DNA of 64,000 nt from Watersipora subatra (Eukaryota; Bryozoa; Gymnolaemata; Cheilostomatida; Watersiporidae): positions 9,672,001 to 9,736,000 of the forward strand of contig NC_088708.1 of NCBI RefSeq assembly GCF_963576615.1, given 5' to 3'. Made by a program: the position numbers and the translations under genes. The notes under the pieces were generated by a model. It was not told the DNA's origin. It worked only from the letters and a program-made list of their open reading frames with translations, and searched no databases. Shown in pieces: positions 1 through 64,000 of the stretch. Position 1 is the first letter of the stretch, and each line of letters begins with the position of its first letter.

Positions 1-36
1 TAGCTGGCCTCCTAAATATTTTGTCATCCTCTAAAG
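1..36 (-). pseudogene. Mariner-type transposase fragment, part distal to the hAT insertion
   Basis: Read on the minus strand this stub encodes DDKIFRRPA, matching the EDDPRSGRPA-type motif that follows the DNA-binding helix-turn-helix of mariner/SETMAR/GVQW3-like transposases. It continues the reading that stops at position 2638, on the other side of a hAT element. The window edge cuts it off. Family recognition rests on short motifs and on the match falling on both sides of the insertion. Confidence 0.55.
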
Positions 37-289
37 CATGGGTACCTAAATACTTTTGATGGAGGGCCAAACAGGTAACCAGGCCTTATCAGGAGGGTCA
101 GGCATGAATATAGCTGTATATATGTACATTTATGTGTATTTTAAGTAATGTGTAAGTAAACATATATACGTGAACATAAACAAGGTGTAACATAATAACA
201 TATGTAGGTTTATTCTCAACAAAATCTACTGTGCAGAAGAAGTATCTGTAACGTTAATGAGACGCATGGAAGCAAGTTTGCTTTGCAGC

Positions 290-2236
290 TATTGCTTCAA
301 TATCTGGTTTGTTTTTTGTTACTGCTACGGCTAAGAGCTGTTGAGCGTGGTCCTCTGTCAGTGCACTTCGATACATACTTGTTAAAATGTTAGCTTTGAA
401 AACATTCATTCACACAAGAAGGTTGTACCAAAGAAAGTAAGTGAGTGCTCTGCCATATTGCGTAGCATAGGATACTTCTCCTGTACAGCAGGCTGTGTTC
501 AGAACCCTACAATAGTTTTTCCAGCAAATTGAGCTTTAGCCAGCATAACTGCCTTTAAATCACACAGCTCGAATTCTGCCACACCGATCTGAACATGAGT
601 AAAGTAATCAACTTGGGCTTTCCAAAGCTGATGTGCCTGAAATGGGCACGCAACCAGCTCAATAATGCCATTGATGCTATTAAAGGCAGTAAAGCCTGCT
701 CTATCACTGAAGAAACATCAATGAGAAAAGCGCGTGCTGCTGTAAGGTCCACAACATCAACACGACCATTCACAAAATCCCTGAGGATTGGAAAGTGGTT
801 CATATCACTGTTTATGTCTTCATAAAAGCAGTAGAGTTTGTCTTTAAAAGATGTTACTGCCTGCCAGAGTTCTACCACATTAAGACCTTCGCCCTGCAAC
901 TTCAAATTTAGGTCATTCAGATGAGCCAAAATGTCTGTCAGAAAAGCCATGTGTCTCAGTGAATGATCTGAGAATCGCTAAAAATCGCTCTGCTGCATCT
1001 CCTCCAATCTCACTAAGAAGCTGCTCAATATGCTGTCTTACTGACCATACTCTTTGCAAAGCTCTACCCTTACTCAGCCATCTGCCCAAGTACATTAAAG
1101 AACATTGTATAATAAAAATATTTGACAACATTCACAACTTTGCAGTGCTTTTCACCTCATCATACTATAATGAAAATAAGTATGTTAAATATAATTCGAA
1201 GATAGCAGTATGGTACTAACCTGACATTGTTGTGGACTAACAATTCATCATACTGGGTATCAGACTTGTAAAGATTTTCTAAGCTGGCAGTGTCGTAGAG
1301 ATGATTTTGATCCGAGAAAGCTTATTAGTTTCCTCATGTCCAGCATAAGACTTCCATATTCATCTTTCAGTTGTGCACAGAAAATGCTTTCGTGTATGAT
1401 AAAATGAAATGCAATCACCTGAAGATTGTTACCTTTCAGGCAATTAACAAAACCAGAATATACACGTATACCCGCCATAGCTGGGGCGTCATCTGTTGCT
1501 ACAGATATTATCTTATGCATTGACACTATGGGAGTCTATGAAAGCCTTGAATGCTTGATCTTCTCCAGTCGTACGTTCTGTCAGTCGAATAAATGATGGA
1601 AGGTCTTTCCTTACTAAACTTGTTGTTGAGATAATACCGAACAAACACACTCAGCTGAGCAACATCGTTTATGTCAGTACTCTCATCTACTGCAACTGAA
1701 AATGATTCACACCTGTTCAAGTTGTATATGACACCTTCAATCACATGATTGGCAATAGCTTTTATCAGTCGTGTACATGGATTTCTAGATAGCGATACTG
1801 ACTAAACAGCTTGCTGAATATCTTGCTTTTCAGGGTAGAGCGTTTGAATGGCTGAAACCATGCATTCTTTGAACAGTTCGCTGGGGCTGTATGGAGCCAT
1901 TGCCTTGGAAATTTTATAGCAAACCTCATAACCAGCAGTAGCTGCTCTTTGCTGCAAGCTTGTAGCTCCCCTCATCATAGCCATTTGTCTATTAGCCTGC
2001 CTTGATAGTCTATCAAGCTGTTCCTGCCTCCTAGCTGTACCTGAAGGAAATCTTCCGTCATAGTCCGGATGGTTTTAAGTGTAATGCCTTTTGACATTTG
2101 CTATCTTGTTTACAGCTAATGAATTATTATTGCATATCAAACATATAGGTTGCCCTTTTACTTCTTGAAAAAAGAATTGTGTAGTCCAGTCTGGATTAAA
2201 ACGTCAGTTTTCTCTGTCTACTAATGTCTGAGCCAT
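290..2236 (-). pseudogene. hAT transposase pseudogene (BED finger, catalytic core and C-terminal dimerisation remnants)
   Basis: Motifs occur in family order along the minus strand. A start codon at 2234-2236 opens MAQTLVDREN. A BED-type finger follows near 2100-2180 (CLIC, then KRHY). FPSGTARRQEQ is at about 2050. FSVAVDESTDI near 1690 holds a catalytic acidic residue. SVATDDAPAMAG is near 1490 and a FHFIIHE block near 1400. AFLTDILAHLNDLNLKLQG lies at about 950-890, and YPMLRNMAEHSLTFFG plus a CE motif near 470-390 matches the hAT dimerisation domain. These pieces fall in several frames, with in-frame stops in the BED region (after MAQTLVDREN and after KRHYT) and frame changes between later blocks. 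It matches domesticated GTF2IRD2/FAM200-type hAT proteins best. Confidence 0.8.
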
Positions 2237-2543
2237 GATTGCTTATGAATTATTTTTTTAAGTCATTAGTCATAGTAGAAGTCCTGAAAATGCAAGCTGG
2301 AAAATTGTCTGTAGGTTAAAAACTAAAGTTGAACCAATCTCAAATGGGTGACTGTTGGATGTTCCCTAATCAAACAATTTATGCTGAGAAATCCCCCCAC
2401 ACTAATGCAAAACTAAACTTTAGTATTGTCAATAATGTTGGTCAGGTCATTCCAGATAACTAATAATTACTACTGATACAATAACAGTAATGCATTACCA
2501 AACAAGCTCTTTAAAATTTGCAAAACATTTAAAAAAAATTACA

Positions 2544-2606
2544 ACAGCTGGTGGGCCTGATAGAAACAGCTGGTGGGCCTGATAGAAACAGCTGGAGGGT
2601 CTGATC
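2544..2606. repeat. 22-bp subterminal tandem repeat inside the hAT end
   Basis: About 2.9 copies of a 22-bp unit beginning acagctggtgggcctgatag lie just inside the right terminus of the hAT element. Subterminal repeats of this kind are common transposase-binding regions in hAT elements. That role is inferred. Confidence 0.7.
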
Positions 2607-2637
2607 AGGCCTGTGGGCCTCCATTTGGGCACCCCTA

Positions 2638-2892
2638 CTCTACAGTTCATCCATTTGTAGACGTTTTTCTGTTTATGCACTTCCTCCCATACACTTTGAA
2701 CATTCTTCTGTATCTTTCAGCTTTCACCCATTTAGTATTAAAAAATGTTATCACGGCCTTCTGCTCTTCCAATGGGCTACTTTCTAGGGGAGTGACCGTC
2801 TTGGTCATTTGACTGCAGGAAGCAGGGTGATTAGTAGTTGTTTTTACTTCCAGGGATAGCCAAGACCTATAGTTGGATGTTGTTCTGGGCAC
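2638..2892 (-). pseudogene. Mariner-type transposase N-terminal fragment interrupted by the hAT
   Basis: The minus strand encodes EEQKAVITFFNTKWVKAER, then a YGRKCINRK block and, after a one-base frame change, KNVYKWMN. This is the helix-turn-helix pattern of mariner/SETMAR/GVQW3-like proteins (EQRAVIKFL, HRRM, VYG, TVYKWV). The reading resumes across the hAT at 1-36 with DDKIFRRPA. No catalytic DD(D/E) domain is visible in the window, so this is an N-terminal fragment. Confidence 0.6.
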
Positions 2893-3126
2893 TATTATCT
2901 AGTCTAATAGCATTTTTATAAAGTCAATAGTGTATTTACTTATCGAATCACCCTTGTATTGTGGTGCAGCCTTGATATACATAAAAATATCTCCTTTGAA
3001 GACACTATTTCTGCGTGTTGAAGCATCCATATTGATAACAGATGGGCGTTTGTTAATTTTTTAAACTGAAACGTCAATTTTAAGCGTTTGCCGAAATAAA
3101 AAGTGAGCCTTTTTGGTCTCATAGTT
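2893..3126. other. Unassigned sequence left of the array
   Basis: AT-rich sequence with no open frame, repeat or splice pattern that I can support. It has no evident match to the array units, so it marks unique flank. Confidence 0.4.
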
Positions 3127-3254
3127 GGCATAATTATGTAAAGGTACAAATGAACTGTTATTGGTGCAGCTGGCAGCTGGTACATTGCTCCCTTGTGACT
3201 TGCAACACGGCTAGTATAGTATAATTATGGCAACAATATATTTACACATACAAT
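3127..3254. repeat. Decayed partial copy of the unit start at the left edge of the array
   Basis: The order taattatgtaaaggtac, aatgaactgtta, acggctagtatag, gcaacaatatatttacac mirrors the block that begins again at about 3255 and the spacer blocks at about 13095, 24890, 33702 and 44806. It looks like an older, more diverged copy of the same segment and marks the left breakpoint of the array. Confidence 0.55.
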
Positions 3255-3484
3255 GAACTGTTGTTACTACAGTTGGCTGTACGTTGCTTTTTATGACTCC
3301 CAGCACCGCTAGTATAACATAGCAATAACAGTAATAGCAACAATAACAACAATGTATTTACATATACAAGAAAAAAACTTGAATGTACAATTCCTGCTCT
3401 AAGTAAACAGCAACTGTTGTGTTTAATAAAAAACAATACATATATGAATAAAATAATGGCTTTTCACTCGTACTACTCCATAAA

Positions 3485-6400
3485 CTATATTAGAGAAACT
3501 TTGAGACAATTTCCTGGTGGAAAGCATGTCTTGCGTGTAATTATCATTTGCCTTTTCTTGTTGGCCTCAAGCAACTCCTCGATTGGTATGTCATACTTAG
3601 GTAGAATTCTCACTCCTGGAACATTATATACATTGTAAATATATACACTTATTTGATTATATCAAGTGTCAAACTACTTGTTAGGTCTTTGTAATACAGA
3701 AACAGTTACAAGATTTGCATAACAACCTTGAAGGTTGACTTGCAACAAAATTCACATTACAGTTATTTGGTATCAAAAGATTCACCATGTCTTACTCTGT
3801 TGTGTTGTAGGTGCCAAATATGTGAAAATGTGATTACAAGCTCTTAAAGGCACAAAAACGAAAAGCCACCGTAGATTGGAATCTCTTTATTTCTCTGACG
3901 TAGCCATGAAATTTATTATTGTCTTATCACATGATGTTCTCACGTGAATTAAAAGGCTAATAAAAAGCTCAATATAAAACTTATCGTAGCACTAGTTTAT
4001 GACAAACACTTCGGGTTTTACCGAAGACTCCGTATCAAATATAGATACGCGCTACTTTACAGTTTTGTTTCGGTTTGGTCTAATCGGCAAGTCTTAATCT
4101 GATCATGTGACCCAATACTTCGCAAATAATTTCTGCAGCACTTTTCGGTTATCACAAGTGACCAACAAGCTCGTCATGATTATCAGACAAAGATATGTAC
4201 TCTTTTAAGCTAAGGCTAAAAAATTAGACGAATTTTTACGGTAAGTTATAGGATATCTATGCTAAAAGTGACAGCATTACAATGACGATAAAAAAGACAC
4301 GTAAGAACAATAGACATGGTTTTATTGAATGCGTGAAGTATATTTGTGAAAATATTTCGACGAATAAGGTTTCATGAAAGTGTAAACAGAAACCATCTAC
4401 CACAGCTACATCACATTTGGGCCGTTTTGGAAAGAGAATTCAAACTACGGCGGTCTCGTGTGGCTGCGATTAACTGTTCGTTTTTGAGCTTTTAAGAGCT
4501 TGTAATCACATTTCCACATATTTAGCACTTAAAACACAGCAGAGTAAGACATGGTGAATCTTTTGATACCAAATAACTGTAATGTGAATTTTGTTGCAAG
4601 TCAACCTTTAACATAGAACTTAGGTCACTTTTGTATCACTTGTTAAATCTTTTGTATCACTGAGCATTTGCGAAACTTTGAAGATTACCTATGGTACTTT
4701 TTTTGGTAACAACTCTATAGCCATGCTTTCTAAATGTTATTTAGCATCATTTTTGACAATATTTCTGGCTCTCAGCACTAGGTAGTAGTGTAATTGCCTT
4801 GTTATAGCTTTAAGTGAAAAGGAATGTATAAAAATACCAGAATCGAAGGATGGAGATGGAGCCATCCATTTGTACGGCTGGTAGTGCCATGGAGGTAAAT
4901 CGGAGAGAGAGTCGGAGGTGACAATTGATGCTCTAGTCTTATCAGATAAGATGGCTGGTGCGGAGTGAGCCACTGGCAAACATCGTTTCACAGGATAATT
5001 TATGGCTGGCGAAGAGCTAGTAGCAGGCTTTTCAATCGAGGTTGGTGTAGAGGTCGTCGGTAAGGAGGCCATTGTTAATGCTCGCTTTGGGGCAATCTCC
5101 GAACCTGTACTTGACACCTGGCAGTCATGTTGTACACAGCTATTAGATGTGAAGGAATTTCTGGTAGTTTGTTGTACTCTGGATGATGAGAAGATTTGAG
5201 TGGTTGAAACAGATGCAGTAGAATTGTGAAGAGGTGTTGATGGAAAAATCACATCATAGTTGATAATAATGGTCTCGACTATGTTTTTTTGTCTGTCCAA
5301 AACCTTTCTTAACTTAGATGGTTCTGTTGTGTTTTTCATCCTAGGTCAGGTGAAATTTATATTAGTCCACTATTCACAAGTGATGCATGGTAAAAGGCAG
5401 GTCATGTCAGTGAGATATTGATGCTATGGTTTTGAACAAACTTTTATGTAGAATTAACAATCTGAATATAATAAAAATAAAATATAATTTCTAAAAGGAA
5501 TTAAGCAATGAACTTGAATCAACTATACTAATAGCTAAGTCTACATTAAAACCTAAAATAGACATCATTGACCATATTTACAGTAACCAAATTGATGATG
5601 TAATCCAGTTGAAGTGAAAATTAGACACTTTTAGATTGACACCATTTTAGGCTCTGTGGAGCTGTGTAATAGTTAAATTATTCTAGGAGCAAACTTACTT
5701 TGACAAGTTAGGGCCCCAGACTACAGCCAGGTTGGACGCAGTCATTCCTGTTTCTTTGTGTTGAGCGGACAACCTTGCAAGGTGCCCAAATATATACTTT
5801 GCTGTTCTAAAAGTATATTTAATGATAGTTGAGTGACTAAGATAACAGAATAACATTTTTCTATCTATATTTAACCCTTTATATCACCAACAGCTACATA
5901 TATAAACGTATAGTATTCAGGAAGGTGTGTATGAAGATGAAAAAGGTAATACACAGCAAGTATAACATATTGATGATGTCGCTGAAGAAACATCAGGGAA
6001 TGTCAGGGACATTTATAATCATCGTTCTCATTGGTTAGTCAAACTAGGAAGGAGAGGGCAAGGTAGTTTACAGTATAGTATCTATTCAAGGACATCAGCC
6101 GCATAATAGGCTGTGCCAGTGGTTGGGAACTTTTTGTTGGACCATTTGTAAATGTTTGACTTTTAAACTCAAAGTTGTATACAATTCTAGAGTTATCTAC
6201 ACTCAAAGGCCAATACCCATTTAGATCTATAATACTCCAAGATGTTACTTTCATATTCCTATACACCCCAACCTAAAAGTGTCTATTTTGTAGACTATGG
6301 GTGGCTGGTGAACTGATTACCTGTAATATGATGATGGTAAATTCTCTATATAGTGCTTCAGCTCATCCAAGCCTCCCTCAACCTAAAAGTTTAACTAAAT

Positions 6401-9400
6401 TCATAATTTACTTATTTCCACTAGTCAATGAGGCTGAATGGACTAATCAACACTTGTTATCTATATAGACACTAGCTGTGCTACCCGGCAATGCCCGGGT
6501 AATAAAATAAGTCTTTGGACAGAAAATTGATTTGTATTCAATCTATAACAACATTTACCATTCAGACTTTCAAACTACATACCATGAGAGAAGGGTTTTG
6601 TGTAGTTGAAATGAATTAAGAGAGAAAATAAAACAACTGTAAAGCTTTTCAAACTTTTTCAAACAACTATAACTTTCAAACTTCATATCACGAGGAAAAG
6701 GTTAAAAATAAATAAAATAACCAAAGGTTTTCAAACGATGTAAATTTAAAATTTCATAACTTTCAGTGACATATCTTTTAATAACGTACAATGGAACCTC
6801 GGTTCTCGAACATAATCCGTTCCAGAAGGCTGTTCAAAACCAAGTTGTTCGAGTTCCGAAACAATTTTTCCATTAAAATAAAATTATGTAAATTTTAATC
6901 TGTTCCAAGGTGAGAAAACAACTTTGGTAAATTATTTTTTCAACATTTTACACCATAAGCTGTACTTGCTAAGCTTGTACTTGCTATTTTACACCATAAG
7001 CTGTACTTGTACCTGGGCGTTGCTCGGGTTTTAAAAAAGTCTTTGCACAGAAAATTTATTTGTATATAACATATATAACAACATTTGCCATTTTAACTTT
7101 CAAACTACATATCATGAGAAAAGTGTTTTGTGTAATTAAAATAATTTGAGAGAAAATAAAAACAACTGTAAAGTTTTTCAAACTGTGTCAAACAACTGTA
7201 ACTTTCCAACTTAATATCATGAGGAAAATGTTTTGTGCCGGTCAAATAAATTAAAAGAAATAAAACAATGGTAAAAGGGATTATTGTCTGCCAAAAATAG
7301 TTAAATAAAAAAATAATACTAATAATAAAGATTGGAAACCAATTAATTAATAATAACAGTGATAGGAAAATAATTAATGTTTAAACTTCAAACACGATAC
7401 TCAAATTATGTTTAAAAGAATGCAAATTGAAATAATAACGACGATGAAACAAACTTTAAAAAACTTATATTATAAACTTCAAAAGTTATAAGAAGTTTAT
7501 AAATGTAAAAAGAGAATGTAAATTTATATATCTATATATATATTTCTCAAAGTATGTAAATGTATGTAAATATAGGAGAGTGAGGAATAACTGATACTTG
7601 TAATCTTACACGATAGATTTTACCGTAATCTTACAAATGTTTGTTGTAAAATATGAAATTAATTATGAAAAACTAATTGGTTAGGTTTACAAGAAAAGAT
7701 GTGTAAGCTAATACATCTAGCTGTACAACCCGGCGTTGCTCGGGTAATAAAAAAGTCTGTGGACAGAAAATTGATTTGTATTTAACATATAACAGCATTT
7801 GCCATTCTACCGAAGAACAACTGTAAAGCTCTTCAAACTTTGTCAAACAACTTTTAAACTTCATATCATGAGAAAAATGTTTTGTGCAGGTCAAATAAAT
7901 TAAAAAAATAAAACTACCATAAAAAGGTTTAGATATATAAATGAAATAATTAGCAAGTAATAGCTAAATTGAGTCTGTTCTGCTATGATTACAATAAGAG
8001 ATGATTCGGCGATGATACAATTAATACGAACTGAGAAAACAAAATAAAAATTCTGAATATGTTGAATTAATAATATCAATTCTTGCATAGAAGTGTTTGT
8101 ATAAAAAAGTTACAGTTCCACCAACAGCTATCCATCAAAACTCTGAATACGACGATACTGGTACGACGATATGCAGAAATGAGAATTGTAGTGTCTTTTT
8201 CTGATCGAAGGTGAGAGAATCTAGATTCTTGAGGCTATTCCTACTCGAGATACATTAATACAATTCTCCGCGTGAAAAGTATTAACCTTTACGGCGATTT
8301 AGCAATTGAACGGAAAGCCAGAAATAGAGGTTCACAAAAACGCAAAAAAGGCATCGTGTTTCATAGAGTTAATAGAATTTAATCGCCAAACTCTAATATC
8401 GAGAGAGTCTATTGACGATATCGTTTTGCCAAAAACAAGTTAGCCCTACTACGGCAAGGACAAAAAAGCATCGCGCGTCATAGAGCTAAAAAATTCATAG
8501 AGTTGTAATTATTTTGTCATTTTGTGTGAAACCGGAAAACGATGAATAGGTAATGTATAGAGGCGCACTAACTGGAGATTCCGGTTAATGCGCCCTAGCG
8601 GCGGAAAAAAAAACTACAGAATAGCCACATCCTTATATAAGCCGCATGGCTTAAACCATCAGAAAAAAGTAACATCTAATAGTCCGAAAAGTACGTGCTC
8701 ACATTACTAATTCAGTTCGCTTCGTACAACGAAAAAAGGAAAGACTACTCAATAAAGTGGACAAACACGCACACACACAAATATACAGACAGATTTTTTG
8801 CCGTTTATATAGCAGATGTTTGTATGTTCAACCCTAGTTAGGAGCATAAACATACCGGTATATAACAATAACAACATCTACAGCAAATCAATACTAACTT
8901 GAGTGTAATAATAAAACGGTATTAATAATTAGACACCACCAATAAATATTATAATCAAACACTAACAATAAATATAGTATTGAAACACTAACAATAAATA
9001 TAGTAGTGAAACACTAACAATAAATATAGTAATGAAACACTAACAATAAATATGGTAATGAAACACTAACAATAAATATAGTAATAAAACACTAATAATA
9101 AATATAGTAACGAAACACTAATGATAAATATAATAATGAAACATTAACAATAAATATGGTAATAAAACACTAACAATAAATATAGTAACGAAACACTAAC
9201 AATAAATGTACATGTAATAATAAAACATTAACAATAAATATGGTAATAAAACACTAACAATAAATATAGTAATGAAACACTAACAATAAATATAAGAATG
9301 AAACACTAATAATAAATATAGTAATGAAACACTAATAATAAATATGGTAATGAAACACTAATAATAAATATAATAATGAAACATTAACAATAAATATGGT

Positions 9401-10292
9401 AATGTCTAACAACAAGTATAATAACTTAGATGGTAATCAGGTAGTCACTATGCTCAAAGAAGAGACTGTCAGAAACATTCTTTACATTTATGTCTTCAAC
9501 TTGTCCAAGTAAAGATGATGATAAATTCCTGAAATATTCTTTCAGAACTGCAGCAACGGTGTGCGGTTGTTCTCCCTTGAGGTCTACTGTTTCAGATGTC
9601 GATGAGAACTTTGACCTAGCAATAATCAGGTCACTATTAGTTCGGAGCAAGGATAATTGTAACTCATTTAGTAGTACTAAATCAGTTAGGTTATTTTGAT
9701 GTTCAGAAATACATTAGAAGCTGCATTACAGTTTCTCAAGGCTTATATTTTATTGAAATTACTGATGATAAAATAGCTGTAAATCTGAGTGGTAAAACTA
9801 TCTTTTTAGCTTGTGGCCCGAAGAGATGGAGTTTCAACAAGTTGTTGTTTCAATTTAACATTACAATGATGCATTTTATATGCCTTTCCAGGTCCTGAGG
9901 TGATGCTGGTCTGCAACTATTGTAAAGTTTTGCACTCACTTTAAACTTTGAATCTTGGCAGTTGCTGCAGATACCCTGTAAATCCCATGCACCATCCCAT
10001 ATTCTTCTATAGCACTGGCACAAGTTGTAACAATTTCTGGGACTACAAGGGAACTTAAGAATACAGCGTCATTCGTAAGGTGCGCTTTAACATCAATGGA
10101 TGAGCTAGTTCTGAAATAATATTTTATTAAAAGTAAAACAACTTCATAAAACATGCAGTAAAATCTTTAATATTTGACAAGGAAAAGGACACAACTCACC
10201 ATCTTCTGATGGTTTCGCAGAAAAAAGTGATTCGCTTGGGGTAGCCTTAATTTTATTTTTTCCAAAAAGCCTTAGGAACCACCGTCTCATCA
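3485..10292 (-). CDS. RhoGAP-domain protein, CdGAP/ARHGAP31-33-like, array copy 1 (type A)
   Basis: Predicted GTPase-activating protein for a Rho-family GTPase (Rac/Cdc42 by analogy with CdGAP). Exons in transcript order: 10200-10292, 9940-10042, 9486-9615, 6321-6382, 5699-5806, 4838-5340, 3485-3615. All have GT donors, AG acceptors and matching phases, ending at a TAG. The start is not settled. RhoGAP landmarks: VPEIVTTCASAIEEYG, the arginine-finger block GIYRVS, HTVAAVLKEYFRNL, ELKHYIENLPSSYYR, FGHLARLSAQHKETGM, NLAVVWGPNL, then IVETIIINYDVIF closing the domain. A Ser/Thr-rich tail of about 145 residues and a final exon (VRILPKYDIPIEELLEANKK) follow. The usual LPxPL motif after YFRNL reads LSSSLL. 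Candidate upstream exons in the same phase are 10421-10489 and 10332-10379. The tail and last exon of this copy differ most from the others. Confidence 0.8.
3732..4607. mobile_element. TTAA-target non-autonomous element with very long inverted repeats
   Basis: The element begins AGGTTGACTTGCAACAAAAT and ends with its inverse; the inverted repeats run for well over 100 bp. The right flank is TTAA (4608-4611) and the left ttga (3728-3731), a decayed TTAA. The empty site is visible in copies 2 to 5, which read caacctTTAAcatag or close variants here. It lies in the last intron of RhoGAP copy 1. A relative sits at 52889-53761. A TTAA target fits piggyBac or Kolobok families; no transposase is encoded. 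Confidence 0.8.
6472..8816 (-). mobile_element. Helitron, non-autonomous, in the intron of RhoGAP copy 1
   Basis: On the minus strand it starts TCTGCTATATAAACGGC and ends with the hairpin acccgggcattgccgggt a few bases before a terminal CTAG, the Helitron signature. It is inserted exactly between A and T: copy 4 has the empty site gtgacatgtttgtatg near 36279-36294, while here gaca is followed by the element and then tgtttgtatg. Two more 3'-end-like hairpins occur inside, near 7010 and 7732, so it looks composite. A block near 6789-6860 (tacaatggaacctcggttct) looks like a further nested repeat. No Rep/helicase is seen. Confidence 0.85.
8941..9412. repeat. 26-bp minisatellite, RhoGAP copy 1
   Basis: About 18 copies of a 26-bp AT-rich unit (core aaacactaacaataaatat) in the intron between the third and fourth core exons, just below the donor of the 9486-9615 exon. 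The same family occupies the same intron in all five units with very different copy numbers. Confidence 0.9.
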
Positions 10293-10331
10293 CTACAAAG
10301 AGCATTGACTTAGATGAAATATTGGCGTTAC

Positions 10332-10489
10332 CAGTATGTAGTTGATACGGAGGACAGACAGTAAGAAACTTGAAAAAGCCTGTAAACAGCAAACAGTTAT
10401 AAGGAATATGTACTGCTTACTAGTGAGGTTATGGCAGATAGCAGTTTGGTAAGCAGTGAAATAGTTCTCCAGAATGAAGAGAGCAGTCG
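10332..10489 (-). other. Tentative upstream coding exons of RhoGAP copy 1
   Basis: Two stretches with splice signals and matching phase: 10421-10489 (encodes TALFILENYFTAYQTAICHN) and 10332-10379 (FFKFLTVCPPYQLHT). Both start with two bases and end with one, as does the 10200-10292 exon. Equivalents: 21177-21245 and 21095-21142; 31181-31249 and 31096-31143; 40321-40389 and 40239-40286; 52202-52270 and 52117-52164. Against them: the second has a weak GTCACT donor in type B, and the AG acceptor is lost in copy 5. In type A the frame also stays open to an ATG ending near 10553; type B has a stop there. Confidence 0.4.
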
Positions 10490-10554
10490 CTGACCAGTTG
10501 CTTGTACAGGCAGTAGTTACAACGTGTGATGTCATCACTTCTTGATGAAACACT

Positions 10555-11325
10555 ATGATACACCAGCAGGTTGTTAAAGATAGCTACAGCACTGAAAGTT
10601 TGGTTCTCTATGGTTACTCAATAAGTCTAAGTGGTAATGTTAGAAGTCATCTCTTGGAAACCATCTCTTGGCTAAGATGCTTTCAGTTTTTATATCGTCT
10701 CAGCAGTATTCACAGAAGTATTCTAGAAGCCACATCTGCAGGATTATCTTTAGAATTGATTAAGTGCCATCAGTTTGAGTTGCTATCATTTTGGATTTTC
10801 TGGATGCGATTACTAACAAATGTATGAAATCTTCTTGCGTCTATTCTAATGTATCCCAATACAGCTTGCAAGTCTGACCAAAAATGTACTTCAAATTTTT
10901 TCAAATCCGCCTCTGAAGAATTTGATCACTTTGCCAGATAATACTGCTGCTGTTAGCTCCAATCTTGGTATTGTCAAAATTTTGCTGCTGGTACCTTGGA
11001 CTTGGCCATAATCAAACAACTGTGGATACTTTCTTCAGAGTCTTGAATCTTCTGATACAAACATTGACCAACTCCATCTAAGCTAGCATTAGAAAAGTTA
11101 TGTAGTTTGTATGATAAAGGATTGGTGCTTGCCTCTCCATGACCTATCCATTTGTTAACATCCAATTAATCCATGTGTTTTAGCTCCTCAACTGTTCTAG
11201 CCATTCCTTTTCCAACTCCTTTGACAATGGAGAATCTTAACCTTTGCCTTCCCTGCATACTCTTTGCAGAATACATTTTCCAACTAATGTGTACGGTAAG
11301 AGAAACTACTTTTATAGAACTACAA
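10555..11325 (-). mobile_element. BEL/Pao LTR-retrotransposon fossil, internal pol fragment
   Basis: Minus-strand remnants of a BEL/Pao polymerase region: an RNase H-like block (LHNFSNASLDGVGQCLYQK, then MAKSKVPAAKF) and, further on, WHLINSKDNPADVASR, the family's KDNPAD motif. No LTRs or other genes are present, so it is a broken internal fragment. It is shared with array copy 3 (31315-32085) and replaces the type B upstream DNA, so it predates the A-unit duplication. Confidence 0.7.
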
Positions 11326-11349
11326 GGTAGTTCTATTAATGTAGTTTTT
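11302..11349. repeat. Short palindrome at the edge of the BEL/Pao fragment
   Basis: About 21-24-bp arms (gaaactacttttatagaac against its inverse ending gtagtttttc) separated by three bases. The right arm is shared array sequence, also present in copies 4 and 5 near 42565 and 54740. The left arm is an inverted duplicate made at the junction. The same palindrome recurs at 32062-32109. Confidence 0.6.
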
Positions 11350-11661
11350 CTTTTGATTGTAGAGTTAATCAGTTTATATTAAAGGTTATTCCTCTATAGC
11401 ATTCATCATCTTGTCTCTTGTACAAATTACCAGAGAATTCAGCTGGATGACTTGTGCTTCTGAGCTGCTGTAGGTTTCACATCTTGCACACAGTGAGCAA
11501 GTGAAAGGCTTTTTTTGCAATGTTTCTTTGTTGACAAAAGACTTTGGTCTTGCCAGCCATGGTTACCCCTACATGTGTAATAGTCGCTTATCCTAATCAA
11601 GCAAAGTTCAACTCTAACTGCTATCACTTTGTGTCAGACTTGTGGCAGTATAGTATAATTG

Positions 11662-11825
11662 TATACTAACAGAGTAGTCACAATATACTAAAAGAGTAGT
11701 GACTGTATACTAACGGAGTAGTAACTGTATACTAACAGAGGAGTCACAATATACTAACAGAGTAGTGACTGTATACTAACTTAATAATGACTGTATACTA
11801 ACAGAGTAGTAACTATATACGAGTA
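11662..11825. repeat. 22-bp minisatellite in the spacer after copy 1
   Basis: About seven copies of a 22-bp unit of the type tatactaacagagtagtgac. Related arrays lie at 22899-23095, 32422-32520 and 42919-43075. The right end of the whole duplication (about 55070) falls where this repeat would begin. Confidence 0.8.
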
Positions 11826-13361
11826 GTACTTTCTTTGCTCGCCCCAAACTTTCATAGTATTTGTGTTTCAGATTAGATATCCATTGAGCTCTTCCTTATC
11901 TCTACCTAAAGAGTTAAGGATTTATCAAAAATTGTAAGTCCTCTCAGAGTTTCCAACCGTAATACCTTATCTGCTCTCAACATTTACCTACTAATTAGGT
12001 AGCAATTCATAACTCACTGCGTTTGTACAACTATGAAATCTATAATAGCTCAAAAGACAATATTTAGCTATGAAATATATATAGCTTTTTCACCACAAAA
12101 ACTTTTGCTCATTTTGACAAAATGAATTCGTGCCATAAGATTTAGCTGACATACACTCGGTAGCTTTGCTGTAAAAGCTAAATATTCTGTCGGAGCTTTA
12201 ATCTAGAGTTTTTAATTGGCAGAAAATTCTGCACAAGAGCCAATGCATTTGACAAGCAAAAGCCATGTTTAATATTTTGTTAGTTCTTTGAAACTGGCTG
12301 CTACAAATGTAAACTTTTTTGCGGTTTGACTAAAACACAGAGCTCCATTCTCTAATATAAAACTATGATTATTGGAAATATCTGATAACAAGGTTGCTGT
12401 TTACAATTCTTTTTATCCAAACTAAATATATTAAAATTTATATTTGTTAAATGGTCCAATTAGAAGGAAAACTAGCTGGTTATATTTTTGACAAAATAAT
12501 AATCTAATATCCTAAATTTATTGTGGCAACAGATTTGGTGGACTTGTTAACTCCGTTATCTGTAATCAAAGTTTTTGTTTAGATACTAAGGTGAGCCATT
12601 ATAAATTGATCCTTAGCAGAACCTGCCTGATTATCAGCTAGTCTATACACGGCTTAAGTAGGCTTGTCACAAAAATAGTTCAAGGCAATCCTTGAATTTC
12701 ACTTTAAATAATGTAATTAAAACACCAGACCGTTTATGAAGATTTAAAACTTAAGTTTTAAGCAGATAAGGAAGTAATTTACGACTAAAGTGAGTCCCCC
12801 ACTTTTTTATGAAGAAATGCAAGGTCCATAATTGGCCATAGTTATTCATTTTTATGATAATAATCTACATAGCTACTCAATCAAATATCTGACTCAGTAC
12901 TAATCATACCACTCTATATAGATAGACGGATAATTAGATTTCTATGAAGGTACTATTTCTGTAGTGAGTCATCCATAAAAATAGTGACTAGTAAATGTAA
13001 GTCTGCCCCTTTTTACCTGAAACATTGTTGAATTTTCCAAGTGTCCTCAAAAATAAAAAAAATGGGAGTTTGTGATAGAGTGGTTAGTATAATTGTGTAA
13101 AGGTACGATTGAACTGTTGTTACCACAGTTGGCTGTACTTTGCTTTTTTATGACTCCCAGCACCGCTAGTATAACATATTGCAACAATAATAATAACAAC
13201 GGTAGTAGCAACAATAACAACAATGTATTTACATATACAAGAAAAAAATCAACTATGTACATACAGTTCCTACTCTAAGAGAACGGTGTCTGTCGTGTTT
13301 AACAAAAACATTAAGACGTTAATGAATAAAACAATGACTTTCACTTGCACCTCCCCACAAA
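11826..13361. other. Spacer between RhoGAP copies 1 and 2
   Basis: AT-rich spacer shared with the other inter-copy spacers. It holds a small AAT/AAC microsatellite at about 13185-13232, the source of Leu- and Asn-run open frames. The segment 12060-12260 has an open minus-strand frame in the copy 3 and 4 spacers (32762-32950, 43320-43505) but not here, so I do not call it a gene. Confidence 0.5.
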
Positions 13362-16300
13362 CTATATCAGGGAAACTTTGAGATAATATCCTGGTGGAAA
13401 GCACGCCTTTCGTATAATTATCATTTGTCTTCTCTTGATAGCCAGAAGCACTTCATCGATTGGTGTGTCATACTTGGGTAGAAATCTCACTCCTGGAACA
13501 TTATATACACATATTTATATATCAGGTGATATTTTAATTCAGTTGGCAGATTTACAGTGAAAACAAAAGTAAAAATTTGAAGCAGGCCAAGTGTCAAACT
13601 ATTTGTTAAGTCTTTGTAATACAGAAACAGATACACGATCCGCATAACAACCTTAACATAGAACTTAATTCACTCTTGTATCACTTGCTAAATCTTTTGT
13701 ATCATTGAATATTTGCAAATGTTTGTTATCAACTGATAGATTGACCTTGACCTATTTAGCATCTGTGACATTGTTCCTGGCTCTCAGCACTAGCTAGTGT
13801 AATTGCCCTGTTATAGATTTAAGTGAAAAGAAAGGTATATAAATACCAGAATCGAAGGATGGAGATGGAGGCGTCTCCTTGTACGGCTGGTAGTGCCATG
13901 GAGGTAACTCAGAGAGAGAGTCGGAGGTGGCAACAGATGCTCTAGTCTTATCAGATAAGACGGCTGGTGCGGAGCGAGCCACTGGCAAACATCGTTTCAC
14001 AGGATAACTTATTACTGGCGAAGAGCTAGTAGCAGGCTTTTCAATCGAGGTTAGTGTAGAGGTCGTTGGTAAGGAGGCCATTGTTAATGCTCGCTTTGGG
14101 GCAATTTCCGAACCTGTACTTGACACCTGGCAGTCATGTTGTACACAGTTATTGGATGTAATGGAATTTCTTGTAGTTTGTGGTACTCTGGATGGTGAAG
14201 AGATTTGAGCGGTTGAACCAGATGCAGTAGAGCTGTGAAGAGGTGTTGATGGAAAAATCACATCATAGTTGATAATAATGGTCTCGACTATGTCTTTTTG
14301 TCTGTCCAAAGCCTTTCTTAACTTAAATGGTTCTGCTGTGTCTTTTATCCTAGGTCAGGTGAAATTTATATTAGTCCACTATTCACCAGTGATGCATGGT
14401 AAAAGGCAGGTCATGCCAGTGAGATATTGATGCTATGATTTGTAACCAACTTTTATGTAGAGTTTACAATTGAACTAGAATAAAACTGTAATAGTAAAAA
14501 ACAGCCTTTCCAGTTTTGAGTTTCTCTCAATAAATTATGAGATATTTGCTAAGTATTTCACTATTATTCCCACAGCCCCTTAGCTGCCTGCTTATTCTTA
14601 ACTCGAGGTATGACGCCTTCTTTTATGTTTTGGTTAAATAAAAAAGGATCATACACACCAAAATGTCGCCAACAAATCAGCAAATATTTTTTTAGCATAC
14701 AACAAAAAAATAAAAGATTAATATCTAAAAAGAATTGAGTCATGATTTTGAATCAAATATACTAATAGCTAATTCTACATTAAAACGTAGAATAGACATT
14801 TACCATATTAACAGTGATCAGATTGATGATATAATCTAGTTGAAGTGGAAATTACTATGTCAGGCTCTGTGGAGCTGTGTTATAGCTAAATTCTTTTAGG
14901 AGCAAACTTACTTTGACAAGTTAGGGCCCCAGATTACAGCCAGGTTGGACGCAGTCATTCCTGTTTCTGTGTGTTGAGCGGACAGCCTTGCAAGGTGCCC
15001 AAATATATACTTTGCTGTTCTAAAAGTATATTTAATGATAGTTGAGTGACTAAGATAACAGAATAACATATTTCTATTTTTATTTAACCTTTATATCACA
15101 AACAGCTACATATATAAATATAATATTCAGGAAGGTGTGTATGAAGATGATAAAGGTAATACACAGCAAGTATAACATATTGATGATGTCACTGAGGGGA
15201 CTAGAAACCAGATAAGACATCAGGTGCATTTATAAGAATCAATTTTCATTGGTCTGTCCATTAGCCAGTAAGGAGTAGGCAAGGTAAGTTATACAGTAGT
15301 ATACTATCTCTTCAAGGACAGCCACTACTTCATGTGCTAGTGGTTTGGAACTTTTCCATTTGGCCAAATTGAAATTTTTGATCTTTAAACCCAACACATA
15401 GTTGTATACAATTCTGGAGTTGTCTACACTCAAAGAGCAATTCCCATCTAGATCTATAATACCCCAAGATGTTACTTTCATATTCCTACAACCCAACCTA
15501 AAAGTGTCTATCTTGTAGACTATGGGTGGCTAGTGAACTGACTACCTGTAATATGATGATGGTAGGTTCTCTATATAGTGCTTCAGCTCGTCCAAGCCTC
15601 CCTCAACCTAAAAGTTTAACTAAATTTATAAATTACTTATTTCCACTAGTCAATGAGGCTGAATGAACTAGTCAACACTTGTTATCTCTATATACATGTA
15701 CATGTTTGTATGTTCAACCCTAGTTGGAAGCATAAAAATATATAACAATAACAACATCTACAGCAAATCAATACTAACTTGAGTGTAATAATAAAACGGT
15801 ATTAATGATTAGACACCACCAATAAATATTATAATCAAACACTAACAATAAATATAGTAGTGGAACATTAACAATAAATATAGTAATGAAACACTAACAA
15901 TAAATATAGTAATAAAACACTAACAATAAATATAGTAGTGAAACACTAACAATAAATATAGTAATGAAACACTAACAATAAATATAGTAATAAAACACTA
16001 ACAATAAATATAGTAGTGAAACACTAACAATAAATATAGTAATGAAACACTAACAATAAATATAGTAATGAAACACTAACAATAAATATAGTAATAAAAC
16101 ACTAACAATAAATATAGTAATGAAACACTGACAATACATATAGTAGTGAAACACTAACAATAAATATAGTAATGAAACACTAATAATAAATATAGTAATG
16201 AAACACTAACAATAAATATAGTAATGAAACACTAACAATAAATATAGTAATGAAACACTAACAATAAATATAGTAGTGGAACATTAACAATAAATATAGT

Positions 16301-19300
16301 AATGAAAGACTAACAATAAATATAGTAATGAAACACTAACAATAAATATAAGAATGAAACACTAACAATAACTATAGCAATGAAACACTAACAATAAATA
16401 TAGTAGTGGAACATTAACAATAAATATAGTAATGAAACACTAACAATAAATATAGTAATAAAACATTAACAATAAATATAGTAATGAAACACTAACAATA
16501 AATATAGTAGTGGAACATTAACAATAAATATAGTAATGAAAGACTAACAATAAATATAGTAATGAAAGACTAACAATAAATATAGCAATGAAACACTAAC
16601 AATAAATATAGTAATGAAACACTAACAATAAATATAGTAATAAAACATTAACAATAAATATAGTAGTGAAACACTAACAATAAATATAGTAATAAAACAC
16701 TAACAATAAATATAGTAGTGAAACACTAACAATAAATATAGTAATGAAACACTAACAATAAATATAGTAATAAAACACTAACAATAAATATAGTAGTGAA
16801 ACACTAACAATAAATATAGTAATAAAACATTAACAATAAATATAGTAATAAAACACTAACAATAAATATAGTAGTGAAACACTAACAATAAATATAGTAA
16901 TGAAACACTAACAATAAATATAGTAATAAAACACTAACAATAAATATAGTAGTGAAACACTAACAATAAATATAGTAATGAAACACTAACAATAAATATA
17001 GTAATAAAACACTAACAATAAATATAGTAGTGAAACACTAACAATAAATATAGTAATGAAACACTAACAATAAATATAGTAATAAAACACTAACAATAAA
17101 TATAGTAGTGAAACACTAACAATAAATATAGTAATCAAACACTAACAATAAATATAGTAATAAAACATTAACAATAAATATAGTAATGAAACACTAACAA
17201 TAACTATAGTAATAAAACATTAACAATAAATATAGTAAGGAAACACTAACAATAAATATAGTAGTGAAACACTAACAATAAATATAGTAATGAAACACTA
17301 ATAATAAATATAGTAAGGAAACACTAATAATAAATATAGTAAGGAAACACTAATAATAAATATAGTAATGAAACACTAACAATAAATATAGTAGTGAAAC
17401 ACTAACAATAAATATAGTAATGAAACACTAACAATAAATATAGTAATGAAACACTAACAATAACTATAGCAATGAAACACTAACAATAAATATAGTAGTG
17501 AAACACTAACAATAAATATAGTAATGAAACACTAACAATAAATATAGTAATGAAACACTAACAATAAATATAGTAATGAAACACTAACAATAAATATAGT
17601 AATGAAACACTAACAATAAATATAGTAATGAAACATTAACAGTAAATATAGTAATGAAACACTAACAATAAATATAGTAATGAAACACTAATAATAAATA
17701 TAGTAATGAAACACTAACAATAAATATAGTAATGAAACACTAACAATAAATATAGTAATGAAACACTAACAATAAATATAGTAGTGGAACATTAACAATA
17801 AATATAGTAATGAAAGACTAACAATAAATATAGTAATGAAACACTAACAATAAATATAAGAATGAAACACTAACAATAACTATAGCAATGAAACACTAAC
17901 AATAAATATAGTAGTGGAACATTAACAATAAATATAGTAATGAAACACTAACAATAAATATAGTAATAAAACATTAACAATAAATATAGTAATGAAACAC
18001 TAACAATAAATATAGTAGTGGAACATTAACAATAAATATAGTAATGAAAGACTAACAATAAATATAGTAATGAAAGACTAACAATAAATATAGCAATGAA
18101 ACACTAACAATAAATATAGTAATGAAACACTAACAATAAATATAGTAATAAAACATTAACAATAAATATAGTAGTGAAACACTAACAATAAATATAGTAA
18201 TAAAACACTAACAATAAATATAGTAGTGAAACACTAACAATAAATATAGTAATGAAACACTAACAATAAATATAGTAATAAAACACTAACAATAAATATA
18301 GTAGTGAAACACTAACAATAAATATAGTAATAAAACATTAACAATAAATATAGTAATAAAACACTAACAATAAATATAGTAGTGAAACACTAACAATAAA
18401 TATAGTAATGAAACACTAACAATAAATATAGTAATAAAACACTAACAATAAATATAGTAGTGAAACACTAACAATAAATATAGTAATGAAACACTAACAA
18501 TAAATATAGTAATAAAACACTAACAATAAATATAGTAGTGAAACACTAACAATAAATATAGTAATGAAACACTAACAATAAATATAGTAATAAAACACTA
18601 ACAATAAATATAGTAGTGAAACACTAACAATAAATATAGTAATCAAACACTAACAATAAATATAGTAATAAAACATTAACAATAAATATAGTAATGAAAC
18701 ACTAACAATAACTATAGTAATAAAACATTAACAATAAATATAGTAAGGAAACACTAACAATAAATATAGTAGTGAAACACTAACAATAAATATAGTAATG
18801 AAACACTAATAATAAATATAGTAAGGAAACACTAATAATAAATATAGTAAGGAAACACTAATAATAAATATAGTAATGAAACACTAACAATAAATATAGT
18901 AGTGAAACACTAACAATAAATATAGTAATGAAACACTAACAATAAATATAGTAATGAAACACTAACAATAACTATAGCAATGAAACACTAACAATAAATA
19001 TAGTAGTGAAACACTAACAATAAATATAGTAATGAAACACTAACAATAAATATAGTAATGAAACACTAACAATAAATATAGTAATGAAACACTAACAATA
19101 AATATAGTAATGAAACACTAACAATAAATATAGTAATGAAACACTAACAATAAATATAGTAATGAAACACTAACAATAAATATAGTAGTGAAACACTAAC
19201 AATAAATATAGTAATGAAACACTAACAATAAATATAGCAATGAAACACTAACAATAAATATAGTAATGAAACACTAATAATAAATATAGTAATGAAACAC

Positions 19301-21051
19301 TAATAATAAATATAGTAATGAAACACTAACAATAAATATAGTAATGAAACACTAACAATAAATATAGTAATGAAACATTAACAGTAAATATAGTAATGAA
19401 ACACTAACAATAAATATAGTAATGAAACACTAATAATTAATATAGTAATGAAACACCAACAATAAATATAATAATAAAACACTAATAATAAATATAGTAG
19501 TGAAACATTAACAATAAATATGGTTATGACTAACAACAAGTATAATAACTTAGATGGTAATCAGGTAGTCACTCAGCTCAAAGAATAGATTGCCAAAAAC
19601 ATTCCTTACATTTATGCCTTCAACTTGTCCAAGTAAAGATGATGATAAATTCCTGAAATATTCTTTCAGAACTGCAGCAATGGAGTGCGGTTGTTCTCCC
19701 TTGAGATCTACTGTTTCAGATGTCGATGAGAACTTTGACCTACCAATAATCAGGTCACTAATAGCTCGCAAGGAAAACAGTTGTATCACAGTTAGTGGTA
19801 GTGAAACACATTGACTTTTAGTACTAGTAATGTTATGTATATCTAAAAGCTTGAATAAATTATGTCTTAAATTGCATTATAGTTTTATTAATCGCTACTA
19901 GATTATGCATGAAACAAGTGTGTTAGATACGCATTATACTTGTAGACAAACTACAAGGAACATTGTATTACAGTTACAGTTAGCGCACTAATACAATTAT
20001 GTTTAGAAAAAGAAAACCTAAAATCAATTCTTATCAAAATTGTAAACTTATCTCAAAAGCTTTTCACCTTCATTTAAGAACTTTTATCCTAAAAAAGTTG
20101 CCACTGTTTCTTTGTCAAACTTGAGAAATACTCAAGCAAGTTTAAAGACTACTTTTCTTGTTTGAGAATTTGGACTGACGGTCTTAATCTTAGAGTAATT
20201 TACATACAGGTAATTCTATATATTATATCTTCAACTAAAGTTATTTTGTAAGAATTGTAATGAGTTCATTTACTAGTTTTTTTGCAACTTTTATTTCCTT
20301 TATAATACTGTAAACAAAATGGATCAGAATCTTCCCCTGTATTTTCCTTGATCTAATGCCGGGTCAAAACACCTGCTATTAAAATACGCTGACTCTCAAC
20401 TCACTCTCAACGCTCTAGAATTAATGTACGGACTACTACTTGCTATCAAATTCAGATACAGGTTGTTTCACTCTTCAGAAATACAGTAGGAGCTGCTATA
20501 CAGCTTCTCAAGGCTTATATTTTATTGAAACTATTGATGATCAAATAGCCATAAATCGGAGTGGTAAAACTATCTTTTTAGCGTGCAGCCCGAAAAGATG
20601 GGATTTTAACAAGTTGCTGTTTCAATTTATCATTACAACGATGCACTTTATATGCCTTTCCAAGTCCCGAGCTGATACTGGTCTGCAACTATTGTAAAGT
20701 TTTGTACTCACCTTAGACTGTGAACCTTGGAAGCGGCCGAAGATATCCTGTAAATCCCATGCACCATCCCATATTCTTCAATAGCACTAGCACAGGTTCT
20801 AACTAATTCTGGGACTACAAAAGGTTTTAGTATACAAGATTATCCGTGAGGTATGTTTTAACATCAGTGGGTTCTAAAATTATACTTTATTATAGATGAG
20901 AAAATTTTATACAACGGTCAAATTGGTGATGCATTATGAAAAGAAGTGCACAACTCACCATCTTCTGAGGGTTTCACAGCAAAAAGTGATTCGTTCGGGG
21001 TAGCCTTAGTTGTATTTCTTCCAAAAAGCCTTAGGAACCACTGTCTTATCA
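13362..21051 (-). CDS. RhoGAP-domain protein, CdGAP/ARHGAP31-33-like, array copy 2 (type B)
   Basis: Exons in transcript order: 20959-21051, 20712-20814, 19610-19739, 15546-15607, 14912-15019, 13847-14349, 13362-13492. Lengths equal copy 1 and all frames are open. Type B differences: FLRLFGRNTTKATPNES in the first core exon, PELVRTCASAIEEYG, GIYRISSAASKVHSLR around the arginine finger, and PHSIAAVLKEYFRNLSSSLL. The GTAAGG donor of the third exon is stronger than the GTAAAG of copy 1. The tail ends PSFDSG, followed by VRFLPKYDTPIDEVLLAIKR and a TAG. The 26-bp minisatellite swells one intron to about 4 kb. A 3'-terminal part of the protein is certain; the start is not located. Confidence 0.8.
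15821..19524. repeat. Expanded 26-bp minisatellite with a 1,508-bp higher-order repeat, copy 2
   Basis: About 142 copies of the 26-bp unit. Variant monomers recur at a fixed distance of 1,508 bp (58 units): gtagtggaac followed by a gaaagac monomer at 16273 and 17781, and gtaatcaaac at 17131 and 18639. A block of about 16169-17676 therefore appears duplicated as 17677-19184. It is intronic between the exons at 19610-19739 and 15546-15607. Confidence 0.9.
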
Positions 21052-21245
21052 CTACAAAGAGCATGTTTTGACCCTGATCAAATATCAGAGTGACCAGTAT
21101 GTAGTTGATACGGAGGACAGACAGTAAGAAACTTGAAAAAGGCTGTGAACAGCAAGTAGTAAGGAATAGTGCTTACTAGTGAGGTTATGGCAGATAGCAG
21201 TTTGGTAAGCAGTGAAATAGTTCTCCAGAATGAAGAGAGCAGTCG

Positions 21246-22120
21246 CTGTCTAGTTTCTTGTACAGGCAGTAGTTACAACAATGTGTGATGTCATCACTTT
21301 TCGATAAAATTCCAACAATGGAATGTATTTCATAGTATTGCTAACACACAAAGATACTTCACTATTTGAGTACATTTAAAATGTCTCGCAGCACAAACAG
21401 TGCCCATGTAAATACTTGTATACAAAACACATGACACCAAAACATGTATACCGTATATGCTTTTAAATGTATATTAAATATGTTACTGTTTTACTTTAAC
21501 AAGAGTATTTGTCAGTTTTTAAATATTTGATGTTCATGCTAGTCTTAAACCTATTATAGAACTGTATTCATTATTTTTAGCACAACTCTGATATATTTGT
21601 ATGCTTAGCAATCTTCAGCACTGGATAAATGTTTGTAGTCTATAAGATATTGTATGAAAATGTTTGTATGCTATAAATAGGTGTTTTAATAAACTTGAAA
21701 TATAGTATTCATTTTTATTTTGTGATTATTGTAATTTAGCCATAACGAAAGTGCTTTGATTCCAACTGAACAGTTTCAATGACTTTGAAGTTGCGTTCAT
21801 TGAACCTGCTGAGGTCTGTTTCTGAACCTAGTTCAGCTTTCATAAAAACCAATTCTTCTTTAAGCAGCTGGATTTATTTCGTTTGGCTGCTGTAAAATCA
21901 CTTTTGATAGTTTTATAATTACTATAAACTGATTGGTGCTGCCAAGAACTTAAATATATTTAGATTTATTTTGTGTGCAGTAATATAATTTATAACCAAT
22001 GATGCAAAGATATTCTTGCATTGGCAATTAAATTAAACTTTTTTTATTCAAAATTTTTTGCTTCAAAATGGTTGTAACGATAAACTGATGTTCAACAACT
22101 CATGTACATATGTATACGAC
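21246..22120. other. Type B upstream segment, copy 2
   Basis: AT-rich sequence found upstream of type B copies only (also 40390-41264 and 52271-54023). No coding or RNA gene recognised. The tracts around 21661-21720 (tataaatag, aataaactt) are conserved among the three copies but have no supported role. Confidence 0.45.
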
Positions 22121-22300
22121 AAGACAACACTCGTTATAGTTGGTTGAGTAAAGACAACACTCATTATAATTGGTTGAGTAAAAACAACACTCATTATAAT
22201 TGGTTGAGTAAAGACAACACTCATTATAATTGGTTGAGTAAAGACAACACTCATTATAATTGGTTGAGTAAAGACAACACTCATTATAATTGTTTGAGTA
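22121..22300. repeat. 30-bp minisatellite, six copies
   Basis: Six units of 30 bp (core aagacaacactcattataat) follow the type B segment. The homologous sites hold two units at 41265-41324 and three at 54024-54113. Because 30 is a multiple of three, both strands carry open frames here; these are not genes. Confidence 0.9.
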
Positions 22301-22898
22301 ATTCTATAAATTACATTGTAATTGCAGATAAAGTTCTTTAACAACGATATAAATTATGTCAGTCATTGAATATGAAATCACCCTTAAGTTATGGAAAAGA
22401 AATATCCGTAAATAAATCTTTATAAATAAAATGAATATTTAACACACATTTAACATGAAGATATAACAATTAGTTTCTTTCAAAGTTGTCTCCTCTGTAG
22501 ATGCATGGTTAAACAACTTCTTTGCCGTGAAGAAGTTCATCCGATAATATTTATACTAGGATGAAAATTTAATATCAGTTTAGTCATGCATTGTTGTTTT
22601 TGTGTTCATTTACCTGATGTTCTATTTTCTTCCTCAAGTGTGTAGCAGTATTAGTGGGATTAGCAGTTTTAAAGGCAGTGAAAATTACCATTTAGCAGTT
22701 ATTTTTGGTTTATAAATCAACTCAGTTGTATGCGACTCATGAAAAACTAAAAGTATTTTTATTATATAATTATATGTACCTGTAAGTTAGTACGCTAGGC
22801 TCTAGCGTTACAAGGAGTATGTGCTAATGCTATCTCTTGACGCTTCAAAACCATCCCTCGGTTAAGATGTTAATAATAAGTTAAACATAGTAATAATT

Positions 22899-23095
22899 GT
22901 ATACTAACAGAGTAGTCACAATATACTAAAAGAGTAGTGACTGTATACTAAAAGTGTAGTGACTGTATACTAAAAGTGTAGTGACTGTATACTAACGGAG
23001 TAGTAACGGTATACTAACAGAGTAGTGACTGTATACTAACTTAATAATGACTGTGTACTAACAGAGATGTAATTGTATACCAACAGCGTAGTAAC
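22899..23095. repeat. 22-bp minisatellite, spacer after copy 2
   Basis: About nine units of the tatactaacagagtagtgac family, at the same relative place as the array at 11662. Confidence 0.8.
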
Positions 23096-25147
23096 TATGT
23101 ACTTTCTATGCTCACTCCAAACTTTCGTGCTCTTTGTGTTTCAGATTAGATCTCCATTGAGGTCTTCCTTATCTCTACCTATAGAGTTGAGAATTTAACA
23201 AAAATTGTAAGTCCTGTCAGAGTCTCTAACCGTAATACCTTATCTACTCTCAACATTTACCTACTAATCAGGTAGTAATTCATAACTCACTGCTTTTGTT
23301 CAACTATGAATTCTATAATAGCTCAAAAGGCAATATTTAGCTATCAAATATTTATAGCTTTTTAACGACAAAAACTTTTGCTCATTTTGACAAAATGAAT
23401 TCGTGCCATAAGATTTAGCTGACATACACTCTGTAGCTTTGCTGTAAAAGCTAGATATTCTGTCGAAGCCTTAATACAAAGTTTTTTTCAATTGGCAGAA
23501 AATTCTGCACAAGAACCAATGCATTTGACAAACGAAAGTCATGTTTAATATTTTTTTAGTTCAGTGAAACTAGCTGCTAAAAATGTAAACTCTTTTGCAG
23601 TTTGACTAAAACACAGAGCTCCATTCTCTAATATAAAACTATGGTTATCAGAAATATCTGATAACAAGGTTGCTGTTTACAATTCTTTTTATCCAAACTA
23701 AATATATTAAAATTTATATTTATTAAATGGTTCAAGTAGAAGGAAAACTAGCTGGTTATTTTTTTGAAAAATTAATAATGTAATATCCTAAATTTATTGG
23801 GGCAAACTTTTTGGTGGACTCGTTAACTCCGTTATCCGTAATCATAGTTCTTGTTTAGATAATATTTGTATTAGTAATTTGTATTAGTACTAAGGCGAGC
23901 CATTATAAAGGCTTTATGGCAGAGTGAATGATATACGCGCCATTCGAAAACCTTTCCGTAGCGAAAAAGTCAAGATTATTGTAATTTGTTTTTGTAAAAT
24001 ATTTTGAAGATTATGATAATTCTCTATACAATTGATAATACTAGTGAACAATTACAAAAAATGAGAAAGTGTAAACATGTAATACACAATTATAGATATA
24101 CTATAATTAACTTTTTAATAATATTTTTAGTCAAAATTACGTTTAAGTAGTAATTGCAATATTTGTTTGAAACAACAGAAATCTTATGCCTGCAGCACTT
24201 TGTGCACACATTGCACTAACAAAACACTTTTTTGAAGTGTTTTAAGTGAATCCAAAAGCTAAAGCTTACCCTTGATAGATGTTGTCCTTTTCTGATTGGC
24301 TATTTGTCTGACAATGTAACACAAGCAATAGGAAACCTGATTGAATATCTAGCAAGCTTCTGATCAGCAAATGATCAACATTTATTTTCAATGATCGACT
24401 GATACGATCTTTAGCAGAACCTGCCTGATTATCAGCTGGTATATCCACGGCTTAAGTAGGCTTGTCACAATAGTAGTGCAAGGCTATCCTTGCATTTCAC
24501 TTTAAATAATGTAATTAAAGCACCAGACCGTTTATCAAGATTTAAAATTTAAATTGTAAGCAGATAAGGAAGTAATTTACGACTAAAGCGAGTCCCTCAC
24601 TTTTTTTATGAAGAAATGCAAGGTCCATAATTGGCCATAGTTATTCATTTTTATGATAATAATCTACATAGCTACTCAATCAAATCATCTGATTCAGTAC
24701 TAATCATACCACTCTATATAGATAGACGGATAGATTTCTATGAAGGTGCCATTTCTGTAGTGAGTCATCCATAAAAATAGGAACTAGTAGATGTAAGTCT
24801 GCCCTTTTAAGCTGAAACATTGTTGATTTTTTCCAAATGTCCTCGAAAAGAAAAAAAATGGGAGTTTGTGATAGAGTGGTCAGTATAATTGTGTAAAGGT
24901 ACGAGTGAACTGTTGTTACTACAGTTGGCTGTACGTTGCTTTTTATGACTACCAGCAGCGCTAGTATAACATAACAATAATAATAATAACAGTAGTAGCA
25001 ACAATAACAACAATGTATTTACATATACAAGAAAAAAATCAACTATGTACAGTTCCTATTCTAAGAGAACGGTGTCTGTCGTGTTTAACAAAAACATTAA
25101 TACTTTAATGAATAAAACAATGACTTTCACTTGCACCTCCCCACAAA
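23096..25147. other. Spacer between RhoGAP copies 2 and 3
   Basis: Same spacer family as 11826-13361, with about 500 bp more (about 23890-24410) that also occurs at about 43850-44330 but is missing after type A copies. It holds an AAT/AAC microsatellite at about 24969-25013. No gene seen. Confidence 0.5.
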
Positions 25148-28100
25148 CTATATCAGGGAAACTTTGAGATAATATCCTGGTGGAAAGCACGCCTTTCGTA
25201 TAATTATCATTTGTCTTCTCTTGATAGCCAGAAGCACTTCATCGATTGGTGTGTCATACTTGGGTAAAAATCTCACTCCTGGAACATTATATACACGTAT
25301 TTATATAGCAGGTAATATTTTAATTCCGTTGGCAGAATTATAGTGAAAACAAAAGTAAAAATTTGAAGCAGGCCAAGTGTCAAACTACTTGTTAAGTCTT
25401 TGTAATACAGAAACAGATACATGATCCGCATAACAACTTTAACATAGAACATAGGTCACTCTTGTATCACTTGTTAAATCTTTTGTATCATCGAACATTT
25501 ACAAATGTTTGTTATCAACTGGTAGATTGACCTTGACCTATTTAGCATCTGTGACATTGTTCCTGGCTCTCAGCACTAGCTAGTGTAATTGCCCTGTTAT
25601 AGATTTAAGTGAAAAGAAATGTATATAAATACCAGAATCGAAGGATGGAGATGGAGGCGTCTCCTTGTACGGCTGGTAGTGCCATGGAGGTAACTCGGAG
25701 AGAGAGTCGGAGGTGGCAACAGATGCTCTAGTCTTATCAGATAAGACGGCTGGTGCGGAGTGAGCCACTGGCAAACATCGTTTCACAGAATAACTTATTA
25801 CTGGGGAAGAGCTAGTAGCAGGCTTTTCAATCGAGGTTGGTGTAGAAGTCGTCGGTAAGGAGGCCATTGTTAGTGCTCGCTTTGGGGCAATCTCCGAACC
25901 TGTACTTGACACCTGGCAGTCATGTTGTACACAGTTATTGGATGTAATGGAATTTCTGGTAGTTTGTGGTACTCTGGATGATGAAGAGATTTGAGTGGTT
26001 GAAACGGATGCAGTAGAATTTTGAAGAGGTGTTGATGGAAAAATCACATCATAGTTGATAATAATGGTCTGGACTATGTTTTTTTGTTTGTCCAAAGCCT
26101 TTCTTAACTTAAATGGTTCTGTTGTGTTTTTCATCCTAGGTCAGGTGAAATTTATATTAGTCCAGTATTCACAAGTGATGCATGGTAAAAGGCAGGTCAT
26201 GCAGTGAGATATTGATGCTATAATTTTGAACAAACTTTTATGTAGAATTAACAATCTGAATATAATAAACATAAAATATAATACCTAAAAGGAATTAAGC
26301 AATGAACTTGAATCAACTATACTAAGAGCTAAGTCTACATTAAAACCTAAAATAGACATTGACCATATTTACAGTAACCAAATTGATGATGTAATCCAGT
26401 TGAAGTGAAAATTAGACACTTAGATTGACACCATTTTAGGCTCTGTGGAGCTGTGTAATAGTTAAATTATTCTAGGAGCAAACTTACTTTGACAAGTTAG
26501 GGCCCCAGACTACAGCCAGGTTGGACGCAGTCATTCCTGTTTCTGTGTGTTGAGCGGACAGCCTTGCAAGGTGCCCAAATATATACTTTGCTGTTCTAAA
26601 AGTATATTTAATGATAGTTGAGTGACTAAGATAACAGAATAACATTTTTCTATCTACATGTATATATAACCTTTATATCACCAACAGCTACATATATAAA
26701 CGTATGGTATTCAGGAAGGTGTGTATGAAGATGATAAAGGTAATACACAGCAAGTATAACATATTGATGTTGTCGCTGAAGAAACATCAGGGAATGTCAG
26801 GGACATTTATAATCATCGTTCTCATTGGTTAGTCAAACTAGGAAGGAGAGGGCAAGGTAGTTTACAGTATAGTATCTATTCAAGGATATCAGCTTCTTAA
26901 TAGGCTGTGCTAGTGGTTGGGAACTTTTTGTTGGACCATTTGTAAATGTTTGACTTTTAAACTCAAAGTTGTATACAATTCTAGAGTTATCTACACTCAA
27001 AGGCCAATACCCATTTAGATCTATAATACTCCAAGATGTTACTTTCATATTCCTATACACCCCAACCTAAAAGTGTCTATTTTGTAGACTATGGGTGGCT
27101 GGTGAACTGATTACCTGTAATATGATGATGGTAAATTCTCTATATAGTGCTTCAGCTCATCCAAGCCTCCCTCAACCTAAAATTTTAACTAAATTCATAA
27201 TTTACTTATTTCCACTAGTCAATGAGGCTGAATGGACTAATCAACACTTGTTATCTATATAGACACTAGCTGTGCTACCCGGCAATGCCCGGGTAATAAA
27301 ATAAGTCTTTGGACAGAAAATTGATTTGTATTCAATCTATAACAACATTTACCATTCAGTCTTTCAAACTACATACCATGAGAGAAGGGTTTTGTGTAGT
27401 TGAAATGAATTAAGAGAGAAAATAAAACAACTGTAAAGCTTTTCAAACTTTTTCAAACAACTATAACTTTCAAACTTCATATCATGAGGAAAAGGTTAAA
27501 AATAAATAAAACAACCAAAGGTTTTCAAACGATGTAAATTTAAAATTTCATAACTTTCAGTGACATATCTTTTAATAACGTACAATGGAACCTCGGTTCT
27601 CGAACATCCGTTCCAGAAGGCTGTTCAAAACCGAGTTGTTCGAGTTCCGAAACAATTTTTCCATTAAAATAAAATTATGTAAATTTTAATCTGTTCCAAG
27701 GTGAGAAAACAACTTTGGTAAATTATTTTTTCAACATTTTACACCATAAGCTGTACTTGCTAAGCTTGTGCTTGCTATTTTACACCATAAGCTGTACTTG
27801 TACCCGGGCGTTGCTCGGGTTTTAAAAAAGTCTTTGCACAGAAAATTTATTTGTATATAACATATATAACAACATTTGCCATTTTAACTTTCAAACTACA
27901 TATCATGAGAAAAGTGTTTTGTGTAATTGAAATAATTTGACAGAAAATAAAAACAACTGTAAAGTTTTTCAAACTGTGTCAAACAACTGTAACTTTTCAA
28001 CTTAATATCATGAGGAAAATGTTTTGTGCCGGTCAAATAAATTAAAAAAAATAAAACAATGGTAAAAGGGATTATTGTCTGCCAAAAATGGTTAAATAAA

Positions 28101-31056
28101 AAAATAATACTAATAATAAAGATTGGAAACCAGTTAATTAATAATAACAGTGATAGGAAAATAATTAATGTTTAAACTTCAAACACGATACTCAAATTAT
28201 GTTTAAAAGAATGCAAATTGAAATAATAACGACGATGAAACAAACTTTAAAAAACTTATATTATAAACTTCAAAAGTTATAAGAAGTTTATAAATGTAAA
28301 AAGAGAATGTAAATTTATATATCTATATATATATTTCTCAAAGTATGTAAATGTATGTAAGTATAGGAGAGTGAGGAATAACTGATACTTGCAATCTTAC
28401 ACGATAGATTTTACCGTAATCTTACAAATGTTTGTTGTAAAATATGAAATTAATTATGAAAAACTAATTGGTTAGGTTTACAAGAAAAGATGTGTAAGCT
28501 AATACATCTAGCTGTACAACCCGGCGTTGCCCGGGTAATAAAAAAGTCTGTGGACAGAAAATTGATTTGTATTTAACATATAACAGCATTTGCCATTCTA
28601 CCGAAGAACAACTGTAAAGCTCTTCAAACTTTGTCAAACAACTTTTAAACTTCATATCATGAGAAAAATGTTTTGTGCAGGTCAAATAAATTAAAAAAAT
28701 AAAACTACCATAAAAAGGTTTAAATATATAAATGAAATAATTAGCAAGTAATAGCTAAATTGAGTCTGTTCTGCTATGATTACAATAAGAGATGATTCGG
28801 CGATGATACAATTAATACGAACTGAGAAAACAAAATAAAAATTCTGAATATGTTGAATTAATAATATCAATTCTTGCATAGAAGTGTTTGTATAAAAAAG
28901 TTACAGTTCCACCAACAGCTATCCATCAAAACTCTGAATACGACGATACTGGTACGACGATATGCAGAAATGAGAATTGTAGTGTCTTTTTCTGATCGAA
29001 GGTGAGAGAATCTAGATTCTTGAGGCTATTCCTACTCGAGATACATTAATACAATTCTCCGCGTGAAAAGTATTAACCTTTACGGCGATTTAGCAATTGA
29101 ACGGAAAGCCAGAAATAGAGGTTCACAAAAACGCAAAAAGGCATCGTGTTTCATAGAGTTAATAGAATTTAATCGCCAAACTCTAATATCGAGAGAGTCT
29201 ATTGACGATATCGTTTTGCCAAAAACAAGTTAGCCCTACTACGGCAAGGACAAAAAAGCATCGCGCGTCATAGAGCTAAAAAATTCATAGAGTTGTAATT
29301 ATTTTGTCATTTTGTGTGAAACCGGAAAACGATGAATAGGTAATGTATAGAGGCGCACTAACTGGAGATTCCGGTTAATGCGCCCTAGCGGCGGAAAAAA
29401 AAACTACAGAATAGCCACATCCTTATATAAGCCGCATGGCTTGAACCATCAGAAAAAAGTAACGTCTAATAGTCCGAAAAGTACGTGCTCACATTACTAA
29501 TTCAGTTCGCTTCGTACAACAAAAAAAGGAAAGACTACTCAATAAAGTGGACAAACACGCACACACACAAATATACAGACAGATTTTTTGCCGTTTATAT
29601 AGCAGATGTTTGTATGTTCAACCCTAGTTAGGAGCATAAACATACCGGTATATAACAATAACAACATCTACAGCAAATCAATACTAACTTGAGTGTAATA
29701 ATAAAACGGTATTAATAATTAGACACCACCAATAAATATTATAATCAAACACTAACAATAAATATAGTATTGAAACACTAACAATAAATATAGTAGTGAA
29801 ACACTAACAATAAATATGGTAATAAAACACTAACAATAAATATAGTAACGAAACACTAACAATAAATGTACATGTAATAATAAAACATTAACAATAAATA
29901 TGGTAATAAAACACTAACAATAAATATAGTAATGAAACACTAACAATAAATATAAGAATGAAACACTAATAATAAATATAGTAATGAAACACTAACAATA
30001 AATATAATAATAAAACATTAACAATAAATATGGTAATAAAACACTAATAATAAATATAGTAATAAAACACTAATAATAAATATAATAATGAAACATTGAC
30101 AATAAATATAGTAATGAAACACTAACAATAAATGTAGTAGTGAAACATTGACAATAAATATGGTAATGTCTAACAACAAGTATAATAACTTAGATGGTAA
30201 TCAGGTAGTCACTATGCTCAAAGAAAAGACTGTCAGAAACATTCTTTACATTTATGTCTTCAACTTGTCCAAGTAAAGATCCTGATAAATTCCTGAAATA
30301 TTCTTTGAGAACTGCAGCAACGGTGTGCGGTTGTTCTCCCTTGAGGTCTACTGTTTCAGATGTCGATGAGAACTTTGACCTAGCAATAATCAGGTCACTA
30401 TTAGTTCAGAGCAAGGATAATTGTAACTCATTTAGTAGTACTAAATCAGTTAGGTTATTTTGATGTTCAGAAATACATTAGAAGCTGCATTACAGTTTCT
30501 CAAGGCTTATATTTTATTGAAATTATTGATGATAAAATAGCTGTAAATCTGAGTGGTAAAACTATCTTTTTAGCTTGTGGCCCGAAGAGATGGAGTTTCA
30601 ACAAGTTGTTGTTTCAATTTAACATTACAATGATGCATTTTATATGCCTTTCCAGGTCCTGAGGTGATGCTGGTCTGCAACTATTGTAAAGTTTTGCACT
30701 CACTTTAAACTTTGAATCTTGGCAGTTGCTGCAGATACCCTGTAAATCCCATGCACCATCCCATATTCTTCTATAGCACTGGCACAAGTTGTAACAATTT
30801 CTGGGACTACAAGGGAACTTAAGAATACAGCGTCATTCGTAAGGTGCGCTTTAACATCAATGGATGAGCTAGTTCTGAAATAATATTTTATTAAAGGTAA
30901 AACAACTTCATAAAACATGCAGTAAAATCTTTAATATTTGACAAGGAAAAGGACACAACTCACCATCTTCTGATGGTTTCGCAGAAAAAAGTGATTCGCT
31001 TGGGGTAGCCTTAATTTTATTTTTTCCAAAAAGCCTTAGGAACCACCGTCTCATCA
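25148..31056 (-). CDS. RhoGAP-domain protein, CdGAP/ARHGAP31-33-like, array copy 3 (type A)
   Basis: Exons in transcript order: 30964-31056, 30704-30806, 30250-30379, 27115-27176, 26488-26595, 25633-26135, 25148-25278. Lengths and phases match copy 1 and every exon is open. The domain exons are nearly identical to copy 1 (PEIVTTCASAIEEYG, GIYRVSAATAKIQSLK), with LSGSLL in place of LSSSLL. The tail and final exon resemble the type B copies more than copy 1 (VRFLPKYDTPIDEVLLAIKR), which suggests gene conversion or faster change in copy 1. Same Helitron (27266-29606) and minisatellite introns as copy 1, without the TTAA element. Upstream candidates: 31181-31249 and 31096-31143. Confidence 0.8.
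27266..29606 (-). mobile_element. Helitron, duplicate of the copy 1 insertion
   Basis: Same termini and same A/T insertion site as 6472-8816, 2,341 against 2,345 bp, differing by scattered substitutions and small indels. It was copied with the array unit, not by a second transposition. Confidence 0.85.
29731..30164. repeat. 26-bp minisatellite, copy 3
   Basis: About 16-17 units of the intronic 26-bp repeat, the shortest of the five arrays. Confidence 0.9.
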
Positions 31057-31314
31057 CTACAAAGAGCATTGACTTAGATGAAATATTGGCGTTACCAGTA
31101 TGTAGTTGATACGGAGGACAGACAGTAAGAAACTTGAAAAAGGCTGTAAACAGCAAATAGTTATAAAGACTAGTGCTTACTAGTGAGGTTATGGCAGATA
31201 GCAGTTTGGTAAGCAGTGAAATAGTTCTCCTGAATAAAGTGAGCAGTCGCTGACCAGTTGCTTGCACAGGCAGTAGTTACAATGTGTGATGTCATCACTT
31301 CTTGATGAAACACT

Positions 31315-32085
31315 ATGATACACCAGCAGGTTGTTAAAGATAGCTACAGCACTGAAAGTTTGGTTCTCTATGGTTACTCAATAAGTCTAAGTGGTAATGT
31401 TAGAAGTCATCTCTTGGAAACCATCTCTTGGCTAAGATGCTTTCAGTTTTTATATCGTCTCAGCAGTATTCACAGAAGTATTCTAGAAGCCACATCTGCA
31501 GGATTATCTTTAGAATTGATGAAGTGCCATCAGTTTGAGTTGCTATCATTTTGGATTTTCTGGATGCGATTACTAACAAATGTATGAAATCTTCTTGCGT
31601 CTATTCTAATGTATCCCAATACAGCTTGCAAGTCTGACCAAAAATGTACTTCAAAATTTTCCAAATCCGGTTCTGAAGAATCTGATCACTTTGCCAGATA
31701 ATACTGCTGCTGTTAGCTGCAATCTTGGTATTGTCAAAATTTTGCTGCAGGTACCTTGGACTTGGCCATAATCAAACAACTGTGGATACTTTCTTCAGAG
31801 TCTTGAATCTTCTGATACAAACATTGACCAACTCCATCTAAGCTAGCATTAGAAAAGTTATGTAGTTTGTATGATAAAGGATTGGTGCTTGCCTCTCCAT
31901 GACCTATCCATCTGTTAACATCCAATTAATCCATGTGTTTTAGCTCCTCAACTGTTCTAGCCATTCCTTTTCCAACTCCTTTGACAATGGAGAATCGTAA
32001 CCTTTGCCTTCCCTGCATACTCTTTGCAGAATACATTTTCCAACTAATGTGTACGGTAAGAGAAACTACTTTTATAGAACTACAA
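31315..32085 (-). mobile_element. BEL/Pao fossil fragment, duplicate of 10555-11325
   Basis: Near-identical to the fragment upstream of copy 1 and copied with the type A unit. Broken internal pol remnant with the same RNase H-like and KDNPAD regions; no LTRs. Confidence 0.7.
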
Positions 32086-32421
32086 GGTAGTTCTATTAAT
32101 GTAGTTTTTCTTTTGATTGTAGAGTTAATCAGTTTATATTAAAGGTTATTCCTCTATAGCATTCATCATCTTGTCTCTTGTACAAATTACCAGAGAATTC
32201 AGCTGGATGACTTGTGCTTCTGAGCTGCTGTAGGTTTCACATCTTGCACACAGTGAGCAAGTGAAAGGCTTTTTTTGCAATGTTTCTTTGTTGACAAAAG
32301 ACTTTGGTCTTGCCAGCCATGGTTACCCCTACATGTGTAATAGTCGCTTATCCTAATCAAGCAAAGTTCAACTCTAACTGCTATCACTTTGTGTCAGACT
32401 TGTGGCAGTATAGTATAATTG

Positions 32422-32520
32422 TATACTAACAGAGTAGTCACAATATACTAAAAGAGTAGTGACTGTATACTAACTTAATAATGACTGTATACTAACAGAG
32501 TAGTAACTATATACGAGTAG
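32422..32520. repeat. 22-bp minisatellite, spacer after copy 3
   Basis: About four units; contracted relative to the array at 11662, which it otherwise matches. Confidence 0.75.
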
Positions 32521-33964
32521 TACTTTCTTTGCTCGCCCCAAACTTTCATAGTATTTGTGTTTCAGATTAGATATCCATTGAGCTCTTCCTTATCTCTACC
32601 TAAAGAGTTGAGGATTTATCAAAAATTGTAAGTCCTGTCAGAGTTTCCAACCGTAATACCTTATCTGCTCTAAACATTTACCTACTAATTAGGTAGCAAT
32701 TCATAACTCACTGCTTTTGTACAACTATGAAATCTATAATAGCTCAAAAGACAATATTTAGCTATGAAATATATATAGCTTTTTCACTACAAAAACCTTT
32801 GCTCATTTTGACAAAATGAATTCGTGCCATAAGATTTGGCTGACATACACTCAGTAGCTTTGCTGTAAAAGCTAGATATTCTGTCAGAGCCTTAATACAA
32901 AGTTTTTTAATTGGCAGAAAATTCTGCACAAGAACCAATGCATTTGACAAGCGAAAGTCATGTTTAATATTTTGTTAGTTCTTTGAAACTGGCTGCTAAA
33001 AATGTAAACTTTTTTGCAGTTTGACCAAAACACAGACCTCCATTCTCTAATATAAAACTATGGTTATCGGAAATATCTGATAACAAGGTTGCTGTTGACA
33101 AAATGATAATCTAATATCCTAAATTTATTGTGGCAAAAGACTTGGTGGACTTGTTAACTCCGTTATCTGTAATCAAAGTTTTTGTTTAGATACTAAGGTG
33201 AGCCATTATAAATTGATCCTTAGCAGAACCTGCCTGATTATCAGCTAGTCTATACACGGCTTAAGTAGGCTTGTCACAAAAATAGTTCAAGGCAATCCTT
33301 GAATTTCACTTTAAATAATGTAATCAAAGCACCAGACCGTTTATAAAGATTTAAAATTTAAGTTTTAAGCAGATAAGGAAGTAATTTACGACTAAAGCGA
33401 GTCCCCCACTTTTTTATGAAGAAATGCAAGGTCCATAATTGGCCATAGTTATTCATTTTGATGATAATAATCTACCTAGCTACTCAATCAAATCATCTGA
33501 TTCAGTACTAATCATACCACTCTATATAGATAGACGGATAATTAGATTTCTATGAAGGTACTATTTCTGTAGTGAGTCATCCATAAAAATAGCAACTAGT
33601 AGATGTAAGTCTGCCCCTTTTTACCTGAAACATTGTTGATTTTTCCAAGTGTCCTCTAAAATAAAAAAAAGGTGGTTTGTGATAGAGTGGTTAGTATAAT
33701 TGTGTATAAGTACAAGTGAACTGTTGTTACTACAGTTGGCTGTACTTTGCTTTTCTATGACTCCCAGCACCGCTAGTATAACATATTGCAACAATAATAA
33801 TAGCAACGGTAGTAGCAACAATAACAACAATGTATTTACATATACAAGAAAAAAATCAACTATGTACAGTTCCTACTTTAAGAGGACGGTGTCTGTCGTG
33901 TTAAACAAAAACATTAAGACGTTAATGAATAAAACAATGACTTTCACTTGCACCTCCCCACAAA
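32521..33964. other. Spacer between RhoGAP copies 3 and 4
   Basis: Spacer sequence as at 11826-13361, including an AAT/AAC microsatellite at about 33788-33829. No supported gene. Confidence 0.5.
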
Positions 33965-36900
33965 CTATATCAGGGAAACTTTGAGATAATATCCTGGTGG
34001 AAAGCATGCCTTGCGTATAATTATCATTTGTCTTCTCTTGATAGCCAGAAGCACTTCATCGATTGGTGTGTCATACTTGGGGAGAAATCTCACTCCTGGA
34101 ACATTATATACACATATTTATATATCAGGTGATATTTTAATTCAGTTGGCAGATTTACAGTGAAAACAAAAGTAAAAATTTGAAGCAGGCCAAGTGTCAA
34201 ACTAATACAGAAACAGATACACGATCCGCATAACAACCTTAACATAGAACTTAATTCACTCTTGTATCACTTGCTAAATCTTTTGTATCATTGAATATTT
34301 GCAAATGTTTGTTATCAACTGATAGATTGACCTTGACCTATTTAGCATCTGTGACATTGTTCCTGGCTTTCAGCACTAGCTAGTGTAATTGCCCTGTTAT
34401 AGATTTAAGTGAAAAGAAAGGTATATAAATACCAGAATCGAAGGATGGAGATGGAGGTGTCTCCTTGTACGGCTGGTAGTGCCATGGAGGTAACTCGGAG
34501 AGAGAGTCGGAGGTGGCAACAGATGCTCTAGTCTTATCAGATAAGACGGCTGGTGTGGAGTGAGCCACTGGCAAACATCGTTTCACAGGATAACTTATGG
34601 CTGGCGAAGAGCTAGTAGCAGGCTTTTCAATCGAGGTTGGTGTAGAGGTCGTCGGTAAGGAGGCCATTGTTAATGCTCGCTTTGGGGCAATTTCCGAACC
34701 TGTACTTGACACCTGGCAGTCATGTTGTACACAGTTATTGGATGTAATGGAATTTCTGGTAGTTGGTGGTACTCTGGATGATGAAGAGATTCGAGCGGTT
34801 GAAACGGATGCAGTAGAATTTTGAAGAGGTGTTGATGGAAAGATCACATCATAGTTGATAATAATGGTCTCGACTATGTCTTTTTGTCTGTCCAAAGCCT
34901 TTCTTAACTTAAATGGTTCTGTTGTGTCTTTTATCCTAGGTCAGGTGAAATTTATATTAGTCCACTATTCACCAGTGATGCATGGTAAAAGGCAGGTCAT
35001 GCCAGTGAGATATTGATGCTATGATTTGTAACCAACTTTTATGTAGAGTTTACAATTGAACTAGAATAAAACTGTAATAGTAAAAAACAGCCTTTCCAGT
35101 TTTGAGTTTTTCTCAATAAATTATGAGATATTTGCTACGTATTTCACTATTATTCCCACAGCCCCTTAGCTGCCTGCTTATTCTTAACTTGAGGTATGAC
35201 GCCATCTTTTATGTTTTGGTTAAATAAAAAAGGATCATACACACCAAAATGTCGCCAACAAATCAGCAAATATTTTTTTAGCATACAACAAAAAAATAAA
35301 AGATTAATATCTAAAAAGAATTGAGTCATGATTTTGAATCAAATATACTAATAGCTAATTCTACATTAAAACGTAGAATAGACATTTACCATATTAACAG
35401 TGATCAGATTGATGATATAATCTAGTTGAAGTGGAAATTACTATGTCAGGCTCTGTGGAGCGGTGTTATAGCTAAATTCTTTTAGGAGCAAACTTACTTT
35501 GACAAGTTAGGGCCCCAGATTACAGCCAGGTTGGACGCAGTCATTCCTGTTTCTGTGTGTTGAGCGGACAGCCTTGCAAGGTGCCCAAATATATACTTTG
35601 CTGTTCTAAAAGTATATTTAATGATAGTTGAGTGACTAAGATAATAGAATAACATATTTCTATCTGTATTTAACCTTTATATCACAAACAGCAACATATA
35701 TAAATATAATATTCAGGAAGGTGTGTATGAAAATGATAAAGGTAATACACAGCAAGTATAACATATTGATGATGTCACTGAGGAGACTAGAAACCGGATA
35801 AGACATCAGGTGCATTTATAAGAATCAATTTTCATTGGTCGGTCCATTAGCCAGTAAGGATAAGGCAAGGTAAGTTATACAGTAGTATACTATCTTTTCA
35901 AGGACAGCCACTACTTCATGTGCTAGTGGTTTGAATCTTTTCCATTTGGCCAAATTGAAATTTTTGATCTTTAAACCCAACACATAGTTGTATACAATTC
36001 TGGAGTTGTCTACACTCAAAGAGCAATACCCATCTAGATCTATAATACCCCAAGATGTTACTTTCATATTCCTACAACCCAACCTAAAAGTGTCTATCTT
36101 GTAGGCTATGGGTGGCTGGTGAACTGATTACCTGTAATATGATGATGGTAGGTTCTCTATATAGTGCTTCAGCTCCTCCAAGCCTCCCTCAACCTAAAAG
36201 TTTAACTAAATTTATAAATTACTCATTTCCACTAGTCAATGAGGCTGAATGAACTAGTCAACACTTGTTATCTATAGTGACATGTTTGTATGTTCAACCC
36301 TAGTTAGGAGCATAAACATATAAAACAATAACAACATCTACAGCAAATCAATACTAACTTGAGTGTAATTATAAAACGGTATTAATGATTAGACACCACC
36401 AATAAATATTATAATCAAACACTAACAATAAATATAGTAGTGGAACATTAACAATAAATATAGTAATGAAACACTGACAATAAATATAGTAATGAAACAC
36501 TAACAATAAATATAGTAATGAAAGACTAACAATAAATATAGTGATGAAACACTAACAATAAATATAGTAATGAAACACTAACAATAAATATAATAATGAA
36601 ACACTAACAATAAATATAAGAATGAAACACTAACAATAAATATAGTAGAGAAACACTAACAATAAATATAGTGATGAAACACTAACAATAAATATAGTAA
36701 TGAAACACTAACAATAAATATAGTAATGAAAGATTAACAATAAATATAGTAATGAAAGACTAACAATAAATATAGTGATGAAACACTAACAATAAATATA
36801 GTAATGAAACACTAACAATAAATATAGCAATGAAACACTAACAATAAATATAGTAATGAAACACTAATAATAAATATAGTAATGAAACACTAACAATAAA

Positions 36901-39900
36901 TATAGTAATGAAACACTAACAATAAATATAAGAATGAAACACTAACAATAACTATAGCAATGAAACACTAACAATAAATATAGTAGTGAAACACTAACAA
37001 TAAATATAGTAATGAAACACTAACAATAAATATAGTAGTGAAACACTAACAATAAATATAGTAATGAAACACTAACAATAAATATAGTAATGAAACACTA
37101 ACAATAAATATAGTAATAAAACACTAATAATAAATATAGTAATGAAACATTAACAATAAATATAGTAATGAAACATTAACAATAAATATAGTAGTGAAAC
37201 ACTAACAATAAATATAGTAATGAAACACTAACAATAAATATAGTAATGAAACACTAACAATAAATATAGTAATAAAACACTAATAATAAATATAGTAATG
37301 AAACATTAACAATAAATATAGTAATGAAACACTAACAATAAATATAGTAATGAAACAACAATAAATATAAGAATGAAACACTAACAATAACTATAGCAAT
37401 GAAACACTAACAATAAATATAGTAGTGAAACACTAACAATAAATATAGTAATGAAACACTAACAATAAATATAGCAGTGAAACACTAACAATAAATATAG
37501 TAATGAAACACTAACAATAAATATAGTAATGAAACACTAACAATAAATATAGTAATAAAACACTAATAATAAATATAGTAATGAAACATTAACAATAAAT
37601 ATAATAATGAAACACTAACAATAAATATAGTAATAAAACACTAACAATAAATATAGTAATGAAACACTAACAATAAATATAGTAATAAAACACTAATAAT
37701 AAATATAGTAATGAAACATTAACAATAAATATAATAATGAAACACTAACAATAAATATAGTAATAAAACACTAACAATAAATATAGTAATGAAACACTAA
37801 CAATAAATATAGTAATAAAACACTAATAATAAATATAGTAATGAAACATTAATAAATATAGTAATAAAACATTGACAATAAATATAGTAATAAAACACTA
37901 ACAATAAATATAGTAATGAAACACTAACAATAAATATAGTAATGAAACACTAACAATAAATATAGTAATGAAACACTAACAATAAATATAGTAATGAAAC
38001 ATTAACAATAAATATAGTAATAAAACACTAATAATAAATATAGTAATGAAACATTAACAATAAATATAATAATGAAACACTAACAATAAATATAGTAATA
38101 AAACACTAACAATAAATATAGTAATGAAACACTAACAATAAATATAGTAATAAAACACTAATAATAAATATAGTAATGAAACACTAACAATAAATATAGT
38201 AATGAAACACTAACAATAAATATAGTAGAGAAACACTAACAATAAATATAGTAATGAAACACTAACAATAAATATAGTAATGAAACATTAACAATAAATA
38301 TAGTAATAAAACACTAACAATAAATATAGTAATGAAACACTAACAATAAATATAGTAATGAAACACTAATAATAAATATAGTAATGAAACACTAACAATA
38401 AATATAGTAATGAAACACTAACAATAAATATAGTAATAAAACACTAATAATAAATATAGTAATGAAACATTAACAATAAATATAATAATGAAACACTAAC
38501 AATAAATATAGTAATAAAACACTAACAATAAATATAGTAATGAAACACTAATAATAATTATAGTAATGAGACACTAACAATAAATATAGTAATGAAACAC
38601 CAACAATAAATATAATAATGAAACACTAATAATAAATATAGTAATGAAACATTAACAATAAATATGGTTATGACTAACAACAAGTATAATAACTTAGATG
38701 GTAATCAGGTAGTCACTCAGCTCAAAGAATAGATTGTCAAAAACATTCCTTACATTTATGCCTTCAACTTGTCCAAGTAAAGATGATGATAAATTCCTGA
38801 AATATTCTTTCAGAACTGCAGCAATGGAGTGCGGTTGTTCTCCCTTGAGATCTACTGTTTCAGATGTCGATGAGAACTTTGACCTACCAATAATCAGGTC
38901 ACTAATAGCTCGCAAGGAAAACAGTTGTATCACAGTTAGTGGTAGTGAAACACATTGACATTTAGTACTAGTAATGCTATGTATATCTAAAAGCTTGAAT
39001 AAATTATGTCTTAAATTGCATTATAGTTTTATTAATCGCTACTAGATTATGCATGAAACAAGTTTGTTAGATCCGCATTATACTTGTAGACCAACTACAA
39101 GGAACATTGTATTACAGTTACAGTTAGCGCACTAATATAATTATGTTTAGGAAAAGAAAACCTAAAATCGATTATTATCAAAATTGTAAACTTATCTCAA
39201 AAGCTTTTCACCTTCATTTAAGAACTTTTATCCTAAAAAAGTTGCCACTGTTTCTTTGTCAAACTTGAGAAATACTCAAGCAAGTTTAAAGACTACTTTT
39301 CTTGTTTGAGAATTTGGACTGACGGTCTTAATCTTAGAGTAATTTACATACAGGTAATTCTATATATTATATCTTCAACTAAAGTTATTTTGTAAGAATT
39401 GTAATGAGTTCATTTACCAGTTTTTTTGCAACTATTATTTCCTTTATAATACTGTAAACAAAATGGATCAGAATCTTCACCTGTATTTTCCTTGATCTAA
39501 TGCTGGGTCAAAACACCTGCTATTAAAATACGTTGACTCTCAACTCACTCTCAACGCTCTAGAATTAATGTACGGACTACTACTTGCTATCAAATTCAGA
39601 TACAGGTTGTTTCACTCTTCAGAAATACAGTAGGAGCTGCTATACAGCTTCTCAAGGCTTATATTTTATTGAAACTGTTGATGATCAAATAGCCATAAAT
39701 CGGAGTGGTAAAACTATCTTTTTAGCGTGCAGCCCGAAGAGATGGGATTTTAACAAGTTCCTGTTTCAATTTATCATTACAATGATGCACTTTATATGCC
39801 TTTCCAAGTCCCGAGCTGATGCTAGACTGCAACTATTGTAAAGTTTTGTACTCACCTTAGACTGTGAACCTTGGAAACGGCCGTAGATACCCTGTAAATC

Positions 39901-40195
39901 CCATGCACCATCCCATGTTCTTCAATAGCACTGGTACAGGTTTTAACAACTTCTGGGACTACAAAAGGTTTTAATATACAAGATTATCCTTGAGGTATGT
40001 TTTAACATCAGTGGGTTCTAAAATTACATTTTATTATAGATGAGAAAATTTTATACAACGGTCAAATTGGTGATGCATTATGAAAAGAAGTGCACAACTC
40101 ACCATCTTCTGAGGGTTTCACAGCAAAAAGTGATTCGTTCGGGGTAGCCTTAGTTGTATTTTTTCCAAAAAGCCTTAGGAACCACTGTCTTATCA
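33965..40195 (-). CDS. RhoGAP-domain protein, CdGAP/ARHGAP31-33-like, array copy 4 (type B)
   Basis: Exons in transcript order: 40103-40195, 39856-39958, 38754-38883, 36132-36193, 35498-35605, 34433-34935, 33965-34095. Same lengths and phases as the others, no internal stops. Distinctive residues: PEVVKTCTSAIEEHG and GIYRVSTAVSKVHSLR, showing that even the domain exons differ among copies. The tail has AVLSDKTRASVATSDSLSEL and PPWHYQPYKETPPSPSFDSG. Tentative upstream exons 40321-40389 and 40239-40286. No Helitron; the undisturbed Helitron target is at about 36279-36294. Confidence 0.8.
36401..38666. repeat. 26-bp minisatellite, copy 4
   Basis: About 87 units. A five-unit (130-bp) pattern of variants recurs between about 37540 and 38170, separate from the 58-unit pattern of copy 2, so the two arrays expanded independently. 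Confidence 0.9.
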
Positions 40196-40389
40196 CTACA
40201 AAGGGCATGTTTTGACCCTGATCAAATATCAGAGTGACCAGTATGTAGTTGATACGGAGGACAGACAGTAAGAAACTTGAAAAAGGCTGTGAACAGCAAG
40301 TAGTAAGGAATAGTGCTTACTAGTGAGGTTATGGCAGATAGCAGTTTGGTAAGCAGTGAAATAGTTCTCCAGAATGAAGAGAGCAGTCG

Positions 40390-41264
40390 CTGACTAGTTG
40401 CTTGTACAGGCAGTACTTACAACAATGTGTGATGTCATCACTTTTCGATAAAGTTCCAACAATGGAATGTATTTCATAGTAATGCTAACACACAAAAATA
40501 CTTCACTATTTGAGTACATTTAAAATGTCTCGCTGCACAAACAGTGCCCATGTAAATACTTGTATACAAAACACATGACACCAAAACATGCATACCATAT
40601 ATGCTTTTAAATGTATATTAAATATGTTACTGTTTTACTTTAACAAGAGTATTTGTTAGTTTTTAAATGTTTGATGTTCATGCTAGTCTTAAAACTATTA
40701 TAGAATTGTATTCATTTTTTTAACACAACTCTGATATATTTGTATGCTTAGCAATCTTCAGCACTGGATATATGTTTGAAGTCTATAAGATATTGTATGA
40801 AAAGGCTTGTATGCTATAAATAGATATTTTAATAAACTTGAAATATAGTATTCATTTTTATTTTGTGATTATTGTAATTTGGCCATGACGGTAGTGCTTT
40901 GATTCCAACTGAACAGTTTCAATGACTTTTGAAGTTGCGTTCATTGAACCTGCTGAGGTCTGTTTCTGAACCTAGTTCAGCTTTCATAAAAATCAATTCT
41001 TCTTTAAGCAGCTGGATTTATTTTGTTTGGTTGCTATGAAATCACTTTTGATGGTTTTATAATTACTATTAACTGATTGGTGCTGCCAAGAACTTAAATA
41101 TATTTAGATTTATTTTGTGTGCATTAATATAATTTATAACCAATGATGCAAAGATATTTTTGCATTGGCAATTAAATTAAACTTTTTCTATTCAAAATTT
41201 TTTGCTTCAAAATGATTGCAACGATAAACTGATGTTCAACAACTCATGTACATATGTATACAAC
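40390..41264. other. Type B upstream segment, copy 4
   Basis: Homologue of 21246-22120 with scattered substitutions. No gene recognised. Confidence 0.45.
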
Positions 41265-41324
41265 AAGACAACACTCATTATAATTGGTTGAGTAACGACA
41301 ACACTCATTATAATTGGTTGAGTA
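41265..41324. repeat. 30-bp minisatellite, two copies
   Basis: Two units of the repeat that has six copies at 22121-22300. Confidence 0.85.
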
Positions 41325-41796
41325 AGTTTATATTACATCGTAATTGCAGATAAAGTTCTTTAACAACAATATAAATTATATCCGTCATTGAATATGAAAT
41401 CACTCTTTAGTTTTAGAAAATAAATATTCGTAAATAAATCTTTATAAATAAAATAAATATTTAACACACATTTCACGTGAAGATCTAACAATTAGTTTCT
41501 TTCAAAGTTGTCTCATCTGTAAATGCATGGGTAAACAACTTCTCTGCCGTGAAGAAGTTCATCTGATAATATTTATACTAGGATGAAAATTTAATATCAG
41601 GTTAGTCATGCATTGTTGTTGTTTTTGTGTTCATTTACCTGATGTTCTATTTTCTTCTTCAAATGTGTAGCAGTATTATTGAGATTAGCAGTTTTAAAGG
41701 CAGTGAAAATTACCATTTAGCAGTTATTTCTTGTTTTATAAATCAACTCAAGTTGTATGCGACTCATGAGAAACTAAAAGTATTTTTATTATATAC

Positions 41797-42418
41797 TTAG
41801 AAATTCCACAGTCATACAGCCCACGACCAAAGTGATATTGGAAAAAAGAAAGGGTACTGATGGTTGAGAAATGCAATATTAGCAGTCAAATAGGATAACT
41901 GCAATGGTAGCTGTAATGTACTGGGTGTTATTATATACAACAAATAGCAATAATGAAAGGAAAAGATTATATGTTTATATCTCTCCTCCTGCAAAAAAGA
42001 AATGCAATATTGGCCAATATTAGAAGTAAAATGCACTGATATTATTAGAATAACCAATATTATTTATATAGTAATAATAAAAAACCAATGCACAATTTTG
42101 TTTACATTTCAAAACGGCATAGCTAACAATATCACGAAGTTGTGATATTTATATAGATTTTTAAAAACTCTGTACTACGTAGTCATTGTCCTGTAGTCAT
42201 CCAAACTTATAATTAATTATTGCAATAATCTCATTAGAACCGTTAGAAAAAATATCATCGTCATGCCTTTACTTACACTGCGTTAGATTTTTAGAAAGTC
42301 TGTACTACGTAGTCATTGTTCTGTAGTCATCCAAACTTATAATTAATTATTGTAATAATCTTATAAGAAACGTTAAAAAATATCATCGTCATTGGTTTAC
42401 TTATACTGCTTTACTTGT
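41797..42418. other. Insertion of about 620 bp found only upstream of copy 4
   Basis: Relative to 22760-22790 and 54570-54600, this unit has an extra block between attatata and ctgtaagttaacacgc. Its right half contains two tandem 130-bp units sharing tgtactacgtagtcattg (42171 and 42301) and atccaaacttataattaatt. No termini or coding content recognised, so whether it is a mobile element is open. Confidence 0.55.
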
Positions 42419-42918
42419 ACTTATCTGTAAGTTAACACGCTAGGTTCTAATGTTACAAGGAGTATGCGCTAATGCTATATCTTGCCGCTTCGAAACCATC
42501 CCTCGGTTAAGATGTTTTCAGTTTTTTTGACAGAATCAGAAATGTTCTGAGCTCCTAACTCCTTAAACCAGGTAGTTCTATAAAAGTAGTTTTTCTTCTG
42601 ATTGTAGAGTTAATCAGTTTATATTAAAGGTTATTCCTCTATAGCATTCATCATCTTGTCTCTTGTACAAATTACCAGAGAATTCAGCTAGCTGACTTGT
42701 GTTTCTGAGCTGCTGTAGGTTTCACATCTTGCACACAGTGAGCAAGTGAAAGGCTTTTCTTGCAGTTGGTATAAAATAACCTTCATTGTTGACAAAGGAC
42801 TTTGGTCTTGCCAGCCATGGTTACTCTTACATGTGTAATAGTCGCTTAGCGTAATCAAGCAAAATTTAACTCTAACTGATATCACTTTGTGTCAAACTTG
42901 TGGCAACACTAATAATTG

Positions 42919-43075
42919 TATACTAACTGAGTAGTCACAATATACTAAAAGAGTAGTGACTGTATACTAACGGAGTAGTAACTGTATACTAACAGAGTAG
43001 TGACTGTATACTAACTTAATAGTGACTGTATACTAACAGAGATGTAATTGTATACCGACGAGCAGTAACTATATG
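42919..43075. repeat. 22-bp minisatellite, spacer after copy 4
   Basis: About seven units of the tatactaacagagtagtgac family. Confidence 0.8.
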
Positions 43076-45062
43076 TACTTTTTATGCTCACTCCAAACTT
43101 TCATACTGTTTGTGTTTCAGATTAGATATCCATTGAGCTTTTCCTTATCTCTACCTAAAGAGTTGAGGATTTAACAAAAATTGTAAGTCCTGTCAGAGTC
43201 TCCAACCGTAATACCTTATCTGCTCTCAACATTTACCTACTAATCAGGTAGTAACTCATAACTCACTGCTTTTGTACAACTATAAAATCTATAATAGCTC
43301 AAAAGGCAATATTTAGCTATCAAATATTTATAGCTTTTTCACTACAAAAACTTTTGCTCATTTTGACAAAATGAATTCGTGCCATAAGATTTGGCTGACA
43401 TACACTCAGTAGCTTTGCTGTAAAAGCTAAATATTCTGTTGGAGCCTTAATACAAAGTTTTTTAATTGGCAGAAAATTCTGCACAAGAGCCAATGCATGT
43501 GACAAGTGAAAGTCATGTTTAATATTTTTTTAGTTCAGTGAAACTAGCTGCTAAGAATATAAACTTTTTTGCAGTTTGACCAAAACACAGAGCTCCATTC
43601 TTTAATATAAAACTAGGGTTATCAGAAATATCTGAAAACAAGGTTGCTGTTTACATTTTTTTTTATCCGTGTCAAACTAAAAATATTGAAATTTATATTT
43701 ATTAAATGGTTCAAGTAGAAGGAAAACTAGCTGGTTATTTTTTTGATAAAATAATAATCTAACATCCTAGATTTATTGTGGCAAGATTTTTGGTGGACCT
43801 GTTAACTCCATTATCCGAAATCATTGTTTTTGTATAAAAACTAAGGCGAGCCATTATAAAGCCTTTCTGTAGCAAAAAAGTCAAGATTAATGTAATTTTT
43901 AAATGTAAAATATTTTGAAGATTATGATAATTTTCTATTCAATTGATAATATTAGAGAACAATTACAAAAATGAGAAAGTGTAAACACGTAATACACAAC
44001 TATCAAATATATAATAAATAGCTTTTTAATAATACTTTTAGTGAAGATTACGTTTAACTAGTAATTGCAATATTTGTTTTAAACAACAGAAATCTTATGG
44101 TTGTAGCACTTTGTGCACATATTGCACTAACAAAAACACTTTTCCAATGTGTTTCTACGTGATTCCAAAAGCTGAAACTTACACTCGTTGGATGTTGTCC
44201 TTTTCTGATTGGCTATTTGTCTGACAATGTAACATGAGCAATCGGAAACCTGACTGAATATCTAGCAAGCTTCTGATTCGCAAATGATCAACATTTATTT
44301 TCAATGATCGACTGACACGATCTTTAGCAAAACCTGCCTGATTATCAGCTAGTCTATACACGGCTTAAGTAGGCTTGTCACAAAAATAGTTCAAGGCTAT
44401 CTTTGAATTTCACTTTAAATAATGTAATTAAAGCACCAGACCGTTTATAAAGATTTAAAACTTAAGTTTTAAGCAGATAAGGAAGTAATTTACGACTAAA
44501 GCGAGTCCCTCACTTTTTTATGAAGAAATGCAAGGTCCATAATTGGCCATAGTTATTCATTTTGATGATAATAATCTAGCTAGCTACTCAATCAAATCAT
44601 CTGACTCAGTACTAATCATACCACTCTATATAGATAGACGGATAATTAGATTTCTATGATAGTACTATTTCTGTAGTGAGTCATCCATAAAAATAGTAAC
44701 TAGTAAATGTAAGTCTGCCCCTTTTTACCTGAAACATTGTTGATTTTTCCAAGTGTCCTCAAAAATAAAAAAATGGGAGTTTGTGATAGAGTGGTTAGTA
44801 TAATTGTGTAAAGGTGCGAGTGAACTGTTGTTACTACAGTTGACTGTACGTTGCTTTTTATGACTACCAGCAGTGCTAGTATAACATAACAATAATAATA
44901 ATAACAGTAGTAGCAACAATAACAACAATGTATTTACATATACAAGAAAAAAATCAACTATGTACAGTTCCTACTTTAAGAGGGCGGTATCTGTCGTGTT
45001 TAACAAAAACATTAAGACGTTAATGAATAAAACAATGACTTTCACTTGCACCTCCCCACAAA
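43076..45062. other. Spacer between RhoGAP copies 4 and 5
   Basis: Spacer family member with the extra block of type B (about 43850-44330) and an AAT/AAC microsatellite at about 44887-44930. No supported gene. Confidence 0.5.
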
Positions 45063-48000
45063 CTATATCAGGGAAACTTTGAGATAATATCCTGGTGGAA
45101 AGCAAGCCTTGCGTATAATTATCATTTGTCTTCTCTTGATAGCCAGAAGCGCTTCATCGATTGGTGTGTCATACTTGGGTAGAAATCTCACTCCTGGAAC
45201 ATTATATACATGTATTTATATAGCAGGTAATATTTTAATTCTGTTGACAGATTTATAGAGAAAACAAAAGTAAAAATTTGAAACAGGCCAAGTGTCAAAC
45301 TACTTGTTAAGTCTTTGTAATACAGAAACAGATACACGATCCGCATAACAACTTTAACATAGAACATAGGTCACTCTTGTATCACTTGTTAAATCTTTTG
45401 TATCATCGAACATTTGCAAATGTTTGTTATCAACTGATAGATTGACCTTGACCTATTTAGCATCTGTGACATTGTTCCTGGCTCTCAGCACTAGCTAGTG
45501 TAATTGCCCTGTTATAGATTTAAGTGAAAAGAAAGGTATATAAATACCAGAATCGAAGGATGGAGATGGAGGTGTCTCCTTGTACGGCTGGTAGTGCCAT
45601 GGAGGTAACTCGGAGAGAGAGTCGGAGGTGGCAACAGATGCTCTAGTCTTATCAGATAAGACGGCTGGTGTGGAGTGAGCCACTGGCAAACACCGTTTCA
45701 CAGAATAACTTATTACTGGCGAAGAGCTAGTAGCAGGCTTTTCAATCGAGGTTGGTGTTGAAGTCGTCGGTGAGAAGGCCATTGTTAATGCTCGCTTTGG
45801 GGCAATCTCCGAACCTGTACTTGACACCTGGCAGTCATGTTGTACACAGTTATTGGATGTAATGGAATTTCTGGTAGTTGGTGGTACTCTGGATGATGAA
45901 GAGATTCGAGCGGTTGAAACGGATGCAGTAGAATTTTGAAGAGGTGTTGATGGAAAGATCACATCATAGTTGATAATAATGGTCTCGACTATGTCTTTTT
46001 GTCTGTCCAAAGCCTTTCTTAACTTAGATGGTTCTGTTGTGTTTTTCATCCTAGATCAGGTGAAATTTGTATTAGTCCACTATTCACAAGTGATGCATGG
46101 TAAAAGGCAGGTCATGCCAGTGAGATATTGATGCTATGATTTGTAACCAACTTTTATGTAGAGTTTACAATTGAACTAGAATAAAACTGTAATAGTAAAG
46201 AACGGCCTTTCCAGTTTTGAGTTTTTCTCAATAAATTATGAGATATTTGCTACGTATTTCACTATTATTCCCACAGCCCCTTAGCTGCCTGCTTATTCTT
46301 AACTTGAGGTATGACGCCATCTTTTATGTTTTGGTTAAATAAAAAAGGATCAAACACCTCAAAATGTCCCCAACAAATCAGCAAATATTTTTGTAGCATA
46401 TATAAAAAAATAAAAAAATATATAATTTCTAAAAGGAATTAAGCAATAAACGTGAATCAACTATACTAATAGCTAAGTCTACATTAAAGTGTAGAATAGA
46501 CATTCACCATATTTGCAGTGATCAAATTGATGATGTAATCCAGTTGAAGTGAAAATTACCATTTCAGGCTCTGTGGAGTTTTGTTATAGCTAAATTCTTC
46601 TAGGAGCAAACTTACTTTGACAAGTTAGGGCCCCAGACTACAGCCAGGTTGGACGCAGTCATTCCTGTTTCTTTGTGTTGAGCAGACAGCCTTGCAAGGT
46701 GCCCAAATATATACTTTGCTGTTCTGAAAGTATATTTAATGATAGTTGAGTGACTAAGATAACAGAATAACATATTTCTATCTTTATTTAACCTTTATAT
46801 CACCAACAGCTACATATATAAACGTATGGTATTCAGGAAGGTGTGTATGAAGATGATAAAGGTAATGCACAGCAAGTATAACATATTGATGATGTCACTG
46901 AGGGAACTAGAAACCAGATAAGGAATTATGGACGGTTGGGGGACAGTCAATAGGGCGACAGACACTTAGGCGACACTTTCGGTTCGAAAGGCGACAACTT
47001 CAGACGGAAGGGCGATATAGCGGACAAACAGGCGACAATTCTGGACATTGAGGCAACAATTCTGAGGGCAGGATTGATTCAAAATATTAAGTCCTGTTAT
47101 GTTGTTGTGAATTAGTAGTGAACACTAACAAGACGCCAACTTTATTGATGCCCAGATCGGAATTCTTGCATTAGTCTTGGCATCTATTACCTGCTTATAT
47201 CCTCATTAATCCGATTACATTATTCTTTTACACACAGTAGAATTTCATATTGTATTATTGAATGTACCCAATATTTATTTAATTGAGATGGTTATTATTA
47301 AAAAAAATGCTGAGATTAATCTGTCTTTAATCGCCCAACTATTCTTCTGTTCATCCTTTTCCACAAATTTAACTCTAGAGTCTGTCAACTCCACACACTC
47401 AGAAGTCATTTAGCCAGTCACTATTTTCTTTTTCACATCCTTCCTTCCTTGAATGCTTGGAAAAACTGGCAAGTTGCTTATCAGTGTGGCAAGAGTCTGA
47501 GATTCTTTACCGCCTAATTTATAACATCATAGAGGTACCAACTTTTATAACCCCTTTGTAGCGATGCATTCTTGAGTCACTAGCATACCGCTGTTGATGA
47601 GTCATTATACTATCTTTGGCTCATGTATCATGTATTAGGATCCTCAGTAGTAGCTCTCAAAGTAATGTATATTCTTGTTCTGATTGCAGTATGAAAATAA
47701 ATACATACATATGAGTTTAGCTTGATACATTTTAATAAATTTGCTTTTTGGTAGATTTATACAAATAGTAAAGCTGATTTTTATCATATATAACTTTCAA
47801 AAATACGTATATCAATAGTTTGCAGCATTAATTTTTTTTACAATGCCTTTATTCTGATTGATACTATGTAGATAAACCCATCTAACGATAGAACTTCTCT
47901 TTCCTATCTAGAATGACGAGATCAGGTTCACGGTTATAAATTGGCAACTGAATATTACTTTCTGCTAATTCTAAAACTTAAATGAAAAGATAATTTGAAT

Positions 48001-51000
48001 TACAGGAGTATAATTATACCCAGTGACTCGCAGGTACTCGAATGCACTTGCACTTCCAATCATACACAAAAATAATTGCAGGAAATTCCCTACACCACTA
48101 TTTAATAAAGTTGTTATTAAAGTTCAAGCCAATGGCTGTCTATGTAATATCTTCCCATCTTTTTTGAAGTCTGTCCTTTGTTAAAATAGTCATGTATAAA
48201 AAAGATTCACAGTGCGTGTTAAAATGCAAAATATAGTACATGATGTGGCACGTGGCAGCATTAACCTGCAACTGAGTATATATCACAAAGGTCATTGAGG
48301 TGTTGATCACTCCTCATTATCTCAAACTACAGGTTGTGTGTGCCATCGGGATCTGTGACAAGAGTAATTCGGTCAAATATCTCAAGTGACTCTAAAGGTA
48401 ACATGGCATCAGGACCGGTTAATTTCTATGCTTTGGAATGGATCATTTCTCCATAAGCTTTCTGTGATGCTGTTTAGTCTTCTTGCAACAAGCTGCAGAA
48501 GTTAGTAAAATATGGATATATCTTAGACACCTATGTCAGAAAAATCCTTCATTCTTCATACTCAAATAAAATCGCGACAAACATACATCAGTGTGAACCG
48601 CCTATTGAGTCTGCATTATAATGACATTGAATTATTATCATAATTGTAAAGAAACAAGGATAAGGAAATCATTATTTCCACAAGTGAATGAGAAATCACA
48701 ATAATAGGGAATTGTCTTTTCATCTCACACAAAGAGCAAACTTCTCCCAGCTACTGTGAATTTCGACGATCGAAACCATAAAACTATTTCTTCTCGAGGT
48801 AAGATAACTCTAAAATTTCAACAATCGGAGACAAGATTGTCGACATTTTAGCCGAGAACGTGACTTTTCGAACAGTTTTGAACAAACATTCTGATACAAA
48901 AACAAGTTTTGGTGTTTTAATTGAATAAGCTAGATGCATTTTTAGAAACAAAACCTTAATATTTTGTTAATTGTCTGGGCTAGCATAATCAGAGAAATCT
49001 CACCAATGGCGTTTAAAAATACATGTTGCATTTTCGATTTATAAAAAAGTCTGTAAAAAACAATAACACTGTCAAGGCTACGTTTCAAAAATATACGTAA
49101 GCATTGCACACGATGACAGCTTGTCATAGCTTGTCAGTACATTACCTCGCCTTCAACCAAACAGCAAATTTGTCGCCTTTCAGTCTGGAATTGTCGCCGG
49201 TTTGTCTGCCGTGTCGCCTTTCCGTCTGAAGTTGTCGCCTTTCAAACCAAAAGTGTCGCCTAAGTGTCTGTCGCCCTAGTGACTGTCGCCCAAAAGTCCA
49301 GTTACCCAGATAAGACATCAGGTACATGTATAAGAATCAATTCTCATTGGTCTGTCCATTAACCAGTAAGGAGTAGGCAAGGTAAGTTATAGTATACTAT
49401 CTCTTCAAGGACAGCCACTACTTCATGTGCTAGTGGTTTGGAACTTTTTCATTTGGCCAAATTGAAATTTTTGATCTTTAAACCCAACATATAGTTTACA
49501 TGTTGGTTATAACCCATATTCTTCATAGTTGTATACAATTCTGGAGTTGTCTACACTCAAAGACCGATACCCATTTAGATTTATAATACGCCCTAAGATG
49601 ACGATGTTACTTTCATCTTCCTACACCCCAACCTAAAAGTGTCTATCTTGTAGACTATGGGTGACTAGTGAACTGATACCTGTAATATGATGATGGTAGG
49701 TTCTCTATATAGTGCTTCAGCTCCTCCAAGCCTCCCTCAACCTAAAAGTTTAACTAAATTTATAAATTACTCATTTCCACTAGTCAATGAGGCTGAAGGA
49801 ACTAGTAAACACTTGTTATCTTTATATACATGTTTGTATGTTCAACCCTAGTTAGGAGCATAAACATATAAAAAAATAACAACATCTACAGCAAATCAAT
49901 ACTAACTTGAGTGTAATTATAAAATGGTATTTATGATTAGACACCAATAAATATTATAATCAAACATCAACAATAAGTATAATAACAAAACACTAGCAAT
50001 GACATAATAATGAAACGCTAACAATAATTATAGTAATGAGACACTAACAATAAATATAATAATAAAACACTAATAAAAAATATAATAGTGAAACAATGAC
50101 AATAAATATAAAAATAAAACACTAACAATAAACATAATAATGAAACACTAACAATAAATATAGTAATGAAACATTAACAATAAATATAGTGATGAAACAC
50201 TAACAATAAATATAGTGATGAAACACTAACAATAAATATAGCAATGAAACACTAACAATAAATATAGTAATGAAACACTAACAATAAATATAGTAATTAA
50301 ACACTAATAATAAATATAGTAATGAAACATTAACAATAAATATAGTAATGAAACACTAACAATAAATATAGAAATAAAACACTAACAATAAATATAGAAA
50401 TAAAACATCAATAATATATAGTAATGAAACACTAACAATAAATATAGTAATGAAAGACTAACAATAAGTATAATAATGACACACTAACAATAAATATAGT
50501 AATAAAACACTAATAATAAATATAGTAATGAAACATTAACAATAAATATGGTAATTACTAACAACAAGTATAATAACTTAGATGGTAATCAGGTAGTCAC
50601 TCAGCTCAAAGAATAGATTGTCGAAAACATTCCTTACATTTATGTCTTCAACTTGTCCAAGTAAAGATGATGATAAATTCCTGAAATATTCTTTCAGAAT
50701 GGCAGCAATGGTGTGCGGTTGTTCTTCGTTGAGATCTACTGTTTCAGATGTCGATGAGAACTTTGACCTACCAATAATCAGGTCATTAATAGCTCGCAAG
50801 GAAAACAGTTGTATCACAGTTAGTGGTAATGAAACACATTGACTTTTATTACTACTAATGCTATGTATATCTAAAAGCTTAAATAAATTACGTCTTAAAT
50901 TGCATTATAATTTTATTAATCGCTACTAAATTATGCATGAAACAAGTTTGTTAGATCCGCATTATACTTGCAGACAAACTATAAAAAACATTGTATTACA

Positions 51001-52077
51001 GTTACAGTTAGCGCACTAATATAATTATGTTTAGGCAAAGAAAACAAAATCAATTCTTATCAAAAATTTTAACTTTTCTCAAAAGCTTTTCACCTTCATT
51101 TAAGAACTTTTATTCTAAAAAAGTTGCCACTGTTTTTTGTCAACTTGAGAAATACTCAAGCAAGTTTAAAAGATTGTACTTTTCTTGTTTGAGAATTTGG
51201 ACTGACGGTCTTAATCTTAGAGTAATTTACATACAGGTAATTCCATATAGTATATCTTCAACTAGAGTTAGTTTTTAAGAATTGTAATGAGTCCATTTAC
51301 CAGTTTTTTGCAACTATTATTTCCTTTATAATACTGTAAACAAAATGGATCAGAATCTTCACCTGTATTTTCCTTGATCTAATGCCGGGTCAAAACACCT
51401 GCTATTAAAATACGCTGACTCTCAACTCACTCTCAACGCTCTAGAATTAATGTACGGACTACTGCTTGCTATTAAATTTAGATACAGGTTGTTGTGCTGT
51501 TCAGAAATACAATAGGATCTGCTATACAGCTTCTCAAGGCTTATATTTTATTGAAACTATTGATGATAAAATAGCCATAAATCTGAGTGGTAAAACTATC
51601 TTTTTAGCATGCGGCCCGAAGAGATGGGATTTTAACAAGTTGCTGTTACAATTTATCATTACAATGATGCATTTTATATGCCTTTCCAAGTCCCGAGCTG
51701 ATGCTAGACTGCAACTATTGTAAAGTTTTGTACTCACCTTAGACTGTGAACCTTGGAAGCGGCCGAAGATATCCTGTAAATTCCATGCACCATCCCATAT
51801 TCTTCAATAGCACTAGCACAGGTTCTAACTAATTCTGGGACTACAAAAAGTTGCAGTATACAAGATTATCCTTGAGGTATGTTTTAACATCAGAGGGTTC
51901 TAAAATTATATTTTATTATAGATGAGAAAATGTTATAAAACAGTCAAATTGATGATGCATTATAAAAAGAAGTGCACAACTCACCATCTACTGAGGGTTT
52001 CGCAGCAACAAGTGATTCGCTCGGGGTAGACTTAGTTGTATTTCTTCCAAAAAGCCTTAGGAACCACTGTCTTATCA
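45063..52077 (-). CDS. RhoGAP-domain protein, CdGAP/ARHGAP31-33-like, array copy 5 (type B)
   Basis: Exons in transcript order: 51985-52077, 51738-51840, 50638-50767, 49680-49741, 46616-46723, 45548-46050, 45063-45193. Lengths and phases equal the other copies and frames are open. First core exon has FLRLFGRNTTKSTPSES and KPSVD; domain PELVRTCASAIEEYG and GIYRISSAASKVHSLR. The donor of the 62-nt exon is GTATCA rather than GTAATC. A 2.4-kb transposon (46923-49305) lies in the following intron. The candidate upstream exon at 52117-52164 has lost its AG acceptor (AT), so the 5' structure may be altered in this copy. Confidence 0.75.
46923..49305. mobile_element. Long-TIR transposon with 9-bp target duplication, copy 5 only
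   Basis: Terminal inverted repeats of roughly 120-150 bp contain many copies of ggcgaca (for example agggcgacagacacttaggc at both ends). The target ccagataag is duplicated at 46914-46922 and 49306-49314; copies 2 and 4 show the empty site gaaaccagataagacatc, with one substitution in copy 4. A 9-bp duplication with long repeats suggests a Mutator-like or foldback element. The 2 kb interior shows no transposase that I recognise. Confidence 0.8.
49945..50551. repeat. 26-bp minisatellite, copy 5
   Basis: About 23 units, more diverged than in copies 2 and 4, which suggests less recent homogenisation. Confidence 0.85.
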
Positions 52078-52270
52078 CTACAAAGAGCATTAACATTAAT
52101 GAAATATCAAAGTGACCAGTATGTAGTTGATACGGAAGACAGACAGTAAGAAACTTGAAAAAGGATGTAAACAGCAAGTAGTTATAAGGAATAGTGCTTA
52201 CTAGTGAGGTTATGACAGATAGCAGTTTGGTAAGCAGTGAAATAGTTCTCCTGAATAAAGAGAGCAGTCG

Positions 52271-54023
52271 CTGACTAGTTGCTTGTACAGGCAGTAGTTA
52301 CAACAATGTGTGATGTCATCACTTTTCGATGAAATTCCAACAATGGAATGTATTTCATAGTAATGCTAACACACAAAAATACTTCACTATTTGAGTACAT
52401 TTAAAATTTTTCGCAGCACAAACAGTACCCATGTAAATACTTGTATACAAAACACATGACACCAAAACATGTATACCGTATATGCTTTTAAATGTATATT
52501 AAATATGTTACTGTTTAGCTTTAACATGAGTATTTGTCAGTTTTTAAATATTTGATGCTCATGCTAGTCTTAAACCTATTATAGAATTGTATTCATTCTT
52601 TTTAGCACAAATCTGATATATTTGTATGCTTAGCAATATTCAGCACTTTATAAATGCTTGTAGTCTATAAGATATTGTACGAAAAGGTTTGTATGCTATA
52701 AATAGGTATTTTAATAAACTTGAAATATAATATTCATTTTTATTTTGTGATTATTGTAATTTAGCCATAACGAAAGTGCTTTGATTCTAACTGAACAGTT
52801 TCAATTACTTTGAAGTTGCGTTCATTGAACCAGCTGAGGTCTGTTTCTGAACCTAGTTCAGCGTTCATAAAAATCAATTCTTCTTTAAAGGTTGACTTGC
52901 AACAAAATTCACATTACAGTTATTTGGTATCAAAAGATTTACCATGTCTTACTCTGCTGTGTTGTAAGTGCTAAATATGTGGAAATGTGATTACAAGCTC
53001 TTAAAAGCTCAAAAACGAAAAGCCGCTGTAAATTGGAATCTCTTCATTTCGATGATGCAACCACGAAATTTGGTTATCGTCTTGTCACGTATGTTCTCAC
53101 ATGAATTGAAAGGCCAATTAAAAGCTCAATATAAAACATCGTAGTACTAGTTTATGACAAACACTTCGGGTTTTACCGAAGACCCCGTATCAAATATAGA
53201 TGCTCGCTACTTTACAGTTTTGTTTCGGCCTGGTCTAATCGGCAAGTCGTAATCTGATCATGTGACCCAATACTTCGCAAATAATTTCTGCAGCACTTTT
53301 CGATTATCACAAGTGACCAACAGGCTCGTCATGATTATCAGACAATGATATGTACTCCTTCAAGCTAAGGCTAAAAAATTAAACGAATTGTTATGGTAAG
53401 TTATAAGATATCAGTGCTAAAAGTGACAGCATTACGATGATGATAAAACAGACGCGTAAGAACAATAGACATGGTTTTATTGAATGCGTGAAGTATATTT
53501 GTGAAATATTTCGACGAATAAGGTTTCATGAAAGTGTAAACAGAAACCATCTAACACAGCTACGTCACACTTCAGCCATTTTGGAAAGAGTATTCAAACT
53601 ACGGCGGTCTCGTGTGGCTGCGATTTTCTGTTCGTTTTTGAGCTTTTAAGAGCTTGTAATCACCTTTCCACATATTTTGCACCTACAACACAACAGAGTA
53701 AGACACGGTGAATCTTTTCATATCAAATAACGGTAATGTGAATTTTGTTGCAAGTCAACCTTTAAGCAGTTGGATTTATTTTGTTTGGCTGCTGTAAAAT
53801 CACTTTTGATGGTTTTATAATTACTATAAACTGATTGGTGCTGCCAAGAACTTAAATATATTTAGATTTATTTTGTGTGCATTAATATAATTTATAACCA
53901 ATGATGCAAAGATATTCTTGCATTTGGCAATTAAATTAAACTTTTTCTATTCGAAATTTTTTGCTTCAAAATGGTTGTAACGATAAACTGATGTTCAACA
54001 ACTCATGTACATATGTATACAAC
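52271..54023. other. Type B upstream segment of copy 5, split by a TTAA element
   Basis: Homologue of 21246-22120 with an 873-bp insertion (52889-53761). No gene recognised. The flanking halves join in the empty-site form at about 21862-21870 (cttctttaagcagc). Confidence 0.5.
52889..53761. mobile_element. TTAA-target long-inverted-repeat element, second copy
   Basis: Same family as 3732-4607, ends AGGTTGACTTGCAACAAAAT and its inverse, flanked on both sides by intact TTAA (52885-52888, 53762-53765). It occupies a different site of the unit from the copy 1 insertion, so the two are separate transpositions. A short open frame at 53437-53649 lies inside it and matches no family I know. Confidence 0.85.
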
Positions 54024-54113
54024 AAGACAACACTCATCATAATTGGTTGAGTAAAAACAACACTCATTATAATTGGTTGAGTAAAGACAACACTCATTAT
54101 AATTGGTTGAGTA
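54024..54113. repeat. 30-bp minisatellite, three copies
   Basis: Three units of the repeat at 22121-22300. Confidence 0.85.
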
Positions 54114-55070
54114 ATTCTATAAATTACATTGTAATTGCAGATCGAGTTCTTTAACAATAATATAAATTATATCAGTCGTTGAATATGAAATCACTCTTTA
54201 GTTTTGGAAAATAATTATTCGTAAATAAATCTTTATAAATAAAATAAATATTTAATACACATTTAACATGAAGATTTAACAATTAGTTTTATCAAAGTTG
54301 TCTCCTCTGTAGATGCATGGGTAAACAACTTCTCTGCTGTGAAAAAGTTCACCCGATAATATTTATCCTTGGATGAAAATTTAATATTGGGTTAGTCATG
54401 CATTGTTGTTTTTGTGTTCATTTACCTGCTGTCCTATTTTCTTCCCAGTGTGTAGCAGTATTATTGGGAGTAGCAGTTTTAAAGGCAGTGAAAATTACCA
54501 TTTAGCAGTTATTTTTTGTTTTATAAATCAACTCAGTTGCATGCGACTCATGAAAAACTAAAAGTATTTTTATTATATAATTATATGTATCTGTAAGTTA
54601 ACACGCTAGGCTCTAGCGTTACGAGGAGTATGTGCTAATGCTATATCTTGATGCTTGGAAACCATCCCTCGGCTACGATGTTTTCAGTTTTTTTGACAGA
54701 CTAGGAAATGTTCTGAGCTCTCAACTCCTTCAACCAGGTAGTTCTATAAAAGTAGTTTTTCTTCTGATTTTAGAGGTAATCAGTTTATATTAAGGGTTAG
54801 TTCTCTATAGCATTCATCATCTTGTCTCTTGTACAAATTACCAGAGAATTCAGCTGGCTGACTTGTGCTTCTGAGCTGCTGTAGGTTTCACATCTTGCAC
54901 ACAGTGAGCTGGTGAAAGGCTTTCTTTCCAATTGGTATAATGCAGTGTTTTGTGTTGACAAAGCACTTTGGTCACCATGGTTACCCTCACATGTGTAATA
55001 GTGGCTTATCCTAATCAAGCAAAGTTCAACTCTAATAACTGATATCACTTTGTGTCAGACTTGTGGCATA
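54114..55070. other. Right end of the RhoGAP array
   Basis: Array sequence continues to cagacttgtggca at about 55068, after which similarity to the other units stops, just where they begin the 22-bp minisatellite. A minus-strand open frame at 54797-55048 (YYTCEGNHG, KPFTSSLCARC) is broken or shifted in the other units; I do not call it a gene. Confidence 0.6.
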
Positions 55071-55759
55071 GTTGTATCATTTTACCGGTTTTTTAGCCAT
55101 TTTTTTCTGCTATCATCAAACTCGGCGTAAGTTGATTATAAAGCGGCAAAAGCTATGGCTAGAATTGTGACAGGCTAAACTCGGTGCTCTTTACACGCGT
55201 GTCACTTCTTAGAGAGCATATCTGCGCTAGCTATTTTTATATTTAACAGAGCAGCCTGATAATTCATTTTGCACCTTCTGTTCATTTTCCTTCAAACTAT
55301 TGTCTGAAAGCTGCTCGTTAATAATTAACTGCACTAGTGGTTACTGGTCGGTGTCATGCCATAGAATTTGGCTTGCAGTGCTGAGTTTGGCCACAGAAGA
55401 CCTACATATACTCTATTCTCAATCCTGTTAACCTCTGTTAGCCTTAACCTCTACGTAGCCTCGTTATTGGCAATATATAGGCCGTGCTGACAGTTTATGT
55501 AAATGGCCAGAAACTGCGTGGCGAAGCAATTACCAAGCTAGGCGTGAAGTGATTTACCATGAGATAATTAATAAGATTTTAACAGACAAGTTTTTGGCGT
55601 GCGCGGTTTATAATAATGCTATCTGCAGACTCTTACCCTCTCTCCGGTATCATTTTACTAATAAAATAAGTCCTCGCCTCATTTCTTCATTGTCACTGTT
55701 TGCTGGGCTGGAGATAGCAGCTGAGAGGAAGCGAGGGGATACCTTGTGATCTCTGACTC

Positions 55760-55894
55760 AGCTCCTGAGAAGCTAAACGGCTATGGTCAGACACTTTTGG
55801 CTGTAAAAGGTCATCAGTGAATGAATCCTCGACTAACTAGCTACTCGGAGTCAGCTGGAGGCGACGGACTATTGGGTAGATTTTTGGATCTCAG
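55760..55894 (+). other. Candidate first non-coding exon of the Hv1-like gene
   Basis: A less AT-rich segment ends in ggatctcag followed by the strong donor GTGAGT (55895). The left limit is a guess. Position and strand fit a transcription start region for the gene whose coding begins at 60065. Confidence 0.3.
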
Positions 55895-56533
55895 GTGAGT
55901 TATTCATTTCTTCGGTTTGGCGTTGTATAACAGTTGGCTGTCTGTTTTATCTTTTGCTCTGACAATTCATAGTTAATCTGTCATGGGCAGATGATTTATT
56001 AAACTAGATCGCTGTTAACCAGTTGTAGAAATTATTCTGCTGTTTTACATCAAATCTTGTCTTAAATGTGTTGCTAAGAGAATGCAAGGTTAAGTGTAGT
56101 AACTCACATGTTCAGTTGAAATTCATAGCTGCCTTTTTGTGTTTCTTGTTGGTACTAAGTGGATTACTCCCAATAATGATAGTAGTCTGGAAATTTCCCA
56201 TCAGCTAGCAGGATCTCTCCTTACTCTTTTTTACGTTATTTTAAAATTAATAAACTATTTGTTTTTGGTAATAATATGGTTTTAAGTTAAGCTACATCAT
56301 TAGCAATTTGTTTTAGAGAGGTTGAGATGGAATCATTACCTTTTTCACAGCATTTGCTTCTCATTTCTCTCTTCGTTTTAACCTTCTGAGGATTTCCGCT
56401 TATTTTAGTGATTTTTGCACTAAAGATAATTATAATTAAGCTGCCAAAATACTATGAGTAACAAGTGACTGTGCTGTCGGTGAGATTAGATGCTAGCACC
56501 TTGTTTATAATGAAAGTGTGAGCTGTATTTCAG

Positions 56534-56656
56534 GATATCTGTAACACTCGTATGCAGAGCTGTTTACTTGTAGCTAGGAACAGTAGAACAAGACAGACGG
56601 TCAGACAGACAGACAGAAGGTCAGGGCCAAGAGATGAATATTCTCAAGCAAATGTC
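56534..56656 (+). other. Candidate 5' exon with acceptor and donor
   Basis: Flanked by tgtatttcag and GTAAGT. It contains an ATG (56552) with 35 open codons, but its phase does not join in frame to the next candidate (59821-59864), so it is more likely untranslated, alternative or spurious. Confidence 0.25.
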
Positions 56657-59189
56657 GTAAGTTCGCCACCTTTTCTCTTCTTTTCATCTGTCGGATTAAA
56701 CTCATTGCAGAAGAGTAATTACAACCTTCCCAAATTATTTATGTGTAGCACATAAAATTGATACTTTCTTTAAATACTTAAGTTCTTTGTCATATTCAGT
56801 ACAGGAAGTTAGCAATGTCTACCCAACCAACAATCCTACCTGGCTTTATATTTGTCAAAAGATATCTGTCTAAAGCATACTGACCCACAAGCGCAACAGT
56901 TTTATTACTAATTGTATGAACACCAAACTATTACACGGGACATCCCTTATATCAAGTCTTTAAATAGAGACCAGTTGGTGCAGTTGTTTTTATTTCTTTT
57001 TTAGTAGTTTAGTTTAGAAGTCTGCAGAATTTTAAAGAAGTTCTTGTAATTAGGTTAGAGTCAATTGCTCATCAATATATTTAAACAAAACTTGCTTGTT
57101 AGAAAGATTTGTGATTTAAACATATTATAACTTGAGTATTTACAACTTGATGAGATTAAAGTCTGCTGTACATGATTTATAAGCACGCTTGATAACATAA
57201 AAGGGCCTTTTGATAAATATATGGCCGCAGTACCATGTATGATACTCTCTACAGTGTTGAGCAACACATACAGAGGTCGTGTATTATGCCTTCTGATAAT
57301 GATTTGTTATATACTGATTTCAAATGGTTGAACCAAGCAACTGTTCATGACACAACATTGATTGATAAAAATGCAGCCGTCGACTCACATCTATTAGATT
57401 AGTTCAATATAAATTTTAAAGATGAATCCCCTCAAGACGTTATTGCTCATGGAAGAGAGTTGGCCTAAAAAGATTGACTCGATTGTGCCAAAAGGTCGTC
57501 AAAATGTCACAAAGTAACAAATATGGTAGTTGATTAGTAGACACACAAGGCTGAGTCATCCAGCGCTGCTACCGACCTTGATACAGTTTACTTGACTGCT
57601 ACAGTTATTACTTCAACACATAAAATGATATATGGATTAGGTTAGAAAAAGTCGATCGTATGGAATATCGACTGACTAGCAAATATTGCACCTTTAAGTT
57701 TTACAAAGGTAGATTCTTTAAAAGATCGGCCAAACCTTAGGTCATAGATTGTAGTTAAATTACTCTCGATATCTTCAATATCAATTACTTGTGAAACACG
57801 ATCCTTTGTCGTTGATTTCATTGATCTGCTAATGGAAATACTATTCATTCTGATCATCAACACCACTTTTCATCGATATTCATTTAGCTAATATCAACCG
57901 ATGATTTGAATGGCCACTATTAGTGGCACTGTTCCACCCTCACCTTTCACTTGCTGACTTCTTATAATGGCTGTATTTAATTGTTGCTGCACAACAAAAA
58001 ATTGAGTTTCACCTCTGCTCAATTCACCAATCCATCGTTATTTCGACGTCATCAAGTCATTTGCACATGCGCTCGTTCATGAAAAAGCCGCCATATTTGT
58101 AGAAAACGATCGCCTTTCTTTTATTTACTAATACTTTTAGGTGTTTTGATACTATATTAAAAAAATTGCAAACAAAAGCATCGTTTTCAAAAATTCATTG
58201 CAAAAGCTTCGTGTTTTTAATGATAAAATTGTCTATAAAGATGGCCAACAACGATAAAATGACGTCACGAAAAAGCGAAGGTTTGGCAGAAACGCATTGT
58301 GAACACATGAGAGTTTGTTTTATATGGTAAAGAAGGCCGTAATATGAGTTGAGTCGCTGTTCAGGCTCCTTCGTTACCACAAGTAAGCCTCAGAACAAAT
58401 CATAGTTGTTCACTCCGCTCAGCCTAGTACATTCTAGGTATTAAATGACCGCTAGTCATGCAGAAGCGAGCGCTAGTCCTTTATAAAATGTTTTAATATC
58501 ATTACCTCTAGCAAACAAGACTGATCATTACAATGATGGAAATTATAACTCAGCCATAAAAGCTACCACTATGAAGGGAGTCAACTTCTGCCTAAAAATC
58601 CAAAAAGGTGATTTTACCTATTGAAGAGTTCTGTTGATAATCCATAACGTTTGCAAAAATGTCACAAAAAATGTTCCAACTTCCAATTTGATAGCCTTAC
58701 AGAATATTTGGATATAGAAGCACATTATTTGTGTAAAACATTATTATGTAAAAACTAAATTTTCAGCCCAGTTTAATAAATTATATTTTAATCAAAAAAT
58801 GACTGTCAGCAGAGATATTCGCTTCCACATCATTATGTTTTGCTGAACACTTGAAACCATTTAATCCTTTTAAACTGGTGAACCAAGTTGCTGCTGGAAG
58901 AGCTGGCTATTAGTGCACTTTTATCAACACCCTCAATACAGGTCTTTTGTATGCTAACAATATAAAGATGTACAGATATTCGTCTAAAAGGTATTAATTA
59001 GTCAGATAACAATTCAGTGTTGTGTAAAAGGCCCCTTCCACCTCCTCTCCTTCCCGTATTGTTAGAGGACTATGTCAATCATATCAATACAATCAGTTTA
59101 CAGTCTTTCACAGATATTGAAATTCTCACCATGAATTGTGATAAGCAATATGAAACAACTATCACTAAGTCATCTATTTGCAGCCTCTG

Positions 59190-59590
59190 TGCGTGTGCAT
59201 GTAGCGGCGCATGCAATACATTCCTCCCTGTACATAATTATGTGTTTGCTTGTGCATACATCTCGCATGCACATACACCCTCGTATGAACGTATATTTTT
59301 ATGTATGAATGGCTACTTGTGTATCCATATGTAACTATGCCCTCCTAGATGATTGTGTGCACACATGCGCTTGTTTGCGTCTGTGTGCTTGGCGTGTGGC
59401 ATGGTTGCGAGTCTCTGTGGTAGTATGTGTGAGTGCAAATACGTCCCTTTACACATGTCACTGTACATTTTCACGTCTGTGTGTTCATTTATGCAAGCAT
59501 GCACATTTGCATGTTTGTTGCACTCATGCGTGTGTTTGTGAAAACGCATATGCTTTTATGTATGCATGCCTGCGTTGCATGTTGTCCCAA
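59190..59590. repeat. TG/CA-rich, alternating purine-pyrimidine tract
   Basis: Dense in tgtg, gcgt and catg words (gtgcgtgtgcatgtagcggc). The composition opens long Cys- and His-rich frames on both strands. Such alternating sequence can adopt left-handed DNA; here that is only inferred from composition. Confidence 0.6.
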
Positions 59591-59820
59591 GCATCGTAAG
59601 TGCGCATGTTAATATGCTCACGAGTGTATGTCTCTCCCATTATATATGATCGATATCTTAGTCTATATCATCTGGCTCTAGCCTACAACCTATCAAATAC
59701 GCCTTCTGTTCACAACTCACACTTCATCGTCCTAATTGAAAAAAATCTCACAAGTCAGCATTATTGATTTGTCAGCGGTTTCTCAAAGCACAAATGAGTT
59801 AAATATCATTTTCTCGACAG

Positions 59821-59864
59821 ACAAAGTGGTCAGTGACAGCCTAAACAGCGCAATTAGTAGACAG
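59821..59864 (+). other. Candidate 44-nt 5' exon
   Basis: Flanked by ttctcgacag and GTAAGC. Open only in one phase (KVVSDSLNSAISRQ), which does not connect to the neighbours, so probably untranslated if used. Confidence 0.3.
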
Positions 59865-60064
59865 GTAAGCCGTCTGTCTACATAGATAGGCCTTTTCTTC
59901 TATCGATTGGATGAGACTTGACAGATTCTGATCTTCAGTTTAAAATTGTCTAAAGAAACTGTAAACAATATCTTAGAACTATAGATGAATGCAGCTGCGA
60001 GCTGTTCATATGGCTATGTGAAAAATGGTCGTTCGTAACCTGTCAGCGTAGGAGAATTTGTTTC

Positions 60065-63000
60065 ATGGAGCAGCAACCAGAGAGCATCTATGGAGCTAAT
60101 AGAAAAGCTCTTTACCTGGTATGTTATTAACATTCTTGCATTGTGGGTAATACGTTTGAGGGAAGAGTGTGCTTAGTCAACGCTGCCCTGCTTCAGGTCC
60201 AGTGATGACTCAGACGTTGCTGTCAAGTTTGACATAGATGAGAAGCTTGAGCAGGCGTTGGTCGAGGACAACGTAGACTCCTCTGTCGTTATGCAAGAGT
60301 TAAAAGCACTCGATGACGATGTTCTCAACCCTTCTAAAAACACGTGAGAATTAAGGTTATCATCTGTAGTCACGAGGGTCTGGCTTTTTGGAGTTCTTGT
60401 AAAATTGGTGCATGTTCAGGAGATATGGTAGGAAGTTGCTTGCAATTTAGTAACATAAGCACTAGAGAAGACTGAAATCCATTTGTGTCGACTTTGTGAT
60501 ATGATTTTCATAGTTTTGGTTTAAAAATAATAATAATCAAATCACTCTACGTGTAGAAAGAATAGTATAAATAAAGATAAAATCGCTTCTAAAATGACCG
60601 CAAATTAAAAACAGAGCTTTAGATTTGAATGATAATGGATTAGCAGATGAGTAGCGGTAATGATAATGGATTAGCAGATGCGTAGCGGTAATGATAGTGG
60701 ATTAGCAGATGTGTAGCAGTAATGATAATGGATTAGCAGATGTGTAGCAGTAATGATAATGGATTAGCAGATGTGTAGCGGTAATGATAATAGATTAGCA
60801 GATGTGTAGCAGTAATGATAATGGGTTAGCAGATGTGTAGCGGTAATGATAATAGATTAGCAGATGTGTAGCAGGAATGATAATAGATTAGCAGATGTGT
60901 AGCAGGAATGATAATAGATTAGCAGATGTGTAGCAGGAATGATAATGGATTAGCAGATGTGTGGCAGTAATGATAATAGATTAGCAGATGTGTAGCAGGA
61001 ATGATAATGGATTAGCAGATGTGTAGCAGTAATAATAATAGATTAGCAGATGTGTAGCAGGAATGATAATAGATTAGCAGACGTGTAGCGGTAATGATAA
61101 TGGATTAGCAGATGTGTAGCGGTAATGATAATGGATTAGCAGATGTGTAGCGGTAATGATAATGGATTAGCAGATGTGTAGCGGTAATGTTGAAGACACA
61201 AACCTTTATCTGTATATTTTACCGTTGAGTATTGTGCACGGTAGTCATGACAAGGCTGTCCTCATTTAATCATTGTTGTACCTTATTATTTTGCTTTCAC
61301 AAACTGGAATCTGACTTGAGTCTCTTTTCATAATTATAATAAACTCATGATGAAACTTATTACTAGCACCTAGTAAATGCGGGGAGACATCAAGGGAACC
61401 AGGTATGGGACTTGAGAGACGAGTACCGTATACTGAAGTGACAATAAGTATACTCTGAGGCTAAAAGTGACCAGTTATTTGGAGCATGTCTGCTGCTGTT
61501 GAACATGTTTGACAATGTGGTTGTTTCATGGAGATGATCGGATGTGCTAGCGAGCTATCGCTCTATGTCATTAGCAGTCACTTTTCTAACAAAGCAATTG
61601 ACCCACTCTGTAATGTTGCCACTATCTGTGTCAGCAATTGACCCACTCTGTAATGTTGCCACTATCTGTGTCAGCAATTGACCCACTCTGTAATGTTGCC
61701 ACTATCTGTGTCAGCTATTGACCCACTCTGTAATGTTGCCACTATCTGTGTCAGCTATACGCTAGTATATATGCTAGATGATGGCTATACTCAGTATACT
61801 GAATGGTTGATATAGAGACAACTGGCTGAAACTTTTCAAACACTCTTCTGTAGGCGTCGAGTTAGGTTGGCGAGGTTTCTAGAAAGCACTCCACTAGAGA
61901 TCTTCCTAGTCGCACTCGTCATCATAGACGTGATTATTTTACTGATCATGTTGCTCATTGACCTCAACGTCTTACACTGTAAGTACTTACTTACATGTAC
62001 ATCAGATCTGCACAAATATGTTATCACTACCCGCATGTCAGTACCTCCTTTTGTCGCTATTAAACTGTGAGATGCATTGATAAATAAATTGACCAATAGG
62101 AGTTGGCCTTGGTTAGGTGAAGGTCATGACAATTCCGCTGCATTTACCATCATCATTATAAAATCATTGGCAGCGTATTAATGATCTATTATGGATTAAT
62201 CAATAGTTTGTAATGACAATGACAGTTGTGTAGTTATTGCTACTGTTATACTTTGCTCAAGAAAATTATGATGTTATGTTAGGTGTTTGTGATGGAAATC
62301 ATTGCATCAAAAAAGAATTTTTGTTCATGAAATGAATTACCTAACAAAAAAACTTTAGTTTTTAATATATTTAACCAGACAAGAGTTAAGTTGCAATGTT
62401 TCGTGAACAGTTTTAATTGGCGCCGGTGACTTCACATGTCTGTCTCTTGTAGGATTCATCTTTGTCCATTGCTGTTTGAGTGAAGTCATATACGTATCAT
62501 TTTAAAATGACTTTCAAACAAAATTGTTCTGTACTGAATATCGGTTAAATTGAACCAGAATGTTCTGTTTATGGAAGTCAACCTTTCAAGCAATCGCAGA
62601 GGCTTCAGTTTGTTCTTTACTCATGCAGACCAACATGTTTGTGTACATGCCTCGTGTCAAACAGCTGGTAGAGACGTACATGTATATAATTGGTAAATGA
62701 CACACTTAGCCCTGTGGTTAGAGCTCATGTATCAGTTTTACCAATAGCTTGACAAATACCTAGCGCTTGACAGATAAAGCTTGACAGATAGTGCTTGACA
62801 GATAGTGCTTGCCTGTTATGGTATACGTATTAACAATATCATTAATCTAACTTAGCAGCAGTAACAATTTTAGTAAATAAAAATTATAAAATCTTTTTAA
62901 ACAAACTTCAACTGTATTCTAACACAACGAAACAACTTTGTAGTTATGTACTTTGATTTTGCTGTCTGCTCTCTGATATTGTTATTTCACAACAACCCAT

Positions 63001-63821
63001 TTTAAAAATGACAACTTTGGCACCGCCGGCGAATGATAGACATGTGTTAAAGAAAGGAATATATTAGAAGCAGACATCTAACGTGATTAGAAATGCAGCT
63101 CATAGAAATGGCAGAGCGCTAGTTCTCGATGGCTAACGGACTGCACTGCCTATTGTACTCAGTGCACAACTTCCTGAAAATAAGTCTTCATAACTTGCTT
63201 TTGCGTTTTCAGAAATAATATTTATTGTAGATAACATATTTAACGCCAATTATATCGCTACATTGTCACACATTTAGGCATATTTAGATATGGTGGCTGA
63301 CAATATTCAGCTAAATAGCCAAAATATTGCCATATTTAGGCTATTTAGCTTCTGCAACAAATGATATTCGTCGATTATCCTATTGTTAAAAAGTTTAATG
63401 TTGGAAATAAAATGTCTAAAATCGCTTACTTTGGGTGATATTTTTATTTGAATCTTTATAGCCTTCCATATTCTTCACAAAGTCTGAATATTTTACAGTG
63501 TATTTAGAGGATAGCCGGCATGCTGCCGAAGAGCTGACGAGGGTGCTCAGTCGTAACTGTTTAAACAAAGACCTTGAACTTTACGATGGATTCAACTTGA
63601 TATTAGTCAAGCGCATGCTCGAGTATGCTGGTTGTACCTGGAAACCCGGTATCAACAATGCATCTGGAACCCAAGATCTTGTCTCGAATGCTCACTCCCG
63701 ACACAAAAGATCGCCCGATCCTGCATACGAGGGGGCAAATCCTTCGATAGCCTCATTAATATATACCGCTCACATTCTCCATATTTTGAGTGTCATCATT
63801 CTTGCCATAATGGTCATTGAG
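60065..63821 (+). CDS. HVCN1: Voltage-gated proton channel Hv1-like, N-terminal part through S2
   Basis: Exons: 60065-60118, 60177-60343, 61854-61978, 63499-63821; phases agree at every junction and the gene continues past the window. It encodes an acidic cytoplasmic N terminus (KFDIDEKLEQALVEDN), then S1 (about residues 88-115) FLVALVIIDVIILLIMLLID, aligning with human LVVLDALLVLAELILD so that D99 equals the selectivity residue D112 and D110 equals D123. S2 (about 199-223) contains HILSVIILAIMVIE, aligning with HYMSITILVFFMME: zinc-binding H140 and E153 kept. The product would pass protons outward across a membrane on depolarisation. The S1-S2 loop is about 80 residues (human: under 20), with C136, C161, sequon N169-A-S and RHKR at 183-186. 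S3 and S4 were not seen; another voltage-sensor protein is the main alternative. The start ATG (cATGG) is the likeliest one. The first intron is only 58 nt. Confidence 0.7.
60119..60176 (+). other. Very short first intron of the Hv1-like gene
   Basis: GTATGT donor and cttag acceptor 58 nt apart; removing it joins CTG to TCA in frame. Without splicing the frame hits a TAG that forms part of the acceptor. An upstream alternative is that translation starts in another exon and this segment is untranslated. Confidence 0.45.
60630..61189. repeat. 31-bp minisatellite in the second intron of the Hv1-like gene
   Basis: About 18 copies of a 31-bp unit (core gataatggattagcagatgt), varying at a few positions such as cgg/cag/cagg. 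Unrelated to the 26-bp repeat of the RhoGAP array. Confidence 0.9.
61595..61754. repeat. 40-bp tandem repeat, four copies, near the S1 exon
   Basis: Four 40-bp units (starting caattgacccactctgtaat) almost identical to each other, ending 99 bp before the S1 exon acceptor. The near-identity implies recent expansion. Confidence 0.9.
61979..63498 (+). other. Third intron of the Hv1-like gene
   Basis: GTAAGT donor at 61979 and ttttacag acceptor ending 63498. Contains a short repeat of gcttgacagatagt (62764-62810) and an 11-bp perfect inverted repeat gctaaatagcc (63310-63320 and 63339-63349). No coding content seen. Confidence 0.55.
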
Positions 63822-64000
63822 GTAATTTGTCTGTCCAGAATATTACTATGTCTATTGTTGCTAACTGCTGAGCTCTTGTTATCATGCCTACATAAAAACA
63901 CTGCAGTGGAAGACTGTATTTTATTTGAAGTAATAAGCTGACTCCGCTGCCGGATAGATAATCTGGCACGCACCCAAAGCCATCATCATGATTCTTTTCA
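63822..64000 (+). other. Start of the fourth intron of the Hv1-like gene
   Basis: GTAATT follows the codon for E223. The open frame continues about 40 codons, but the encoded sequence does not match the Hv1 S2-S3 region (expected IIFK after the Glu), so I treat it as intron. Confidence 0.5.

Follow-up and report, generated by a model that had tools for sequence, protein, structure and literature searches.

The window is the whole stretch of DNA analysed here, 64,000 nucleotides of contig 1 (9,672,001-9,736,000). It very probably carries five small RhoGAP genes in a genuine tandem array; the genes look functional and would have been amplified by unequal exchange. This reading comes from sequence comparison. 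The genes lie in tandem on the minus strand, in the order A-B-A-B-B. They were modelled exon by exon, from minus-strand frames conserved across the copies and from aligned splice sites. Each copy consists of a non-coding leader exon (E0) and seven coding exons, with 376 codons. In all five, the reading frame is open, the splice sites are GT/AG, and the joined exons give an open frame of the same length. The copies are the following:

3485..10421, minus strand, copy A1: open 376-codon frame, GT/AG, PF00620; E0 ends 10421, E1 10292-10200, E2 10042-9940, E3 9615-9486, E4 6382-6321, E5 5806-5699, E6 5340-4838, E7 3615-3485
13362..21177, minus strand, copy B1: open frame, splice sites, PF00620; E0 ends 21177, E1 21051-20959, E2 20814-20712, E3 19739-19610, E4 15607-15546, E5 15019-14912, E6 14349-13847, E7 13492-13362
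25148..31181, minus strand, copy A2, an A/B hybrid by its informative sites: open frame, splice sites, PF00620; E0 ends 31181, E1 31056-30964, E2 30806-30704, E3 30379-30250, E4 27176-27115, E5 26595-26488, E6 26135-25633, E7 25278-25148
33965..40321, minus strand, copy B2: open frame, splice sites, PF00620; E0 ends 40321, E1 40195-40103, E2 39958-39856, E3 38883-38754, E4 36193-36132, E5 35605-35498, E6 34935-34433, E7 34095-33965
45063..52202, minus strand, copy B3: open frame, splice sites, PF00620; E0 ends 52202, E1 52077-51985, E2 51840-51738, E3 50767-50638, E4 49741-49680, E5 46723-46616, E6 46050-45548, E7 45193-45063

These models agree with the original prediction of a five-copy minus-strand RhoGAP array with seven exons per copy. 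The self-comparison of the window, proposed with it as a check, shows long repeats between the five segments. Likewise, an independent RhoGAP scan of the whole genome (783,720,542 bases, 239 contigs) gives one match to the C-terminal RhoGAP exon per window copy. The exon search finds no match at E <0.5 in the 10 kb to either side of the window, so the array ends inside the window. No Rfam family is above threshold in the window. Genome scans for three families meant to indicate the phylum also gave 0 matches: COX1 (PF00115), which was detected in 8 of 14 control genomes, and cuticle (PF00379) and haemocyanin (PF14830), which were detected in no control genome either, so these two may still be present.

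The leader exon, an eighth exon at the 5' end, is conserved. It ends in CACTA|GT, and exon 1 starts after AG|TG. The start ATG would be formed across this junction (CACTA|TG) in the five copies. Read by eye, the split start codon is also present in a relative on chromosome 1 (26.09 Mb) and in one unit of the chromosome 3 arrays described below. We considered and rejected MLFVV, in exon 1, as the place where translation begins. The chromosome 1 relative has no ATG there. Moreover, the window copies, this relative and one chromosome 3 unit have AG|TG and, upstream, an exon whose final A precedes GT. We therefore place the start across the splice junction. The first models, with the MLFVV start, are four codons longer than the corrected ones; they were used for the Pfam scan, the solved-structure search, the numbering of catalytic residues, the genome search with B1 and the pairwise DN/DS of the array. 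Two other exon borders were also discarded. A missed micro-exon after exon 3 does not seem to be needed, as the same join is readable in the chromosome 1 relative and the chromosome 3 units, and the borders match those of two genes with a full-length domain. A short loop appears to be the simpler reading. An acceptor farther upstream in exon 2 would be out of frame in the B copies. With TTGTAG|T, the phase is correct in every copy.

The leader exon lies in a conserved 5' block:

10421..10545, minus strand, conserved 5' block of A1: E0 (last base 10421) and the motif TGATGACATCA at 10537

The TGATGACATCA motif is kept in every copy, starting 116-119 bases upstream of the last base of the leader exon. 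A regulatory role for it is a guess. Over 168 bp, the 5' block of B1 shares 83% identity with the chromosome 1 relative at 26.09 Mb.

The joined exons pass the RhoGAP profile check that was proposed for them. In a Pfam search with E up to 1, PF00620 matches the five joined proteins (best E 1.4e-30). The score of A1 is 106.6 bits, against a curated cut-off of 24.5. Its match spans positions 1-145 of the 148 in the profile, but it is internally shortened. In A1 the RhoGAP core comprises 134 residues, versus 145 in the two full-length-domain genes of this genome. Most of the missing residues (8-9) would follow the 'LL' of the LP.PLL motif, and a few others would precede 'PHT'. The other Pfam match in the window proteins occurs in one member only (E 0.14). 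Residues R58, K95, N159 and N167 (numbering of the first models) are invariant in the five proteins and align to GIYR, CKLYFREL and NLAIVWAPN of RICS. We take them to be the catalytic arginine finger and the conserved lysine and asparagines of RhoGAP. Because the arginine finger (GIYR), the LK..FR helix and the asparagines of N..(V/I)WGPN are kept, and from what is known of the family, each protein would be a Rac/Cdc42-type GTPase-activating protein.

Searched against solved structures, the array profile finds RICS/ARHGAP32 (3iug, 5.8e-23) as the best of 34 matches. ARHGAP15 and then ARHGAP12 follow. The alignment to RICS extends past the domain, to residue 203. CdGAP and ARHGAP33 are absent from the 34 solved matches and cannot be told from RICS here. 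The description of the genes as CdGAP-like holds in part: the RhoGAP domain is of the CdGAP/RICS kind. On the other hand, CdGAP is not separable from RICS (ARHGAP32) or ARHGAP33, and the proteins are short (376 aa).

The family is larger than the array in the window. A six-frame genome search with the B1 protein gives at least 101 matches, all of them on C1, C3 and C4. In this search 108 of the 128 candidates were scored, so the count is a lower bound. The weakest match (C1, 3.297 Mb, 27% identity) is another RhoGAP. An intact relative of 385 codons lies at 26.086-26.096 Mb of chromosome 1. It shares with the array the leader exon, the seven coding exons, their boundaries and the shortened domain. 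Unlike the array, it was found as a single complete copy; another exon 7 follows about 5.9 kb further along, and the region also has two fragments. A fragment with stops is located at 26.036 Mb, and the 5-kb stretch after the relative has no convincing exon. Chromosome 3 carries 18 copies in two blocks:

Chromosome 3, about 49.730-49.811 and 50.298-50.344 Mb, opposite strands, array blocks of 11 + 7 = 18 copies

The C-terminal RhoGAP exon occurs 11 times at 49.731-49.808 Mb (minus strand) and seven times at 50.301-50.343 Mb (plus strand). One partial unit exists beyond the 18. The unit spacing is about 7.0 kb, except for one interval of 14.1 kb. Here two genes are separated by a 7.1-kb insert whose frames look gag-pol-like by eye. 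The units have the same exon plan and shortened domain as the window array, and the split start codon in the one unit checked. They differ in copy number, in the two opposed blocks and in their state, two of the six read units being damaged. Four of these six are free of obvious defects, although the reading of b2 stops at exon 6 and the exon 7 of b7 has an earlier end. Of the other two, one carries a stop in exon 6 and the other a broken exon 7 acceptor.

Two RhoGAP genes with a full-length domain are located at C1 25.57 Mb and C4 65.06 Mb. Only their RhoGAP exons were read, with the exon joins as our own reading. They match RICS at 6.8e-41 and 1.1e-46, and their next solved relatives at 1.7e-28 and 1.4e-28. 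The borders of exons 2-5 are shared by the array genes and both full-length-domain genes. Since these genes match RICS and share the exon borders, the array family belongs with, or derives from, the CdGAP/RICS group. In the RhoGAP core, the window copies are 73-75% identical to the chromosome 1 relative, 60-63% to the chromosome 3 units and 41-44% to the full-length genes (nine of the 14 sequences). The tree places the shortened genes in one group with a support of 100. The inner nodes are weak, with 64 for the window copies plus the chromosome 1 relative and 60 for the five window copies.

The intron differences between the A and B types, as first described, are real. Between A1 and B1, introns differ by 12.5-31%, with 31% in intron 1 and about 13% in introns 4 and 5. 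The length of intron 2 is 324 bp in A1 and 972 bp in B1. Divergence is lower between A1 and A2 (0.6-2.1%) and between B1 and B2 (0.3-3.2%), and it is 4.8-8.0% between B1 and B3; some introns were skipped for their length. In the exons, 26-28 of 209 bases differ between A and B in exons 1-2, versus 10-14 of 300 in exons 3-5 (six A-B pairs). This low divergence of exons 3-5, next to separate 5' ends, fits gene conversion of the later exons. Alternatively, diversifying change in exons 1-2 may account for the 5' divergence.

Intron 3 carries a minisatellite with the same 26-bp unit in all copies but different unit numbers, and a retrotransposon relic lies upstream of A1:

8926..9404, no strand, 26-bp minisatellite in intron 3 of A1, 18.2 units
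15813-19529, no strand, 26-bp minisatellite in intron 3 of B1, 143 units
29716-30168, no strand, 26-bp minisatellite in intron 3 of A2, 17.2 units
36393-38673, no strand, 26-bp minisatellite in intron 3 of B2, 88 units
49945-50555, no strand, 26-bp minisatellite in intron 3 of B3, 23.6 units
10977..11165, minus strand, BEL/Pao retrotransposon relic upstream of A1 (PF05380 Peptidase_A17, E 2.3e-8)

In the self-comparison, the DNA adjoining the BEL/Pao relic is also repeated upstream of other copies. Only B3 has an intron 4 of 2,956 bp with an inserted element.

The alternation of A and B types, as originally predicted, applies to the 5' half of the genes. The third copy, A2, is an A/B hybrid with B-type sequence downstream. 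From the upstream DNA into exon 6 it is A-like: between 26,100 and 32,400, with the minisatellite excluded, 300-bp bins are 96.7-100% identical to A1. Its later part, which begins midway through exon 6 and takes in exon 7 and the 3' flank, is B-like. Both results come from sliding identity and informative sites. The change occurs at the following position:

25986..25996, no strand, switch point of A2 in exon 6, A-type on the 5' side and B-type on the 3' side, from informative sites

A-like sites are 29 of 34 on the 5' side versus 1 of 47 on the 3' side, and a split this extreme never arose in 10,000 permutations. The exons disagree on the B donor of the 3' part: B1 is nearer in exon 7 (1 difference, versus 4 from B3) and B3 is nearer in exon 6 (16 differences, versus 23 from B1).

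We infer that the array grew by unequal crossing over. The ancestor would be an A-B-B array whose leading gene, A, paired out of register with its last B. One unequal crossover inside exon 6 would then yield A-B-(A/B hybrid)-B-B in a single step. This event predicts A1/A2 and B1/B2 as the youngest pairs, as seen. The earlier proposal of a duplicated A-B dimer of about 20 kb plus a further B is supported, as A1-A2 and B1-B2 are the closest pairs in introns and B1-B3 is more distant. The copies lie head to tail, and the chimeric copy is joined at a homologous breakpoint, as in a tandem array grown by unequal crossing over. Gene conversion with the same boundary in exon 6 may be an alternative origin of the hybrid.

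An error of the assembly would be a different explanation, in which some copies are alleles from the two haplotypes placed in tandem by the assembler. The assembly description (PMC12902671) gives a k-mer completeness of 69.65% for the primary assembly, a sign of high heterozygosity, and reports the manual correction of 46 haplotypic duplications. The intron divergences of A1-A2 and B1-B2 are compatible with alleles. However, the window has zero N letters, and three B copies are more than two haplotypes can provide. The distances of B1-B3 and A1-B1 introns, the intron 4 insertion exclusive to B3 and the minisatellite, with 17 to 143 units across copies, also argue against it. Moreover, the hybrid A2 is an expected product of unequal exchange. 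Consequently, we regard an artefact as very unlikely. The copies could also be neutral by-products of unequal crossing over in a decaying array, and not functional proteins. Damaged relatives exist, namely the two defective units of the six read on chromosome 3 and the stop-containing fragment at 26.036 Mb of chromosome 1. Nevertheless, every window copy is fully open, with all splice sites and no coding indel. A1 and B1 differ in 93 of 1,143 bases (first models) with no gap. Between them there are 0 gaps in 1,131 coding bases versus 16 events in the three alignable introns, which give 985 aligned bases (Poisson P 1e-8). Two introns with a length difference above 400 bases, and intron 3 with its minisatellite, did not enter this count. 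Against the chromosome 1 relative, the window copies show a DN/DS of 0.15-0.17 (DS about 1, exons 1-5). Long-term selection is purifying, and the constraint strong. Within the array, the values are higher (0.47-0.82 for the whole CDS, ten pairs), which favours decay, and constraint looks weaker there. The synonymous excess is nominally significant in four of the five pairs tested of the ten (P <0.012, with rounded counts). B1-B3 gives a P of 0.066. With these DN/DS values and the weak excess of B1-B3, constraint may be relaxed in some copies. In the RhoGAP half, the pairs B1-B2, B1-B3 and B2-B3 have a DN/DS of 1.3-2.2, from small counts. Taken over the whole array, decay seems unlikely to us.

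Another question is what the five genes do. Their effect is probably through added dosage and through differences in expression: A and B are most divergent in intron 1 and exons 1-2, and exons 3-5 are more alike. The copies might instead have diversified to act on different GTPases. Exons 1-2, which encode the arginine finger and the following loop, concentrate the A/B differences (26-28 of 209, versus 10-14 of 300 in exons 3-5). The DN/DS of exon 1 is about 1.0-1.3 for A1 against the B copies, and exon 2 of B1-B2 has 7.5 non-synonymous versus 1.5 synonymous changes. On the other hand, exon 2 gives 0.29-0.58 for A1 against the B copies, GIYR is invariant across the window copies, and the counts are small. 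With intron 1 diverged by 31%, the contrast could equally come from conversion of the later exons. Diversification is thus a doubtful possibility, and we favour dosage and expression. Positive selection in exons 1-2 was considered and discarded, with too few changes and a DN/DS below 1 in exon 2 of the A1-B pairs.

The expansion of gene families in tandem is a common kind of event, and this array is one more example. It is also a clear case of exchange making a chimeric gene inside an exon. In addition, the family allows testing the effects of repeated amplification of a Rho regulator on dosage, expression and conflict. The literature search found no paper combining 'bryozoan' and 'RhoGAP', with most subscription journals outside its coverage, and the RhoGAP family of the array appears undescribed. 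A wider scenario can be drawn, although we consider it very improbable. It would be a bryozoan family of at least 24 stripped-down RhoGAP copies, derived from a CdGAP/RICS-type ancestor and amplified separately on two chromosomes. On chromosome 3, the two opposed blocks with a 7-kb period lie half a megabase apart. Conversion would homogenise the later catalytic exons and leave the 5' ends and first exons to diverge. The repeated amplification with chimeric copies could reflect an arms race, either through conflict in the germline or through a role in defence or in recognition between colonies.

For germline conflict, a known system offers an analogy only. In the mouse t haplotype, Tagap1, a GTPase-activating protein, is named among the driving genes (PMC9863905). 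The likeness to the array genes is in the kind of protein.

Tagap1 and the array genes are not known to share homology beyond the kind of domain. The closest known systems are RICS/ARHGAP32, CdGAP (ARHGAP31) and ARHGAP33, whose RhoGAP domain type is common with the array proteins. CdGAP and RICS have a long C-terminal tail, CdGAP being a long protein, and ARHGAP32/33 also carry PX and SH3. In contrast, the array proteins have 376 aa, a short S/T/P-rich tail and a shortened core, and their genes are amplified in tandem. Because they end in exon 7 after 376 codons, without the long tail, we classify them as a derived relative and not as CdGAP.

The five tandem RhoGAP genes in the window (A1, B1, A2, B2 and B3) all carry a minisatellite in intron 3. 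It has one common 26-bp unit in 5/5 genes, and the number of units goes from 17 to 143. A second tandem repeat lies beyond the gene array.

8926-9404, 26-bp minisatellite, A1
15813-19529, the same, B1
29716-30168, the same, A2
36393-38673, the same, B2
49945-50555, the same, B3
60628-61189, 31-bp tandem repeat, 18 units

Other features are placed as follows.

46929-49300, insert of ~2.4 kb, intron 4 of B3
3728-4611, 0.88-kb element, intron 6 of A1
52885-53765, 0.88-kb element, upstream of B3
558-2074, minus strand, transposase-like frames

Among the five copies, only B3 has the intron 4 insert. Its ends are inverted repeats (109-131 bp, 85-86% alike), and it looks like a DNA transposon. The two 0.88-kb copies share 92% identity in the window self-comparison; this is probably a mobile element. 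Judged by eye, the frames at 558-2074 resemble a hAT/ZBED-type transposase. Against Pfam, one of the four frames tried gave a sub-threshold DUF4371 match, with no other match.

Chromosome 3 carries two related RhoGAP arrays with a 7-kb period, in opposite orientation and ~0.5 Mb apart.

49.730-49.811 Mb, 11 copies
50.298-50.344 Mb, 7 copies
~49.742-49.749 Mb (positions 1039-8124 of stretch L042), GC-rich insert of 7.1 kb, between two array genes

This insert carries long frames, which are gag-pol-like.
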